Source: Reichenbachiella agariperforans
Lineage (GTDB): Bacteria > Bacteroidota > Bacteroidia > Cytophagales > Cyclobacteriaceae
Reading direction: 5' to 3'
Length of the DNA stretch: 64,000 bases
NCBI RefSeq assembly: GCF_900142205.1
Contig: NZ_FRAA01000005.1
Span: 124,001 to 188,000, forward strand
A program made the translations under genes and the position numbers. Under the pieces are notes generated by a model that was not told the DNA's origin, did not search any database, and saw only the letters and a program-made list of their open reading frames with translations. Positions 1-64,000 of this stretch are shown one piece after another (the stretch's first letter is position 1; every line of letters begins with the position of its first letter).

Positions 1-65
1 AAGTCTTTGAGAAAGCCCTTCTTAGGAGCGTTTCCACAGTCTGGGGTTATAGTTATTTTAGTCAT
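1..65 (-). CDS. NTF2-like family protein, N-terminal fragment (runs off window)
   Basis: An ATG at 65 opens a frame that stays open to base 1 and starts MTKITITPDCGNAPKKGFLK. The opening pattern resembles small NTF2/SnoaL-like proteins of Bacteroidota, recalled from the family rather than searched. Only 21 codons are inside the window, so no fold or function can be confirmed. It starts 17 bases after the stop of the VOC gene on the same strand, which suggests a shared transcript. Confidence 0.5.
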   Translation of the reverse strand, partial: MTKITITPDCGNAPKKGFLKD

Positions 66-82
66 TGTATCAATAGTTTTCA

Positions 83-469
83 TCAATGATCGCTCATGTA
101 TAAAAGATTCCACCGGTGCCCATCTAGATCAGCAAAGGCACAGCCGTACATCCATCCTTGAATATCAGCCGGCGGTGAAAATATTTCACCGCCTAGCGCT
201 GCTACTTTCACAGCCATATCATCTACATATTCCTTGTCTGGTGCCCCTACCGAGATGAGAACTTCCGTACTCTTAGTGGTATCTGTGATGGTTTGTATAG
301 CATATTTTTCGAACTGTGCGTGAGTCACCATCATGACAGGCACACCTCCGATTCTGAACCCAATCATGTCAGGAGCATCACGCAAGGCTTCAAAGCCTAA
401 CTCACTAAAAAAGGCTTTCGTTTTCTCTAGGTCTTTTACCGGCAAGTTGAGCCACAAATCTTGTTTCAT
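83..469 (-). CDS. VOC/glyoxalase-fold protein
   Basis: This 128-residue protein has the size and layout of a single-unit vicinal-oxygen-chelate protein. The start LWLNLPVKDLEKTKAFFSEL is typical of the family's first beta-alpha unit, and DLDGHRWNLLYM near the C-terminus is the usual last strand with a potential metal-ligand position. Related proteins include lactoylglutathione-lyase-like enzymes and antibiotic-binding proteins, but the substrate cannot be told from sequence. It lies head-to-head with the GlxA-type regulator and is followed at 17 bases by an NTF2-like gene. Such small VOC/NTF2 groups often sit in stress or detoxification units; that role here is inference. Confidence 0.82.
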   Translation of the reverse strand: MKQDLWLNLPVKDLEKTKAFFSELGFEALRDAPDMIGFRIGGVPVMMVTHAQFEKYAIQTITDTTKSTEVLISVGAPDKEYVDDMAVKVAALGGEIFSPPADIQGWMYGCAFADLDGHRWNLLYMSDH

Positions 470-583
470 CTTTTATTGGTTTTTGATTGTATCAAAGCTC
501 ATAAAAATCATATTCAAACACGCAGTGTCAATACGACATTGTAAGGGGTTGATCACGACAAGGTTAATTCGTAGCTTGCTCAT
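470..583. other. Divergent promoter region, VOC gene / GlxA-type regulator
   Basis: The 114 bases between two divergent start codons must hold promoters for both genes. No convincing TAnnTTTG box was found on either strand. TTTTGATTGTATCAAAG around 480-497 contains a short inverted repeat (TTTGAT/ATCAAA) that could be an operator for the neighbouring regulator, but it is too short to claim. Confidence 0.35.
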
Positions 584-1576
584 ATGAAACACATCTCCAT
601 TCTCGTACCCGAAGGGGACACTAGCCTCAGCAACCTAGAAGCTACCCACAAGATGTTTACGATGGCCAATGGCCATTTGGAACGCACAGGGCAATGCCCT
701 CTCTTTGATGTGCACTTGGTCGGTCAGACCAAGGAAAGTCAAATCAGCAACGGTATATTCAGTATAAAGCCAGACCTAACGATCAACGAAGTGGATCATA
801 CTGACCTCATCATCATCCCCGCCATTCATGGGGATATTCGTACGGTTTTGAAGCTCAACCAGGCTTTCGTCCCTTGGATCATCGATCAGTATCAAAAAGG
901 ATCTGAAGTAGCAAGTCTCTGCATCGGAGCTTTCTTACTGGCCCAAACGGGGCTTTTGGATGGAAAAAACTGTGCGACGCACTGGCTGATGACGCGGGAG
1001 TTTCGAGAGATGTACCCTGATATCAATCTCGTGGATGATAAAATCATCACCGACCAACAGGGTGTCTACACGAGTGGTGGCGCTTACTCCTCATTGAACC
1101 TCAACCTCTACCTCATCGAGAAATTTGTCGGTAGAGACATGGCAGTACTCTCTTCCAAAATATTCGAAATCGACATCAACCGACACAGCCAATCCCCCTT
1201 CATTATCTTCAAAGGACAAAAGGATCATGACGATGATGTCGTAAAGAAAGCACAAGAATATCTGGAAACCCATTATGCTGAGAAAGTGATAATGGACGAA
1301 CTCTGTGAGCGTTTCGCTGTAAGCCGAAGAACCTTTGAACGAAGGTTTAAAAAAGCGACCACAAACACAGTCGTCGAATATATGCAGCGCATACGAGTCG
1401 AGGCGGCCAAAAGAGACTTAGAAATAGGCAAAAAGAATGTCACCGAGGTGATGTACAACACAGGCTACAATGACGCCAAGGCTTTTAGAGAGGTATTTAA
1501 GAAACACGTAGGAATCAGTCCATTAGAGTACCGGCAGAAGTACATGAGAGGATATGCAGAGCAAAATCATTCATAA
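584..1576 (+). CDS. GlxA-family transcriptional regulator (DJ-1/PfpI domain plus AraC HTH)
   Basis: The 330-residue protein has an N-terminal DJ-1/PfpI class-I amidotransferase-like domain (about residues 1-190). A Cys nucleophile position sits in SLCIGAFLLAQTGLLDG, and ATHWLM is the conserved strand after it. An AraC/XylS DNA-binding domain follows (about 215-320), with two helix-turn-helices visible in ELCERFAVSRRTFERRFKK and VMYNTGYNDAKAFREVFKK. This is the GlxA architecture, in which the first domain probably senses a small molecule. It is transcribed away from the VOC gene and may control it; that is inferred from position alone. The stop is TAA at 1574-1576, and the same frame then stays open for a further 36 codons. 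Confidence 0.9.
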   Translation: MKHISILVPEGDTSLSNLEATHKMFTMANGHLERTGQCPLFDVHLVGQTKESQISNGIFSIKPDLTINEVDHTDLIIIPAIHGDIRTVLKLNQAFVPWIIDQYQKGSEVASLCIGAFLLAQTGLLDGKNCATHWLMTREFREMYPDINLVDDKIITDQQGVYTSGGAYSSLNLNLYLIEKFVGRDMAVLSSKIFEIDINRHSQSPFIIFKGQKDHDDDVVKKAQEYLETHYAEKVIMDELCERFAVSRRTFERRFKKATTNTVVEYMQRIRVEAAKRDLEIGKKNVTEVMYNTGYNDAKAFREVFKKHVGISPLEYRQKYMRGYAEQNHS

Positions 1577-1687
1577 TATGATTCAGCTATAGATACAGTC
1601 GAAGCTACTCAAGCCAGCAACGCAAGTGATGCGGAAACTTATCCTATCGAACCATTCGATAACAATGCCAACGCAATCACCTATTAG
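1577..1687 (+). pseudogene. Open stretch after the GlxA-type stop, possible C-terminal gene remnant
   Basis: Directly after the TAA at 1574-1576 the same frame continues for 36 codons to a TAG at 1685-1687. It reads YDSAIDTVEATQASNASD and ends in DNNANAITY. It has no start codon of its own. The acidic, Asn/Ala-rich composition looks like coding sequence rather than random intergenic DNA. It could be the tail of a lost gene or a read-through extension of the regulator. Neither is demonstrated. Confidence 0.3.
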
Positions 1688-1711
1688 AAAATATTCAAAA
1701 TACCACAAAAA

Positions 1712-1740
1712 AATAGGCCGCAATTGTATTGCGGCCTATT
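1712..1740. terminator. Bidirectional intrinsic terminator
   Basis: A perfect 12-bp stem (AATAGGCCGCAA at 1712-1723, its complement at 1729-1740) has a 5-base loop. An A-run lies before it, which serves as a U-tract for the minus-strand transcript, and a T-rich tail follows. It sits between the convergent regulator gene and the GH43 gene at 1780, so it probably ends transcription from both sides, including the whole PUL operon. Confidence 0.85.
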
Positions 1741-1779
1741 CATTCTCTTTATCCTAAGCTGTCAGGTTTGTTTCCTCCC

Positions 1780-2775
1780 TTAAAAGGCCACTACCCCCGC
1801 ATTCGCCTTTACCGTTTTCATCTGACCCACTGGATCAAAATTCAAGCTGTCGATGGCTAGCTCTCTGAGTAGTGTGCCGTTATTGTCCCGAATGCGGTGA
1901 TAGAGGATGTAATCTTGCCCTCCCTGTTGGAATACCGTGTGATGACCAGGCCCCAAAGTAGTAGAGTCTACGCTCGTGGATACAATAGGACTGCTCTCCT
2001 CTTCGACCCACGGTCCATAGGGTGTATCACCTACTGCGCTTCTGATCATATAGGTGCGATCCACACATTTGCCCTGAGAGTACATGAGGTGGTACTTGCC
2101 ATCCTTCTTGAGCATGTAGGGCGCTTCGAAGTAGTTAGGTGGCGTCACGTCTCTAATCTCTGCAGCATCAAAGGTCACCATATCCTCCGCCAGCGGCACC
2201 ACAAAGCAATGTCCATTCTCCCAATTGAGTCCCGATCCCCAGTAGAGATAGGCCTGTCCATCTGTATCGACGAAGGCTTCTGCATCGATCATGTGATATT
2301 CTGGAAACATATCTCCTTTGATCAACGGCGTACCATCCTCTTTGGCATTGCGCCATGGTCCGAGTGGTCGATCACTCTCTCCTACCCAGATTTCGTTGTG
2401 CACGGTGACATACATGTAGAAACGACCGTCTTTGCCCTGAGTCACTCCTGGTGCCCACACGCGATCACGACCCGAAGTAGGGCTGCTACAATCCGTCAGG
2501 TTTGGCCACTGGATGTGCTTGCGCTCCCAGTGCAAAAAATCATCGGACTCCAAGACGACCAACTCCTCGCCTCCCCAGGGATCGACCGTCGCATAGATGT
2601 AATACTTCCCTTCGTATTGCACGATAGAAGGGTCGGCACAGGCAATCTCCGAGATGGGATTAGCAATTCGCTTTTCATTCTTAACTTCATCTCCCTTCTT
2701 TTGACAAGAAAGAATAGATCCCATGAGTGTCAAAAGAAAGAATGATGTAAATGTGGTAATTGTGATTGCTTTCAT
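1780..2775 (-). CDS. GH43 glycoside hydrolase, lipoprotein
   Basis: This 331-residue five-bladed-propeller glycosidase starts with a lipoprotein signal (lipobox ILSC, Cys about 24), so it is probably anchored to a membrane. The GH43 catalytic triad is visible: Asp48 in ADPSIV (base), Asp164 in HMIDAEAF (pKa modulator) and Glu217 in NYFEAPYM (acid). Members act on arabinosides, xylosides or galactans, and the subfamily cannot be set by eye. It is the last gene of the minus-strand PUL, 13 bases after the two-domain GH43 gene. By context it removes side-chain or terminal sugars of the PUL substrate. Confidence 0.9.
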   Translation of the reverse strand: MKAITITTFTSFFLLTLMGSILSCQKKGDEVKNEKRIANPISEIACADPSIVQYEGKYYIYATVDPWGGEELVVLESDDFLHWERKHIQWPNLTDCSSPTSGRDRVWAPGVTQGKDGRFYMYVTVHNEIWVGESDRPLGPWRNAKEDGTPLIKGDMFPEYHMIDAEAFVDTDGQAYLYWGSGLNWENGHCFVVPLAEDMVTFDAAEIRDVTPPNYFEAPYMLKKDGKYHLMYSQGKCVDRTYMIRSAVGDTPYGPWVEEESSPIVSTSVDSTTLGPGHHTVFQQGGQDYILYHRIRDNNGTLLRELAIDSLNFDPVGQMKTVKANAGVVAF

Positions 2776-2788
2776 AGGGTATGATTAG

Positions 2789-4927
2789 TTATTTGATAGG
2801 CTCGATGCCTTTCAGCGTAGGCGTCACTTGAGTGATTTTCCCTTCCGAGTCAAACTCCATCGCATCTATACATACCTCCCTGTGAAAACCAGCAGCTCCT
2901 CCCATTTTCTTTCCATTGGGGCGATTGAATCGGTGGTAGACGATGTACCACTCGTCTTTGCCCGGTACATGAATCACCGAGTTGTGTCCTGTCGCATAGA
3001 TTTCGTTTGCCTCGTCTTTTTGGATCACTAGGTTGTCTTTCGAGAAGTTAAGCGGGCCCAATGGTGAGTCAGCAGTCGCATAGCGCACACGATAGTTTGG
3101 ACTCCTCGTATCGTCCTCAGACCAAAGAAAATAGTACTTCCCCTCTCTGTAAAACACCTCTGCTCCCTCTCTGAAGGTCTCGTCAGGGGTCATCACTTGC
3201 ACGGTCGATCGATCGACCGACACCATGTCCTCGTTCAACTCCACTACAGCTAGGTATCCATTGCCCCAATAGAGGTAGGTCTTCCCTGACACAGGATCGG
3301 CAAACACGTCGGGATCAATCTCCTGACCTCCATCCACACCCTCTGGTTTGAAATCAATCAATGGCTGACCTGAATCTACAAAAGGCCCTGACGGGGAATC
3401 CGAAACCGCCACGCCGATGCGCTGTGCTGCGGTGAAATAGTAGTAATATTTGTAACTGCCATCCTTTTGCTTCTTTTCTATCGCCGTAGGTGCCCAAGCG
3501 TTGCGATCCGTCCATGACACGTCTTTTTTCAAGTCTACAATCACACCTTCGTTCGTCCAATGTACCAAGTCAGGTGACGAAAAGGTCTCAAAGTAACTCC
3601 CAGACCAACCATTGAAACCATCGGAAGTTGGGTAGAGATAATACGCCCCTTCTTTCTCTGAATATATAATCTCTGGATCTGCATAGTAGCCCTCTAGCAC
3701 TGGATTGTGATCTACGCTTAGACTCACTGCGTAAGTCTTGCTTTTCCCATCCGCTAGAGAGAATGTATAGTTCACTGCCCCCTTGCTAAAATCTTGCGGT
3801 CCGGTAGTCTCCATTTTCACCCATGGCACCACCTCAAATGCGGGATCGAAAGAGGCTGCATTCACTTCGTCTTGGATCGGCAAGTAAATCGTGGCATTCT
3901 CCTCATCCACGACTACATTCATGGCTTTGACCCCTTCGCCAGTAGCAGATTGAATCGCTCCGTCCAAACCTCCCCATTTGTTGATCAAAGCTCGTTTTTC
4001 TGCGGCTGTGATAGGAATCACAGTACCATGTCGGGGATGAAAATTCATAGATACATCCTCATCGATCACCCGAAAGTTCTCCAAGTCCGTCGATTCACAG
4101 AATTGATACTTGCCCGATGTGTACATATCGTACATCAGGATGTACTTGTCCGTGTCAATCAATGGAAAAACACCTGACCCCTCTACAGGAGAGTCTGTCT
4201 GATCCATGTATTCTGTCCCGACGACATAGCCTTCGTTGATTTTGTCTGATACTGCTTTGAGTATCCCTTTGGCTCCTTCTTCTTCATTCTTGAAGAACAT
4301 GTGGTACTTGCCCTGATGATAGATGATGTCCCCATCGATGCACGCCCCTGTTTTAAATAGGAGTTGTTTGGGTTCGGCTTCCAACCCTGTAAAATCTTCG
4401 TTGGCATAGGCATAGTAGATGATATCCGCATCATAGTTGTGACGCATAGACCAGTAGATCATGTACTTACCGTTGGCTTGGTCATAGATCGTCTGTGGTG
4501 CCCACACACGGTTCACCGCTCCAAAGTTCTCCGGATAGGTCTTAGGGATATCTATGACGGTATGTGTCCAATTGATCAAATCCGCTGACTTCATCAACAC
4601 CATGGCGGTGTTTTCCCAACCCATCTCAGGGACGTATAGATCGGTGACAACCATATAGAAAAATCCGTCTTCCCCTCGCAAAATATGTGGATCGCGCACA
4701 CCTCCAGAGACACTGATATCCTTGGAGTCTACGATAGGCTGGTTGCCCTTCAAGGCATAATAGTTAAAGCCGTTTTCACTCAAAGCATAGTGAATGGACT
4801 CCTCTCCTGGACCATTTCCTACGAAATAAGTAAACAAATAAGCGTCGTATTTCGGGTTGTTTTGGCATGAGCCAAAAATCAAGATAGCCAAACAGCCCAG
4901 TACAGTTTCTTTCAAATATTTAAACAT
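2789..4927 (-). CDS. Two-domain GH43 protein, lipoprotein
   Basis: Two GH43-like propellers lie in tandem. The first (about residues 60-330) carries VRDPHI, IDGDIIYH and PVEGSGVFPL. The second (about 400-710) carries YYADPEIIYS, IDPDVFADP and REGAEVFYR. Each set holds the base Asp, modulator Asp and acid Glu positions, so both sites look intact. The start is placed at the ATG at 4927 because it gives a clean lipoprotein signal (lipobox FGSC); an upstream in-frame ATG at 4969 would add 14 residues and overlap the GH30 gene. From 4927 the gap to GH30 is 26 bases. Two sites in one chain suggest processing of a branched glycan, perhaps with different linkage preferences; this is inference. Confidence 0.88.
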   Translation of the reverse strand: MFKYLKETVLGCLAILIFGSCQNNPKYDAYLFTYFVGNGPGEESIHYALSENGFNYYALKGNQPIVDSKDISVSGGVRDPHILRGEDGFFYMVVTDLYVPEMGWENTAMVLMKSADLINWTHTVIDIPKTYPENFGAVNRVWAPQTIYDQANGKYMIYWSMRHNYDADIIYYAYANEDFTGLEAEPKQLLFKTGACIDGDIIYHQGKYHMFFKNEEEGAKGILKAVSDKINEGYVVGTEYMDQTDSPVEGSGVFPLIDTDKYILMYDMYTSGKYQFCESTDLENFRVIDEDVSMNFHPRHGTVIPITAAEKRALINKWGGLDGAIQSATGEGVKAMNVVVDEENATIYLPIQDEVNAASFDPAFEVVPWVKMETTGPQDFSKGAVNYTFSLADGKSKTYAVSLSVDHNPVLEGYYADPEIIYSEKEGAYYLYPTSDGFNGWSGSYFETFSSPDLVHWTNEGVIVDLKKDVSWTDRNAWAPTAIEKKQKDGSYKYYYYFTAAQRIGVAVSDSPSGPFVDSGQPLIDFKPEGVDGGQEIDPDVFADPVSGKTYLYWGNGYLAVVELNEDMVSVDRSTVQVMTPDETFREGAEVFYREGKYYFLWSEDDTRSPNYRVRYATADSPLGPLNFSKDNLVIQKDEANEIYATGHNSVIHVPGKDEWYIVYHRFNRPNGKKMGGAAGFHREVCIDAMEFDSEGKITQVTPTLKGIEPIK

Positions 4928-4953
4928 GCTTTTGTCGTTGTAATAGTTACAGT

Positions 4954-9680
<4,727 letters not shown>

Positions 9681-9800
9681 TCAATTTCTTCTTACAGGTA
9701 GGTTGATCTTTTGTGTTTATTGCTGCTTCCGAATCCATGCTATACTGGACCAACAGTAGTAATTCTTTCTTAAAAAAACCTTTTTTCTGTGCTATTAGAA

Positions 9801-9831
9801 AAGAATCTCCCTCAGAAAGAGGGAGATTCTT
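9801..9831 (-). terminator. Hairpin between susD and the GH2 gene
   Basis: A perfect 13-bp stem (AAGAATCTCCCTC at 9801-9813 and its complement at 9819-9831) closes a 5-base loop. It lies just after the susD stop on the minus strand. It may end or reduce transcription, making susC/susD more abundant than the downstream enzymes, or protect the susCD transcript 3' end. Confidence 0.7.
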
Positions 9832-9843
9832 TTACTCTTCCAA

Positions 9844-11403
9844 TTAATACCCTGGATTTTGCGGTCTCAAATTCTCATTGTTTTGAATCTCTCTTGAAGG
9901 AAGAGGCCACAACCAGCCTTTTTCCGCATCAAAAACTCTTTCTGAAGTCGTTACTTCTTGAAACTCCCAAGTAGATGGATCAGATGGGTCTGACAATTTG
10001 GACTTATCATATCCAATGACATTGTGAACCAAAGATTCGTCCTTCCATCTCAACATGTCCAAATAGCGAAGACCTTCTATCGCAAACTCTACGCGACGTT
10101 CGTGACGAACAACCTCTTTTAACTCATCAGCTGTTAATGCTGCTCCTTCTACGTCTTCCACTTTTGGCATGCTGACTCTAGCTCTCACTTCATTGATGAG
10201 GTCATAAACCTCTTGAGAAGTACTTCCAGATTCAACCAATGCTTCTGCTTTCATCAGTAACACATCGGCATAGCGCATCGTGATCGTATTGATCCCACAG
10301 TTGTTTCGATTCGAGTTATTTAGATCGGCATATTTTCGTGGTCTCACACCTGTCAAGGTACCGTCATTGTTGGGAATCAAAGTTCTATCTGGCCCCATGT
10401 CGGTACCTGGCAAAACGATAGTAGCAGCCAATCGAGGGTCTCTGTTCACATATGGATCTTGAGCATCATATCCAGCACCAGCATCGTCGATTGATAAACC
10501 ACTCTGCATGTAATAGTCATTGATCAGGTCTACACTTATATTAGGTGTAGGCCACTCCACGAAGGATAGCGATGAACTCGGCCAAGGTTGCTCGTTCAAA
10601 TTTTGCATATATTGAATATCAAATATGACTTCAATATTGTTTTCGTTCTCTTCAGTGAACAGCCCTTCATAATCACTGAACAAATCATAAACACCTAGGT
10701 CAATCACCTCTTGCGCTGCATCTGCTGCTTCATCCCACATTTCATTGTAGAGATAAAATCTAGCCTTGTATGCCAATGCTGCACCAGCAGTTGCACGACC
10801 TAAATCAGTAACTGAATATGAAGTTGGTAAATTTGCTGCTGCAAAGTCTAAGTCTTCTATGACAGCTGTCAACACCTCACTTTTCGGTGTGCGTGACACC
10901 ATTGCTTCATCAATTGATTGAACCTCAAGAATCAAAGGAACATCTCCATAGAAATGAATCAAGTCACCATACATATAGGCTCTCAAAAACCGAGCTTCAC
11001 CAGCCATTTGAATTTTGAACTCTTCAGAACCAGGTGCCTCTTCAAGATTAGCTAAAAAAGTATTTACTCTCACAATCAATTGATACGCTCGCGCCCATTT
11101 GGCATCTGCAGCCCAGCTACTGCTGTTTTGCTGCCATTCACCAAATTCACGAGAGCCCTGCCAAGCATCCTGACAAAAAGCATCATCTGACATGAAATCA
11201 AACTGGAACCAATGGATTGGGGTTTCATATTGTTTAATAGTCTCATATACCCCAACTAAACCAATCTCCACCTCTTCTTCGTTTTGATAAAAGGTATCTT
11301 GGGACAATCTGTCCTGAGGACTTTTATCCAAAATGTCATCGGTACAACCAAGAACAAAAAGGATGGAAAAAAGAATTGATATTATATTTATAGTTTTCAT
11401 CAT
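9844..11403 (-). CDS. susD: SusD/RagB-type glycan-binding lipoprotein
   Basis: The 519-residue protein starts with a lipoprotein signal (lipobox VLGC) followed by DILDKSPQDRLSQDTFYQNEE, the usual SusD N-terminus. The tetratricopeptide-rich body is followed by the typical ending, with LWPLPSREIQNNENLRPQNPGY matching the family C-terminal pattern. It should sit on the outer face of the outer membrane as the lid on the SusC transporter and bind the incoming glycan. The gene begins 8 bases after the susC stop. An alternative start three bases downstream makes no difference to the product. Confidence 0.95.
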   Translation of the reverse strand: MMKTINIISILFSILFVLGCTDDILDKSPQDRLSQDTFYQNEEEVEIGLVGVYETIKQYETPIHWFQFDFMSDDAFCQDAWQGSREFGEWQQNSSSWAADAKWARAYQLIVRVNTFLANLEEAPGSEEFKIQMAGEARFLRAYMYGDLIHFYGDVPLILEVQSIDEAMVSRTPKSEVLTAVIEDLDFAAANLPTSYSVTDLGRATAGAALAYKARFYLYNEMWDEAADAAQEVIDLGVYDLFSDYEGLFTEENENNIEVIFDIQYMQNLNEQPWPSSSLSFVEWPTPNISVDLINDYYMQSGLSIDDAGAGYDAQDPYVNRDPRLAATIVLPGTDMGPDRTLIPNNDGTLTGVRPRKYADLNNSNRNNCGINTITMRYADVLLMKAEALVESGSTSQEVYDLINEVRARVSMPKVEDVEGAALTADELKEVVRHERRVEFAIEGLRYLDMLRWKDESLVHNVIGYDKSKLSDPSDPSTWEFQEVTTSERVFDAEKGWLWPLPSREIQNNENLRPQNPGY

Positions 11404-11411
11404 TTCAGTCT

Positions 11412-14400
11412 TTAAAATTTCACATTTAACCCTGCTGTCATGACCCTTACTTGAGGGTAAGCTTGCGCTCTGGTCTCTCCTACTGTTTGCTCAGGATCAA
11501 ACCCTTTGTAATTGGTGATGGTAAAGGCATTTTGAATGTTCCCAAATATTCTGAGAGAACTCACACCAATTTTGGACAATACTCGATCAGGAAGAGTATA
11601 TCCTATCTCCAAATTCTTCAACCTGAGATAAGAAGCATCCTCCATGTAGAAAGTAGATGCCATAGAAGTCCTGTTATTGTCAAGCGTAACTCTTGGGTAT
11701 TCATTCGTTGGGTTTTCTGGTGTCCAACGATCCATCCACCATGATCCCATGTTGGAAACTGAACCGCTAAAAGGTTGTGCAATTTCCACAGAAGTATATC
11801 CTTCGATTCCCTGTACCCCTTGAAAGAATATTCCCAAGTCAAAGCCTTTCCATTTGGCATTTAATTGCAAAGAATAAGCAAAATCTGGGTACTGATCTCC
11901 AATTACTTTTCGGTCATCCTCCATGGTCACTACATTGTCACCACTCTGATCCTTAAACTTCAAATCACCTGGCTGAGCGTTAAAATTTGCCACAGAGACC
12001 ACATCATCTTTCAAGACATAGTTTCTATCTTCATAAGGCACAGAAGTATCACTATTATTTTGCCAAGTGAAATCATCTATTTGATAAAGTCCATCCTTTT
12101 CATATCCGTACAATGAATTGACTGCCGATCCTTCAACCAATGCTGTTGCACCATTGATGATAGGGCTTCTACCATACAGATCCGTAATTTCATTTTTGAT
12201 ATGAGCAAGTGTCACTGTAGAACTAAAGCTGAAATCTTTGTTTACCGTTTTTCGGTAAGTTCCTGCGAATTCAATTCCTTTGTTTACGACCTCTCCTACA
12301 TTTTGAAATGGTGAAGCAAGGTTACCAAGCGTGAGGGGTATTGGAAGCTGCATCAAAATATCGCTGGTCTTCTTATCGAAATAATCGATAGTCAAATCAA
12401 TATTTTGATTGATCGTAATATCTGTCCCGAAGTTTGTTTGCGTGGTTGTTTCCCACGTAGTCTCCTTGACAACAAGACTGGAAACAGCCACGCCAGAGTT
12501 AAGTAAGCCTCCAAAACTATAATTAGCATTAGATAATGTTTTACTAGCAGCATAATAGTTTGGAATATTTTGATTTCCTAACTTGCCCCATGAAGCACGA
12601 ACCTTGAATTGATCTAACCAAGTAAGTCCTGATAAAAATTTCTCTTCAGACAAAATCCACCCTGCAGAAAAAGAAGGAAATGTCCCCCACTTGTATCCAT
12701 CAGCAAACCTGGAAGAACCATCTCTTCGGATATTTGCTTCAAATAGATACTTTCCATCGAACACATAGTTGATACGACCAAATACAGACTGCAAACCAAG
12801 ATCCCATGCGCCTGAATTATTTGTCATAGTACCACCATCTCCTAAATTGAGGTATCTTTGTGAATTGTTTAGAAAACCTTTTCTGTACGCATCGTTCCAC
12901 TGATAGCTAAACTCTTCTTCTTGATAACCAGCCAACAATTTGATTTCATGCTTATTGAAAGTTTTATGGTATTTCAACAAGGATGTAAATATGGTTTGAT
13001 TATCCCTATAATCGTTCTCTCTAAGATCGGAAGTCAAGGTTCTAGTACTACCATCAAGATTGGCCAAGAGTACATTGGCATTGAATGAATTCGTATTCTC
13101 ATTGGTTACATTGAAACCACCAGTAACTTGAGCAGATAACCCATCAAATATTTCATATTCAGCCTCTACTTGTCCCTTAAATGTATACCGCTCGACTCTT
13201 CGTGTACTTCCTTCCTCGATTTCACCAAAAATATTTCTTTCGCCATTGACAGCCACCCATTGACCTTGTTCATTTTTCAAAGGCCAAACAGGAGAATTGG
13301 TCGCATATAGCTTGGCTCCCCACTCGTCTGTAGGTTCGTTTTTCACGCCCCTATTTCCTGACATCCTTGTAGTCAAACGGAGCTTGTTGTCTTTAAGTAA
13401 ATAGGCATCAACGTTGGTTCGAAAGTCAACTTTCTTATAATCAGTTGCTTTCAGTATCCCTTCTTGGTCGAGATACCCCGCCATAAATGCCACATTAACT
13501 CTATCACTGCCACCTGAAAGATTAAATCGATGATTCTGAATTTTGGCTTTATCATAATACACATCAAAATAATCTATACTCGGGTACATTGGATCTGTAC
13601 CTGCAGCATACAGATCGATATCTGCTTGACTGTACCTTGGCACCAACCCCGAATTAATTGAAGCCTCGTTGTGCAAAGTAGTGTACTGCTCTGAGTTGAG
13701 TACATCAGGGAGAGAAGTAGCTTCTTGAATTCCAAAATAATTATTATAAGAAAGAGAAATTCCATTCTTAGAACCCTTTTTGGTAGTAATTACAATCACA
13801 CCATTAGCAGCCCTATTGCCATAAATGGCTGCCGAAGAGGCATCCTTGAGCACTGACATAGATTCTATATCCTGAGGATTCACATCATTGATGTTGGATG
13901 GAAAGCCATCTACCAAGACCAAAGGATCATTGTTATTAAGTGTACCAACACCTCTAATGTTAATCACTGCATTGTCCCCTCCTGGCTTACCCGAATTTTG
14001 GAGCACATATACACCTGCCACTTTCCCTTGCAAGGCAGCACTAGAACTGGTCACAGGACGTGAATCCATATCTGCTAAATCTGGAGCGCTCACAGCACCT
14101 GTAAGGTTTTCCTTTTTCTGAATTCCGTACCCGATCACCACGACATCCTCTAGACTAGTCATGTCCAATTCTAGATTTACATCTAAAACAGATCGACCAC
14201 CTACAGTAACTTCCTGAGTTTCATAACCCAAGAAGGAAACAACCAATACGGCATCTTCTGATACCGTCACATAAAACTTACCATCCAAATTCGTCACTGT
14301 GCCGTTGGTTGTGCCACGTTCTACCACAGTCGCACCAGGCAGAGGCTGTCCCATTTCATCAAATACGACACCCGAGACTGTCAAATCGGCTATCCCTGCA

Positions 14401-14504
14401 CGGGAACTGGACCATGCGGTCGTTCCCATCGAGCATATCATTAGAACACTCATGAGTGTTCTAATGATTATACTCCACTTTCTCTTTAGTAAATTGTCTT
14501 TCAT
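11412..14504 (-). CDS. susC: SusC/RagA-type TonB-dependent glycan transporter
   Basis: The 1030-residue outer-membrane protein has a signal peptide, a CarboxypepD_reg-like domain (about 40-115, VSGVVFDEMGQPLPGATV), and a plug with the SusC-linked motif VVVIGYGIQKKENLTGAVS. A further plug motif (ALQGKVAGVYV) and a 22-strand barrel follow. It imports oligosaccharides across the outer membrane using TonB energy, together with the SusD lipoprotein encoded next to it. The signal-peptide codons contain a perfect 32-bp palindrome at 14437-14468. It lies directly downstream of the hybrid regulator gene on the same strand, with a 267-base gap that should hold its promoter. Confidence 0.96.
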   Translation of the reverse strand: MKDNLLKRKWSIIIRTLMSVLMICSMGTTAWSSSRAGIADLTVSGVVFDEMGQPLPGATVVERGTTNGTVTNLDGKFYVTVSEDAVLVVSFLGYETQEVTVGGRSVLDVNLELDMTSLEDVVVIGYGIQKKENLTGAVSAPDLADMDSRPVTSSSAALQGKVAGVYVLQNSGKPGGDNAVINIRGVGTLNNNDPLVLVDGFPSNINDVNPQDIESMSVLKDASSAAIYGNRAANGVIVITTKKGSKNGISLSYNNYFGIQEATSLPDVLNSEQYTTLHNEASINSGLVPRYSQADIDLYAAGTDPMYPSIDYFDVYYDKAKIQNHRFNLSGGSDRVNVAFMAGYLDQEGILKATDYKKVDFRTNVDAYLLKDNKLRLTTRMSGNRGVKNEPTDEWGAKLYATNSPVWPLKNEQGQWVAVNGERNIFGEIEEGSTRRVERYTFKGQVEAEYEIFDGLSAQVTGGFNVTNENTNSFNANVLLANLDGSTRTLTSDLRENDYRDNQTIFTSLLKYHKTFNKHEIKLLAGYQEEEFSYQWNDAYRKGFLNNSQRYLNLGDGGTMTNNSGAWDLGLQSVFGRINYVFDGKYLFEANIRRDGSSRFADGYKWGTFPSFSAGWILSEEKFLSGLTWLDQFKVRASWGKLGNQNIPNYYAASKTLSNANYSFGGLLNSGVAVSSLVVKETTWETTTQTNFGTDITINQNIDLTIDYFDKKTSDILMQLPIPLTLGNLASPFQNVGEVVNKGIEFAGTYRKTVNKDFSFSSTVTLAHIKNEITDLYGRSPIINGATALVEGSAVNSLYGYEKDGLYQIDDFTWQNNSDTSVPYEDRNYVLKDDVVSVANFNAQPGDLKFKDQSGDNVVTMEDDRKVIGDQYPDFAYSLQLNAKWKGFDLGIFFQGVQGIEGYTSVEIAQPFSGSVSNMGSWWMDRWTPENPTNEYPRVTLDNNRTSMASTFYMEDASYLRLKNLEIGYTLPDRVLSKIGVSSLRIFGNIQNAFTITNYKGFDPEQTVGETRAQAYPQVRVMTAGLNVKF
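14437..14468. repeat. Perfect 32-bp palindrome within susC signal-peptide codons
   Basis: ATCATTAGAACACTCA is followed directly by its exact reverse complement, with no spacer. It lies about 12 codons after the susC start and encodes IIRTLMSVLM on the susC strand; the opposite strand encodes the same residues. In RNA it would form a 14- to 16-bp hairpin that could hinder or gate translation. In DNA it could be a protein-binding site or cruciform. Confidence 0.9.
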
Positions 14505-14771
14505 ACATTGTATTTTTAAAATTCAAATTATGCAATCGACAAGCTGCGTATAATGCTAAACCCAGCATTTGTCTTAGCCAAAAGAAGAAAAATAGCCTCA
14601 ACTCATAAGGGGGCACATCACCCCATGATAGGGGATTGATCGGTATTTGTTCTCAAAACCGCCCATACGATGTGCTAGACCGAGTTTTGTACGAATAAAA
14701 ACGCACGACGCTGATTGATGCAAAACATAGGTAGAAGAATCGTTCGTCCTACTGCTTATTCTGTCCCCTAC
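14505..14771 (-). promoter_or_regulatory. susC leader and promoter region
   Basis: The 267 bases separate the hybrid regulator stop from the susC start. The minus strand contains TAATTTG at about 14524-14530, close to but not matching the TAnnTTTG -7 consensus. A G/C-rich patch has GGGGG at 14609-14613, CCCC at 14621-14624 and GGGG at 14631-14634, giving an imperfect inverted repeat that could be an operator for the hybrid regulator. Both assignments are tentative. Confidence 0.35.
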
Positions 14772-17700
14772 CTAGAGGTTGTTGATATTGACCGTCTGTG
14801 GTTTGATGGCATGATCGTTTTTATACTCAGAGGGAGTTTGATCAAATTGCTCTTTGAAGCACTTTCTAAAATACTTCAAGTCCGAAAAATTAAGTGCAAT
14901 AGCTACTTCCGTCACAGTCATATCTTCTGCCACCAACATATGGGCTGCACGCTTAATCTTAATTTTTCTGATGAATATCTGAATAGAATCATCGGTCAAA
15001 GATTTGATTTTGCGATAGAGTGAAGTCTGGCTCATACCCAATTCCTTGCATAGGTCTGGCACATTGAATTCTGCACTGTCCAACATGGCGATGATAGTGG
15101 CCTCCACTTGTAGTATAAACTCCTTCTCTTTGGACACTTGCTCACTTTGCTCTACCAAATCTCCTGAAGTATACTTGAGTGCCAACAACTTTCGCCTACT
15201 GAGGATGTTGGCCACTCTTACCTTCAACAGGTCTGAGTTGAAGGGTTTGGTCATATAATCATCTGCACCTACTCCATATCCGTCCATTTTGGACTCATTG
15301 GAGTTTTTGGCTGTCAGTAGTATAATCGGCACATGACTGGTGGCAATGTTTGATTTTAGCTTTTTGCATAGCTCCAGACCATCCATCTCTGGCATCATCA
15401 TGTCTGAGATAATGATATCAGGCATACTGTTGATCGATTTGTCAAAAGCATCCTGTCCATTGTCCGCCTGAATCACCTTAAAATCAGCAGAAAAAATAGA
15501 GCTGATATATGCGGCAATGTCTCTGTTGTCATCCACTACCAACATCACCTTGTCTGCATCACTAATTACCTCTGGCTTTCCATCTATCACAAATGACTCA
15601 GTCAACGATTTGATCTCCAGCGATTCTGTTTGATCCGAAGCAATAAAACGGATATTATCCTTCCCCAATAGATGCTCTTTGCCCAAGGGAATCCCCACTC
15701 TAAATACCGACCCTTCCGAGCTACTATCCACAGTGATCTCGCCACCGTGCGCCTCTACAAAATTCTTGCTCAAAGCCAAGCCGATACCAGTCCCCCCCGA
15801 CCCGGCTGAATTGCTTGCTTGATAAAAGGGAGAAAAAATATTACCCAGCTCTTCTGGTTTTATTCCTTCGCCTTGATCTTTTACTTCTATGATGACACTG
15901 CTGCCTTCTTGGAATACGCCAAACTGGACTTTCTCACCGGGTGACGAAAATTTGATTGCATTGGAGAGCAAGTTGTTGATCACAATTTGAACCTTTTCGA
16001 TATCCACCCAGACGTTCAAATTACTCTCTGAATAAAACCCAAATGGTATGTCTTTCTCTTTCGCTAGATAGGTAAAGCTTTCTGCCTCCTCTTGAGCAAG
16101 GATGTTCAAATCGTAGCAACCTACGTTCAAATAGCCCTGATTCATCTCCACTTTTCTAAACTCGAGCATCCGTCCAATGAACTTGAGTAAAATGGATGTA
16201 TTCTTTTTGATCAATTGTAAATAATACAAATGCTGTGGGTCTTGCTCTTTCTTGATCAGGTCATTGACCGGACCTTGGATCAAGGTCAAGGGTGTCTTGA
16301 GCTCATGAGAAAAATTGGTATAAAAACGCAGCTTCTCCTGCATCAAATGATGATCCTTTTCACGGAGTTCTTGTTCAAATTTCAATTGTTGCCTGAGAGT
16401 GATTCTTACGTTGTTGAACTTGACAAACCTCCAGAGCACGACTGCTAGGGTTACTATCATCAATAGATATGCCTCCCATGTCCTCCAAAACGGTGCAGAA
16501 ATCGAAACTTTAAGCGCATTGCTGACTTTGTCATCATATATACTCTTGACCCTAAAGGTGTAGTTGCCATACGGCACATTTCTATACGTGGCTTCATTGA
16601 CCCCATTGTTGACCTGCCAGACTGCATCATAGCCTTCCAACATGTACTCAAACTTGTTTTGTTTCCCTTTGTTAAACCCAGGGATGGAGTAGCTGATAGA
16701 AAACACATTATCTGTATGATTCAACTTGATCTCCTTTGTCAAAAATATACTCTCCCCCGTGACAAACACTTCGGAATTAATAGGCGTCATTTTCTCATTT
16801 AGCACCTTCAGTTCGTTGAATATCACAGGCAGTTGTGGCAACTCCTGCAATACCTGACCGGGGTAGAACAAATTCATCCCATGAATCCCTCCTGCGACCA
16901 AATACCCCTCTGACGACAACAAAATAGAGCCGTAATTGAAATGCCCCGGCTGGATACCATCCATCGTATCAAAAACCGTAACTTCCTCTGTTCGGACGTT
17001 ATAGGAGTAGATACCCGAATTGGTCGTCAACCATAGATTGCCCTTTTGATCCGACACCAGCCCAGAGACTGCTACATTTCTCAAAATAGCTTGGTATTCA
17101 AAAAAATGATACTTTCGAGCCAATACATCATACCTGACCAATCCGTTTTCTCTGGTAGCAAGCCACAGGTTGTTGTCCAGTGCACAAATATCACTGACGA
17201 CCAAACGCTCGTCATTGCCCTCTCCTTTGACCTCTTCTATCCGCCAAACATCCCCTAAGAGTTCGGCCCTCATCAACCCGTTGCTAAAAGATCCCAAATA
17301 AAGGATCCTTTCATTCACACGCTCTATACTTCTAACATCCAGCCAAGATGCCCCCTCGACAAGTAGAACACGCTCGCTGTGCTCATCAAACCAATACAGA
17401 CCACCATAATTGGTCCCTATGAGAATCTTACCATTGTCCATCTGATGAATCACCCGAATATCATCCACTAGCAATTCAGACATCGCTCCACCATTCCGAT
17501 AGTTCTTAACCTGATTGGACTTGAGATCTATCATGTACAACCCACCCTCATAGGTACCCACCCATAACCTAGATTGATCATCCTCCAATAGCGACAATAT
17601 GGCTTTATTGGCCAATTGCTCTTGAAACCTGACGGAGACTTCTCCAGTCTTCGGGTTGAGTGTATTCAGTCCCTTTCCATCTGTACCTACCCAATACTCC

Positions 17701-18818
17701 CCATCACTGGATGGAGCCAGTCCCCAGACATTTTCATAACTCAGCGTTTGGTTATTGGATTGGCTATGGGTCAAATAGCGTACCTCTTCGCCCTCGGAGT
17801 TAAAAACATTGACGCCACCGTTGTGGGTACCTAGCCACATCAGACCGCTATCATCACAAAAAATCTTACTAATCGTACGGTGAGAAATCCCACTATCGTC
17901 AGGCTGAGGTTCAAAATGCTCCAAACTACCGACAAGCCTATGCGCCTGATCCAACGCAAAAGCATACATGCCGTGTTGGCGAGTCCCTAACCAAGTCTTA
18001 CCATTATCATCTTGATGAATGCTCAAATAATCATCAACAGGCAATTGCCCCTCAAGGATATTATCCAAATCATAAGCTCCCGTCGAATCTGATTTGATAC
18101 CTACCAGTCCTCGATTGGTAGCAACCCATACCATACGCTTAGCATCTATAAGAAAATCTATGATTTCAAACCTTGCGCCGTGATGAAAAAGATCTGGGTG
18201 AAAGTACACCACTTCACCAGTATTCAAATCATATTTAACCATACCCTGTGATCGAAAAGCTACCCACAACGTTTGATTGCATATTTTAAGCTGTGAAATC
18301 TGTTCTTGAGATAAATCCTGACCTGTCTTAGAATCTATCATTTGTAGATGCGTCAAACTGTCACGACCTACCCAAACGCCCCCACTATACCCTCCAAAAT
18401 AATACTTTTTATCTTCATCCATCGCCATCGCAGTGATCCCAACAGAAATCTCTTCTGGCTTAAATCTCGTCACCTTGTCCTCGTGATAACTATACTTGGC
18501 GACTCCCTGATCTGTCAGTGCCCAGATTTGATTTTTATCATCCACATAAACTCTGTAGACAAGGTTGTGAGGAAGGGAAAACGCATTCGTTCTATCCTTT
18601 TGGTAGGTTTTGAATTTGAATCCTTGATACCGCAAGAGACCTCCCTCAGTGGCTACCCATATATACCCTAGCGAATCTTGCGCGATATCATTGATGATAT
18701 TGTTAGTGAGATCCTGTGACTCGTCTAGCCTATGAAATTTATGTTGGGTAAATAAGTTTTGCGACTGCACAGATGCACAGCTACACAGGAGTATAAATAA
18801 AATTAATCTAGTCTTCAT
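14772..18818 (-). CDS. Hybrid two-component sensor/regulator (HTCS) of the PUL
   Basis: One 1348-residue chain holds a full phosphorelay. In order: a signal peptide; two-component-regulator propeller repeats (about 40-690; many WVATEGGL- and WLGTRQHG-type blades); a Y_Y_Y domain (about 735-800); and a membrane segment (about 815-835). Then come a HisKA domain with His838 in FSHELKTPLTL, an HATPase_c domain, a receiver with phosphoacceptor Asp1139 in IIISDMMMPEMDG, and an AraC helix-turn-helix (about 1240-1335). The periplasmic propeller senses oligosaccharides, and the cytoplasmic HTH activates the PUL. Its place directly before susC on the same strand fits control of that operon. Key residues look intact. 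Confidence 0.95.
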   Translation of the reverse strand: MKTRLILFILLCSCASVQSQNLFTQHKFHRLDESQDLTNNIINDIAQDSLGYIWVATEGGLLRYQGFKFKTYQKDRTNAFSLPHNLVYRVYVDDKNQIWALTDQGVAKYSYHEDKVTRFKPEEISVGITAMAMDEDKKYYFGGYSGGVWVGRDSLTHLQMIDSKTGQDLSQEQISQLKICNQTLWVAFRSQGMVKYDLNTGEVVYFHPDLFHHGARFEIIDFLIDAKRMVWVATNRGLVGIKSDSTGAYDLDNILEGQLPVDDYLSIHQDDNGKTWLGTRQHGMYAFALDQAHRLVGSLEHFEPQPDDSGISHRTISKIFCDDSGLMWLGTHNGGVNVFNSEGEEVRYLTHSQSNNQTLSYENVWGLAPSSDGEYWVGTDGKGLNTLNPKTGEVSVRFQEQLANKAILSLLEDDQSRLWVGTYEGGLYMIDLKSNQVKNYRNGGAMSELLVDDIRVIHQMDNGKILIGTNYGGLYWFDEHSERVLLVEGASWLDVRSIERVNERILYLGSFSNGLMRAELLGDVWRIEEVKGEGNDERLVVSDICALDNNLWLATRENGLVRYDVLARKYHFFEYQAILRNVAVSGLVSDQKGNLWLTTNSGIYSYNVRTEEVTVFDTMDGIQPGHFNYGSILLSSEGYLVAGGIHGMNLFYPGQVLQELPQLPVIFNELKVLNEKMTPINSEVFVTGESIFLTKEIKLNHTDNVFSISYSIPGFNKGKQNKFEYMLEGYDAVWQVNNGVNEATYRNVPYGNYTFRVKSIYDDKVSNALKVSISAPFWRTWEAYLLMIVTLAVVLWRFVKFNNVRITLRQQLKFEQELREKDHHLMQEKLRFYTNFSHELKTPLTLIQGPVNDLIKKEQDPQHLYYLQLIKKNTSILLKFIGRMLEFRKVEMNQGYLNVGCYDLNILAQEEAESFTYLAKEKDIPFGFYSESNLNVWVDIEKVQIVINNLLSNAIKFSSPGEKVQFGVFQEGSSVIIEVKDQGEGIKPEELGNIFSPFYQASNSAGSGGTGIGLALSKNFVEAHGGEITVDSSSEGSVFRVGIPLGKEHLLGKDNIRFIASDQTESLEIKSLTESFVIDGKPEVISDADKVMLVVDDNRDIAAYISSIFSADFKVIQADNGQDAFDKSINSMPDIIISDMMMPEMDGLELCKKLKSNIATSHVPIILLTAKNSNESKMDGYGVGADDYMTKPFNSDLLKVRVANILSRRKLLALKYTSGDLVEQSEQVSKEKEFILQVEATIIAMLDSAEFNVPDLCKELGMSQTSLYRKIKSLTDDSIQIFIRKIKIKRAAHMLVAEDMTVTEVAIALNFSDLKYFRKCFKEQFDQTPSEYKNDHAIKPQTVNINNL

Positions 18819-19894
18819 TACTTGTTAGAAAGTAGCTATTTGAAAAATCAATACCTAGGTCATCCTACAAAACTAACCCATGACGGCTCTAAAACTGAGA
18901 ACTATCATGCAATGAAAGGGGGCTGATCAACCAGAATCTTGAAACTCTAAATGATCAAAACCTGAATTCGATTTCAACTTTCATTAAACCCTTGTCGGAA
19001 ATGCATCAATCATACTTTGTCTTCAAGCCAGATAGACCATACCTCCGATAGATAAACACCCCCTCTTTTTTCATTGTCAATGAAAGAAGCTAAAAGGCTA
19101 GAAACCTATAAACGCGCTACCGCTCAAACAGTATAATTTTCAAACCCCTTGAATAAAGTATATAGAGCATGATTCATTTTTAATCGAACTCAGGTTAAAA
19201 GGTAGATGAGCATGAGACATAAGCACAAAGTACATTAAACCTCGTTAGGTTGTAGCGTTTTGATATATATCTAAAACATTTTAGATATATGTCTTATTAA
19301 GTTTAGATATATATCATTTTATATTTAGATATATATCTTATCAAGTTTAGATATATGCCATTTTATATTTAGATATATATCTTTTTGTTGTAAGATGCTG
19401 TGGAGTCATACAGCATCACCTTACATCTATACCCTCTTGTGCCCAATTACTAACCTGAGTTAGATGCTAAATAACAGTTGCCTTGAAGGTCAAGGCTATC
19501 TTAGCAACCTGATTTCGATTATTAATTTGGTTAAAAAAGGAGGATAAATAGATAAAACCATTATTCATTTTTACGTTTAATCATATGATATTCAAATACT
19601 TAAACTAACAACATAGTTCTATCCATTACTAAAACTACCTATATATTCTATCTAATAGATGAATTCTGTATTGAATTTGATCAATCGGTCAAAAAACATT
19701 TGATTGGCAATAAACCCAAATTCAAAAAGTAAAAAGAAACTTCATCAAGAGCTAGACCGACTTCATTCTAGCGATCCAATGACCATAAAGTTTGAACATA
19801 TTTTTTCTTTCCCTCTGCAAATTATCGTAATATTACGCAATCGGTTGTTTGACTACCAGTCGATGTATCAACGCTGTGCCTAAAAGCCAAAATC
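18819..19894. other. Long divergent intergenic region, HTCS / GH2 lipoprotein gene
   Basis: This 1076-base gap must contain promoters for the HTCS (minus) and the GH2 gene (plus). It holds a six-core 22-bp periodic array (19262-19381). Right after it is a stem-loop with GATGCTGT at 19394-19401 and ACAGCATC at 19410-19417, extended by TGTAA/TTACA with a bulge. A short inverted repeat follows, GCCTTGA at 19480-19486 and TCAAGGC at 19490-19496. The rest is A/T-rich with no coding signal that I can see. No clear TAnnTTTG promoter box stands out. Confidence 0.6.
19262..19381. repeat. Six-core 22-bp periodic palindrome array (AT-rich)
   Basis: The 10-bp core GATATATATC or a one- to two-base variant starts at 19262, 19284, 19306, 19328, 19350 and 19372, exactly 22 bases apart. 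Variants are GATATATGTC at 19284 and GATATATGCC at 19350. The 12-base spacers alternate between a TTATYAAGTTTA form and ATTTTATATTTA, giving a 44-bp higher-order unit. The first core is followed by TAAAA, so it forms an inverted pair with the second. It lies 440-560 bases upstream of the HTCS start and about 510 before the GH2 start. Confidence 0.93.
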
Positions 19895-22645
19895 ATGACT
19901 ATGAAGACGAAAAAAGACAAAGCCTCCTGGTATCCACTGCTAGTGATCACTCTCCTGCTATCATCTCTATGGAGCTGCCAACCCTCCCCTCAGTCTCCAC
20001 CACGAGAGCGAATCTCCATCAATGACAATTGGAGATTCTACAAATACGAAAACATAGAGAAGACGGATAACCTCATCTACGATGTACGCCCTGAGATCAC
20101 TGACACCAATGACGACAAACAGGCTGACTCTAAACCAACAGAAGCCGTCGAGGTAGAAGCCACCCAAGAAACGCTCAAAGCGTGGATCATGCCAACAGGC
20201 AATCGCTTCATCAAAGACCCCACGAAACACTACACCAGACCAAAAGGCAATCCCGGAAAAGACTTTCCCTTCGTTCAGAGTGACTTTGACGATCAAGATT
20301 GGCAAGCCGTGGAGCTACCTCATGACTGGGCCATCGAAGAGCCCTTCTACGCAGGGTGGGACACTCCCGTAGGTGGTGGTATGGGACGACTCCCTAGTCC
20401 AGGCGTAGCATGGTACCGCCGAACCCTCGACATCTCTACTGCCGACCAAGGCAAATCCATCTTCTTGGATATAGATGGTGCCATGTCCTACGCCATGGTC
20501 TGGATCAACGGCCAACTGGCAGGTGGCTGGCCCTATGGGTACTCCTCATGGAGACTGGACTTGACTCCCTACCTCCACTACGGCGGACCGAACCAACTCG
20601 CGATACGCATCGACAACCCCGCACACTCCTCACGGTGGTATCCTGGTGGTGGCATCTACCGCAATGTATGGCTCGTCAAAACAGAGCCTATCCACATCGC
20701 ACAGTGGGGTACCAGCATCCGAACCAAAGACGTATCTGCATCCCAAGCGACCATTCTCCTAGACGTGACGATTGACCATGATGGGAATGAAAACCAAAAC
20801 ATAGCTATTCAGACAGACATCTTTGTACTCAACGAAGATGGGTCGATTGGAGACAAAACTGTCGCGGCATTCGCCAAAAAAGCAATCAGCATGACTGCTC
20901 AAAACAGCAGTACCATCCAATCGACACTGACGCTCGACAACCCTCGACTATGGGGACCACCACCTACCCAATCCCCCAACCGATACGTAGCGATCACTAC
21001 CCTCACCAGCGGGGGACAAACCATCGATGAGTACCGCACACCATTTGGGATACGGGCCATTTCCTACGATGCAGACAAGGGCTTCTTCGTCAATGGCGAA
21101 AAAGTCTACCTCAAAGGTGTGAACCAACACCACGACCTTGGAGCTTTGGGAGCGGCTTTCAATGCCCGTGCGGCAGAGCGACAGCTCGAAATGCTCAAAG
21201 AACTAGGCTGCAATGCCATTCGTATGGCGCACAATCCTCCTGCTCCCGAACTACTGGAGATGACCGATCGCATGGGTTTCTTGGTCATCGATGAGATGTA
21301 CGATTGCTGGGCGCGAAAAAAGACCCCGCATGATTTTCACTTGATCTTCCCAGAATGGCACGAGCAAGACCTCCGCGCACTGGTGCGACGTGACCGCAAC
21401 CACCCCTCTATCATCCTATGGAGTACGGGCAATGAAGTCGGTGAGCAATACACAGGAGAAGAAGGGGCAAAAATTGCCATGCGCTTACGAGAAATCGTCA
21501 ATGAGGAAGACCCCACACGCCCTACTTCCGCGTCGATGAACTATGCCAAGCCCGGCATGCCACTGCCAGAAACTATGGAAGTCCTCAACCTCAACTACCA
21601 AGGTGAAGGCATCCGAAATGCCCCTGCCTATGCCCACCTCAAAGGCATCAACACTTCGCCGCTTTACCCTCGCTTTCACCAAGCCTTCCCAGACAAAGTC
21701 ATCATCAGCAGCGAAAACGCCGCTGCACTCAGCAGCCGTGGCACCTACCTCTTCCCTGTCAATGAAGGCATCAGCGCCCCTATCAGCGACGGTCTAGGTG
21801 GTGACCCAAAAACTGGCTATGTTAGTTCGTATGAGCTGTACACGGCAGACTTTGGTTCATCGGCGGATAAGGTGTTTGCTACTATCGATCAGCACCCCTA
21901 TGTGGCAGGTGGATTCGTCTGGAGCGGATGGGACTATCTGGGAGAACCTACACCCTACTACCTCTCACGTAGCTCGTATTTTGGACTGATTGATCTTGCA
22001 GGATTCAAAAAAGACCGGTTCTACCTCTACCAGTCTCGATGGAGACCCGAACTACCGATGGCGCATATCCTACCCCACTGGAACTGGTCAGATCGCTTGG
22101 GCAAAATCACCCCCGTGCATGTCTTTACTTCGGGAGACGAAGCAGAGCTCTTCCTCAACGGAGAATCTCTCGGACGAAAAAAGAAAGGAGCATACGAATA
22201 CCGTCTGCGCTGGGATGATGTCCTCTACGAGCCAGGCGAACTCAAAGTCATCGCCTACAGGGATGGGAAAGAGTGGGCTGAGGAGACGATCAAAACCACA
22301 GACTCACCGACTCAACTGACGCTCACAACAGACAGACAAAGCATCCTAGGCGATGGCAAAGACTTGGCGTTTGTCACAGTAGCGGTCACCGACCAAAACG
22401 GGCTCACAGTCCCCAATGCCATGAACGACATCACCTTCTCTATAGAGGGGCCTGGAGAGATAGTCGCTACGGACAACGGCGACCCGACGAGCTTGGTAGC
22501 TTTCCCATCCCTAGAACGCAAAGCCTTCAACGGAGTAGCACTAGCAATTGTACAACCCAACAAAGGGCAAGCTGGGACGATTACGATCAAAGCAGTATCT
22601 TCTGGTTTGAAAAACGCAGAGGTCACGATTGAAGTCATTCAATAA
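19895..22645 (+). CDS. GH2 family glycosidase, lipoprotein (beta-galactosidase-like)
   Basis: The 916-residue protein has a lipoprotein signal (lipobox WSC near residue 28). A long polar linker follows, then the GH2 jelly-roll (about 110-270, PHDWAIEEPF and GGIYRNVWL), an Ig-like domain, and a TIM barrel. Glu514 in LWSTGNEVGEQ fits the acid/base and Glu607 in IISSENAAAL the nucleophile. C-terminal Ig-like and invasin-like beta domains (about 720-916) complete it. The layout matches Bacteroidota GH2 enzymes with DUF4982-type tails rather than LacZ. It is transcribed away from the HTCS, 20 bases before the esterase-deacetylase gene. Substrate is not resolved. Confidence 0.88.
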   Translation: MTMKTKKDKASWYPLLVITLLLSSLWSCQPSPQSPPRERISINDNWRFYKYENIEKTDNLIYDVRPEITDTNDDKQADSKPTEAVEVEATQETLKAWIMPTGNRFIKDPTKHYTRPKGNPGKDFPFVQSDFDDQDWQAVELPHDWAIEEPFYAGWDTPVGGGMGRLPSPGVAWYRRTLDISTADQGKSIFLDIDGAMSYAMVWINGQLAGGWPYGYSSWRLDLTPYLHYGGPNQLAIRIDNPAHSSRWYPGGGIYRNVWLVKTEPIHIAQWGTSIRTKDVSASQATILLDVTIDHDGNENQNIAIQTDIFVLNEDGSIGDKTVAAFAKKAISMTAQNSSTIQSTLTLDNPRLWGPPPTQSPNRYVAITTLTSGGQTIDEYRTPFGIRAISYDADKGFFVNGEKVYLKGVNQHHDLGALGAAFNARAAERQLEMLKELGCNAIRMAHNPPAPELLEMTDRMGFLVIDEMYDCWARKKTPHDFHLIFPEWHEQDLRALVRRDRNHPSIILWSTGNEVGEQYTGEEGAKIAMRLREIVNEEDPTRPTSASMNYAKPGMPLPETMEVLNLNYQGEGIRNAPAYAHLKGINTSPLYPRFHQAFPDKVIISSENAAALSSRGTYLFPVNEGISAPISDGLGGDPKTGYVSSYELYTADFGSSADKVFATIDQHPYVAGGFVWSGWDYLGEPTPYYLSRSSYFGLIDLAGFKKDRFYLYQSRWRPELPMAHILPHWNWSDRLGKITPVHVFTSGDEAELFLNGESLGRKKKGAYEYRLRWDDVLYEPGELKVIAYRDGKEWAEETIKTTDSPTQLTLTTDRQSILGDGKDLAFVTVAVTDQNGLTVPNAMNDITFSIEGPGEIVATDNGDPTSLVAFPSLERKAFNGVALAIVQPNKGQAGTITIKAVSSGLKNAEVTIEVIQ

Positions 22646-22665
22646 TTATCAATTTCAAAAGCATC

Positions 22666-25332
22666 ATGATGAAAAAGCATTTTATTCTAAGTCTCCTATT
22701 ACTATTTATACTATTTGGGGTATCCCAAGCGGAGATTCGTCTACCCAAACTCGTGAGCAATGGCATGGTACTCCAGCGCGATACGCCCCTCAAAATCTGG
22801 GGATGGGCAGACCCTAGCGAAGACATCACCGTCCGATTCAAGGGTAAGAAATATACCACTACCACCAGTGCTACAGGAGAATGGTCCGTCACGATGCGCG
22901 CAACCAAAGCAGGTGGTCCCTACACCATGCAAATCCAAGGAAAAGACGACTCCATCACACTCTCCAACCTCCTCGTAGGAGATGTATGGATGTGTGCAGG
23001 ACAATCCAACATGGTGCACTACCTCGGCATACATCAGCAACGATACCGACAGGAGATCGCGGAAGCTAACTACCCCGAAATCCGTCAATTCCTCGTCCCT
23101 ACCAACCCTCAGTTGCAGGGCACAGCGACGGATATTCCACAAGGAGAATGGAAAGAAGCCAATCCCGAAAATGTATTAAAATTCTCTGTGGTGGCCTACT
23201 TCTTTGCCAAGAATCTTTACGATCAGTACCATGTACCTATCGGTCTGATCAACGCCAGTGTGGGCGGTACTCCGGTTGAAGCATGGATCAGCGAAGAAGG
23301 GTTCAAGTCCTTCCCCTCCATCACCAAGACGCTCACCCAAAACAAAGACACAGCCTACGTCAATCAGAAAAATCGTATCGCACAAAAATACCGAGCAGCA
23401 GCCCCTCCACAACCACAGGACGATGGGCTCACCGCCTCTACACCATGGTATGACCTTAGCTACAAGCCCACCCATTGGCACAACATCAACATCCCCGGCT
23501 ACTGGGAAGACCAAGGCATCCGCAACCTAGACGGTGCGGTATGGTACCGTCGAGAGATCGATATCCCTGCCTCGATGACAGGCGTAGCGACCAAAATATT
23601 CATGGGCAGAATCATCGATGCGGATCAGGTCTACATCAATGGTACCCAAGTAGGTGGCAAGACCTACAAATACCCTCAACGCATCTACGACATTCCTGAG
23701 GGACTACTAAAGACGGGCAAAAACCTCATCACGATCCGAGTCGTGAACTATGGTGGCAAAGGCGGTTTCGTACCTGACAAGCCCTACTACCTCGCTACCG
23801 AAAACGACACCCTAGACCTCAAAGGCACATGGCAGTACAAAGTCAGTCAGGTGTTTCGTCCAAAACCTCCTCAGCCCTCTGGGGTATCCGCACAGCACCA
23901 GCCCACTGCCCTATACAACGGCATGGTGGCTCCCTTCACCCAGAGCCCTATCAAGGGAATCGTCTGGTACCAAGGAGAAAGCAATGGCGGCAATCCCCAA
24001 GCCTACGAAAAACTCATGGAGACGCTGATCCAAGATTGGAGAACCAAATGGAACGACAGCAACCTGCCCTTCCTCTATGCGCAGCTCCCCGATTACATGG
24101 ATGTAGACTACCTCCCTACCGAGAGCAACTGGGCTGAACTAAGAGAAGCACAGCGACGGGCTCTCGATGTACCCAATACCGCCATGGCTGTCACGCTAGG
24201 CTTAGGCGAATGGAACGACGTACATCCAGACAACAAGAAACCGGTCGGAGACCGTCTCGCACTAGCTGCCAAAGCACTAGCTTATGATAACAAAAAAGTC
24301 GTCTACTCAGGACCGATGTTTCGGTCTGCGTCAGTAGAGGGCAGTCAGGTCACGCTTTCCTTTGATCATGTCGGCAGTGGATTGATCTCTCAGGATGGCG
24401 AAGCGCTGAGGTGGTTTGCACTGGCTGGGGTTGATCAAAACTATGTTTGGGCGGATGCCAAAATAGAAAACAATCAGATCGTCCTGTCTAGCGATGAGAT
24501 CAATCAGCCCATCTATGTCCGCTATGCGTGGCAGGACAACCCTATGGACGTCAACTTCTACAACCAAGAAGGGCTACCTGCCTCCCCCTTCCAGACCCAA
24601 CTGACCGATGCGCTATGGTTTGGCAAGAAAGCCACCGTCGTACTGACCTACGACGATGCACTCAACGTCCACCTCGACAATGCCCTACCCGTACTGGATT
24701 CGCTGGGGCTCAAAGCTACCTTCTACATCTCTGCTGATGCGCCTGGCTTCAAGTACAGAACCTACGAATGGAAGAAAGCTGCGCAAAATGGACACGAACT
24801 GGGCAACCACACCCTCTACCACCCTTGCCTCGGTGGAGACGGACGCGCGTGGGTATCGGATGACAATGACCTCAGAAACTACTCCGTGCCTCAGATGGTT
24901 CGGGAGATCGACATGACCAACCTCATGCTCCAGACGTTAGATGGGAAGTCAAAACGCACCTATGCGTACACCTGTGGTGACAAGGAGACAGGTGAAGGTT
25001 CATTTGTGAAGGAAATAGAAGGAAAGTTCGTGGCGCTACGTGGTGTCCAGTCCGGGCTCAACCACCTCGGCACCCTAGACATGACTGACCTCCGGTGCAA
25101 CTCCATCGTCGATACCCCTGCATCAGATATGATTGCCTGGGCGGAGCAAGCCAAGAAAGAAAATGCCATGCTCATCCTCCTCTTTCATGGGGTCGGTGGA
25201 GAGCATTCGCTCAATGCTGCACTAGCTGATCATAAGGAGTTCCTAGAGTACCTCCAGGCCAATAAAGACGACCTATGGATCACCACTCTAGAAGATGCTG
25301 CAGAGCACATTCTCGAACAACAGAAGAAGTAG
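22666..25332 (+). CDS. Sialate O-acetylesterase-like / NodB polysaccharide deacetylase fusion, secreted
   Basis: The 888-residue protein has a signal peptide ending near SQAE and an SGNH esterase of the sialate O-acetylesterase type, with Ser114 in CAGQSNMV, WYQGES and a C-terminal NDVHP block. A GH2-like jelly-roll insert lies within it (about 265-390, VWYRREIDIP). After about residue 650 comes a NodB deacetylase domain: Asp663-Asp664 in LTYDDA and metal-ligand His715/His719 in GNHTLYHP. Two deacylating activities in one secreted chain suggest removal of acetyl groups from a modified polysaccharide or amino sugar. The fusion is directly visible; the substrate is unknown. It probably shares an operon with the GH2 gene before it. 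Confidence 0.88.
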   Translation: MMKKHFILSLLLLFILFGVSQAEIRLPKLVSNGMVLQRDTPLKIWGWADPSEDITVRFKGKKYTTTTSATGEWSVTMRATKAGGPYTMQIQGKDDSITLSNLLVGDVWMCAGQSNMVHYLGIHQQRYRQEIAEANYPEIRQFLVPTNPQLQGTATDIPQGEWKEANPENVLKFSVVAYFFAKNLYDQYHVPIGLINASVGGTPVEAWISEEGFKSFPSITKTLTQNKDTAYVNQKNRIAQKYRAAAPPQPQDDGLTASTPWYDLSYKPTHWHNINIPGYWEDQGIRNLDGAVWYRREIDIPASMTGVATKIFMGRIIDADQVYINGTQVGGKTYKYPQRIYDIPEGLLKTGKNLITIRVVNYGGKGGFVPDKPYYLATENDTLDLKGTWQYKVSQVFRPKPPQPSGVSAQHQPTALYNGMVAPFTQSPIKGIVWYQGESNGGNPQAYEKLMETLIQDWRTKWNDSNLPFLYAQLPDYMDVDYLPTESNWAELREAQRRALDVPNTAMAVTLGLGEWNDVHPDNKKPVGDRLALAAKALAYDNKKVVYSGPMFRSASVEGSQVTLSFDHVGSGLISQDGEALRWFALAGVDQNYVWADAKIENNQIVLSSDEINQPIYVRYAWQDNPMDVNFYNQEGLPASPFQTQLTDALWFGKKATVVLTYDDALNVHLDNALPVLDSLGLKATFYISADAPGFKYRTYEWKKAAQNGHELGNHTLYHPCLGGDGRAWVSDDNDLRNYSVPQMVREIDMTNLMLQTLDGKSKRTYAYTCGDKETGEGSFVKEIEGKFVALRGVQSGLNHLGTLDMTDLRCNSIVDTPASDMIAWAEQAKKENAMLILLFHGVGGEHSLNAALADHKEFLEYLQANKDDLWITTLEDAAEHILEQQKK

Positions 25333-25391
25333 TGTGAAACTTTTGAGAACCGAGAGGCAAGATATTGAGAGACTAGACGGCTAGAAAATTC

Positions 25392-25418
25392 AAAGCCTCG
25401 GCACGAGACCGAGGCTTT
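25392..25418 (+). terminator. Intrinsic terminator of the GH2/esterase-deacetylase unit
   Basis: The 10-bp stem AAAGCCTCGG (25392-25401) pairs with 25409-25418 around a 7-base loop and ends in TTTTAGTTTAT. It is 60 bases after the deacetylase stop. Confidence 0.88.
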
Positions 25419-25617
25419 TAGTTTATACCTTCCTTCTTAACTAAACCAGTATAAACACTTATCCTCCTAGGAGTGATACAGGTTGGCAACAATATTAATT
25501 TTTCCGTAACAAATGCCAAACATACAACTGTAGAAATGATTAGAGATTGTAATATTTTCAACTAGAACTCAATCTTGAGACAGATTATCTAGAAAATCAT
25601 TCATAAAACCGCCAATA

Positions 25618-25875
25618 TCAATAGTTCATTTTGCACTGAAGGATTTGAACAACATCCCCTTTGATGCGATACACCAGCCGATGTTCAAAATTGATACGCC
25701 GTGACCAGACGTCGTTGAGTTCATAGCACAAGGGCTGTGGATACCCTAGCCCTTCGTAGGGTGTTTCTTTGATGGACAAACACAGTTCATCGATCAGGCG
25801 CTTCATAGACTGATCGGTTTTCTGCCAATGGATATACTCTAACCATGCATGGGACGAAAATTTAAGCAAAGTCAT
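25618..25875 (-). CDS. yoeB: YoeB-family toxin with substituted active site
   Basis: The 85-residue protein aligns by eye over its full length with E. coli YoeB, a ribosome-dependent mRNA endonuclease. Shared blocks include HAWLEYIHWQKTD, ETPYEGLG and WSRRINFEHRLVYR. In the E. coli enzyme Glu46, Arg65 and His83 form the active site. Here the matching positions are Gln47, Arg66 and Asn84, while the terminal Tyr is kept. The codons read CAG and AAC, so this is not a frame artefact. It overlaps the antitoxin stop by four bases (ATGA). It may be weakened or inactive as a nuclease yet still fold and bind YefM. Confidence 0.9.
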   Translation of the reverse strand: MTLLKFSSHAWLEYIHWQKTDQSMKRLIDELCLSIKETPYEGLGYPQPLCYELNDVWSRRINFEHRLVYRIKGDVVQILQCKMNY

Positions 25876-26129
25876 GAGAGCTTTTGGATTGTTTTTTCAA
25901 ATCCCCCTCCATCGTTCATCTCTCCTATTGATTCAAAAATACGCTGTGCATTTCTGGGATTCTTAAGTAAGAAGAAAGTCTCGTGTATGCTATCATAGTC
26001 TGACTTGGATAGTACCACTACATCTTTACCATCCGTACGTGTGACGAGCAGTGGCATACGATGGTTCATTACCCGATCCATAAATGATTTTAGATTTTGC
26101 CGAAAGTTGGTGTAGGTCGTATGTTCCAT
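25872..26129 (-). CDS. yefM: YefM-family antitoxin
   Basis: An 85-residue protein of the Phd/YefM fold: the N-terminal DNA-binding part begins MEHTTYTNFRQNLKSFMDRV and continues with LLVTRTDGKDVVVLSKSDYDSI. The start is set at the ATG at 26129, because the in-frame start at 26171 adds a hydrophobic stretch not found in the family. It normally neutralises YoeB and represses its own operon. Antitoxin-first order and ATGA coupling to the toxin are standard. Confidence 0.92.
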   Translation of the reverse strand: MEHTTYTNFRQNLKSFMDRVMNHRMPLLVTRTDGKDVVVLSKSDYDSIHETFFLLKNPRNAQRIFESIGEMNDGGGFEKTIQKLS

Positions 26130-26200
26130 ATTAAGTGTTTGGAACAAATATAAGTAGTTGTACAGAATCAAGTACCATACAAGACACTGAATTTAAAGCA

Positions 26201-26719
26201 CTACCAAGTCCACCACTCTGCTTTCACTCCGAAATAATGACCCCACCTCTCTTTCCCAACAAGGTCAAGATAAGGAGAATACTGATTGTCACGAGCGGTA
26301 TCATTGTATCTCGCAACTGAATACACGAAACGCAAATGTGGGCGTGACCAAACCGATCGTTGTCCGCGCAGGAATCAGACTCAGCTTCGTCATAGTATAA
26401 CCCATCCATCCTCACCAGGAAACGAGTAGAGTCCGGAAGAATCATTTTCGCTGATCTCTGTATCTGTCGCGTCTCCCATGTGATGATACTCTCCCAGTAG
26501 GGTAATCAGTTTGTTGTCCCCGAGACGGAAATCTTGCTCCACGGTCAACAGCAACCTTTGCCGCAATTCCAAACTAGGCGTTCCCGATTTGATATTCAAA
26601 AAGAAATAAGGTGGTACCGTAGAGGTCGTATCTGATGAGGATACAAAATTCATCGACATTCTAGTTCCTTTGTACTCTAGCCCAAACCCTTGGCCAGAAT
26701 GATCATAAAAGGGATTCAC
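26201..26719 (-). pseudogene. Decayed outer-membrane porin gene (maltoporin/LamB-like)
   Basis: Three consecutive pieces in different frames read as one beta-barrel protein. The first (26719 to about 26395) runs from AVNPFYDHSGQGFGLEY to FPGEDGWV. The second holds GLYYDEAESDSCADNDRFG. The third begins RPHLRFVYSVARYNDTAR and ends GHYFGVKAEWWTW before a TAG at 26201-26203. Arg-Pro followed by alternating barrel residues and a Trp-rich end resemble sugar porins of the LamB kind. The 5' part is missing and an in-frame TAG lies just upstream. At least two frameshifts separate the pieces. The exact family needs a search. Confidence 0.72.
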
Positions 26720-26741
26720 TGCAAGAGACTACAACTGCATA

Positions 26742-27122
26742 CTATAGCTCTCTCTGACAGATTTCTATCAGCTTGTCTTTTCTAAGGGGCTTGACCAAGT
26801 AATCTTTGATCAAATCAATATTTTCCGCTTTAGTAATATCTCTATAATCAATGGATGAAGACAATATGTATATCGGAACAAGTGCTATACCTAAGGATTG
26901 ATAACTCTCTATAAAATCCCAAGCATCCATGATGGGCATGTTGATATCTAGAAATATTAGGTCAGGTAATTGATCATCAGATTTCAAATGAGCAATAGCT
27001 TCTTCCCCATGCAAAAAGGTCTCTATAACTAACTCATCATCAAAATTGACAAGCATCTTCTTCATGATTCTTTGCAAAATAGGGTCATCATCTATGACGT
27101 ACACTTTACGTTTCTCTGTCAT
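26742..27122 (-). CDS. Stand-alone receiver-domain response regulator
   Basis: The 126-residue single REC domain has acidic residues in YVIDDDPILQ, phosphoacceptor Asp in LIFLDINMPIMD, switch Ser in IYILSSS and conserved Lys in DYLVKPL. There is no output domain, so it should act by protein contact or as a phosphate shuttle. The start is taken at 27122 because the frame upstream (from 27167) adds 15 residues unlike any receiver. No cognate kinase is next to it. The region downstream is the decayed porin gene. Confidence 0.9.
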   Translation of the reverse strand: MTEKRKVYVIDDDPILQRIMKKMLVNFDDELVIETFLHGEEAIAHLKSDDQLPDLIFLDINMPIMDAWDFIESYQSLGIALVPIYILSSSIDYRDITKAENIDLIKDYLVKPLRKDKLIEICQREL

Positions 27123-27259
27123 CCAATTTTTCGTTCTAAATAATGCATTCCAAGATACGCATGCCAAGTAGTTCGATGCAAGAATTCATCTATTTAATAT
27201 GAAATTAGTTAGTTGAATTCTTAATCGAGATATTTGCGCCTCGCTCATATATATCACGG

Positions 27260-27697
27260 ATGGAATTAAAGGCAGGAATCAAAATCATCAACACAGTCAT
27301 ACACGAATGTCTCAAAACGAAAAAGGACGCTATCGTAGCTGTAGTAGACCAAAATGGAGAGTTAGTCACCTTTGCGCGCACCGACGGTGCTCCGTTGAGT
27401 TCTCTACAGCTCGCCATCAACATGGCCTATACTGCTACTAGACTCCAGCAAGAGACGCAAACCTTCTCAATACAACTCGCACAAAAAAATCCTGAAGACC
27501 TCCGCTTTTACAACGATCCCAAAATTGTCACCTGGCCAGGAGGCATCCCCGTCTATGATCCAGCTGGCAAACTCATAGGAGGAATAGGTATCAGTGGTAT
27601 GAGTGACGAAGAAAACATTGCGCTAGCGCATCAAGCACGCGAAGCAATCAAACCCACTCCACCCAAACCAGACAACAGCCTAAAGCTGTATTCGTAA
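27260..27697 (+). CDS. GlcG/HbpS-like family protein
   Basis: The 145-residue protein matches the GlcG/HbpS (DUF336) fold: ECLKTKKDAIVAVVDQNGELVTFARTDGA, AYTATRL, a WPGGIPVYD turn and GGIGISGMSDEENIALA. Family members include heme-binding HbpS and proteins found in glycolate or diol operons, but most have no set function. There is no signal peptide, so it is cytoplasmic. A CvfB-like gene follows after 34 bases and may be co-transcribed. Confidence 0.85.
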   Translation: MELKAGIKIINTVIHECLKTKKDAIVAVVDQNGELVTFARTDGAPLSSLQLAINMAYTATRLQQETQTFSIQLAQKNPEDLRFYNDPKIVTWPGGIPVYDPAGKLIGGIGISGMSDEENIALAHQAREAIKPTPPKPDNSLKLYS

Positions 27698-27731
27698 CCA
27701 TTCAACATTCACTAGCATAGCAACGATCACC

Positions 27732-28559
27732 ATGGAAATAGGCGAAAATAACCTACTCAAAGTCAATAGATTCACAGATAATGGAGCATACCTCATCGAC
27801 GCAGATCACACCGAGGTTCTCTTACCCAACAAGTACGTTTCCGAGGACCTCACCATAGGAGATGAGATCAATGTATTCGTGTACACCGACTCTCAGGATC
27901 GCAATGTAGCCACCACCCTGACACCACTCGCCAAACGAAATCAATTCGCCTGCCTACAGGTCAAGGATGTCAGTCAATACGGTGCTTTTATGGACTGGGG
28001 ATTAGAGAAAGATCTTTTTGTACCTTTTAGCGAGCAAGATCGACGACTAAAACCAGGACAATGGAACCTCGTCTACTTGTATCTCGACTCGATCACCAAA
28101 CGCGTCGCAGCAAGTACACGTATCCACCTATTCGTAGCTCGAGACATTATGGATATCGAGGAAGGAGACGAAGCGGACATCATCATAGGCGAAACCACCA
28201 TCAACGGAATCAAAACCATTATCAACCAAAAATACCTTGGTCTGATATACGAGAACGAAACTTTCGAAGAACTCAACAAAGGAGAAAAACGAAAGGGATA
28301 CATCAAAACCATTCGCCCAGATGGAAAAATTGACGTTTCACTCCGAAAATCAGGAATTGAAATTCTAGAAGAAGGAGCTGAAAAAATCATAAGCTACCTC
28401 AACAGTCACGACGGCCAACTGTCTCTTCATGACAAAAGTTCTCCTGAAGAAATCCAGTCTGTTCTCCAAATGAGCAAAAAGAATTTCAAACGCTCAATTG
28501 GTATACTATACAAGAAAAAAATGATAGTTATCAAAGATGAAGAAATTGTACTAGCCTAA
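27732..28559 (+). CDS. cvfB: CvfB-like S1 RNA-binding protein
   Basis: The 275-residue protein begins MEIGENNLLKVNRFTDNG and holds tandem S1/OB-fold segments, with VSQYGAFMDWGLEKDLFVP and KGYIKTIRPDGKIDVSLRKSG the clearest. A C-terminal winged helix (about 215-275) ends in SIGILYKKKMIVIKDEEIVL. This is the CvfB layout, known in Gram-positive bacteria as an RNA-binding regulator of virulence genes. Its function in Bacteroidota is not set. A terminator follows at 28591. Confidence 0.85.
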   Translation: MEIGENNLLKVNRFTDNGAYLIDADHTEVLLPNKYVSEDLTIGDEINVFVYTDSQDRNVATTLTPLAKRNQFACLQVKDVSQYGAFMDWGLEKDLFVPFSEQDRRLKPGQWNLVYLYLDSITKRVAASTRIHLFVARDIMDIEEGDEADIIIGETTINGIKTIINQKYLGLIYENETFEELNKGEKRKGYIKTIRPDGKIDVSLRKSGIEILEEGAEKIISYLNSHDGQLSLHDKSSPEEIQSVLQMSKKNFKRSIGILYKKKMIVIKDEEIVLA

Positions 28560-28590
28560 CATTTTACATTTATTTAGATTTAATACAAAT

Positions 28591-28618
28591 AAGACTTGGA
28601 TAAACCATTCCGAGTCTT
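28591..28618 (+). terminator. Intrinsic terminator after the cvfB-like gene
   Basis: AAGACTTGG (28591-28599) pairs with CCGAGTCTT (28610-28618) through one G-T wobble, followed by ATTTTTG. It lies 31 bases past the stop. Confidence 0.82.
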
Positions 28619-28653
28619 ATTTTTGCATAGAATGAATCTAAATAGATAACACA

Positions 28654-29265
28654 GTGCCTATAACTCAATCCGTCATCATCGCTGACTCCAACTACCTAAG
28701 CATGCAAGGATTGCAAAACATTGTCACCAACAACAGCGCCTTAGAGCTCATTGAGTCTATATCCGATATCGCTGATCGGGCTCAATTTCAATACGATCAA
28801 GCAGACATCTATATCATCAATACCAGCCGAAACACAAAGGTGCTAACAGAACTCGCAATGAACGTATCTTCTTCTAAGCGTGTACTGGCCATTGCCAATA
28901 CTTCAGAAGTCGCTGGAATAAAAAAACTTTGGAAACATGGTATCCAAAGCATCGTCACAGACCACTGTAGTGAACAAGAAATTTCTCAAGCCATCGAACA
29001 CCTCGCCAACAAAGAAAATTTCTACTGCAATACGATCTTAGATTTAATCAAACGTAAAAGTAAGACCTCTCCCCGATTTGGGCTTACTAAAAGAGAATAT
29101 GAAATCCTGCTCCTAATCACCAAAGGCAAGAGTTCGAAAGACATCTCGGAACAGCTTTTCTTAAGCCCCCACACAGTTAATTCGCATCGCAAAAACATCC
29201 TCAAAAAACTCAACCTAAAATCACCCGCCGAACTCATCATCTTTGCTTTGGACAACAACATCTAG
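28654..29265 (+). CDS. LuxR-type regulator with degenerate receiver domain
   Basis: The 203-residue protein starts at a GTG. The N-terminal domain (about 1-125) has receiver topology but lacks the usual phosphorylation site: where a receiver has LLDxxMP it reads YIINTSRNTK, one of the N-terminal acidic pair is gone (IIADSN), and the switch Lys position reads IVTDHC. A LuxR/NarL helix-turn-helix follows (about 140-200; FGLTKREYEILLLITKGKSS and SPHTVNSHRKNILKKLNL). It probably works without phosphorylation. No kinase gene is adjacent. It lies 130 bases upstream of the thiamine riboswitch; a link to thiamine is not supported. Confidence 0.88.
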   Translation: MPITQSVIIADSNYLSMQGLQNIVTNNSALELIESISDIADRAQFQYDQADIYIINTSRNTKVLTELAMNVSSSKRVLAIANTSEVAGIKKLWKHGIQSIVTDHCSEQEISQAIEHLANKENFYCNTILDLIKRKSKTSPRFGLTKREYEILLLITKGKSSKDISEQLFLSPHTVNSHRKNILKKLNLKSPAELIIFALDNNI

Positions 29266-29381
29266 ACACGTTCATTGCTTATTTTAAACCTCCTGCTATT
29301 TATCCCAACTAGTCGTTTGTCATTACTTCACGGATAACACTAATATCTTGTTGATTGTTTTATACTTCTAATATTTCCTCT

Positions 29382-29389
29382 TAGATTTG
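29382..29389 (+). promoter_or_regulatory. -7 promoter element of the thiamine operon
   Basis: TAGATTTG matches the Bacteroidota -7 consensus TAnnTTTG and lies 6-8 bases before the first conserved base of the TPP riboswitch, which is where transcription should begin. A good -33 TTTG at the usual spacing was not found; a TTG at 29355-29357 is a few bases too far away. Confidence 0.6.
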
Positions 29390-29394
29390 GCACA

Positions 29395-29477
29395 TACTTT
29401 AGGGGTGCCCACAGATGCTGTGGCTGAGACAATACCCTCAATACCTGATACTGGTAATTCAGTCGAAGGGAAAAGTC
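29395..29477 (+). promoter_or_regulatory. TPP riboswitch (THI element)
   Basis: The leader carries the conserved THI-box pieces in order: AGGGGTGCCC at 29401, GCTGAGACAATACCC at 29423-29437, ACCTGATACTGGTAATTCAG at 29443-29462, and GAAGGGA. The variable P3 stem CCACA/TGTGG (29409-29413 with 29419-29423) is short. It lies 40 bases before thiS and is expected to switch the thi operon off when thiamine pyrophosphate is abundant. The gap to thiS is too short for a separate large terminator, so control of translation is likely. Confidence 0.93.
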
Positions 29478-29517
29478 AGGCACTTCACGTGGCTCCTAAA
29501 GGTAAAACCGATTCAAT

Positions 29518-29724
29518 ATGAAATTCAAATTGAACAACGAGGAGCAAATTCTTCAGGACGATCACACACAACTAACATCAGTATTAAAGGAAAAAAACCT
29601 TTATATTGAAAGAGGAATTGCTGTGGCGATCAATGACGAAATTCTACCCAAATCAAATTGGGAAGAATACCTCATACAAGAAAACGACAATATTCTGATC
29701 ATCACCGCCACACAAGGTGGATAA
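29518..29724 (+). CDS. thiS: ThiS sulfur carrier protein
   Basis: The 68-residue ubiquitin-like protein ends in the diagnostic Gly-Gly (ITATQGG). The terminal glycine carries sulfur as a thiocarboxylate for thiazole formation by ThiG. The start is the ATG at 29518, giving MKFKLNNEEQ. It is the first gene after the TPP riboswitch and is 10 bases before thiC. ThiF, which activates ThiS, is not in this window. Confidence 0.95.
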   Translation: MKFKLNNEEQILQDDHTQLTSVLKEKNLYIERGIAVAINDEILPKSNWEEYLIQENDNILIITATQGG

Positions 29725-29728
29725 TTGA

Positions 29729-31606
<1,878 letters not shown>

Positions 31607-31609
31607 CGA

Positions 31610-32197
31610 TTGAAAATCGTCATCATTACACCAGAGACGCTGGTGGATCAAGAGCTGGAGACCTGCAACGAACTGCTGCAACATGACGTTCGTTTGCATA
31701 TCCGAAAGCCTCATGGATCAAAAGATGAATTAACAAGATATTTAGATCAGATAGATCCGTTACATTATAAAAAAATCAGCCTCCATCAGCATCATAGTCT
31801 GGTGGAGGAATTGAAACTGGGAGGTAAACACTGGAAGTCAGACCAAATAATAGACAACCAATGCTTAACAATCCGTTCCAAGTCATTTCATAATTGGGAA
31901 GACCTAGTACAGGAAACAGCTGCAATAGATTATGGCTTTTTAAGTCCCATATACGATAGTATCTCCAAACGGGGGTATACATCAGGATTTGATGAGACCA
32001 AGCTAAAAAAGTGGGTAACACATAGCAAGCCCTTTCCCGTATACGCTTTGGGTGGTGTCACATTTGACAAACTGGAAGCACTACAGGACTTAGGTTTCGA
32101 TGGGGCGGCACTACTGGGAGCTTTTTGGAATTTATCGGATATTAAATTACGCTTGAAAACACTTAAACAAATAACTCATGGCAATAGCAAAAGATAA
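31610..32197 (+). CDS. ThiE/TenI-like protein, second copy
   Basis: The 195-residue TIM-barrel protein starts at a TTG, with MKIVIITPETL fitting the first beta strand. It shows thiamine-phosphate-synthase-like blocks: LHIRKPHGSKDEL, LTIRSKSFHNWEDL, DYGFLSPIYDSISKRGY and PVYALGGVTFDKLEAL. It is shorter and more divergent than the true ThiE 700 bases downstream. The usual NDH and GVHLG motifs are blurred (LHQHHS and GGKHWKS). It could be a TenI-type thiazole tautomerase or a second synthase, but TenI in the strict sense catalyses aromatisation of the thiazole. It overlaps thiD by 20 bases. Confidence 0.82.
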   Translation: MKIVIITPETLVDQELETCNELLQHDVRLHIRKPHGSKDELTRYLDQIDPLHYKKISLHQHHSLVEELKLGGKHWKSDQIIDNQCLTIRSKSFHNWEDLVQETAAIDYGFLSPIYDSISKRGYTSGFDETKLKKWVTHSKPFPVYALGGVTFDKLEALQDLGFDGAALLGAFWNLSDIKLRLKTLKQITHGNSKR

Positions 32198-32927
32198 TCT
32201 AGTATTAAGTATCGCAGGGTTTGATCCCTGTGGTGGTGCAGGCATATTGGCCGACATACAGACCATGCATCAGCTCAAAGTGCAAGGAATGGCAGTAGTG
32301 ACTGCTCTAACCTATCAAAACGAGGACGACCTGTGGGGTATAGAGTGGAAAGATTTTGATCCCATCAAATCACAAATTGATGCACTACTAGCAGATTACA
32401 GTTTTGGTGTTGTCAAAATAGGGATTATCAACGGACTAGACCTGCTCAACAAACTACTCCAGTATCTTGAAAAAAGAATTCCTAACGCTAGGATCATTTG
32501 GGATCCCGTTTTAAAATCTTCATCAGGATTTGATTTCGTCAAGAAAGTCGAGTCGGATGAGTTTCAAAACATCCTGAAACGTGTACACCTGATTACACCC
32601 AACCGATGGGAATTCGATAAGATTTCGGCTGCATTAGGTTCAGAAACCTGGCCTACCAACGTACTCAAAAAAGGAGGACACAGTGACACCTCTGACACCA
32701 GTGATATTTTGATTAAACCAGACGGTAGCCAAGTCAAAATAGAAGGAAAACGCATCGAAGGAAAAGACAAACACGGCACTGGATGTGTACTTTCTTCGGC
32801 AGTAGCTGCCAGCATCAACAAAGGAATGTCACTAGAAGACGCCTGTAAAGCAGCCAAAGAGTACACGGAAAAATATCTACAAACAGGAACAGCCAAATTA
32901 GGAAGACATTTTGAAATCAACGCATGA
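32178..32927 (+). CDS. thiD: Hydroxymethylpyrimidine / phosphomethylpyrimidine kinase
   Basis: The 249-residue ribokinase-fold enzyme starts LVLSIAGFDPCGGAGILADI, the ThiD substrate-binding signature, and ends its catalytic part with DKHGTGCVLSSAVAAS, the conserved anion-hole Asp region. It phosphorylates HMP twice to the pyrophosphate used by ThiE. The usual Ser/Asp-Ser start motif reads GFDPCGGAG. It overlaps the gene on each side, so it is part of a tightly coupled operon. Confidence 0.95.
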   Translation: MAIAKDNLVLSIAGFDPCGGAGILADIQTMHQLKVQGMAVVTALTYQNEDDLWGIEWKDFDPIKSQIDALLADYSFGVVKIGIINGLDLLNKLLQYLEKRIPNARIIWDPVLKSSSGFDFVKKVESDEFQNILKRVHLITPNRWEFDKISAALGSETWPTNVLKKGGHSDTSDTSDILIKPDGSQVKIEGKRIEGKDKHGTGCVLSSAVAASINKGMSLEDACKAAKEYTEKYLQTGTAKLGRHFEINA

Positions 32928-33559
32928 TCAGTAGGTTACATTACATATCCCAAGAAACAGCAGACAAGTCTCATCTTCAAAACATAGAAGAGGCATGTCA
33001 AGCTGGCGTGGACTGGGTACAATTAAGAGTAAAGAACAAAAGTGATAATGAAGTGCTAGCAATAGCAACTGAAGCGAAAGAAATTTGCAAGAAGTACAAA
33101 GCTAAGCTCATCATCAATGACCATGTGGCCATTGCCAAAAAGGTGAAAGCCAATGGCGTACACCTTGGAAAAGAAGACATGGATCCCGCTGAGGCAAGAG
33201 AAATCCTTGGTGACAGACCTTATATTGGTGGTACAGCCAATACTTGGGAGGATGTAGAACGACTCGCTATGGCGGGGGTAGACTATATCGGACTAGGACC
33301 ATTTAGAGATACCAGTACCAAAGAAAACCTCAGTCCTATCTTAGGAATCAAGGGTATTTCGGCGATATTAAACAACATGATCATTGGTGATATCCAAGTA
33401 CCTATTATTGCTATTGGAGGGATACAAACAGAGGATATTTTTGATCTACAGCTATCCGGATGCCACGGAGTGGCAGTCGCTTCGCTCATCAACCTCTCTG
33501 ACAACAAAAAAGAAACTGTAAACGACATCAATTACTGCTTGCCCGATGGAGAATTTTAA
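32924..33559 (+). CDS. thiE: Thiamine-phosphate synthase ThiE
   Basis: The 211-residue TIM barrel has the full ThiE signature set: [57 protein letters not shown] and IIAIGGI. It joins HMP-pyrophosphate and thiazole phosphate. The start overlaps the thiD stop by four bases (ATGA) and its end overlaps thiG by 14. Confidence 0.97.
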
Positions 33560-34322
33560 AATAGCCGACAAGGAATTTAAGTCTCGCTTGTTTACAGGCA
33601 CTGGCAAATTCAAAAACAGCCAGTTGATGAAAGAAGCGTTAGAAGCATCAGAATCTGAACTGGCTACTGTAGCACTGAAACGTGTAGATGCAGGAGATGC
33701 GCATGACCAGATCCTCACACATCTTAACCATGACCGCATCAGTCTACTACCGAACACGTCTGGTGTTCGTACGGCGAAGGAGGCTGTATTTGCAGCGCAG
33801 TTGGCTCGGGAAGCATTGGAGACCAACTGGATCAAACTGGAGATCCATCCAGATCCTAAGTACCTGATGCCAGACCCCATAGAGACACTCAAGGCAACCG
33901 AAGAACTAGCCAAATTAGGTTTCATTGTCTTACCTTATATTCACGCTGACCCTGTGCTATGCAAACGTCTAGAAGATGCAGGTACATCAGCGGTCATGCC
34001 GCTCGGTTCTCCTATCGGCAGCAACAAAGGGTTGAAAACGATTGACTTTCTAGAAATCATCATCGAACAAGCCAATGTGCCCGTAGTGGTAGATGCAGGT
34101 ATCGGTGCGCCTTCGGATGCTGCTAAAGCAATGGAGCTCGGAGCAGATGCATGTTTGGTCAACACGGCCATCGCCGTATCAGACAATCCAGTACAAATGG
34201 CAATCGCTTTCAAAATGGCTATCGAAGCAGGCCGCATGGCCTATGAAGCCAAACTCGCGTCACCCGTCAACAACGCCATAGCAAGCAGTCCACTACTAAC
34301 AGCATTTTTAGATGAGCTTTAA
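33546..34322 (+). CDS. thiG: Thiazole synthase ThiG
   Basis: The 258-residue barrel begins [20 protein letters not shown], a standard ThiG start. The Schiff-base lysine region is [10 protein letters not shown], and [20 protein letters not shown] with CLVNTAIA is the phosphate-binding end. It forms the thiazole ring from deoxyxylulose phosphate, dehydroglycine and ThiS-thiocarboxylate. It overlaps thiH by 11 bases, matching the known ThiG-ThiH complex. Confidence 0.98.
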
Positions 34323-35427
34323 GGAAGTATTCGATAAGTATTCATGGGATACGGTCAAAGAATCGATCTATGGCAAAACCAGTACGGATGTAGAACGTGC
34401 CCTGAGTAACCCTGAAAGGACACTAGAAGATTTCAAGGCGCTCATCTCTCCTGCTGCTGCGCCCTATCTGGAGCAAATGGCAAGGCTCAGTCATGAAATG
34501 ACTTTGAAACGCTTTGGCAATACCATGCAGCTATATGCCCCACTCTACCTATCCAACGAGTGCCAAAACATCTGTACCTATTGTGGTTTTAGTCTGGACA
34601 ACAAACTAAAACGCAAAACGCTCAACGACATAGAAATCGCCAAAGAAGTGAAGGCCATCAAAGCGATGGGTTTTCAACATGTGCTTTTAGTAACTGGAGA
34701 GGCAAACCAAACCGTAGGAGTCGACTACATCGAGCATGCCATACAGCAGATACGACCACACTTTGCGAATCTCAGTATGGAAGTACAACCGCTGGATCAG
34801 GACGAGTATGAACGATTGATACCACAGGGATTACACGCTGTACTGGTCTATCAAGAAACTTATCACAAGGAAGATTACAAAAAGCATCACCCAAAAGGCA
34901 AAAAATCGAACTTCGACTACAGACTAGAAACACCAGATCGCCTCGGTAAAGCAGGCGTTCACAAAATGGGACTGGGTGCGCTCATCGGTCTAGAGGATTG
35001 GCGTGTGGACAGTTTCTTCGTCGCGCTACATCTAAGCTACCTAGAGCGTCAGTACTGGCAAACCAAATACAGCATTTCATTTCCTAGACTGAGACCGTTT
35101 TCTGGCGGACTAGAGCCTAAGGTAGAAATGGTGGATAGAGAACTGGTACAACTCATCTGTGCCTATAGAATCTTTAATCAGGAAATAGAACTATCCCTAT
35201 CCACACGCGAGATGGAGACCTTTCGAAATCACGCTATTAGACTGGGCATTACAAGTATGAGTGCTGGATCCAAAACAAACCCAGGAGGCTATGCGGTAGA
35301 ACCTCAGTCTCTAGAGCAGTTCGAGATATCTGACGAAAGAAGTCCTGAAACCATCAAACAGATGCTGGAGCAAAATGGGTACGAACCTGTTTGGAAAGAT
35401 TGGGACATCACGCTGGAGCACTCCTAA
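34312..35427 (+). CDS. thiH: Radical-SAM tyrosine lyase ThiH
   Basis: The 371-residue protein has the radical-SAM triad [10 protein letters not shown] (Cx3Cx2C) near residue 86, then [11 protein letters not shown] and MEVQPL segments typical of ThiH. It splits tyrosine to dehydroglycine for ThiG. Use of ThiH rather than the oxygen-dependent ThiO is usual for this phylum. It is the last thiamine gene of the operon. Confidence 0.97.
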
Positions 35428-35442
35428 ACCCAACTAGTGTCT

Positions 35443-36441
35443 ATGCCTCCATTGGTTTCGGTAATACTACCCTACTACAACGCTGAAGCCACTTTAGAAA
35501 CCGCAGTTCAAAGCATACTCAGCCAATATTACGTGCATTTAGAACTGCTGCTGATTGACAACAATTCGTCAGATTCAGGAATGCAAATCGCACAACGATA
35601 TGCTGCCAAAGACACAAGAGTACGGTTGATCCATGAGCCTAGACAAGGAGTGGTTTACGCAGCTAATACTGGGATTCGTTTAGCCAGAGGAGCGTACATC
35701 GCACGCATGGATGCCGACGATACTTGCAGCCCAAACCGTATCAGCAGTCAAATGGAACAACTGACCAATGATGCTACACTCAGCATCTCTGCTACTCAGG
35801 TAACCTACGGCTCCTCTAATCGCACCAATGACTTTCAGCATTTCATAGACTGGAGCAATAGTCTACTGAGCCACGAACAAATATTCCTCAATCGATTTGT
35901 AGAATTCCCAGTGGTCAACCCTACGCTGATGGTAAAAAAGGAGGTTTTTAACCAGATAGGATTATTTAGAGAAGGTGATTTTCCAGAAGATTATGAATGG
36001 TTTTTGAGAGCTATGGAGGCTGGATGCCACATCGAAAAACTCGCTGAACCATTACAGATATGGCAGGACAGTGAAACGCGACTCACGCGCACAGACACGC
36101 GCTACGAGACAGAAGCATTCTTTCAGATCAAAACACAGTATTTGGCGAATGTCTTACAACAAAAGAATCAAAAGTCCGTCTGGGTTTGGGGAGCGGGTAA
36201 ACTCGCTTTGCGACGTAGCAAATGGCTCGAAGACCACCACATCCACATCGCTGGCTATATAGATATCAAGAAGAACAAGCACCTAGCAGACTATTCATGT
36301 GTACACTTCGAGGACATCAACCCTACTGACGAGCCATTCATCATCAGTTATATTACCAACAGAGGACGCAGAGATGAAATCCGAGCATTTCTAAATCAAA
36401 AAGGATACAAAGAAGGTCATAACTATATTATAGCTGGATGA
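35443..36441 (+). CDS. Family 2 glycosyltransferase with extra C-terminal domain
   Basis: The GT2 domain (about 1-225) has VSVILPYYNAEATLETAVQS, LLLIDNNSSD, the metal-binding ARMDADDTC and EDYEWFLRAM. After about residue 245, VWVWGAGKLALRRSKWLEDH looks like a nucleotide-binding Rossmann start, followed by HIAGYIDIKKNK. That second part resembles tails found on some GT2 proteins but I cannot name it. The start is set at the ATG at 35443; a GTG at 35437 is possible. It begins 15 bases after thiH and may ride on the thiamine transcript by chance. Acceptor unknown. Confidence 0.85.
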   Translation: MPPLVSVILPYYNAEATLETAVQSILSQYYVHLELLLIDNNSSDSGMQIAQRYAAKDTRVRLIHEPRQGVVYAANTGIRLARGAYIARMDADDTCSPNRISSQMEQLTNDATLSISATQVTYGSSNRTNDFQHFIDWSNSLLSHEQIFLNRFVEFPVVNPTLMVKKEVFNQIGLFREGDFPEDYEWFLRAMEAGCHIEKLAEPLQIWQDSETRLTRTDTRYETEAFFQIKTQYLANVLQQKNQKSVWVWGAGKLALRRSKWLEDHHIHIAGYIDIKKNKHLADYSCVHFEDINPTDEPFIISYITNRGRRDEIRAFLNQKGYKEGHNYIIAG

Positions 36442-36574
36442 CACAAATAAGTTGAGAACCTGAAATCCAATAATGATAGATAGGTTTTCAACCCTGATCT
36501 TTAAACACATATAAAAAATAATAAGAACGCCCTGTTCAACTATATCTCAAATTCATTTAACATTGCAGTGATTA
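36442..36574. other. Gap before the cobalamin riboswitch
   Basis: GTTGAGAACC (36451-36460) can pair with GGTTTTCAAC (36483-36492), with one G-T wobble and a 22-base loop. This is a possible weak terminator for the glycosyltransferase. TAACATTG at about 36558 is one base off the -7 consensus and is well placed to start the riboswitch leader. Confidence 0.4.
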
Positions 36575-36790
36575 TTGGTTCAGCGAATGATTGCATCATT
36601 GGTTGATTAAAAGGGAATTCGGTTCACTATTACTTCTAAGTAGAACGATATAAAATCCGAAGCTGTCCCCGCAACTGTAGTCCTGAATACTGTCTAATCA
36701 GTATTATATTTTTGATCCACAACACCACTGGTGTGCACAGCACGCTGGGAAGGTCATCAAAAATCAGGAAAGCCAGGAGACCTGCCATTA
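36575..36790 (+). promoter_or_regulatory. Cobalamin riboswitch
   Basis: Conserved elements appear in order: AAGGGAATTCGGTTC at 36610, AATCCGAAGCTGTCCCCGCA followed by ACTGT at 36654-36678, GCTGGGAAGG at 36744-36753, and the B12 box AGCCAGGAGACCTGCC at 36771-36786. It precedes btuB by about 100 bases and should lower expression of the uptake and salvage operon when adenosylcobalamin is bound. Confidence 0.95.
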
Positions 36791-36889
36791 ATCTTAGTAT
36801 TACGGAGCTTTCGGGTGAAAAGTCTTGAGATTCAGAGGGAGTATATTCCCATCTTGTCTACATAGCAGCTCTGTATAAACAAACGAACT

Positions 36890-38785
36890 ATGCGGAGATT
36901 CTCCATCCTTTTGATGTATATGTGTACTGGGTATTGGACATGGGCACAGCAGGATTCTATCCTTTTAGAATCTGTACAAATACAATCCTCTCGGCTGGAG
37001 GTATTCGCTAGTGCGGATAGAACGACACGCATAGACAGCAACCAGCTTGCGCTCAATGATGGCAACTCCATAGCTATGCTTCTCACCAAATTCGCGCCGC
37101 TGAATATCCGCGCCTATGGTATCGGGGGATTGTCAACCGCATCCATGCGTGGCACGGGCAGCAACCAAACCGCAGTGCTCTGGGAAGGCATCAATCTCCA
37201 GAGTCAGATGAACGGCAGCCTCGACCTCAACCTAGTCCCGGCCTTCATGGTCGATGATGTGACGATACAAAGTGGTGGTGGTGCCTCGATGTTTGGATCT
37301 GGTGCGATGGGCGGTACGATACTATTGGGCAACCAAACACCAGCATTCAATCGTGGGCTAAACCTATCCCTACATGAGCAAGTCGGTAGTTTTGGACTAC
37401 AAAACCATGGTTTGAAACTAGGATTTTCTTCCAAAAAACTCAGCCTAGGTATTCGTGGATTCTATCGAAAAGCCGACAATGACTTTAGCTTCTACAATGA
37501 TTTCACCCAATCCGAGGAGACCCAAGAAAACGCAAACATAGAACAGTACGGCCTACTCACAGAACTAGCCTATCGAGCCAACGACCACCAACTGATACAG
37601 ATCAAACATTGGTATCAAAACAATAACACGTACATCCCAAAGACAGCCTCTGCAGGTCTACCCTCTCAGGCAGTTCAACAGGATGCCTTTCACCGAGGAC
37701 TGATCAAGTGGCAACAATCCTTTTACAACAAACTACAACTAGACTACAAACTCGGACTACTAGATCATATATTGGAGTACGATGACAAAATCAACACCCA
37801 CTCCCACAACCATGCGCAGTCTGTCATCAATGAGGCACAACTACGCTATGACGCAACCCAAAACATAGCTCTAGAACTAGGAGTCAACCATACCTATGAA
37901 AACTCAACTGCAGACAACTACACAGACAAAGTCACCCGAAACAGAACCGCAATATTCCTATCGACACACTTCCTACTCTGGAACAAACTAGACCTAAACC
38001 TACTCGGTAGACAGAGTGTCATCGATGGCAATGCAGCCCCTTTCTTGCCCACACTGGGACTAAACTATCACGCCACAAACTGGCTAGACATCAAAGCCAA
38101 AGCAGCCAAAAGCTACCGCATACCGACATTCAACGATCTCTACTGGTCTGGCTCCTCTATGGGCAATCCCGATTTAGTACCAGAGGAAGGGGTCAGTCTA
38201 GAGGCTGGCTATGTTCTGACTACTGATCAGCGGTTTTGGAGGATCACCTACGAAGGCACCGCATTCTACAACAACATACAGGATTGGATACTATGGACAC
38301 CTACAGGCAGTGTTTGGTCTCCTGAAAACAAAGAAGAGCTGTGGTCCTACGGCATAGAACAAAGCCTTAAGCTCACCGCACAATTCAACGACAACCAGCA
38401 CGTATCTCTTAACGCCAATTATCAATACGTCTTGTCTACACTCAAACAACCCACGACTTTCATCCCAGAGATACAGACGACCTATACGCCCACTCATCAG
38501 GGCAATCTCTATGTGAGTTATGAATGGAAAAAAGCAAACATCGGTATCAACAACACCTACATAGGCAAACAGTATAGCGATGAGAGTAACGTAGAAATTC
38601 GGGCACTTGATCCTTACCTACTGACTGACATCAACTGCGGTTATCGCTTTGTACTCAACAGAAAACATCAATTGGCTACCAGCCTACAAGTAAAAAACAT
38701 CTTTGATATCGACTATGAAGTCAGGCGCGCCTACTACATGCCCGGTATCAACTATCAATTCAATCTTGTTTATAAGTTCAATTAA
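36890..38785 (+). CDS. btuB: BtuB-like TonB-dependent cobalamin receptor
   Basis: The 631-residue outer-membrane receptor has a signal peptide (ends TWAQ), a plug (about 35-150; APLNIRAYG and GSGAMGGTILLGN) and a 22-strand barrel ending YQFNLVYKFN with a terminal aromatic-type residue. Its size fits BtuB rather than SusC. It lies directly under a cobalamin riboswitch and is followed at 8 bases by a beta-propeller lipoprotein, so corrinoid import is a strong assignment. Confidence 0.94.
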   Translation: MRRFSILLMYMCTGYWTWAQQDSILLESVQIQSSRLEVFASADRTTRIDSNQLALNDGNSIAMLLTKFAPLNIRAYGIGGLSTASMRGTGSNQTAVLWEGINLQSQMNGSLDLNLVPAFMVDDVTIQSGGGASMFGSGAMGGTILLGNQTPAFNRGLNLSLHEQVGSFGLQNHGLKLGFSSKKLSLGIRGFYRKADNDFSFYNDFTQSEETQENANIEQYGLLTELAYRANDHQLIQIKHWYQNNNTYIPKTASAGLPSQAVQQDAFHRGLIKWQQSFYNKLQLDYKLGLLDHILEYDDKINTHSHNHAQSVINEAQLRYDATQNIALELGVNHTYENSTADNYTDKVTRNRTAIFLSTHFLLWNKLDLNLLGRQSVIDGNAAPFLPTLGLNYHATNWLDIKAKAAKSYRIPTFNDLYWSGSSMGNPDLVPEEGVSLEAGYVLTTDQRFWRITYEGTAFYNNIQDWILWTPTGSVWSPENKEELWSYGIEQSLKLTAQFNDNQHVSLNANYQYVLSTLKQPTTFIPEIQTTYTPTHQGNLYVSYEWKKANIGINNTYIGKQYSDESNVEIRALDPYLLTDINCGYRFVLNRKHQLATSLQVKNIFDIDYEVRRAYYMPGINYQFNLVYKFN

Positions 38786-38793
38786 CATATCAC

Positions 38794-39891
38794 ATGAAAA
38801 CAAATACCATTTTTAACACACTCATTAGAGTATCCTTCATTGCAGTCACTGTATTTTTCGCAGCATGTAGCAGCGATGACGGGATCAAATTCACTCCAGG
38901 ACAAGACGGTTTTTTCATCGTCAATGAAGGCGGTTTTGGCAATGGAAATGCTAGCCTTTCCTTCTATGATAAAACTAGTGCTTCTGTCACCAACAACTTA
39001 TTCGAATCTACTACTGGCAAACCCTTAGGAGATCAAGCTCAGTCTATGACAGTCTACAATGATTTCGGATATATCGTCGTACAAAATTCTGCTAAAATAG
39101 AAGTCATCAGTACTGACGACTATTCTTTGGTCGCTACGATATCAGAAGGTCTTCCTTCTCCACGATACTTCTTAGGCATCAATGCTAGCAAAGGATATGT
39201 CTCTGACTGGGGTGCAGATGGATCAACGGGTACAATCAAAGTCATCGACCTAACCACCAATACAGTGACAAAAACTATCAGTACAGGATCTGGCACAAAT
39301 CAGCTTGTACTCGTAGGAAACCACGTCTTTGCCGCCAACTCTGGTGGATGGAGCAATGACAACTCCGTAGTAGTCATAGATGCTGATACAGATGAGATCA
39401 TCGAAACAATCACTGTAGGAGACAACCCGTCTACTCTAGTGGTAGACGAAGACAATGACGTATGGACAACAGGTACTGGGCAGACAGTCTACAACACAGA
39501 CTGGTCTGTCAACACAGAAGAATCTACACCAGCATTCCTTGCTAAAATAGACCATGAGGATTTCGAAGTAACACTTAAAATCGATGCACCTAGCGTAGGC
39601 ATGGGACCTGCAGGTCTCAAGGTTGATTCTAATGGTAGCACTTTGGTATTCAAATACGATGGCTCGATCTTCAGTACCGATACCGAGACTGTCTCTAGCA
39701 CGGATGACTTCACGAAGATTATCGAAACGGACTTCATATATGGCCTCAGTATCGACGCTTCTGAAAACCACATCATCCTCGGTATATCACCTGACTACAC
39801 GAACCCTGGGTCTATCAAGCGATACGATATCACAGGCTCTTTCATAGACGAACACACCGTAGGTATCGGACCGAACGGCATAGCATACTAA
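38794..39891 (+). CDS. BtuG-like surface beta-propeller lipoprotein
   Basis: The 365-residue protein has a lipobox (FAAC, about Cys25) followed by YncE-like propeller repeats, each of the form TIKVIDLTTNTVTKTISTG or SVVVIDADTDEIIETITVG. BtuG of Bacteroides is a surface propeller lipoprotein that captures B12 with very high affinity and passes it to BtuB. The same fold, anchor and position beside btuB make this a likely counterpart. Residue-level homology was not checked. Confidence 0.82.
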   Translation: MKTNTIFNTLIRVSFIAVTVFFAACSSDDGIKFTPGQDGFFIVNEGGFGNGNASLSFYDKTSASVTNNLFESTTGKPLGDQAQSMTVYNDFGYIVVQNSAKIEVISTDDYSLVATISEGLPSPRYFLGINASKGYVSDWGADGSTGTIKVIDLTTNTVTKTISTGSGTNQLVLVGNHVFAANSGGWSNDNSVVVIDADTDEIIETITVGDNPSTLVVDEDNDVWTTGTGQTVYNTDWSVNTEESTPAFLAKIDHEDFEVTLKIDAPSVGMGPAGLKVDSNGSTLVFKYDGSIFSTDTETVSSTDDFTKIIETDFIYGLSIDASENHIILGISPDYTNPGSIKRYDITGSFIDEHTVGIGPNGIAY

Positions 39892-39910
39892 CCCTAATCC
39901 ACCCTGACTT

Positions 39911-39934
39911 GATACTCCGCCGAGGCGGAGTATC
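39911..39934 (+). terminator. Hairpin between the BtuG-like gene and cobU
   Basis: GATACTCCGC at 39911-39920 pairs with its complement at 39925-39934 around a CGAG loop, giving a very stable 10-bp hairpin followed by only three Ts. It ends 8 bases before the cobU start. It may be a partial terminator or an RNA processing site that sets uptake genes above salvage genes. Confidence 0.65.
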
Positions 39935-39942
39935 TTTACCCT

Positions 39943-40446
39943 ATGATCACCTATATATCAGGAGGCGAAAGATCAGGAAAATCCTCCTTCGCACAACAAA
40001 CAGCTCTTAATCACTCGGACACCCCTATTTATTTGGCAACTGCCAAAAAATGGGACGAGGATTTCGAAGAGCGTATCCATAGACACCAGCAGGATCGAAA
40101 CCAGCAATGGACGACCATCGAAGCGCAAATCGAGCTATCAACCGCACTCTCTCCTAACCAAACTGTCGTCATAGACTGTGTCACACTATGGCTCACCAAT
40201 ATATTCTCTGCCAACCAATATGACCGAGATCGTTCGTTTGCCCAGACACAGATAGAATTCGAAAAGCTGACACACTACGATGGACACCTCATCATCATCT
40301 CCAACGAAATCGGTATGGGACTCCACGCCGAATCCAAGATGGGACGTGACTTTGTTGAACTCCAAGGCTGGACCAACCAGCTGATTGCCAAAACTGCCGA
40401 CCAAGCCTATTTCATGGTCTCAGGACTTCCGCTCCAAACTAAATAA
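39943..40446 (+). CDS. cobU: Adenosylcobinamide kinase / guanylyltransferase CobU
   Basis: The 167-residue protein begins MITYISGGERSGKSSFAQ, with a P-loop of the CobU kind. It then shows YLATAKKWDEDFEERIHRHQQ with the guanylylated-His region, and VVIDCVTLWLTN. It activates cobinamide with GTP for joining to the lower ligand. cobT follows after one base. Confidence 0.96.
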   Translation: MITYISGGERSGKSSFAQQTALNHSDTPIYLATAKKWDEDFEERIHRHQQDRNQQWTTIEAQIELSTALSPNQTVVIDCVTLWLTNIFSANQYDRDRSFAQTQIEFEKLTHYDGHLIIISNEIGMGLHAESKMGRDFVELQGWTNQLIAKTADQAYFMVSGLPLQTK

Positions 40447-40447
40447 A

Positions 40448-41488
40448 ATGAAAAATTACTTCATCGAGAAGCCTAGCCAAACCATACTGGATCAGGTTAA
40501 AAACAAAATAGATCTCAAAACCAAACCCCTCGGTTCGCTGGGTCAATTGGAATCCATCGCAAAGAAAATTTGCCTCATACAACAAACACGCTCACCTAAA
40601 CTCAACCACCCTGCTATGTTGGTCTTTGCGGGAGATCACGGACTCACCGATGAGAACATCAGTGCATTTCCTCAGGAAGTCACGCACCAGATGGTGCTCA
40701 ACTTTCTATCTGGTGGCGCTGCGATCAACGTATTTTGCCAACAAAATCAAATCAACCTCAGCGTAGTAGACGCTGGCGTCAACCATACCTTTGCACATCA
40801 CCCTGATCTAATTGATAGAAAAATAGGCTTTGGCACGGCCAACTCACTACATGAAGAAGCCATGACCGACAAGGAATTTAACCAAGCCATGGCAGCTGGC
40901 GCACAACTCGTCGATAGGAAGTTCACCAAGGGCTGCAACATCATCGGTTTCGGTGAGATGGGAATTGGCAATACATCCGCTTCTAGTCTACTTATGAGTG
41001 CCTTCACAGACTGTAGCCTAGAGGACTGTGTTGGTCGTGGCACAGGAATAGATGATCAAGGACTCCACCACAAAATCGATGTACTCCAAAAAGTCTATGC
41101 GCAACACAGGGCAAAACTCAATGATCCATTGACCTTCTTCCGCTGTGTTGCAGGATTCGAAATGGCCATGATGCTCGGCGCGATGGTACAGGCTGCCGAA
41201 AACAAAATGATCCTGCTCATAGATGGTTTCATTGCCAGTGCGGTGTTCTTGGCAGCTTATCAACAATACCCTAACCTAATGTGCTACGCACTCTTTTGCC
41301 ATCAATCCGACGAACATGGCCACCAATCTCTACTAGACCATCTGGGACAAGAGCCCATACTCAAGATGAACCTAAGACTAGGAGAAGGTACGGGATGCGC
41401 ACTCGCCTACCCTATTATCCAATCTAGCGTAGCTTTCATCAATCAAATGGCTAGTTTTGAGTCAGCATCTATCACCAATAAACCCTAA
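40448..41488 (+). CDS. cobT: Nicotinate-nucleotide dimethylbenzimidazole phosphoribosyltransferase CobT
   Basis: The 346-residue enzyme is started at the ATG at 40448 (KNYFIEKPSQTILDQVKNKI); an upstream in-frame ATG at 40385 lies inside cobU. Family blocks are LVFAGDHGLTDENISAFP, GFGEMGIGNTS and the catalytic-Glu region LRLGEGTGCALAYPI. It makes the alpha-ribazole phosphate for the lower loop. Its stop shares one base with the cobS start. Confidence 0.96.
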   Translation: MKNYFIEKPSQTILDQVKNKIDLKTKPLGSLGQLESIAKKICLIQQTRSPKLNHPAMLVFAGDHGLTDENISAFPQEVTHQMVLNFLSGGAAINVFCQQNQINLSVVDAGVNHTFAHHPDLIDRKIGFGTANSLHEEAMTDKEFNQAMAAGAQLVDRKFTKGCNIIGFGEMGIGNTSASSLLMSAFTDCSLEDCVGRGTGIDDQGLHHKIDVLQKVYAQHRAKLNDPLTFFRCVAGFEMAMMLGAMVQAAENKMILLIDGFIASAVFLAAYQQYPNLMCYALFCHQSDEHGHQSLLDHLGQEPILKMNLRLGEGTGCALAYPIIQSSVAFINQMASFESASITNKP

Positions 41489-42261
41489 TGCGCAAAGAAT
41501 TACAGATTTTCCTCACTGCCATCATGTTCTACACCCGGATCCCCTGTCCACGATGGGTGGATCATTCTGCAGATCATCTCAACCAAGCTACACGCTATTT
41601 TCCACTAATAGGATGGGTCGTCGGAGGTGCTAGTGCGCTGGTATTATATGGTGCAGGGCAAGTACTTCCTATCAGTCTAGCCGTTTTGATCTCCATGGTG
41701 GTTAGTATTTTAATCACAGGTGGCTTCCATGAAGATGGCTTTGCGGATGTCTGTGATGGTTTCGGAGGAGGATGGACCAAAGAAAAAATACTGACGATCA
41801 TGAAAGACAGTGTACTCGGTGCCTATGGGGTCATTGGGATCATGCTCGTCTTGATGATCAAGTTCTTTTCGCTCAGCGAACTCGTACAGCAGGTTGACCT
41901 TTGGACTGCATGTACGGTACTATTCGTCGCACATAGCCTTAGTCGCACGGTATCGGTATGGATGATATTCACCGATAGCTATGTCCGCGAAAATGAGGAC
42001 GCCAAAGCCAAGCCCATCGCCAAAAAGATGTCCAAAGCGACCTTTCTAGTTGCCAATCTATTTGGGTTCATCCCTTTGGTTTTGATTCCTAAAATAGAAA
42101 TATTGCTTTTGATCCCCGTACTACTCATAGTCAAGTGGTACTTTTCTCGCTACTTCAAAAAATGGATAGGTGGCTATACTGGCGACTGTCTAGGTTCAGT
42201 GCAGCAAGTCGCCGAACTCATCATTTACCTTACGATACTCATACTATGGAAATATATCTAG
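41488..42261 (+). CDS. cobS: Adenosylcobinamide-GDP ribazoletransferase CobS
   Basis: The 257-residue membrane protein has about six hydrophobic segments. The start reads TAIMFYTRIPCP, and the CobS signature GGFHEDGFADVCDGFGGGW with Asp clusters is present, as is GGYTGDCLGSVQQVAEL. It joins adenosylcobinamide-GDP and alpha-ribazole in the inner membrane. It overlaps cobC by 16 bases. Confidence 0.96.
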   Translation: MRKELQIFLTAIMFYTRIPCPRWVDHSADHLNQATRYFPLIGWVVGGASALVLYGAGQVLPISLAVLISMVVSILITGGFHEDGFADVCDGFGGGWTKEKILTIMKDSVLGAYGVIGIMLVLMIKFFSLSELVQQVDLWTACTVLFVAHSLSRTVSVWMIFTDSYVRENEDAKAKPIAKKMSKATFLVANLFGFIPLVLIPKIEILLLIPVLLIVKWYFSRYFKKWIGGYTGDCLGSVQQVAELIIYLTILILWKYI

Positions 42262-42806
42262 TCCGCCACACCACCCCTGACATAGCCAAAGGCATCTGCT
42301 ATGGCCAGTCCAACATCCCACTCGCCAAAGGCTACCAGCAGGAACTCGCACGTACTGCCACGCTACTCCCAGAACATATCGATGTATGCTACACCAGTCC
42401 GCTACTACGCTGCAAGGCTCTCGCCACCGAACTATCAGACGAGATACACGTAGACAAACGCCTCTTGGAGCTCAACTTTGGTACATGGGAACTCTCAGCA
42501 TGGGACGACATCCCCGCAGACCAGCTCACTCCATGGATGGCAGACTACATCAACACACCTCCACCCAAAGGAGAAACCTATCAGCAGCTCGCAGATCGTA
42601 TCAGTACCTTCTGGACAGAACTAGTAGCAACATCCGCAGACACCGTACTGATCGTGTCTCATGCTGGAGCGATGCGCGCCATTCTCGCCCAACTGCTACA
42701 TCTCGATCTAACCGATAGTTTCAAACTACAACTAGACTATGGTAGCGTCACCAAAATAAAAGCCGATGGAGACCAAACCACACTCTGCTACACCAATAGA
42801 ACATGA
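42246..42806 (+). CDS. cobC: Alpha-ribazole phosphatase CobC
   Basis: The 186-residue histidine phosphatase starts at the ATG at 42246 inside the cobS end. It has the phospho-His motif YLVRHTTPD at the N-terminus, ELNFGTWELSAWDD, and the second catalytic His in VSHAGAMRAILA. It removes phosphate in the last stages of the lower-loop pathway. It overlaps the next gene by four bases (ATGA). Confidence 0.94.
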   Translation: MEIYLVRHTTPDIAKGICYGQSNIPLAKGYQQELARTATLLPEHIDVCYTSPLLRCKALATELSDEIHVDKRLLELNFGTWELSAWDDIPADQLTPWMADYINTPPPKGETYQQLADRISTFWTELVATSADTVLIVSHAGAMRAILAQLLHLDLTDSFKLQLDYGSVTKIKADGDQTTLCYTNRT

Positions 42807-43519
42807 ACAAAATCCCGATTACAGTCAGCTGGAGTGGTGGCAAAGACTCAGCCTACATGCTATACCTCCTACTACAGGACGACCGCTATCAGGTCGTAGA
42901 ACTACACACGGCACTATCTGCTACGAACGATCGAGTATCCATGCACGGCGTGTCCAAAACACTCATGGAGGCACAGGCAGAGGCCATCGGACTGCCCATC
43001 ACCTTTCTCTCCATCCCTGCTGATCAAACCAACGACAGCTACGAAGAGGCACTAGCTACCTACTACACCAATCTCAAACGCCGCAACATCCATCATGTCG
43101 CCTCCGGTGATATATTTTTGGAGGATCTTCAAACCTACAGAGAAGGCATCTTTGCCAGTCACGGTATCACAGGCATCTACCCCCTATGGAAGAAAGATAC
43201 CACCACTTTGATCCAGGACATATTGGGTGTGGGATTCCAAACGATACTCTGCTGCACCAAGCAATCGCTATTCAGCACTTCTATCTGTGGTCAGGTACTG
43301 ACACCCGAGCTCATACAAACCTTCCCGTCCAGTGTAGACCCATGCGGGGAAAACGGAGAGTTCCACTCCTATGTATTCGACGGCCCTATCTTTCATTATC
43401 CAATAGACTATATCAAAAAAAACATCACCCAAAAAAGCTACCAACACCAACTCGACAATGGTGACACACTAGAAACCCTATTCGAATTCGCAGATTTAGA
43501 CTTGGCCTCCCACAGTTAA
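42803..43519 (+). CDS. DUF71/Dph6-like ATP-dependent amidoligase of the B12 operon
   Basis: The 238-residue PP-loop protein has the ATP-binding motif VSWSGGKDSAYML at its start, MHGVSKTLMEAQAEAIGLP, HHVASGDIFLEDLQTYRE and DPCGENGEFHSYVFDGPIF. This is the DUF71/COG2102 (diphthine-ammonia ligase) family. Eukaryotic and archaeal members make diphthamide, which bacteria lack. A bacterial subgroup beside cobalamin genes has been predicted to act in B12 salvage, plausibly as an amidase or amide ligase on corrinoid side chains. Translational overlap with cobC places this copy in that group. Confidence 0.87.
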   Translation: MNKIPITVSWSGGKDSAYMLYLLLQDDRYQVVELHTALSATNDRVSMHGVSKTLMEAQAEAIGLPITFLSIPADQTNDSYEEALATYYTNLKRRNIHHVASGDIFLEDLQTYREGIFASHGITGIYPLWKKDTTTLIQDILGVGFQTILCCTKQSLFSTSICGQVLTPELIQTFPSSVDPCGENGEFHSYVFDGPIFHYPIDYIKKNITQKSYQHQLDNGDTLETLFEFADLDLASHS

Positions 43520-43683
43520 TCACAGCCAATGGTTACGAACACATCATGATGAAGTAACTTATGTTCCTTCCCAAGACAGGTTACCCCTCTTTATACAGTA
43601 CAAATAATTTATTCTATATCTCGAAGGATTCGTTGTGCTATTTTGCTTCTGATTGCTTTCTTTTGGCCTCAAAAAAAGAGTAA

Positions 43684-44181
43684 ATGAACATGAAAATGAG
43701 AATATACCACCGCTACTTGGGATTCTTCCTTGCAGGAATCATGGCGGTGTATGCCCTAAGTGGAATCATATTAATATTTAGGGATACAGACACTTTCCAC
43801 ATTGTCGAAACCGTAGAAAAGGTTTTGCCAGAAGGTACGGAACTAGAAAACCTAGGCAAAGAACTAGGCATCAAGCGTTTTCGCATCGACCGTGTCGAAT
43901 CAGGTGTGGCGTATTTCAGAGACGGCACTTATAATATAGAGAGCCGTACGGCGGTCTATACTAAAAAGGAAATGCCCTATTTGCTGGACAAGATGACACA
44001 TCTGCACAAAGCCACTAGCAGTCGACCCCTCGCCTTCCTCAATATCTTTTTCGGCGTATCACTGTTCTTTTTTGTCATGTCTTCCTTCTGGATGTTTGTA
44101 CCAGGAACGAGCGTATTCAAAAAAGGACTCTACTTTGCATTGGCAGGTTTAGCCTTGACGCTACTGGTACTCTTCGTCTAG
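43684..44181 (+). CDS. Small PepSY-associated-type membrane protein
   Basis: The 165-residue protein has an N-terminal membrane segment (about 10-30, YHRYLGFFLAGIMAVYALSG). A soluble part of about 80 residues follows, then two close membrane segments (about 113-135 and 143-163). The YHRYLGFF start and LHKATSSRPLAFLNIFFGVS resemble shortened PepSY-TM proteins linked to iron reductases, but the PepSY domain itself is small. No ligand residues beyond single His are clear. It lies 164 bases after the cobalamin operon and could be a separate unit. Confidence 0.68.
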   Translation: MNMKMRIYHRYLGFFLAGIMAVYALSGIILIFRDTDTFHIVETVEKVLPEGTELENLGKELGIKRFRIDRVESGVAYFRDGTYNIESRTAVYTKKEMPYLLDKMTHLHKATSSRPLAFLNIFFGVSLFFFVMSSFWMFVPGTSVFKKGLYFALAGLALTLLVLFV

Positions 44182-44212
44182 TTAACCTTCAGAAAGGTTT
44201 AAACTGGTCGGT

Positions 44213-44249
44213 GTATGGACTACACCTAGGACGGAGATCTAGTCCATAC
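44213..44249. terminator. Convergent inverted repeat, likely bidirectional terminator
   Basis: GTATGGACTA at 44213-44222 pairs perfectly with 44240-44249. The right arm overlaps the stop codon of the response regulator at 44239-44241. A second small stem AACCTT/AAGGTT lies just before it (about 44184-44199). Neither has a long T-run. Confidence 0.6.
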
Positions 44250-44859
44250 TAATGGTCTTCGTCGATACAGCAAAATTGATCAATTCGCCTAACGTCGTTA
44301 GAGACAGCTTTTCCTTGATGTTCTGTTTGTGTTTTTCCACGGTAGCAGTGGCGATATTGAGGATATCAGCGACTTCCTTACTCATTTTTCCAGAAGCCAG
44401 CGAAAACAAAATTTCCCTTTCTCTGCGAGTAAGACTTTCTAATAATTCTACATTCTTCTCATTGTAGCGCACGTTTTGACTCTCTTTCTCAGCATTGAGC
44501 ATGGCAAGATTGATCGTCAGCTTCAGCTGATTAACATTGTAAGGTTTTAACAGATAAGCAAAAGGCAATGAGCCCTCAGCCTTGCGAACGGTACTCTCGT
44601 CAGTATATGCCGTTAGATAAACTATAGGTACTTTGTAACTAGTACATAGCTCCTGCACTAGATCTATCCCATCTATGTCAGCATTGAGATTAATATCCGA
44701 AATAATTAAGTCAAAAGTCTGTGAGACGAAAAACTTACGCGCCTCATCTGGCCCCAATGCTATCGTCACCGAAGCATAATCTCCCTTCTCCAAGGTGGCC
44801 TTAATTTCCTTGGCGATTATCATCACATCTTCTATAAGTAGTATACTAAGCCTCTCCAT
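44239..44859 (-). CDS. Response regulator, receiver plus LuxR HTH
   Basis: The 206-residue protein has a receiver with phosphoacceptor Asp in LIISDINLNADIDG, switch Thr in VYLTAYTD and Lys in AYLLKPYN. A NarL/LuxR HTH is visible in LTRREREILFSLASGKMSKE and ATATVEKHKQNIKEKL. It overlaps the propeller kinase gene by 14 bases, so the two form a cognate pair. Confidence 0.93.
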   Translation of the reverse strand: MERLSILLIEDVMIIAKEIKATLEKGDYASVTIALGPDEARKFFVSQTFDLIISDINLNADIDGIDLVQELCTSYKVPIVYLTAYTDESTVRKAEGSLPFAYLLKPYNVNQLKLTINLAMLNAEKESQNVRYNEKNVELLESLTRREREILFSLASGKMSKEVADILNIATATVEKHKQNIKEKLSLTTLGELINFAVSTKTISMD

Positions 44860-47800
44860 AGCTCACCGGTATTTTAATTACATTCTTTGCCCCATCATGA
44901 CTATCAACGGTCATCTCGCCTTTCAATTGTTTCACCATATCCTTTACTAGATCAAGCCCTATTGAACCCTGTTTGATATCCTCCTGACGGTAGCCCTTGC
45001 CATTGTCTGCTATCACGAGCACCAGCCAGTCACCTCCTACCTTGCAACTGATCGACAGGCGGTTGGTGTCCTCATAGTTGTCAAAGGCATATTTGCTCAC
45101 ATTGGTCAACAGCTCATTGATCAATAAGCCATAAAAGGTAATATTGAAATTAGTCACCTCCGCAGGTTCCAGATCATAGATTGTTTCAAACGTCGGGCTT
45201 TCGTCCGAAGCAATCAGCCGCAGTACATTCTCACATATATCCCGAGTAAACTTATCCACATGAATATGTTCACTCTCAGAATCCATAATGTTTTCCAAAT
45301 AGGAAATCGTCAAGATACGGTTCCTCGCTACCTGTAACGTGTGAATGGCATCTAAATTATCCAAATGCAAAGCCTGTAGACTCAGTAGACTGGATATAAT
45401 TTGTAGATTATTTTTGACGCGGTGCTTCATCTCCCGCATCAAAAACTGAATACTCTCCTGTCTCGATTCGGATACTTCGAGTGCCTGCCGCAACTCCCCT
45501 GTACTCTCCTTGACCATTAGTTCTAAACGTTCTTTGTTTCGCCGATAGGTGTGAGATTTATAAAGGTAGAACCCTACTGCTAACAGTAAAGTCGCCAAAA
45601 CAGCTGTCAACTTGAACCAAAACTGATCATACCACGGAGGGATAACTGTGAGCGATACCTGACGCCCCATCTCACTCCAAGCCCCATTATCGTTGGTTGC
45701 TTTGATGTGAAAAGTATAATCTCCTGGAGACAAATTCGTATAGGTAATACTTTGGCTTTTCGTGACGGGCCTCCATTCCTTGTCAAATCCATCCATCCAA
45801 TAACTGTAGTTCACTTTGGATGGGTTCAGAAAGTTAATCGCAGCATACTTGAAAGTAAGTACATTTTCGTCGCTACCGAAGGCGTAGCGATCTTGGTAGA
45901 TCGCATTGGTAGGCAAAGGCTGATTGAACAATTCGATGGATTCCAGATGTACCTTGGACTCGTAAGGATTGATACGAATATCCTCTGGATGAAAGACATT
46001 GATCCCATCGACTCCTCCAAAGTAAAAATTACCATACGCATCTTGGTAAGCAGCCTTACCGTTGAACTCATCGTTTTGAAGGCCATCCTTGTGAGAGTAG
46101 TGAACAAAGCGATCTGTCGAAGGATCGAGTACTGCGATCCCCTTGTTGGTTCCCATCCATACTCTATCCTGGGCATCTATCAGTACACTGTACACAAAAT
46201 CATTGGGAAATCCCTCTTGTCGATAATAGCGATGAACATCCTCAGTTTTCAGGTTCAACATGGTCAGCCCGGTGCTTGTACCCAACCAAATATTGCCATT
46301 TCCATCTTCGTTGATCGCAAAGATTCTATCACTATTGATTGCTTCGGGATGCGTCCCTTCGGTGTAGTGATGTACTACTCCCTCTCCTAACTCCGCTATC
46401 CGGTATGCTCCTTGATCAGACCCTATCCATAAGTTGTCCTGACTATCTACAAAGCTAATTCGGGCACGATTGAGCGCTTGCCCGTCTACCAAATAGCCCT
46501 CAAATTTCTTTTGGGTCAAATCATAGATATACATCCCGCTGGACCAAGTAGACACCAGTAGCTTCTCTGACGTGAGTGGCCGTATATCGATGACGGATTT
46601 ATCGTTGGGAATATCTCCTGTCACTTCAGCCTTTTCGAAACGGTCCTGTGCAGCGTTGTAATGCAACAAACCTGTCCCATCAAAGCCTCCACACCATACA
46701 TCACCGTTATGATCACGCTCCAGCGCATAGATGAGCGACTTAGGAAAATCGTCCTTGTAATGTTTGAACTCCCTCGTGAGGTAATCATATTTGAGGACGT
46801 TGTACGTACTACCAAGCCACAGGGCAGAGTCCTCCCCCTCAGCAGGCAAAAACTGAAAAGTACTCAGCTTGGTATCTCTCGTATACCCCTCCATCTCCAA
46901 ACTAATAGACGTAAATTTCTTCTGGTACTTGTTGTAGTGGTGGAGCCCTTCACCCGCCGTACCCATCCATACGTTCCCTTTGCCATCCCCATAGATCGTC
47001 ATGATCTCAACGGGAAAATACACCTTACCCGATTGATCCTTAGAGACGCATTGGGTCACAGATTTTGAGACAGGATCATAGATCACTAACCCCTCATTGG
47101 TTCCCAGCCATAGTTCACCGTTTTCGTAGGGGTAAATACAGTTGATCGACTGATCAGGCACAATCAAATCTGCCACTCCACTGGACAGATCTAGCGTATA
47201 TAGTCCCTGTTCTGTACCCACATAGAGCTGCTCCTGATGCAGTAGCAGGGCATTGTGCGCAGATGGATCTAGACGCTGCTGCCCTACCACGGACAGTGTT
47301 TTCAAATCTAACACCAACAAACCTCCATTCAATGTCGCTAGTACGGCCTGACCTTCACTCATTCGTACTAGAGCAGTGACATGGTTCTCCGAGCCTTGTT
47401 CTTCGTGAACAACTTTCTTGAGCGTCTTGATACTCCTATCGTAGATATGAAAGGCATTGGATGACGAAAAAAGAAGATATTGATCGTTTAGGCGGAAGAC
47501 CTTATAGGAGATTACATTAGATAGTTCGTCAAAGGGACGGATGAAGGTTTCGCTACGCAGATCAAGCGCAAATATCCCTTTGCTATTGGAGGCAATCCAG
47601 AGCGTATCATCCACGATCAGTAGACCTCTGTTATGATCATCCGGGATACTCATACTGTCGAGCGGATTGCCTGAAAAAACCTTCATTTTCAGTCCGTTGA
47701 ACCGGTGCAGACCGTCCTCAGTAGAGAACCAAAGATAGTCCATATCGTCCTGCACGACATCCTGCACATTGAGCTGGGTCATCCCCTCTTCCTGTCCGAT

Positions 47801-47893
47801 GTAGTTGATCTGTAGTGTATCTAGCTGCGCCCCAGCGACCGCTCCTAGACACGTGCCTAACATACATATCCAAGTAACAACAAATACTTTCAA
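44846..47893 (-). CDS. Propeller sensor histidine kinase (Reg_prop, Y_Y_Y, HisKA_2 type)
   Basis: The 1015-residue kinase begins at a TTG with a signal peptide (ends VAGAQ). Periplasmic propeller blades occupy about 25-690 (for example WFSTEDGLHRFNG and WMGTAGEGLHHYN), and a Y_Y_Y domain follows (about 690-760). A single membrane segment (about 770-790) leads to a HisKA_2/HWE-like dimerisation part with His824 in MKHRVKNNLQIISSLL. The HATPase carries ADNGKGYRQEDIKQGSIGLDLV. Unlike the PUL regulator it is not fused to a receiver; the partner overlaps its stop. The propeller suggests it senses a carbohydrate or other periplasmic ligand, but no enzyme genes are nearby. Confidence 0.92.
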   Translation of the reverse strand: MKVFVVTWICMLGTCLGAVAGAQLDTLQINYIGQEEGMTQLNVQDVVQDDMDYLWFSTEDGLHRFNGLKMKVFSGNPLDSMSIPDDHNRGLLIVDDTLWIASNSKGIFALDLRSETFIRPFDELSNVISYKVFRLNDQYLLFSSSNAFHIYDRSIKTLKKVVHEEQGSENHVTALVRMSEGQAVLATLNGGLLVLDLKTLSVVGQQRLDPSAHNALLLHQEQLYVGTEQGLYTLDLSSGVADLIVPDQSINCIYPYENGELWLGTNEGLVIYDPVSKSVTQCVSKDQSGKVYFPVEIMTIYGDGKGNVWMGTAGEGLHHYNKYQKKFTSISLEMEGYTRDTKLSTFQFLPAEGEDSALWLGSTYNVLKYDYLTREFKHYKDDFPKSLIYALERDHNGDVWCGGFDGTGLLHYNAAQDRFEKAEVTGDIPNDKSVIDIRPLTSEKLLVSTWSSGMYIYDLTQKKFEGYLVDGQALNRARISFVDSQDNLWIGSDQGAYRIAELGEGVVHHYTEGTHPEAINSDRIFAINEDGNGNIWLGTSTGLTMLNLKTEDVHRYYRQEGFPNDFVYSVLIDAQDRVWMGTNKGIAVLDPSTDRFVHYSHKDGLQNDEFNGKAAYQDAYGNFYFGGVDGINVFHPEDIRINPYESKVHLESIELFNQPLPTNAIYQDRYAFGSDENVLTFKYAAINFLNPSKVNYSYWMDGFDKEWRPVTKSQSITYTNLSPGDYTFHIKATNDNGAWSEMGRQVSLTVIPPWYDQFWFKLTAVLATLLLAVGFYLYKSHTYRRNKERLELMVKESTGELRQALEVSESRQESIQFLMREMKHRVKNNLQIISSLLSLQALHLDNLDAIHTLQVARNRILTISYLENIMDSESEHIHVDKFTRDICENVLRLIASDESPTFETIYDLEPAEVTNFNITFYGLLINELLTNVSKYAFDNYEDTNRLSISCKVGGDWLVLVIADNGKGYRQEDIKQGSIGLDLVKDMVKQLKGEMTVDSHDGAKNVIKIPVSYGEA

Positions 47894-48460
47894 TCCTCTT
47901 TCTTAATGTTGAATGGTAGGTTAAGGCTAGGTTAGAGCCTAAATCTAATCAGACCGCACTACTGTACCAAATAAATGAGAATTTGCTCCACACAAAGACA
48001 TGTCAGAGGAGGCGTTTCTACTTGGGTAAAAGCTATTCTTTGAAAAAGGTTCTAGCACCGATTAAAAAAGAGTGTACGACAAACACCCCAAGCTTGCGCA
48101 ACCACAGACCTCAGCTTGCGCAACCAAAGACCTTAGCTTGCACAACAAAGGAGTGGAGGTTGCGCAACCGAATAGCCAACCTTGCGCAACCTTTGGGTGA
48201 AGCTACTAATCGACCTAAAAATCTAATCGGTTTTCTGTATCTAGACAACCCCATAGACGAGTGGATCAAAGGCTAAAATGGAGGCAATCTTAATGTAGTA
48301 ACATTGACTGAATAAGAGGACTATGAGATTAAATAACGCTCCTACAATCAAGACTACCCCCTACTTTAGAACTGAACTATTTGTAAAGCATACTACCTCA
48401 CAACTCATTAAAACAAACGATTACTCAACCCCTTATCGATAACACCACTATGTTTCGAAT
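47894..48460. other. 567-base gap between the propeller kinase and antiporter genes
   Basis: This holds the kinase promoter (left end) and the 22-bp palindrome array at 48091-48191. No other clear gene was seen. A 97-codon open frame (47983-48276, plus) crosses the array, but its composition in the repeats is forced by the repeat and it has no recognisable fold, so it is not called. Confidence 0.6.
48091..48191. repeat. Five-core 22-bp periodic palindrome array (GC-rich core)
   Basis: The palindrome TTGCGCAA, usually in the setting AGCTTGCGCAACC, starts at 48094, 48116, 48138, 48160 and 48182, each exactly 22 bases apart. The copy at 48138 is TTGCACAA. Copy four reads GGTTGCGCAACC, a perfect 12-bp palindrome. 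Spacers of 14 bases differ. A decayed sixth copy may begin at 48201 (AGCTA). The array lies 200-300 bases upstream of the propeller-kinase start. Confidence 0.93.
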
Positions 48461-49765
48461 TTAGGAAAAATGCTTTTTCATACCTCTCCCACCGGTAGTA
48501 CGGCGAACAGCACCAGTGAGAAACTTCTCTTTCATCATGATTGGCAAGGTAAATCCTTGGAACAAAATAGAACACACAACTACCACATAGGTCATCGTAA
48601 TCATCAACTCCTTACCTGCAAAAGGATCCAAAGCTAGTATTAATGCTATGGGAAGACCTCCTTTAAATGCTCCCCAAGTCATCACAGAGACCGTATCCTT
48701 ATCGAAAGAAACCGTCATAGACATGATTTTCACAGGGATGTAAATGCTGAGCCATCTACCGAACCATACCAAATTGACTGCTATAAAACCGACAGAAAAA
48801 TAATCCATGCGCCATTCAAGCACCAATATCTCCAAGCCCATGAGCACAAACAGCAATACTGCCATAGTCTGCTCCATCAGCTTCCAAAACTTATAAACAT
48901 ACCCATTAACTACTCCCCGCTCGTCAGGGTTCTTTTGATCGACCCTTCCTAGATTACCTATCATGAGCCCCATGATCAATGCCACGAGCTTAGAGTAGAT
49001 ATTAAAGTACTCGGAGATGAATGATCCCACCATCACCAAAGCAATAGTGATGAGCACCTCTATATGCATGTCTTCATTATCAATATAATTCAAGATCAAA
49101 TACCCAATATACCCCATACCTATTCCGATAGCCACGCCACCAAGTATCTCTATTGACACGACGCGTGTCACCTCCATCAGGATCATTTCGTGACCTTCTG
49201 ACACCATCATTACATGATACAGTACAAACGCCAGCACGACTGAAAAAGCACCGTTAAACAGTGATTCTCCTTCTACTTTAATAGATAGTTTTTTAGGAAT
49301 AGAAAAGTTACCTGTGATATTGGCAGCAGAGATAGGGTCGGTAGATGAAATCACAGCACCAAACACCAAACTGTAGAGGTAACTCACCTCTAGATTAACC
49401 AAATGAAGCACGCCATAGATCAACGATCCAATCACAACTGTCGATAAGATCGCACTAAAAATGGACAACAGAATAACTGTCAGTTTCAGGTCACCTAGTT
49501 TTTTCATGTTCATCTGTAGCCCTCCAGCAAACAGAATGACACTGATCACGACTTGGTTGAGGACATCACGAAAGTCAAAAGCTTTGACATGTTCCGCAAT
49601 GTGGAATCTTGGGAACATGTGTCCAATAATCATGACAGTAAATGAAAGTAACATCGTCAGAATCATCAACCCAAGAGAAGTGGGCATCTTCAGATAAAAT
49701 GTATTGACGAATATGAAAAGACCAGACAGGAAGATCAAAAAAGCAACAACGTCAAATAAGTGCAT
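48461..49765 (-). CDS. Cation:proton antiporter, CPA1 family
   Basis: The 434-residue membrane protein has about 12 hydrophobic segments. The key ion-binding motif is intact in FGAVISSTDPISAANITG, and a second motif appears as VEGESLFNGAFSVVLAFVL. This is the NhaP/CPA1 pattern, so it probably exchanges Na+ (or K+) for H+ in the inner membrane. There is no cytoplasmic RCK-type tail. It stands alone, with a gap of about 1 kb upstream. Confidence 0.92.
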   Translation of the reverse strand: MHLFDVVAFLIFLSGLFIFVNTFYLKMPTSLGLMILTMLLSFTVMIIGHMFPRFHIAEHVKAFDFRDVLNQVVISVILFAGGLQMNMKKLGDLKLTVILLSIFSAILSTVVIGSLIYGVLHLVNLEVSYLYSLVFGAVISSTDPISAANITGNFSIPKKLSIKVEGESLFNGAFSVVLAFVLYHVMMVSEGHEMILMEVTRVVSIEILGGVAIGIGMGYIGYLILNYIDNEDMHIEVLITIALVMVGSFISEYFNIYSKLVALIMGLMIGNLGRVDQKNPDERGVVNGYVYKFWKLMEQTMAVLLFVLMGLEILVLEWRMDYFSVGFIAVNLVWFGRWLSIYIPVKIMSMTVSFDKDTVSVMTWGAFKGGLPIALILALDPFAGKELMITMTYVVVVCSILFQGFTLPIMMKEKFLTGAVRRTTGGRGMKKHFS

Positions 49766-50294
49766 AGCATATTGATTTTAAGTACGCTACAATGATAAAT
49801 GCTCCTCAGACCAAATGTAATCTAAGAATAACGGTAAATTATCCTCCGTATTAATACCTACCTACCCCAGCTACTCCTCAAAAACCGCCCTACTTTCGGG
49901 TCACTCCTTATTTCTGGGGAGAGATCGAGGATTACTTCGTGATTCAAGATTCATTGTTCGAAATTCATTATTGCTTTTAGTTAATAACCATCTCCTATAT
50001 ATCCTTGAGGTTAATTTGAATGATTGGAATAATAAACACCAAATACCAATAACGCTTTACCCCGAATGATGCTATTGCATCATCAGAGTTAATAGCCTAC
50101 CTGATTCGACAGACAGAAAAAAAGAAAATTAGTTGATAAGGGTTGAACTTTTTTAGGAACCGAATCTCAGCTATCGCTCAACCCAATAAAGAAAACATTA
50201 GTTTTAGAAAAAGGCTCTCATAGCGATAGGACACAAAATACTCGCTGTCTCCTACCACATATTTAGAGATAAAGTTGAGTACAAAAAGCCTAAG

Positions 50295-50539
50295 ATGACT
50301 AAAGAAGTGATCATACAAAGGAAAAAATGCAAATCGAACAGCTTCAAAAGCGGCTTAATAAGCTAAAAATACCGGCATCCAGCAATTTAAAGGTCGGCTT
50401 TTTTTGGTGGATTACGCCCGAGCACAAAACCGACAATAGATACTAAGCCCCCACATTAGTACTTGAGCATGTAGAAAAAAATCTCTTAGAGTAAGCAGCT
50501 GAGATCGATCAGTTATACAGGCAACTCATGTCTCGCTAG
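50295..50539 (+). pseudogene. Decayed small gene, coiled-coil-like
   Basis: An ATG at 50295 gives MTKEVIIQRKK, then the sense shifts to another frame at the ATG at 50327: MQIEQLQKRLNKLKIPASSN and onward through WWITPEHKTDNRY. That frame is broken by TAA, continues APTLVLEHVEKNLLE, is broken by TAA again, and ends AAEIDQLYRQLMSR before a TAG at 50537-50539. The pieces read as one charged coiled-coil-like product with two in-frame stops and one frameshift. It may be the remains of a mobile-element or chromosome protein; no family is recognised. Confidence 0.4.
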
Positions 50540-50673
50540 TAGGGCTTTCAAAAAAAAAGCACTCAGCCATCACCGTTGTGTATGGTACTGAGTACTTAAC
50601 TATTGGATAACTCCTATTACGCTATCAATCCCTCCAAGGACTGTTCTTAAATATTTTACAACCAAGTTTTAAA

Positions 50674-50708
50674 TTAACTCCGCATGCTGTCGGGGCATGC
50701 AGAGTTAA
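50674..50708 (-). terminator. Terminator hairpin of the GPAAKN-repeat gene
   Basis: TTAACTC-C-GCATGC (50674-50687) pairs with GCATGC-A-GAGTTAA (50695-50708), one mismatch in 14, with a 7-base loop. On the minus strand the stem is followed by TTTAAAACTTGG. It is 31 bases past the gene's stop. Confidence 0.75.
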
Positions 50709-50739
50709 GCCGAGGAATGGTTATCTCCTCCATGTGTTA

Positions 50740-51054
50740 TTAGTCATTGTCCTTGTTAGCCCAAACCTTCTGGTTTTTGGCCGCTGGACCCTTGAGATCA
50801 TTCTTTCTAGATACCAATGCTACTTCTTGGAAGTCTGCTTTTGAATCTTGATCCCAAGCCTTCTGATTTTTTGCTGCTGGACCTTGTACACGGTCAGCGT
50901 CAGTAGACTTCATCACGATAGAAACTTCCGTCTTATTTTTATCTTTCCAAGGCTTGTAGTTCTTAGCCGCTGGACCTTTGAGGTCGTTTCTTGATTGGGC
51001 GAAACTCATAGTGGCCGCTAGTGTAAAGGCGAATGCAATTATGATAGTTTTCAT
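50740..51054 (-). CDS. Small secreted protein with three GPAAKN repeats
   Basis: The 104-residue protein has a clear signal peptide (MKTIIIAFAFTLAATMSFAQ). The mature part of about 84 residues carries three copies of a motif: LKGPAAKNYKPW, VQGPAAKNQKAW and LKGPAAKNQKVW, spaced 32-34 residues apart and joined by charged linkers. The motif is basic with a fixed Trp. I do not recognise a characterised family. The repeats could bind a polyanion or another cell-surface partner, which is speculation. It lies between a decayed gene and a two-component pair, and is probably monocistronic with its own terminator. Confidence 0.85.
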   Translation of the reverse strand: MKTIIIAFAFTLAATMSFAQSRNDLKGPAAKNYKPWKDKNKTEVSIVMKSTDADRVQGPAAKNQKAWDQDSKADFQEVALVSRKNDLKGPAAKNQKVWANKDND

Positions 51055-51193
51055 AGCTCTATAATTTATGTGATGTTTTCAATTAACTTCTACACAATTA
51101 TACGCGCTATATGAGGGCGGTTTTCTCTAAGAAATCTGGTAAATATTTATACGAACATTTCGGTAACCCAAACATCCGTATTTATACGGATGT

Positions 51194-51823
51194 TTATATA
51201 ATACTCAGCTTTGTAGCCTTTTTGATCAATTCAGCGGTGTTTTTTACATCTAATTTCTTCATCATATTGACCCTATGCGTCTCTACAGTCCGTGTACTGA
51301 TGATGAGTTTCTCTGCAATTTCTTTGGTCGTGAGTCCATTGGAGATCATTTCTAATATTTCTGATTCCTTTGCTGACAGTTTTTTCGGTTGGTTTCCTTC
51401 CATAGCCATGATATTGATCATGCGCTCAGATATGGTAGGATTAAAATACTTTTGCCCAGAAAAAACGGTATTAATAGCCTGCACCAATTCCTCTTCGTCC
51501 GTATTCTTTAGTAGATAACTATAGGCACCACTACGCACACACTTGACGATATAGTTACCATCGTCGTGCATGGATATAGCAATGGTCTTGATTTGAGGAT
51601 ATTCCTTTTTAAGTTTTTTGAGTGCCTCGAAACCATTCATCTCAGGCATCGTCAAATCTAGTAGCAGTACATGAGGAATCTCTCCCTTCTCTAAGAACTC
51701 GAACAGTTCCACTCCATTATTCAACCCTCCCAGTACTTCAAAATCCTCGTTGGAGGACAACAACGCCGACATACCATCACGAAACAGCTGATGGTCATCC
51801 ACTATAGCCAATTTAATTTTCAT
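51194..51823 (-). CDS. NarL-type response regulator
   Basis: The 209-residue protein has a receiver with acidic residues in AIVDDHQLFRDG, phosphoacceptor Asp in VLLLDLTMPEMNG and Lys in SYLLKNTDE. The LuxR HTH is LSAKESEILEMISNGLTTKE and STRTVETHRVNMMKKL. It overlaps the adjacent kinase gene by 11 bases. All key residues look intact. Confidence 0.94.
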   Translation of the reverse strand: MKIKLAIVDDHQLFRDGMSALLSSNEDFEVLGGLNNGVELFEFLEKGEIPHVLLLDLTMPEMNGFEALKKLKKEYPQIKTIAISMHDDGNYIVKCVRSGAYSYLLKNTDEEELVQAINTVFSGQKYFNPTISERMINIMAMEGNQPKKLSAKESEILEMISNGLTTKEIAEKLIISTRTVETHRVNMMKKLDVKNTAELIKKATKLSII

Positions 51824-53540
51824 CTATTCTCTCTCCTATTGGTAACTCTACTTCTACTTCGGTCCCTTCTGCATCTGAATGAATCGTAAAGTATCCTTTG
51901 AATACTTCTATGCGCTCACGAATATTTCGTAAACCCGACCCCAATTTAGCTTCATCGACGACAAACCCCTTCCCATTGTCAAAATAGTAAAGACTAAGTT
52001 TATCCTCAAATTCGGTGAGGGACATTCTCACACGAGTGGCTTCCGCATGTTTTAAAGTATTGTTAATCAACTCTTGACAAACCCTAAAAACACAGATATT
52101 CAACTCTGGAGTAAGCTTTTCCTCATCATGAGTTGTCGTATTGACATACTGAATATCCAAACTAGAAGACTTACGCATCATTTCTACAAAGTTCTCCAAA
52201 GCCTTGCCCACCCCGAAATCAATCAGTGAATGAGGCATCAGATTATAAGACATCCCTCTGATCGCAACGATGGTATCATCTACGATCTTCTTGATCCTAT
52301 ACTTATCCTCACCTTCAAGATTAGCAGATTGCACACTCATCTTGAGCGTAGTGAGCATAGGACCTAACCCATCATGCAACTCTCTTGACAGACGTTTTCG
52401 CTCGTTTTCTTGCCCCGTGATCAATGATTGTTTGGACAGTAGACGGTTTTGCTCTTCCATCTTTTTGAACTCTATCAATCGTTTCTGCATCAGGATCAAT
52501 GATTTTCCTAACACATCACTTTCACCCGAGAGTTTATGATTCGCCCCCAAATTCATTCTTCCTATTTCATGAGAAAACTGTATAGCTCCATTGATCGAGT
52601 TTTTAAGTTCATCTAGTGCGATAAACATCTGATTAATTTCTAATGCTGGATAATACTTATTGAAGGTAACATCATACTCACCTTTAGACATCCCATTAAG
52701 CAGATTTCGCATTTTGATCAATGGTTTAGAAAATATATCGGTGAGAAAAAATGAAAGTGCAATAGACATGATGGATACCAAAATGGTAATCATAAGCAGT
52801 TTGATACGTAAGGACTGTAACGGCTGATTCACTTCCCGAAGATCGATTTCGGACAATATACCCCAATTGAGATTCGACACCTCTATCTTTTGATACGCAC
52901 TATATACTTCCACACCACGATAGTCTTTGAAAACTCCCGTACTGTCTTTGCCCGCTAGAGAACTTACAACTCCTTGCGTGTGTGCATGGATATCAGGAGG
53001 TCTTTCGCCAGGAAAAAAACGTGAAACCGAACGCAATGAAGAATCCACTCCTACCAGATAAGTCTCACCACTCTGCCCCATTCCTGTTCTTTCGAGCAAA
53101 ATTTCCTGTATGCGAGGGATCTTTCTAGCATCTAAAATATAGCCCCCATCATCTAGCTTTTTGACAAACGCCAGTTTGATCTCACCATCTTCATCACACC
53201 GACTCACATCGTAAATGCCTGAAACCACATCCTGCTGCCCAAAACTAAACTCCTCGCACAGGTAGCCCTCGGGATCTCTCGTGTAGGTATGATTCTTGCG
53301 CTCTAACCCCAACAAAAGCTCATTTGAGATCTCCTCCTCGAACCGATCCCACTCTCCATTGAGGTAATGTTCGATCTGTACACATTTTAGATTCTTAATA
53401 GATGCCAAATGAAGCAAAACTCTATCATTGAGAGCTTGCTGAAACTGCATATAAAAAAATATAGATACAGCACTGACTGTCAACAAGATGAGCATGTTGA
53501 TCATAATAGTCGTCCAAAGCCGTATACTTATACTTTTCAT
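51813..53540 (-). CDS. Sensor histidine kinase with dCache-like sensor, HisKA_3
   Basis: The 575-residue kinase has two membrane segments (about 12-32 and 245-267) around a periplasmic sensor of the dCache type, with YLVGVDSSLRSVSRF and GVEVYSAYQKIEVSNLNWG. A HAMP-like segment follows (about 265-315), then HisKA_3 with His389 in LSRELHDGLGPMLT, and an HATPase with YYFDNGKGF and LGSGLRNIRERIEV. It pairs with the regulator that overlaps its stop. It is divergent from the ammonium transporter gene by 221 bases, which hints at but does not prove a nitrogen role. Confidence 0.93.
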   Translation of the reverse strand: MKSISIRLWTTIMINMLILLTVSAVSIFFYMQFQQALNDRVLLHLASIKNLKCVQIEHYLNGEWDRFEEEISNELLLGLERKNHTYTRDPEGYLCEEFSFGQQDVVSGIYDVSRCDEDGEIKLAFVKKLDDGGYILDARKIPRIQEILLERTGMGQSGETYLVGVDSSLRSVSRFFPGERPPDIHAHTQGVVSSLAGKDSTGVFKDYRGVEVYSAYQKIEVSNLNWGILSEIDLREVNQPLQSLRIKLLMITILVSIMSIALSFFLTDIFSKPLIKMRNLLNGMSKGEYDVTFNKYYPALEINQMFIALDELKNSINGAIQFSHEIGRMNLGANHKLSGESDVLGKSLILMQKRLIEFKKMEEQNRLLSKQSLITGQENERKRLSRELHDGLGPMLTTLKMSVQSANLEGEDKYRIKKIVDDTIVAIRGMSYNLMPHSLIDFGVGKALENFVEMMRKSSSLDIQYVNTTTHDEEKLTPELNICVFRVCQELINNTLKHAEATRVRMSLTEFEDKLSLYYFDNGKGFVVDEAKLGSGLRNIRERIEVFKGYFTIHSDAEGTEVEVELPIGERIDEN

Positions 53541-53761
53541 GTTGCAATAACCTTATAAGAAACAATTAATGGATTTCTGATTCTTTCATTAATCCTCTAA
53601 ATCCAATTCGCATACAAACATAAAATATCATGTTTCAAATCATGTTTTTAACTGCGTGAATTATAAAATGATTATTCTTGCAATTGAGTTTAAATAGAAT
53701 CCCTCCAAATCAAACTATTTAATATCAGAAACTTAAACATTGGATAAATCAATTATTACAA

Positions 53762-55072
53762 ATGAATCAAAAATCAATTGTACTGCTTCTTTTGGCACTT
53801 TCAGTGCCTTTTTTGAGCCATGCAGAAGCCTCCGCTTTCGACACAGGTGATACGGCATGGATGCTGATCGCAACTGCCCTCGTCATGCTCATGACACCAG
53901 CCGGTCTAACCTTGTTCTATGGTGGACTCACCCGTCGAAAAAGTGTACTCAACACCATCGGAATGAGTTACACAGCCTTTTGCACCGCGACCGTAGTGTG
54001 GGTTGTAATAGGCTATAGTTTAGCCTTTAGTGAAGGCAATGGCTTTATCGGAGGCTTAGACTATTTCATGCTACACGGTATCAAAATCGACGATCTAGTA
54101 GGCTCTATTCCGCATTTATTGTTCATTATGTTTCAGGGCACCTTTGCTGCGATCGCTGTGGCGCTCGTCAGTGGGTCAATCATCGAGCGAGTCAAATACT
54201 CTACTTGGTTCATATTCTCCATCCTCTGGGTGATGTTCATCTATTCACCTATCGCACACATGGTATGGGGTGGTGGTATTTTGAGTGACCATGGCGAACT
54301 GGACTTTGCAGGCGGTACGGTCATCCATATCAATGCAGGGATATCAGGTCTCGTACTTGTGTACTTGATCGGGAACAGAAAAGGCCATAAGGAAATGGAA
54401 CACCGGCCATCCTCGACCAAACTGATGCTACTCGGCAGCTCACTCCTATGGTTTGGATGGTTTGGATTCAATGGTGGCAGTGCTCTCGCAGCTGATTTCA
54501 TCGCAGCGAATGCCTTGCTCGTGACCAACGTAGCTGCTGCAGCAGGTGGTCTGGCCTGGCTAATCGTCGAATGGGTGTCGACAGACAAGCGACCTACACT
54601 GCTCGGTTCAGCCTCAGGAGTAGTCTCGGGACTAGTAGGTATCACTCCCGCATCTGGTTATGTAGATGTCACGGGAGCATTAGTTATCGGTGCTATCGCT
54701 GGACTAATAGGCTACTTCGGGGTAGTCAAACTCAAAGTACTCCTCGGATATGATGATACCTTGGATGTATTTGGGATACATGGGCTAGTCGGCATATTCG
54801 GCGCAATCGCTACGGGCTTCTTTGCCAATCCAGAAATTAATGGAGAAGCGGGCCTGTTGTATGGCAATCCGTCACAAGTCATCCCTCAACTCATAGCTGT
54901 AGGAGCTACAGTTGTGTATTCAGGGCTAGGGTCCTATATACTATTTAAGATTACAGGTTTTCTAACAGGCGGTGGTCGTGTAGAAGACACTCTAGAAGAC
55001 CAAGGAATGGATTTGGGCTACCACGGAGAGGAAAGCTTTGACACGGAGGACTATGTGGAATCAGTGAAGTAA
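53762..55072 (+). CDS. amt: Ammonium transporter, Amt family
   Basis: The 436-residue protein has a signal-like N-terminus (ends SHAEAS) and 11 expected membrane segments. Signature parts are TPAGLTLFYGGLTRRKSVLN, the pore His in GGTVIHINAGISGLV and the second pore His in DVFGIHGLVGIFGAIATG. It conducts ammonium across the inner membrane. No GlnK/PII gene is adjacent, although amt-glnK pairs are common. A terminator follows. Confidence 0.97.
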   Translation: MNQKSIVLLLLALSVPFLSHAEASAFDTGDTAWMLIATALVMLMTPAGLTLFYGGLTRRKSVLNTIGMSYTAFCTATVVWVVIGYSLAFSEGNGFIGGLDYFMLHGIKIDDLVGSIPHLLFIMFQGTFAAIAVALVSGSIIERVKYSTWFIFSILWVMFIYSPIAHMVWGGGILSDHGELDFAGGTVIHINAGISGLVLVYLIGNRKGHKEMEHRPSSTKLMLLGSSLLWFGWFGFNGGSALAADFIAANALLVTNVAAAAGGLAWLIVEWVSTDKRPTLLGSASGVVSGLVGITPASGYVDVTGALVIGAIAGLIGYFGVVKLKVLLGYDDTLDVFGIHGLVGIFGAIATGFFANPEINGEAGLLYGNPSQVIPQLIAVGATVVYSGLGSYILFKITGFLTGGGRVEDTLEDQGMDLGYHGEESFDTEDYVESVK

Positions 55073-55085
55073 AATAACAATAAAG

Positions 55086-55115
55086 GAAGCCAGACATAAA
55101 TTCTTGCCTGGCTTC
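55086..55115 (+). terminator. Intrinsic terminator of amt
   Basis: GAAGCCAG at 55086-55093 pairs with CTGGCTTC at 55108-55115 and is followed by TTGATATAAATA. It lies 14 bases after the amt stop. Confidence 0.72.
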
Positions 55116-55210
55116 TTGATATAAATAACACACCTATTTCATCCGGTTTCATAAGTTCCCAATACGCCTAGATGAAAAACGCAGCTATTTATTCTAGTTC
55201 TTTCATAGCA

Positions 55211-56515
55211 TCAATGACCTGTATCTATGCTGATTTTTGACAATGCCTCATCACGCTTTATCTTACCTTGATTGTAATTATCTAACACAGACTGCTGTAC
55301 GGTCACTTTTAAGTCTTTGGGAATTGCACACCCGTTACACTGGGTCAGTTTGATTTGAAACACTAAATATTCATCCGATCTCAAAGATTTTACCGTTTTC
55401 CCGTAATCCAATACGTTCTCGATCAACTCATATTCAAACTGTGGATATAATTCACTCACAATTTGATTCCTCTCTGACTCAGTCAAACCCGTCTTGCCAT
55501 TCGCTACGACTTTATAATTATCCTTACCATACTGCACAGACGAATACATCTTCATCTTAAAAACCGCTCCAAAATGATCAAGCATCTCATACTGCACTCT
55601 TTCTGAAGTGTAATATGTAGTGGCCAAATCAGACTTATACAGACGCTGAAAAATACTTGCTAAAAGCTCCAAGTCTGCCATTTTTTTATGGCTAATCTCC
55701 GTTTCCGAAAAGACAATCTTCTCTTGAAATTTCTCAACAGACAGTTTACCACTATTCTTAGCCATTATATCATCTACCAGCACATAGGCACTAATCTTAA
55801 ATCTTGGATCACTGGATTTATTTAAGCCTACTTCTGTGGTGAGTAGCACTTTGTCTTCTGGCCGCAACTGACTCATCAAATTTGCATAGTCAGCCAAATA
55901 CACCCTTATCACTTCATGGAATAAGTTTTGGTATTCTTCTTGACCACCATCAGTTGATTCATTAGTTCTTCGAACCACTACTACGCCATGTTCGACACCT
56001 TCAGGACTCTCAGGTGTCTCTATGACCGTATATCTCTCACCTCTATTATCCTCAATAATTATTTCTATGTCATCGCTTTCCTTCCGCTCATCTTTCTCTC
56101 GTACCCTCTCACTCTTTCGTCTAGTTCTCTCGTATTCTCTCATCGCAATCTCTTCCTGATGATGCGCCTCCATCTCCATTTCAGCGGCGATTCTCTCAGC
56201 ATTTGCTTGCATTTCATCCAGGTTCATCTGCCATTCTTCATCATTAAACTGCCAATGAAAATCAAAATCCGAATGGATGTTTGAAGAAGAGAAGTGCCCC
56301 AGTCTATCTATCTTTATCATCACACCAAAATTAGGCACATAGTTGGCACTGACTTTTACCGAAAAATACTCTCCTTCTTCTGATTCTGATTTAACAAGTG
56401 AACCGATTACATCCTCAGAGATTCTAAGATCTCTCTCCATTTTTTTAGGATCTATATCCTGCGCCACTAGGTGATTGACCGTCACCATTAGCAGCATTAC
56501 CATTACCTTCTTCAT
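55211..56515 (-). CDS. Secreted coiled-coil protein of the sigma-factor operon, unknown function
   Basis: The 434-residue product starts best at the ATG at 56515, giving the signal peptide KKVMVMLLMVTVNHLVAQ; the frame is open from 56539. Residues about 105-170 are highly charged and likely coiled coil (EMEMEAHHQEEIAMREYERT and RERDER-type runs). The C-terminal half looks globular, with a CNGC pair near residue 390 that might form a disulfide. No family is recognised. It begins one base after the anti-sigma stop, so it is probably an effector or target of the sigma/anti-sigma system. Confidence 0.78.
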   Translation of the reverse strand: MKKVMVMLLMVTVNHLVAQDIDPKKMERDLRISEDVIGSLVKSESEEGEYFSVKVSANYVPNFGVMIKIDRLGHFSSSNIHSDFDFHWQFNDEEWQMNLDEMQANAERIAAEMEMEAHHQEEIAMREYERTRRKSERVREKDERKESDDIEIIIEDNRGERYTVIETPESPEGVEHGVVVVRRTNESTDGGQEEYQNLFHEVIRVYLADYANLMSQLRPEDKVLLTTEVGLNKSSDPRFKISAYVLVDDIMAKNSGKLSVEKFQEKIVFSETEISHKKMADLELLASIFQRLYKSDLATTYYTSERVQYEMLDHFGAVFKMKMYSSVQYGKDNYKVVANGKTGLTESERNQIVSELYPQFEYELIENVLDYGKTVKSLRSDEYLVFQIKLTQCNGCAIPKDLKVTVQQSVLDNYNQGKIKRDEALSKISIDTGH

Positions 56516-56516
56516 T

Positions 56517-57335
56517 CTATTTACTTTGAGTTTTAACAATATTGTACAGGCTAGCCAACATATTCTCTTGTTCTAGCTGTCGTGTACTGTAGGAATTTTC
56601 TAGCATACCTAAGTTGGACTGTATCATCTCTAGGTCATAGCTTCGCTGCTTCTGATAAAAATCACTGAAATCAGCCAAAACTCTATTCATGTATTTTTTT
56701 TGTGTCTGATTCGAAACCAAAAAGAAATCTTCTATCATCTTCTTATTGCTATCATTGAGTTGAGCGACATAGAGTTGCATAATCTCTTCCTGCTTGACAT
56801 ACTGTTTGCTCAACGCTTTATTCCAGGCCTGTTCTTGCACTTTCTCACTTTCTCCTAGCCGTGTTTCTAGATCAGTCTGTAGCGTCAAAATCGCTCCAGA
56901 CGTTTCTTTCTGTTGTTGGTCTACAGCTCTAGCAATCCACTGCTTCACTTCCAACTCTGACAGCTCTGGCTTCACATTCATTTCCCCGAACCCTATCATC
57001 GTGCTTTCCTTTGTTTTTATAATTTTGAAATCCATGAGATAGCCAGCTACCATGAGTATAAGTAATGATGCAGCGATAGAAAGTCCCCATCGAAAAGCAC
57101 CATGCGAGAACGCTCCCTTTGTTTTAGGAGCCGTCCTACGAATCATTACTGGTGGAATTACAACTTCTCGGTCCTTTACCATATCTAAATGTCCCGACAC
57201 TCCGGACACATCGTCCAGTTGTCTCTTCAGCTCACTATTCACGGCAAGTTCCTTTTTGAACATAGCCAGATCAGTTGTGGACATTTCTCCATATAGATAG
57301 TCTATGATTCTCTCCTCGTTCGCTTTATTTTCCAT
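56517..57335 (-). CDS. Anti-sigma factor-like membrane protein
   Basis: The 272-residue protein starts at the ATG at 57335; upstream in-frame ATGs at 57341 and 57350 are possible. The N-terminal cytoplasmic part (about 1-85) begins NKANEERIIDYLYGEMSTTD, as in many Bacteroidota anti-sigma factors, though no zinc-binding HxxxCxxC is present. One membrane segment follows (about 87-105, WGLSIAASLLILMVAGYLMD), then a periplasmic helical, Gln-rich domain. It overlaps the sigma gene by 11 bases. It should hold the sigma factor until a signal arrives. Confidence 0.8.
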   Translation of the reverse strand: MENKANEERIIDYLYGEMSTTDLAMFKKELAVNSELKRQLDDVSGVSGHLDMVKDREVVIPPVMIRRTAPKTKGAFSHGAFRWGLSIAASLLILMVAGYLMDFKIIKTKESTMIGFGEMNVKPELSELEVKQWIARAVDQQQKETSGAILTLQTDLETRLGESEKVQEQAWNKALSKQYVKQEEIMQLYVAQLNDSNKKMIEDFFLVSNQTQKKYMNRVLADFSDFYQKQRSYDLEMIQSNLGMLENSYSTRQLEQENMLASLYNIVKTQSK

Positions 57336-57930
57336 AACCATATGATTCATTAAATGCGCGATTCTTAACTAATATTTTTTTCATATTACCAAGTCCATAG
57401 TAAAGCCTTGACTTCACCGTATTTTCCGAAACATTGAGTACTTCTGCTATCTCCCTAAATTTAAGTCCCTCGTATTCCTTCATGAGGATAACCTCCTTTT
57501 GCTCATCTGAAAGAATATTCAGTGAATCAATCACGATTTGTGACAGTTCAGCTTGTTCCAACGTGTGCGCTACCGAGTCTACCATCTCGGTTTGCTGTGG
57601 ACTGTTAGATTCATCATTTTCGGAGACAAACATCTTCGCTACTCGACTTTTCTTTCTCCCCTCTTCCCTACATACATTCAGTGCTATGATGTATAGCCAA
57701 GATTTAAACTTCGAATTATCTTCCAAATCAGACAGTTTATCATACATTTTGATAAAGGTTCGCTGAGAGACCTCAGTAGCCATGTCATGATCAACAAAAT
57801 ACTTATAGGAAAAATTATAAATCCGCTTGTACCACACCCCTACTAGGGCATTGAAGGAGAGTTCATCTCCCAATTTAGCGCGCATGAGCATTTGTTCCGA
57901 ATGATGGCTGGCTAGGTCAGGCAAACTCAT
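57325..57930 (-). CDS. ECF RNA polymerase sigma factor
   Basis: The 201-residue protein has sigma-70 region 2 (about 25-95, FNALVGVWYKRIYNFSYKYF and EVSQRTFIKMYDKL) and region 4 (about 135-190, LSDEQKEVILMKEYEGLKFR and NVSENTVKSRLYYGL). The linker is rich in Ser, Gln and Glu. It is the first gene of a three-gene operon with its anti-sigma factor. Which promoters it reads is unknown; by analogy it may control its own operon. Confidence 0.94.
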   Translation of the reverse strand: MSLPDLASHHSEQMLMRAKLGDELSFNALVGVWYKRIYNFSYKYFVDHDMATEVSQRTFIKMYDKLSDLEDNSKFKSWLYIIALNVCREEGRKKSRVAKMFVSENDESNSPQQTEMVDSVAHTLEQAELSQIVIDSLNILSDEQKEVILMKEYEGLKFREIAEVLNVSENTVKSRLYYGLGNMKKILVKNRAFNESYGYGK

Positions 57931-58040
57931 TAATCTGTTTAGTATACATCATAGTTTCAAACTTGTACCTATAGGATGACAATGCTCGAAGGATAGTTCT
58001 ACCCAAACAGAATTTAACGAAAGAAAACTAAGAAAAAGTT

Positions 58041-58652
58041 CTAAATAGAATTGTAAAACGCCATCACACGGATGAGATCACGCACGTCATTGAGGTCCAG
58101 ACGGTTCTTTTTGATGTAGGACTTTAGTGCATCGCCATGCTCTGGTAGCAAGGTGAATATCTCTCCCTTTTTGCCTGTGTACATTTTGATTTCACCTGAT
58201 TTGAAGGCGAAATAATACGTTCTTGAGACACTTTCACGGCTGGATCCTGGCCCGGTGTAGTAGTAGGATTGACTATAGGGATCCATTTCAATCACGATTT
58301 TTTCTCGGGAGAGCAATGTAGTAGGCCCCTCGTATAGCACCTCAAACAGAATAGGTGCCCGGTAATCATAGGATACATTATAAGGAATAGAATAAAACTG
58401 ACGATAATTCTTCAGTACACTATCAAAAAACTCGACATACATGATCTTCTTACTACTAAAGGTATAGATTCTATCCTCTCGCATGACCTGTATAGAGTTG
58501 GCTTCCATATCATATTTGAGTTCTCCACGTAGCGTATCCCCCTCAACAGTCACCATCCATCCAGTATGCCAGACACGGGATGAAAATTCTTGACTATAAG
58601 TAACGCTCACCGCACCTACCATCAATAATATGAAAGCCAATCTTTTTATCAT
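58041..58652 (-). CDS. Secreted protein of unknown function
   Basis: The 203-residue protein has a signal peptide ([20 protein letters not shown]). The mature part is beta-rich, with [20 protein letters not shown] followed by alternating strand patterns and a Tyr-rich run ([11 protein letters not shown]). A helical tail includes [21 protein letters not shown]. Similar Bacteroidota proteins are annotated as hypothetical. It overlaps ribBA by four bases (ATGA). Being coupled to riboflavin synthesis is odd and may be only positional. Confidence 0.75.
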
Positions 58653-59851
58653 TTCTTCAAAATACTATGTCCCATTTTATCTCTCTTGGTCTCTAGGTAT
58701 TTTTGATTGTGTTTATTAGGGGTTACCTCTATCGGGACATTGTTTACTATTTCCAATCCATACCCCATCAACCCCACTCTCTTGGTTGGGTTATTGGTGA
58801 TCAAATTAATTTTGCTCACCCCTAGATCATGAAGAATCTGCGCGCCAACACCATAGTCTCTATGGTCTCCTTGAAAACCTAGTTTTTCATTGGCCTCTAC
58901 TGTGTCTAGACCATCTTCTTGGAGCTTGTAAGCTTTGAGCTTGTTGAGTAAGCCAATGCCACGACCTTCTTGATTCATGTACAGCACCACTCCAGTCCCT
59001 TCGGTCTGCACCATTTCCATGGCTTTGTGTAGCTGTGTCCCACAGTCACATCGGCACGAGCCAAATATATCACCTGTCACACATGAGGAGTGCACCCGCA
59101 CCATTACCGGATCATCTGGTTTCCACTCCCCTTTGACCAAAGCTAAATGCGTCTCTCCTGTACTGAGTTGCTTGTATGAGGTCAATTTAAAATCTCCCCA
59201 TTCGGTGGGCATATCCACGGTGATCTGCTTTTCGATCAGAGACTCTTTCTCCATTCGGTAGCTGATCAGATCTTTGATAGAGATGAGTAGTAGATTGAAT
59301 TTCTCTGCTACTTTCCTTAAATCCGGAAGACGAGCCATCGTCCCGTCCTCGTTCATGATCTCTACCAATACACCTGCAGGCTGCATTCCCGCTAAACGTG
59401 CCAAATCTATGGCTGCCTCGGTATGTCCAGCTCTTCTCAGTACGCCACCTTTTTTAGCTCTGAGAGGGAAAATGTGACCCGGCTTTCCTAATTCTTCTGG
59501 TTTGATCGTAGGATCTACCAATGCTTTGATCGTCTTAGCACGATCGCTGGCAGATATACCTGTGGTGCATCCATGCCCGATCAAATCGATCGATACCGTA
59601 AAGGGTGTCTCATAAGCAGCTGTATTTTTACCCACCATCAGCTCTAACTCTAACTCGTCGCATTTCTCTTCCACCAAGGGGGCACAGATCAAACCACGAC
59701 CATGAGTCGCCATGAAATTGATAATTTCTGGTGTGACACTTTCCGCAGCACAAACAAAATCACCTTCGTTTTCTCTATCTTCATCATCTACTACGATGAT
59801 AACTTCTCCCCTTTTGATCGCTGCTATAGCGTCTGATACTTTATCTAACAT
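58649..59851 (-). CDS. ribBA: Bifunctional 3,4-DHBP synthase / GTP cyclohydrolase II
   Basis: The 400-residue fusion has the RibB domain (about 1-200; [18 protein letters not shown] and [14 protein letters not shown]) and the RibA domain (about 205-400), with zinc ligands in [20 protein letters not shown] and [16 protein letters not shown]. It supplies both entry intermediates of riboflavin. No FMN riboswitch was seen nearby. It starts two bases after the dnaG stop. Confidence 0.97.
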
Positions 59852-59853
59852 TT

Positions 59854-61860
59854 CTATTTTACGGTAACGTTTCCTAACTCTTTGGCGATGGCCATTTCCA
59901 TCTCCTTTAAATCTTTCTGAATGGATAGAAACCCATCTATTTCATTGTCATCGGTAGCTGTCTTCATTTTTTCCATGTTTTCAGCTATCATTTTTTGTAT
60001 AATCCTAAACTTCAGCCGCAGGATATTGCCCATGGCAGAGGTGCGTAATGAGTCGCGCTCATGCGCCACTGATATCTGAAACTTGTCGGACCAGTTGTGA
60101 CTCAACTCATATCGCTCTGTAGACAAGTTCACTGCTTCTCTTTTTATTTCATCGTCATCATGATTCAGCAGATCTTTCAAGTTCAGCACTTGTCCATCAA
60201 CGAGTTTTTCTTTGAATAAATTCAATATTCGCTCATAAATTGATGTAGTAAACTCAATATCCTCACATTCAGTCAATATATAATTGGCCAAGTGTGTTTC
60301 CGTACCCTCAAACCCATCGATCATTTCCTCACCATAGTTGATCAACATACGGATACTCTCCCGCTCTTGGTTACGAATAACTTCGTTTGGGCTGACTTTT
60401 TCTTCTAATAAGTCCTGAGGATCTGCAAATAAATCTGGAGGTGGCTCCATCCCAAAAGGTGGCATCCCTCCTTGAAAATCTGGTGGAAAGAACCCTCCAC
60501 TCGGTGCAGGATTACTTCCCTGTGACCTACCTGAATTAGAAGAGTAACTGTTTTTTTGACTTTCCTTGATTAACAGTTTGTTGAGCTCAGAAATCAAAGT
60601 CCCCTCTTCTATTCCTAGTTTATTGCTACATTGCTGGACATACACCGTTCTTTTGATCGGGTCGGGAATCAGCGAGATACTATGTACAATCTCCCGAATA
60701 GCCTCTGCTCGCTTGATCGGATCATTGGTCCCTGTGATATACAGCTCTGTCTTGAAGGATATAAAATCCAGACTATTTTCATCGAGGTATGCTTTAAAAG
60801 CGGTTCCTCCTAGTTGCTTCGAATAACTATCTGGATCCTCACCCTCGGGAAAACGCACCGCTTTGACATTGAGTCCACCTGAGAGCATCATGTCTATCCC
60901 ACGCATAGACGCTTTGATACCCGCTTTATCCCCGTCGAACAGCACTGTCACATTCTCTGTGTATCGCTTGATTAGTTTGATCTGATCCTCGGTCAGAGAA
61001 GTCCCCGAGGATGCCACTACATTCTTGATACCACCCTGATAGAGCGATATCACATCTGTATAGCCTTCTACCAGGTAGCAGTTGGCTTGGTTTCTTATTT
61101 CGTTCTTCGCCTGAAATATCCCATAGAGTATTTTACTCTTGGTATAGAGTTCTGTTTCAGGACTGTTTAGATACTTAGGGCCTTTTTCGTTGCTTTTGAG
61201 CGTACGCGCTCCGAATGCAATGACCTTTCCTGATACATTATGAATCGGAAAAGTCACTCTTCCTCTGAATCGATCGTAAGCCTTATCTTCTTTGACAATC
61301 TTCAGTCCAGCACGCGCTAAATAAGTCTCGTTATACCCTTTTTTGGCAGAAGCATCCATGAGGCCTTGCCACTGATCTAGCGCATAGCCCAGTTCGAAAG
61401 TCTTGATCGTCTCTTCGCTAAAACTCCGCTCTTTGAAATATGTCAGCCCTATATTTCTCCCCTCTTCACTCTCCCATAGATTGGACACAAAGTGATCCTT
61501 GGCATAGTTGAGCGTAATAAACAGACTCTCTCTTTCATTTTGGGCATTGACCTGCTCCTCGGTCTGCACCTCTTCTTCTAGCTCTATTCCATACTTCTGC
61601 GCCAGAAACTTTAGCGCTTCCATATAGCTAAGGCCGTCCAGTTCCATCAAGAAAGTAATCGGATCACCTCCCTTTCCAGTACTAAAGCATTTGAATATAT
61701 TCTTAGATGGCGACACCATAAACGAAGGTGTCTTTTCGTCAGTAAAAGGGCTGAGAGCCTTATAACTAGACCCGGACTTTTTGAGATCTACAAACTCACT
61801 GATCACTTCATAGATATCCATACGGTTTTTAATTTCCTCTATGGTATGATTACTGATCAC
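59854..61860 (-). CDS. dnaG: DNA primase DnaG with degenerate zinc-binding domain
   Basis: The 668-residue protein starts at a GTG and is of normal size. The N-terminal zinc domain should carry Cx2Hx17Cx2C. Here those positions are Ser37, Thr40, Cys58 and Thr61 in [15 protein letters not shown] and [11 protein letters not shown], with spacing kept. The catalytic TOPRIM domain is intact ([16 protein letters not shown] and [15 protein letters not shown]), and a helicase-binding C-terminal domain follows a Gly/Pro-rich linker. It makes primers for replication. Loss of three of four zinc ligands while the fold-spacing is held may be a lineage trait; it still must be the main primase unless another copy exists. 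Confidence 0.96.
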
Positions 61861-61986
61861 GGATATAAAATAGTTTTTGGGGTCTTTAGAAATACAAATC
61901 TAGCACGAAATTAACTCATTCTATGATACAAAAACGGTATATCGTTTAACTTGCACCAAAATTGAAATAATAGACATTTTTAAGAT

Positions 61987-63075
61987 TTGAAAGTAACAGA
62001 TAAAGACGTACTCAAAGCACTTGGCACGGTTCAAGACCCAGATCTCAAACAAGATTTGGTCACGCTCAACATGATCAAAGATATTGAGATCAGTGATACA
62101 ACCATCAGCTTCACCGTAGAGTTAACCACGCCAGCATGTCCCCTCAAAGAAAAGATCAAAAATGACTGCCTAGCCGCACTAGAGCCAATAGCAAACGGTT
62201 TAGAGATCAAAATTGAGATGAGTGCTCAGGTAACTTCTACCAGAGGACAATCTTTCACCCTTCCTAATGTCAAGAACATCATAGCAGTATCGTCTGGTAA
62301 AGGTGGAGTAGGTAAATCTACGGTGACTGCCAACTTAGCCGTAGCACTGGCAAAAAGTGGTGCAGAAGTAGGTATTATCGATGCGGATATATTTGGTCCA
62401 TCCATCCCTACCATGTTCAACTGTGAATATGAGCAACCAGAGATGGTCAAAGAAGGAGATAGAAATTTGATCATCCCGATCACCCAATATGGAGTAAAAC
62501 TTGTATCGATCGGTTTCTTAACGCCTAAAGATAACGCCATTGTATGGAGAGGCCCTATGGCCAGTTCAGCATTGAAGCAATTCATCTCAGATGTAAAATG
62601 GGGAGATCTAGATTACCTATTGATTGACCTCCCTCCTGGGACAAGTGACATTCACCTAACGCTCGTACAATCGGTACCCGTGACAGGTGCTCTCATCGTA
62701 ACGACTCCTCAGAAAGTAGCCATAGCGGATGCTAAAAAAGGACTATCGATGTTCAAACTACCACAAATCAATGTACCTGTACTAGGCGTCATCGAAAACA
62801 TGGCCTACTTCACACCAGAAGAACTGCCTGACAACAAGTACTATCTCTTTGGAGAAAATGGTGGAAAGATGCTCGCGGAAAAAGAAGAAGTACCCTTCCT
62901 CGGACAGATCCCTATCGTACAGTCTATCAGAGAAAGTGGAGACAGTGGTTTCCCTGCGGTAATGAAAGATGGCATCACAGAAGATGCCTTTATGGAGCTA
63001 TCACAGTCGGTAGCCAGACAGATCGCTATCAGAAATGCCACACAAGACAAAACAAACGTCGTACAAATGAGTTAA
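61987..63075 (+). CDS. mrp: Mrp/ApbC-family iron-sulfur carrier ATPase
   Basis: The 362-residue protein starts at a TTG. An N-terminal MIP18-like domain (about 1-85) is followed by the deviant Walker A motif VSSGKGGVGKSTV (102-113), DADIFGPSIPTMF and LIDLPPGTSDIHLTLVQ. The CxxC pair that many ApbC proteins use to bridge a cluster between subunits is missing: that stretch reads MAYFTPEELPDNKYYLFG. It may bind a cluster another way or act only as an ATPase. It is followed at 22 bases by a NifU-type scaffold, supporting an iron-sulfur role. Confidence 0.92.
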   Translation: MKVTDKDVLKALGTVQDPDLKQDLVTLNMIKDIEISDTTISFTVELTTPACPLKEKIKNDCLAALEPIANGLEIKIEMSAQVTSTRGQSFTLPNVKNIIAVSSGKGGVGKSTVTANLAVALAKSGAEVGIIDADIFGPSIPTMFNCEYEQPEMVKEGDRNLIIPITQYGVKLVSIGFLTPKDNAIVWRGPMASSALKQFISDVKWGDLDYLLIDLPPGTSDIHLTLVQSVPVTGALIVTTPQKVAIADAKKGLSMFKLPQINVPVLGVIENMAYFTPEELPDNKYYLFGENGGKMLAEKEEVPFLGQIPIVQSIRESGDSGFPAVMKDGITEDAFMELSQSVARQIAIRNATQDKTNVVQMS

Positions 63076-63097
63076 CTTTGGTAACACAAAATCAATT

Positions 63098-63361
63098 ATG
63101 GACAGCAATAAAAAAGAAGAGCTATTAGTACGTATCAACCAGGCCATTGCCAATATCAGACCCTATCTAGAGGCTGATGGTGGTGATGTCAGAGTACTAG
63201 ATGTAGATGATGATTTCGTCGTACACGTGGAGCTATTGGGCGCATGTGAATCATGCCCTATGTCTCCTATGACCATGAAAGCAGGTATCGAAGAAGCCAT
63301 AAAACGTATGGCTCCCGAGGTGACTGCTATAAAAGCTAAGAACGCTCAGGCTGCACTATAG
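63098..63361 (+). CDS. NifU C-terminal-domain iron-sulfur scaffold
   Basis: The 87-residue protein is a stand-alone NifU_N-less scaffold (Nfu type). LEADGGDVRVLDVDDDFVV precedes LLGACESCPMSPMTMKAGIE, with the conserved CxxC for a 4Fe-4S cluster. Its position after mrp suggests both help deliver clusters to target proteins. Confidence 0.95.
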   Translation: MDSNKKEELLVRINQAIANIRPYLEADGGDVRVLDVDDDFVVHVELLGACESCPMSPMTMKAGIEEAIKRMAPEVTAIKAKNAQAAL

Positions 63362-63428
63362 TCCTTGATTCAAAATCTCCTCTTTGGGATCTTTGAAACA
63401 TTGATTAGCTTCAAGGGAATAAATAGCC

Positions 63429-64000
63429 GTGCAAAAATCCATTCTAATTCTACTATTGATACTATCCACATCTGTCTTCGCGCAAGACAGATGTGGTACT
63501 GTCCCCTTCAACAAACTCCAGCACCCCGAATCAACTGAACAATTCGAGAACTGGATTGAGCAAAAAATAGCCAACAGAAAACGTTCAAGGATTTCTGGCA
63601 TCCAAAACAACACTGTATACACAATCCCTGTTGTTATACACGTCATACATCAGGGCGAACCTATCGGCACGGGGACTAATATCCCAGATGAACAAATCCT
63701 CTCCCAAATAACCACACTCAACGAAGATCTACGACGGCTTAACACGGACGCTTCAGACACTCCAACAGACTTTCTCTCTGTAGCGGCAGATATACAAATA
63801 GAATTTGTACTCGCCAAAAGAGACCCCGAGGGCCTACCTACCACAGGTATAGATCGTGTCCAAGGCAGTCAAGACGGATACAGTATCAACAACTTAGACG
63901 TACTCGCAGCAGAGAGTTATTGGGATGCAAACCAATACTGCAATATCTGGGTCAGCGACCTAAGTGCAGATTATCTGGGCTATGCCTACATGCCACTATC
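63429..64000 (+). CDS. Secreted M43 (pappalysin-type) metalloprotease, N-terminal part (runs off window)
   Basis: From a GTG at 63429 the frame is open to the window end (190 codons). It begins with a signal peptide (QKSILILLLILSTSVFAQ). The propeptide-like part holds VYTIPVVIHVIHQGEPIGTG, PDEQILSQITTLNEDLRRLN and YCNIWVSDLSADYLGYAYMP, a series typical of Bacteroidota M43 proteases. The catalytic HExxH lies beyond the window. The family is usually secreted, often with a C-terminal sorting domain. Confidence 0.85.
   Translation, partial: MQKSILILLLILSTSVFAQDRCGTVPFNKLQHPESTEQFENWIEQKIANRKRSRISGIQNNTVYTIPVVIHVIHQGEPIGTGTNIPDEQILSQITTLNEDLRRLNTDASDTPTDFLSVAADIQIEFVLAKRDPEGLPTTGIDRVQGSQDGYSINNLDVLAAESYWDANQYCNIWVSDLSADYLGYAYMPL

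Follow-up and report, generated by a model that had tools for sequence, protein, structure and literature searches.

Introduction

In the BOX elements of Streptococcus pneumoniae, inner repeats in varying number stand between two end modules. The inner repeat is about 45 bp long, forms a single family and probably acts as an RNA structure. Plasmid iterons and the ends of Tn7 and Mu, with their 22-bp transposase sites, are rows of ~22-bp protein sites on DNA; they are not known to be palindromic rows dispersed over a chromosome. Marks of REP/BIME units are stem-loops with a free loop, a linked RAYT (Y1_Tnp) gene and a GTAG or CGTC tag at the foot of the palindrome. REP/BIME sequences are dispersed, extragenic palindromic units that are often clustered (PMC3733652). 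In the Bacteroidota, the BrickBuilt MITE of Porphyromonas gingivalis is a tandem minisatellite with a leader and a tail ending in inverted repeats; it is always intergenic, is present in 19 copies in ATCC 33277 and varies in repeat number between strains (PMC4596501). The repeat unit measures 23 nt; searching the main text of that paper for the stem 'palindrom' gives 0 occurrences (PMC4596501).

The arrays studied here were found in a window of Reichenbachiella agariperforans DNA, by which is meant the whole stretch of 64,000 nucleotides that was analysed. Like REP/BIME, arrays of this type are palindromic, dispersed and extragenic (19/79 lie in called frames). Unlike REP/BIME, they keep a 22-bp (or 21-bp) step even between families whose cores are unrelated, the symmetry of their units appears to extend to the dyad, asymmetric units often have the same orientation within an array, and a Y1_Tnp gene nearby seems to be the exception. 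The AT element of the window is a good fit to the BrickBuilt plan, having a leader and a tail around a variable-number repeat in 6/7 copies with 4 to 8 units, whereas the GC family as a whole lacks this plan, and the array unit is 22 bp instead of 23 nt, is palindromic and has a spacing common to several cores. BrickBuilt shares its terminal inverted repeats with an insertion sequence of its genome; next to the AT element there are inverted repeats AACCTGARTTCGATT. End modules and a variable inner repeat are also found in BOX, from which the arrays differ in that the BOX inner repeat measures ~45 bp and belongs to one family. The iterons and the Tn7 and Mu ends likewise contain rows of ~22-bp sites, but the rows described here are palindromic and chromosome-dispersed. 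Among the literature matches listed, none described a class of arrays in which several cores have a single fixed step.

Results

Two palindrome arrays with one step

Two arrays with different cores and the same 22-bp step had been described in the earlier note, and both are real (Table 1). Tandem Repeats Finder (TRF) reported a 22-bp period at 19257-19383 with a score of 128 and at 48091-48150 with a score of 92, and the repeat finder extended the GC array to five copies with the spacing 22,22,22,22. There are six units with TTTAGATATATATC-like cores in the AT array and five with TTGCGCAA-like cores in the GC array, and both arrays are intergenic with respect to the called genes. The AT element begins AAGGTAG, which contains the GTAG of the REP/BIME tag. 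Ahead of its array, the half-site AACCT of the unit-zero palindrome resembles the half-site of a third family, AARYCYGCGCRGRYTT, which is described below.

Table 1. Positions in the window of the two arrays, the parts of their elements and the neighbouring kinase genes.
Feature	Position	Strand	Basis and remarks
Hybrid two-component regulator, 1348 aa (Reg_prop, Y_Y_Y, HisKA, HATPase_c, Response_reg, HTH_18); neighbour outside the element	14772..18818	-	domain matches
MITE-like repeat, ~240 bp, terminal inverted repeats AACCTGARTTCGATT; adjoins the AT element	18959..19198	.	BLAST, alignment
Leader of the dispersed AT element, start AAGGTAGATGAGCAT	19199..19256	+	alignment, BLAST; common to 6/7 copies
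Palindrome AACCTCGTTAGGTT, unit zero, in 22-bp phase ahead of the AT array	19238..19251	.	
AT-core palindrome array, six 22-bp units, core AGATATATATCT	19257..19386	.	TRF, repeat finder
Tail of the AT element, inverted repeat GTAAGATGCTGT...ACAGCATCACCTTAC	19387..19443	+	alignment, BLAST; common to 6/7 copies
Propeller sensor kinase, 1015 aa (Reg_prop, Y_Y_Y, HisKA_2, HATPase_c); neighbour outside the element	44846..47893	-	domain matches
Degenerate unit GTGTACGACAAACAC, in phase ahead of the GC array	48069..48090	.	repeat-finder copy, 66% identity
GC-core palindrome array, five units, 22-bp steps, core TTGCGCAA	48094..48189	.	TRF, repeat finder

Array families and their distribution

In the genome to which the window belongs (G000; 5.03 Mb, 21 contigs), pairs of TTGCGCAA at step 22 with <=2 mismatches gave 47 matches per strand against 2+2 for the reversed control, and the AT pair with <=3 mismatches gave 26+8 matches against 0+0. 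With the window included, the GC array occupies 15 places in this genome and the AT array 7. The third family, AARYCYGCGCRGRYTT, has 79 matches per strand here, in at least 16 places, and 41 in the congener G001, the reversed control giving 0; 0 matches were obtained in the six other congeners. AT and AARYCYGCGCRGRYTT arrays alike are present in G000 and G001 and missing from G002 and G004-G007. A GTAAG/CTTAC change is common to 17 units of the GC/GTAAG arrays. The array class is real, present in many copies and located mostly between genes.

The GC triple was confined to G000, G001 and G003, all of one genus, among 98 genomes (own and relatives), and the step-22 TTGCGCAA pair was absent from 5/7 congeners. 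Of 395 genomes of the phylum, 42 have two exact copies of TTGCGCAA separated by 2-32 bases. None of the 41 besides that of R. agariperforans had such a pair at step 22, on which ground a phylum-wide GC array is rejected, and four of them (G291, G394, G120 and G374) had step-21 exact pairs. A step of 15 is seen repeatedly among the pairs of other phylum genomes, for example G130, G299, G264, G122 and G375; since 15 is a multiple of 3, coding repeats are possible there.

A scan for the GC pair in a genome collection, possibly one without the window's own genome or a very near one, gave 91 stretches, and among the 80 listed 45 were from Bacteroidota and 35 from outside. The latter look like chance. 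A single Paraprevotella assembly accounts for 17 of the 45 and a single Bacteroidaceae assembly for 13. Step-22 arrays are present in some Bacteroidales assemblies. No exact match to the three array patterns was found in viral contigs.

A 22-bp ruler

With the gap left free at 2-32 bases, 14 exact TTGCGCAA pairs were found in the R. agariperforans genome, which equals the number of exact pairs at step 22, so that no exact pair stands at another step. Steps between consecutive cores, taken without a lag limit, were 22, 44 or 66 in 56/56 cases for the GC family in the genus, and multiples of 22 in 22/24 cases for the AT family, the exceptions being 45 and 67. In other Bacteroidota, 70/72 core steps were multiples of 22, at 39 loci each of which had been chosen for one 22-bp pair.

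A sequence-blind scan was made over 1.6 Mb picked irrespective of arrays (800 kb of the R. agariperforans genome, 400 kb of G001 and 200 kb from both G002 and G006). Rows of four palindromes (>=16/20 pairs) numbered 5 at lag 22 and 24 over 38 other lags. All 5 rows at lag 22 have like cores; 3 of the 24 belong to the 42-bp arrays of loci L130 and L133, and the rest, judged by eye, consist of unlike palindromes. When three like palindromes in a row were sought at lags 11-80, 30 rows were obtained: 9 at lag 22, 15 at 21/42/44/66 and 6 at other lags. Shuffling the same sequence once yielded 4 such rows, against the 6 real rows outside lags 21/22/42/44/66. The nine rows at lag 22, 6 of them in the R. 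agariperforans genome and 3 in G001, lie in stop-to-stop stretches of <=351 nt; the 200-kb samples of G002 and G006 had none. Of the rows at lag 44, 5/6 belong to loci that also hold a lag-22 array, as does the single lag-66 row, and two of the lag-21/42 rows sit in long open frames (L137, L177).

Diverse and alternating cores

The step-22 arrays from the blind scans have core types AACCTGCGCAGGTT, AACACGTGTT, GTAAGCTTAC and GTTGCGCAAC; AAACCCGCGCGGGTTT is a further type at this step, and step-21 arrays with TCCCGGGA and TCCTGCATGA cores occur in G001. In two Paraprevotella loci AGATATATATCT-like arrays at 21 bp lie alongside the TTGCGCAA arrays at 22 bp. The 42-bp arrays of the R. agariperforans genome (L130:5199-5366 and L133:15383-15592) have AAAAATGCATTTTT apparently alternating with a CTTCCGC/GCGGAAG palindrome, and they seem to be two cores at 21-bp half-steps. 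At L281:15028 in G007, palindromes TTCCTCCGCGGCGGAG recur at 41 bp.

Alternation at exactly 22 bp is seen at L352:2168-2290 in G001, where AAAAAGATACGTATCTTTTT, AAACCCGCGCTGGTTT, AAAAGATACGTATCTTTT and AAACCCACGCGGGTTT follow one another, AAAGATACGTATCTTT alternating with AAACCCGCGCTGGTTT-type cores. Cores of the AT type and of the third family alternate here within one array, which is the clearest single case and was selected by eye from the pair listing, outside the three-unit scan. Arrays with unrelated cores at step 22, together with two cores alternating in one array, uphold the suggestion of the earlier note that the class is defined by palindromy and spacing and not by sequence.

Such diversity bears on whether the arrays are plain minisatellites made by replication slippage and palindromic by chance. 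Direct copying is visible, for left halves two units apart agree at 6.62/8 positions, against 5.71 between arrays. Slippage keeps the period within a family, however, and gives neither one period to unrelated cores nor the alternation of two cores, and this explanation is very improbable.

Two-fold symmetry and hairpins

Several arrays (L112, L126 and L153) fold into long hairpins. In G003, the five-unit GC array at L112:1490-1620 folds with 33 unbroken pairs, and its 32-bp perfect inverted repeat looks like the product of an inverted duplication. The arrays could then be structured RNA or single-stranded DNA acting as hairpins, that is terminators, attenuators or mRNA stabilisers, and their placement agrees with this in part: of the 54 arrays that have a called gene on both sides, 20 are in convergent gaps, for which the background by bp is 0.14 to 0.34 in the five sets. 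Against it, the spacers pair weakly. Spacer complementarity within arrays gave P = 0.044 for 13 arrays of the genus, P = 0.005 for 17 Paraprevotella arrays, P of ~1 for the RUI569 set, and P = 0.30 and 0.15 for two further sets; it is weak or absent. Nor is a two-turn step necessary for hairpins, and the Rfam search of the window gave no match at the two arrays. The same search placed two riboswitches elsewhere in the window, Cobalamin (RF00174) at 36559-36803 and TPP (RF00059) at 29391-29488.

Co-variation between the halves of units is the other evidence on this point. In a first count over 17 GC/GTAAG arrays with 86 units, pairs 1-3, 5 and 6 from the dyad co-varied and pairs 7-9 did not; because that count was shuffled over all arrays, related units were counted many times. 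A stricter recount used distinct units and within-array shuffles, and for the GC family (13 arrays, 54 units, the arrays having originally been found by a palindromic pattern) gave P values for pairs 1-9 of 0.003, 0.02, 0.077, 1.0 (invariant), 0.042, 0.082, 0.21, 0.068 and 0.42. Pair 1 without the GTAAG units retained P = 0.018. In the AT family (7 arrays, 26 units), the recount showed co-variation of pairs 1 and 4 (P = 0.029 and 0.026). The halves of the third-family units did not co-vary (73 units, 13 arrays, P = 0.25), only their consensus being symmetric. At half-length 5, co-variation was found in Paraprevotella (P = 0.005) and none in RUI569 (P = 0.058) or in the UBA/other set (P = 0.90).

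A hairpin could not include the pair at the dyad, and yet this pair co-varies, which leans towards a two-fold DNA site. Judged from the unit sequences, dyad co-variation moderately favours two-fold sites in double-stranded DNA over hairpins, and with pairs 7-9 not co-varying, a hairpin function of the class is unlikely. As a general fold the long hairpin was rejected on spacer complementarity and co-variation; it fits single arrays, some from inverted copying, better than the class.

Copy form and mobility

The AT array is the middle part of its element, and in most copies the element stands beside a MITE-like repeat. Six GC copies have a common left flank. With common flanks in these six and in 6/7 AT copies, the copy number can stem from mobile repeats. 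The MITE-like repeat of the window is found, whole or in part, in ~20 places of the R. agariperforans genome, and a similar inverted pair encloses a AAACCCGCGCGGGTTT array in G001 (L156).

Comparison between species shows both persistence and change. The array at L042 is kept at the counterpart locus in G003, where the neighbour protein is 88% identical; at the G001 counterpart (neighbour 82%) there is no array and the downstream DNA is different. L040 of the R. agariperforans genome and L273 of G003 have common flanks with 3 and 5 strict units, respectively, and the extra 44 bp in L273 contain a spacer plus its inverted copy. Array length changes by whole units.

These observations raise the possibility that the arrays are selfish repeats, the inner part of mobile elements like MITEs, BrickBuilt or BIME whose palindromes are recognised by a transposase (perhaps Y1/RAYT) and which have no host role. 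The AT arrays within a conserved leader-tail element and the shared flank of the GC copies speak for it. So do the 3/19 Y1_Tnp places in eight congeners with a phased row of palindromes close by, namely L361 (AACACGTGTT at 22), L354 (GACTGCAGTC at 21) and L352, where the array with two cores alternating at 22 lies ~330 bp from an IS200-like Y1_Tnp gene. No such array was found near the other 16/19, one of the three cases (L352) is the locus picked by eye, and Y1_Tnp accounts for 1/40 flanking proteins outside the window. Moreover, arrays persist between species at some orthologous loci, and mobility alone leaves a single spacing across unrelated cores unexplained. Selfish repeats are a plausible account to which we give somewhat less than even credence.

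At L126:11953-12501 a 182-aa Y1_Tnp gene is 256 bp from the AACACGTGTT array, and the 21-bp GACTGCAGTC array at L354:214 in G005 is near a Y1_Tnp gene.

Kinase neighbours and gene context

Both window arrays lie upstream of a gene for a propeller-type kinase, the distance to the gene start being 443 bp for the AT array and its 1348-aa hybrid gene and 199 bp for the GC array and its 1015-aa gene, which is accompanied by a NarL-type regulator gene. The earlier note had pointed to a link on this basis, allowing that it could be chance, and the arrays could accordingly be operators of the neighbouring propeller kinase systems. This did not hold up. Propeller kinases make up 2 of the 44 neighbouring genes of 22 arrays (L045 lies at a contig edge and was left out), both inside the window, with 0 among the other 42; these are enzymes, transporters, helicases and unknowns. 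Array places within <=3.5 kb of a Reg_prop match numbered 2/41 against 1.09 expected (P = 0.30), counted without the GTAAG places L065 and L074 and with 16 Reg_prop genes taken from the 150/230 candidates scored. By eye, no array was found in the ~800 upstream bases of each orthologue of the 1015-aa kinase in G003 (81%), G002 (64%) and G006 (60%). With adjacency at chance level and not kept in orthologues, the operator reading is refuted as a general rule and has next to no credence left, and the kinase setting of the window arrays looks like chance.

The hybrid regulator is adjoined at 9844-14504 in the window by a frame of 519 aa and the gene of a TonB-dependent receptor of 1030 aa. GH2 and esterase genes stand on the opposite side of the regulator, and the set resembles a polysaccharide utilisation locus.

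The arrays of the R. agariperforans genome showed no excess in divergent gaps, with 6 convergent, 3 divergent and 11 co-directed. Across five sets, 79 arrays were distributed over 20 convergent, 9 divergent and 25 co-directed gaps, 19 called frames and 6 locus edges. Of those in called frames, 14 are in frames of 101-153 aa, which are possibly spurious, and 5, belonging to Paraprevotella and RUI569, are in frames of 209-774 aa. The families listed for the 44 array neighbours include no replication initiator and no Tn7/Mu transposase.

Discussion

The leading reading, which we hold tentatively and at a little under an even chance, is that the arrays are rows of two-fold sites for putative dimeric proteins, set on one face of the helix and spread as dispersed repeats. 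The class consists of rows of 3 to ~11 short two-fold symmetric sites with their centres almost always exactly 22 bp apart (21 in some families), a step of two turns of the double helix. Each site may be bound by a dimer of a putative DNA-binding protein, and the two-turn step would set these dimers on the same helix face and could allow them to load side by side. Different cores would then answer to different proteins or specificities. The rows probably spread within dispersed repeats and appear to grow as pieces of 22 or 44 bp are copied, usually directly but at times inverted. Candidate effects of a bound row are chromosome organisation, a local transcription barrier, or the mere spread of the element. 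Rows of dimer sites and mobile repeats can both be true, and a purely mobile origin is a close rival.

The common geometry, together with an array that interleaves two unrelated cores, points to one constraint on all of these arrays, the two-turn spacing of two-fold sites, and this constraint predicts dimeric proteins that load on one DNA face. Sequence-based repeat finders would split such arrays into separate minisatellites or miss the diverged ones, and a simple sequence-blind search for such elements in other genomes is now possible. BIME, BrickBuilt and BOX might be re-read as cases with or without a two-turn ruler. More broadly, and with considerable doubt, some Bacteroidota chromosomes may carry helically phased palindrome arrays of several interleavable core families, with a separate dimeric protein recognising each core and lining up along one DNA face, as an element that would be defined by its geometry and diverse in its sequence.
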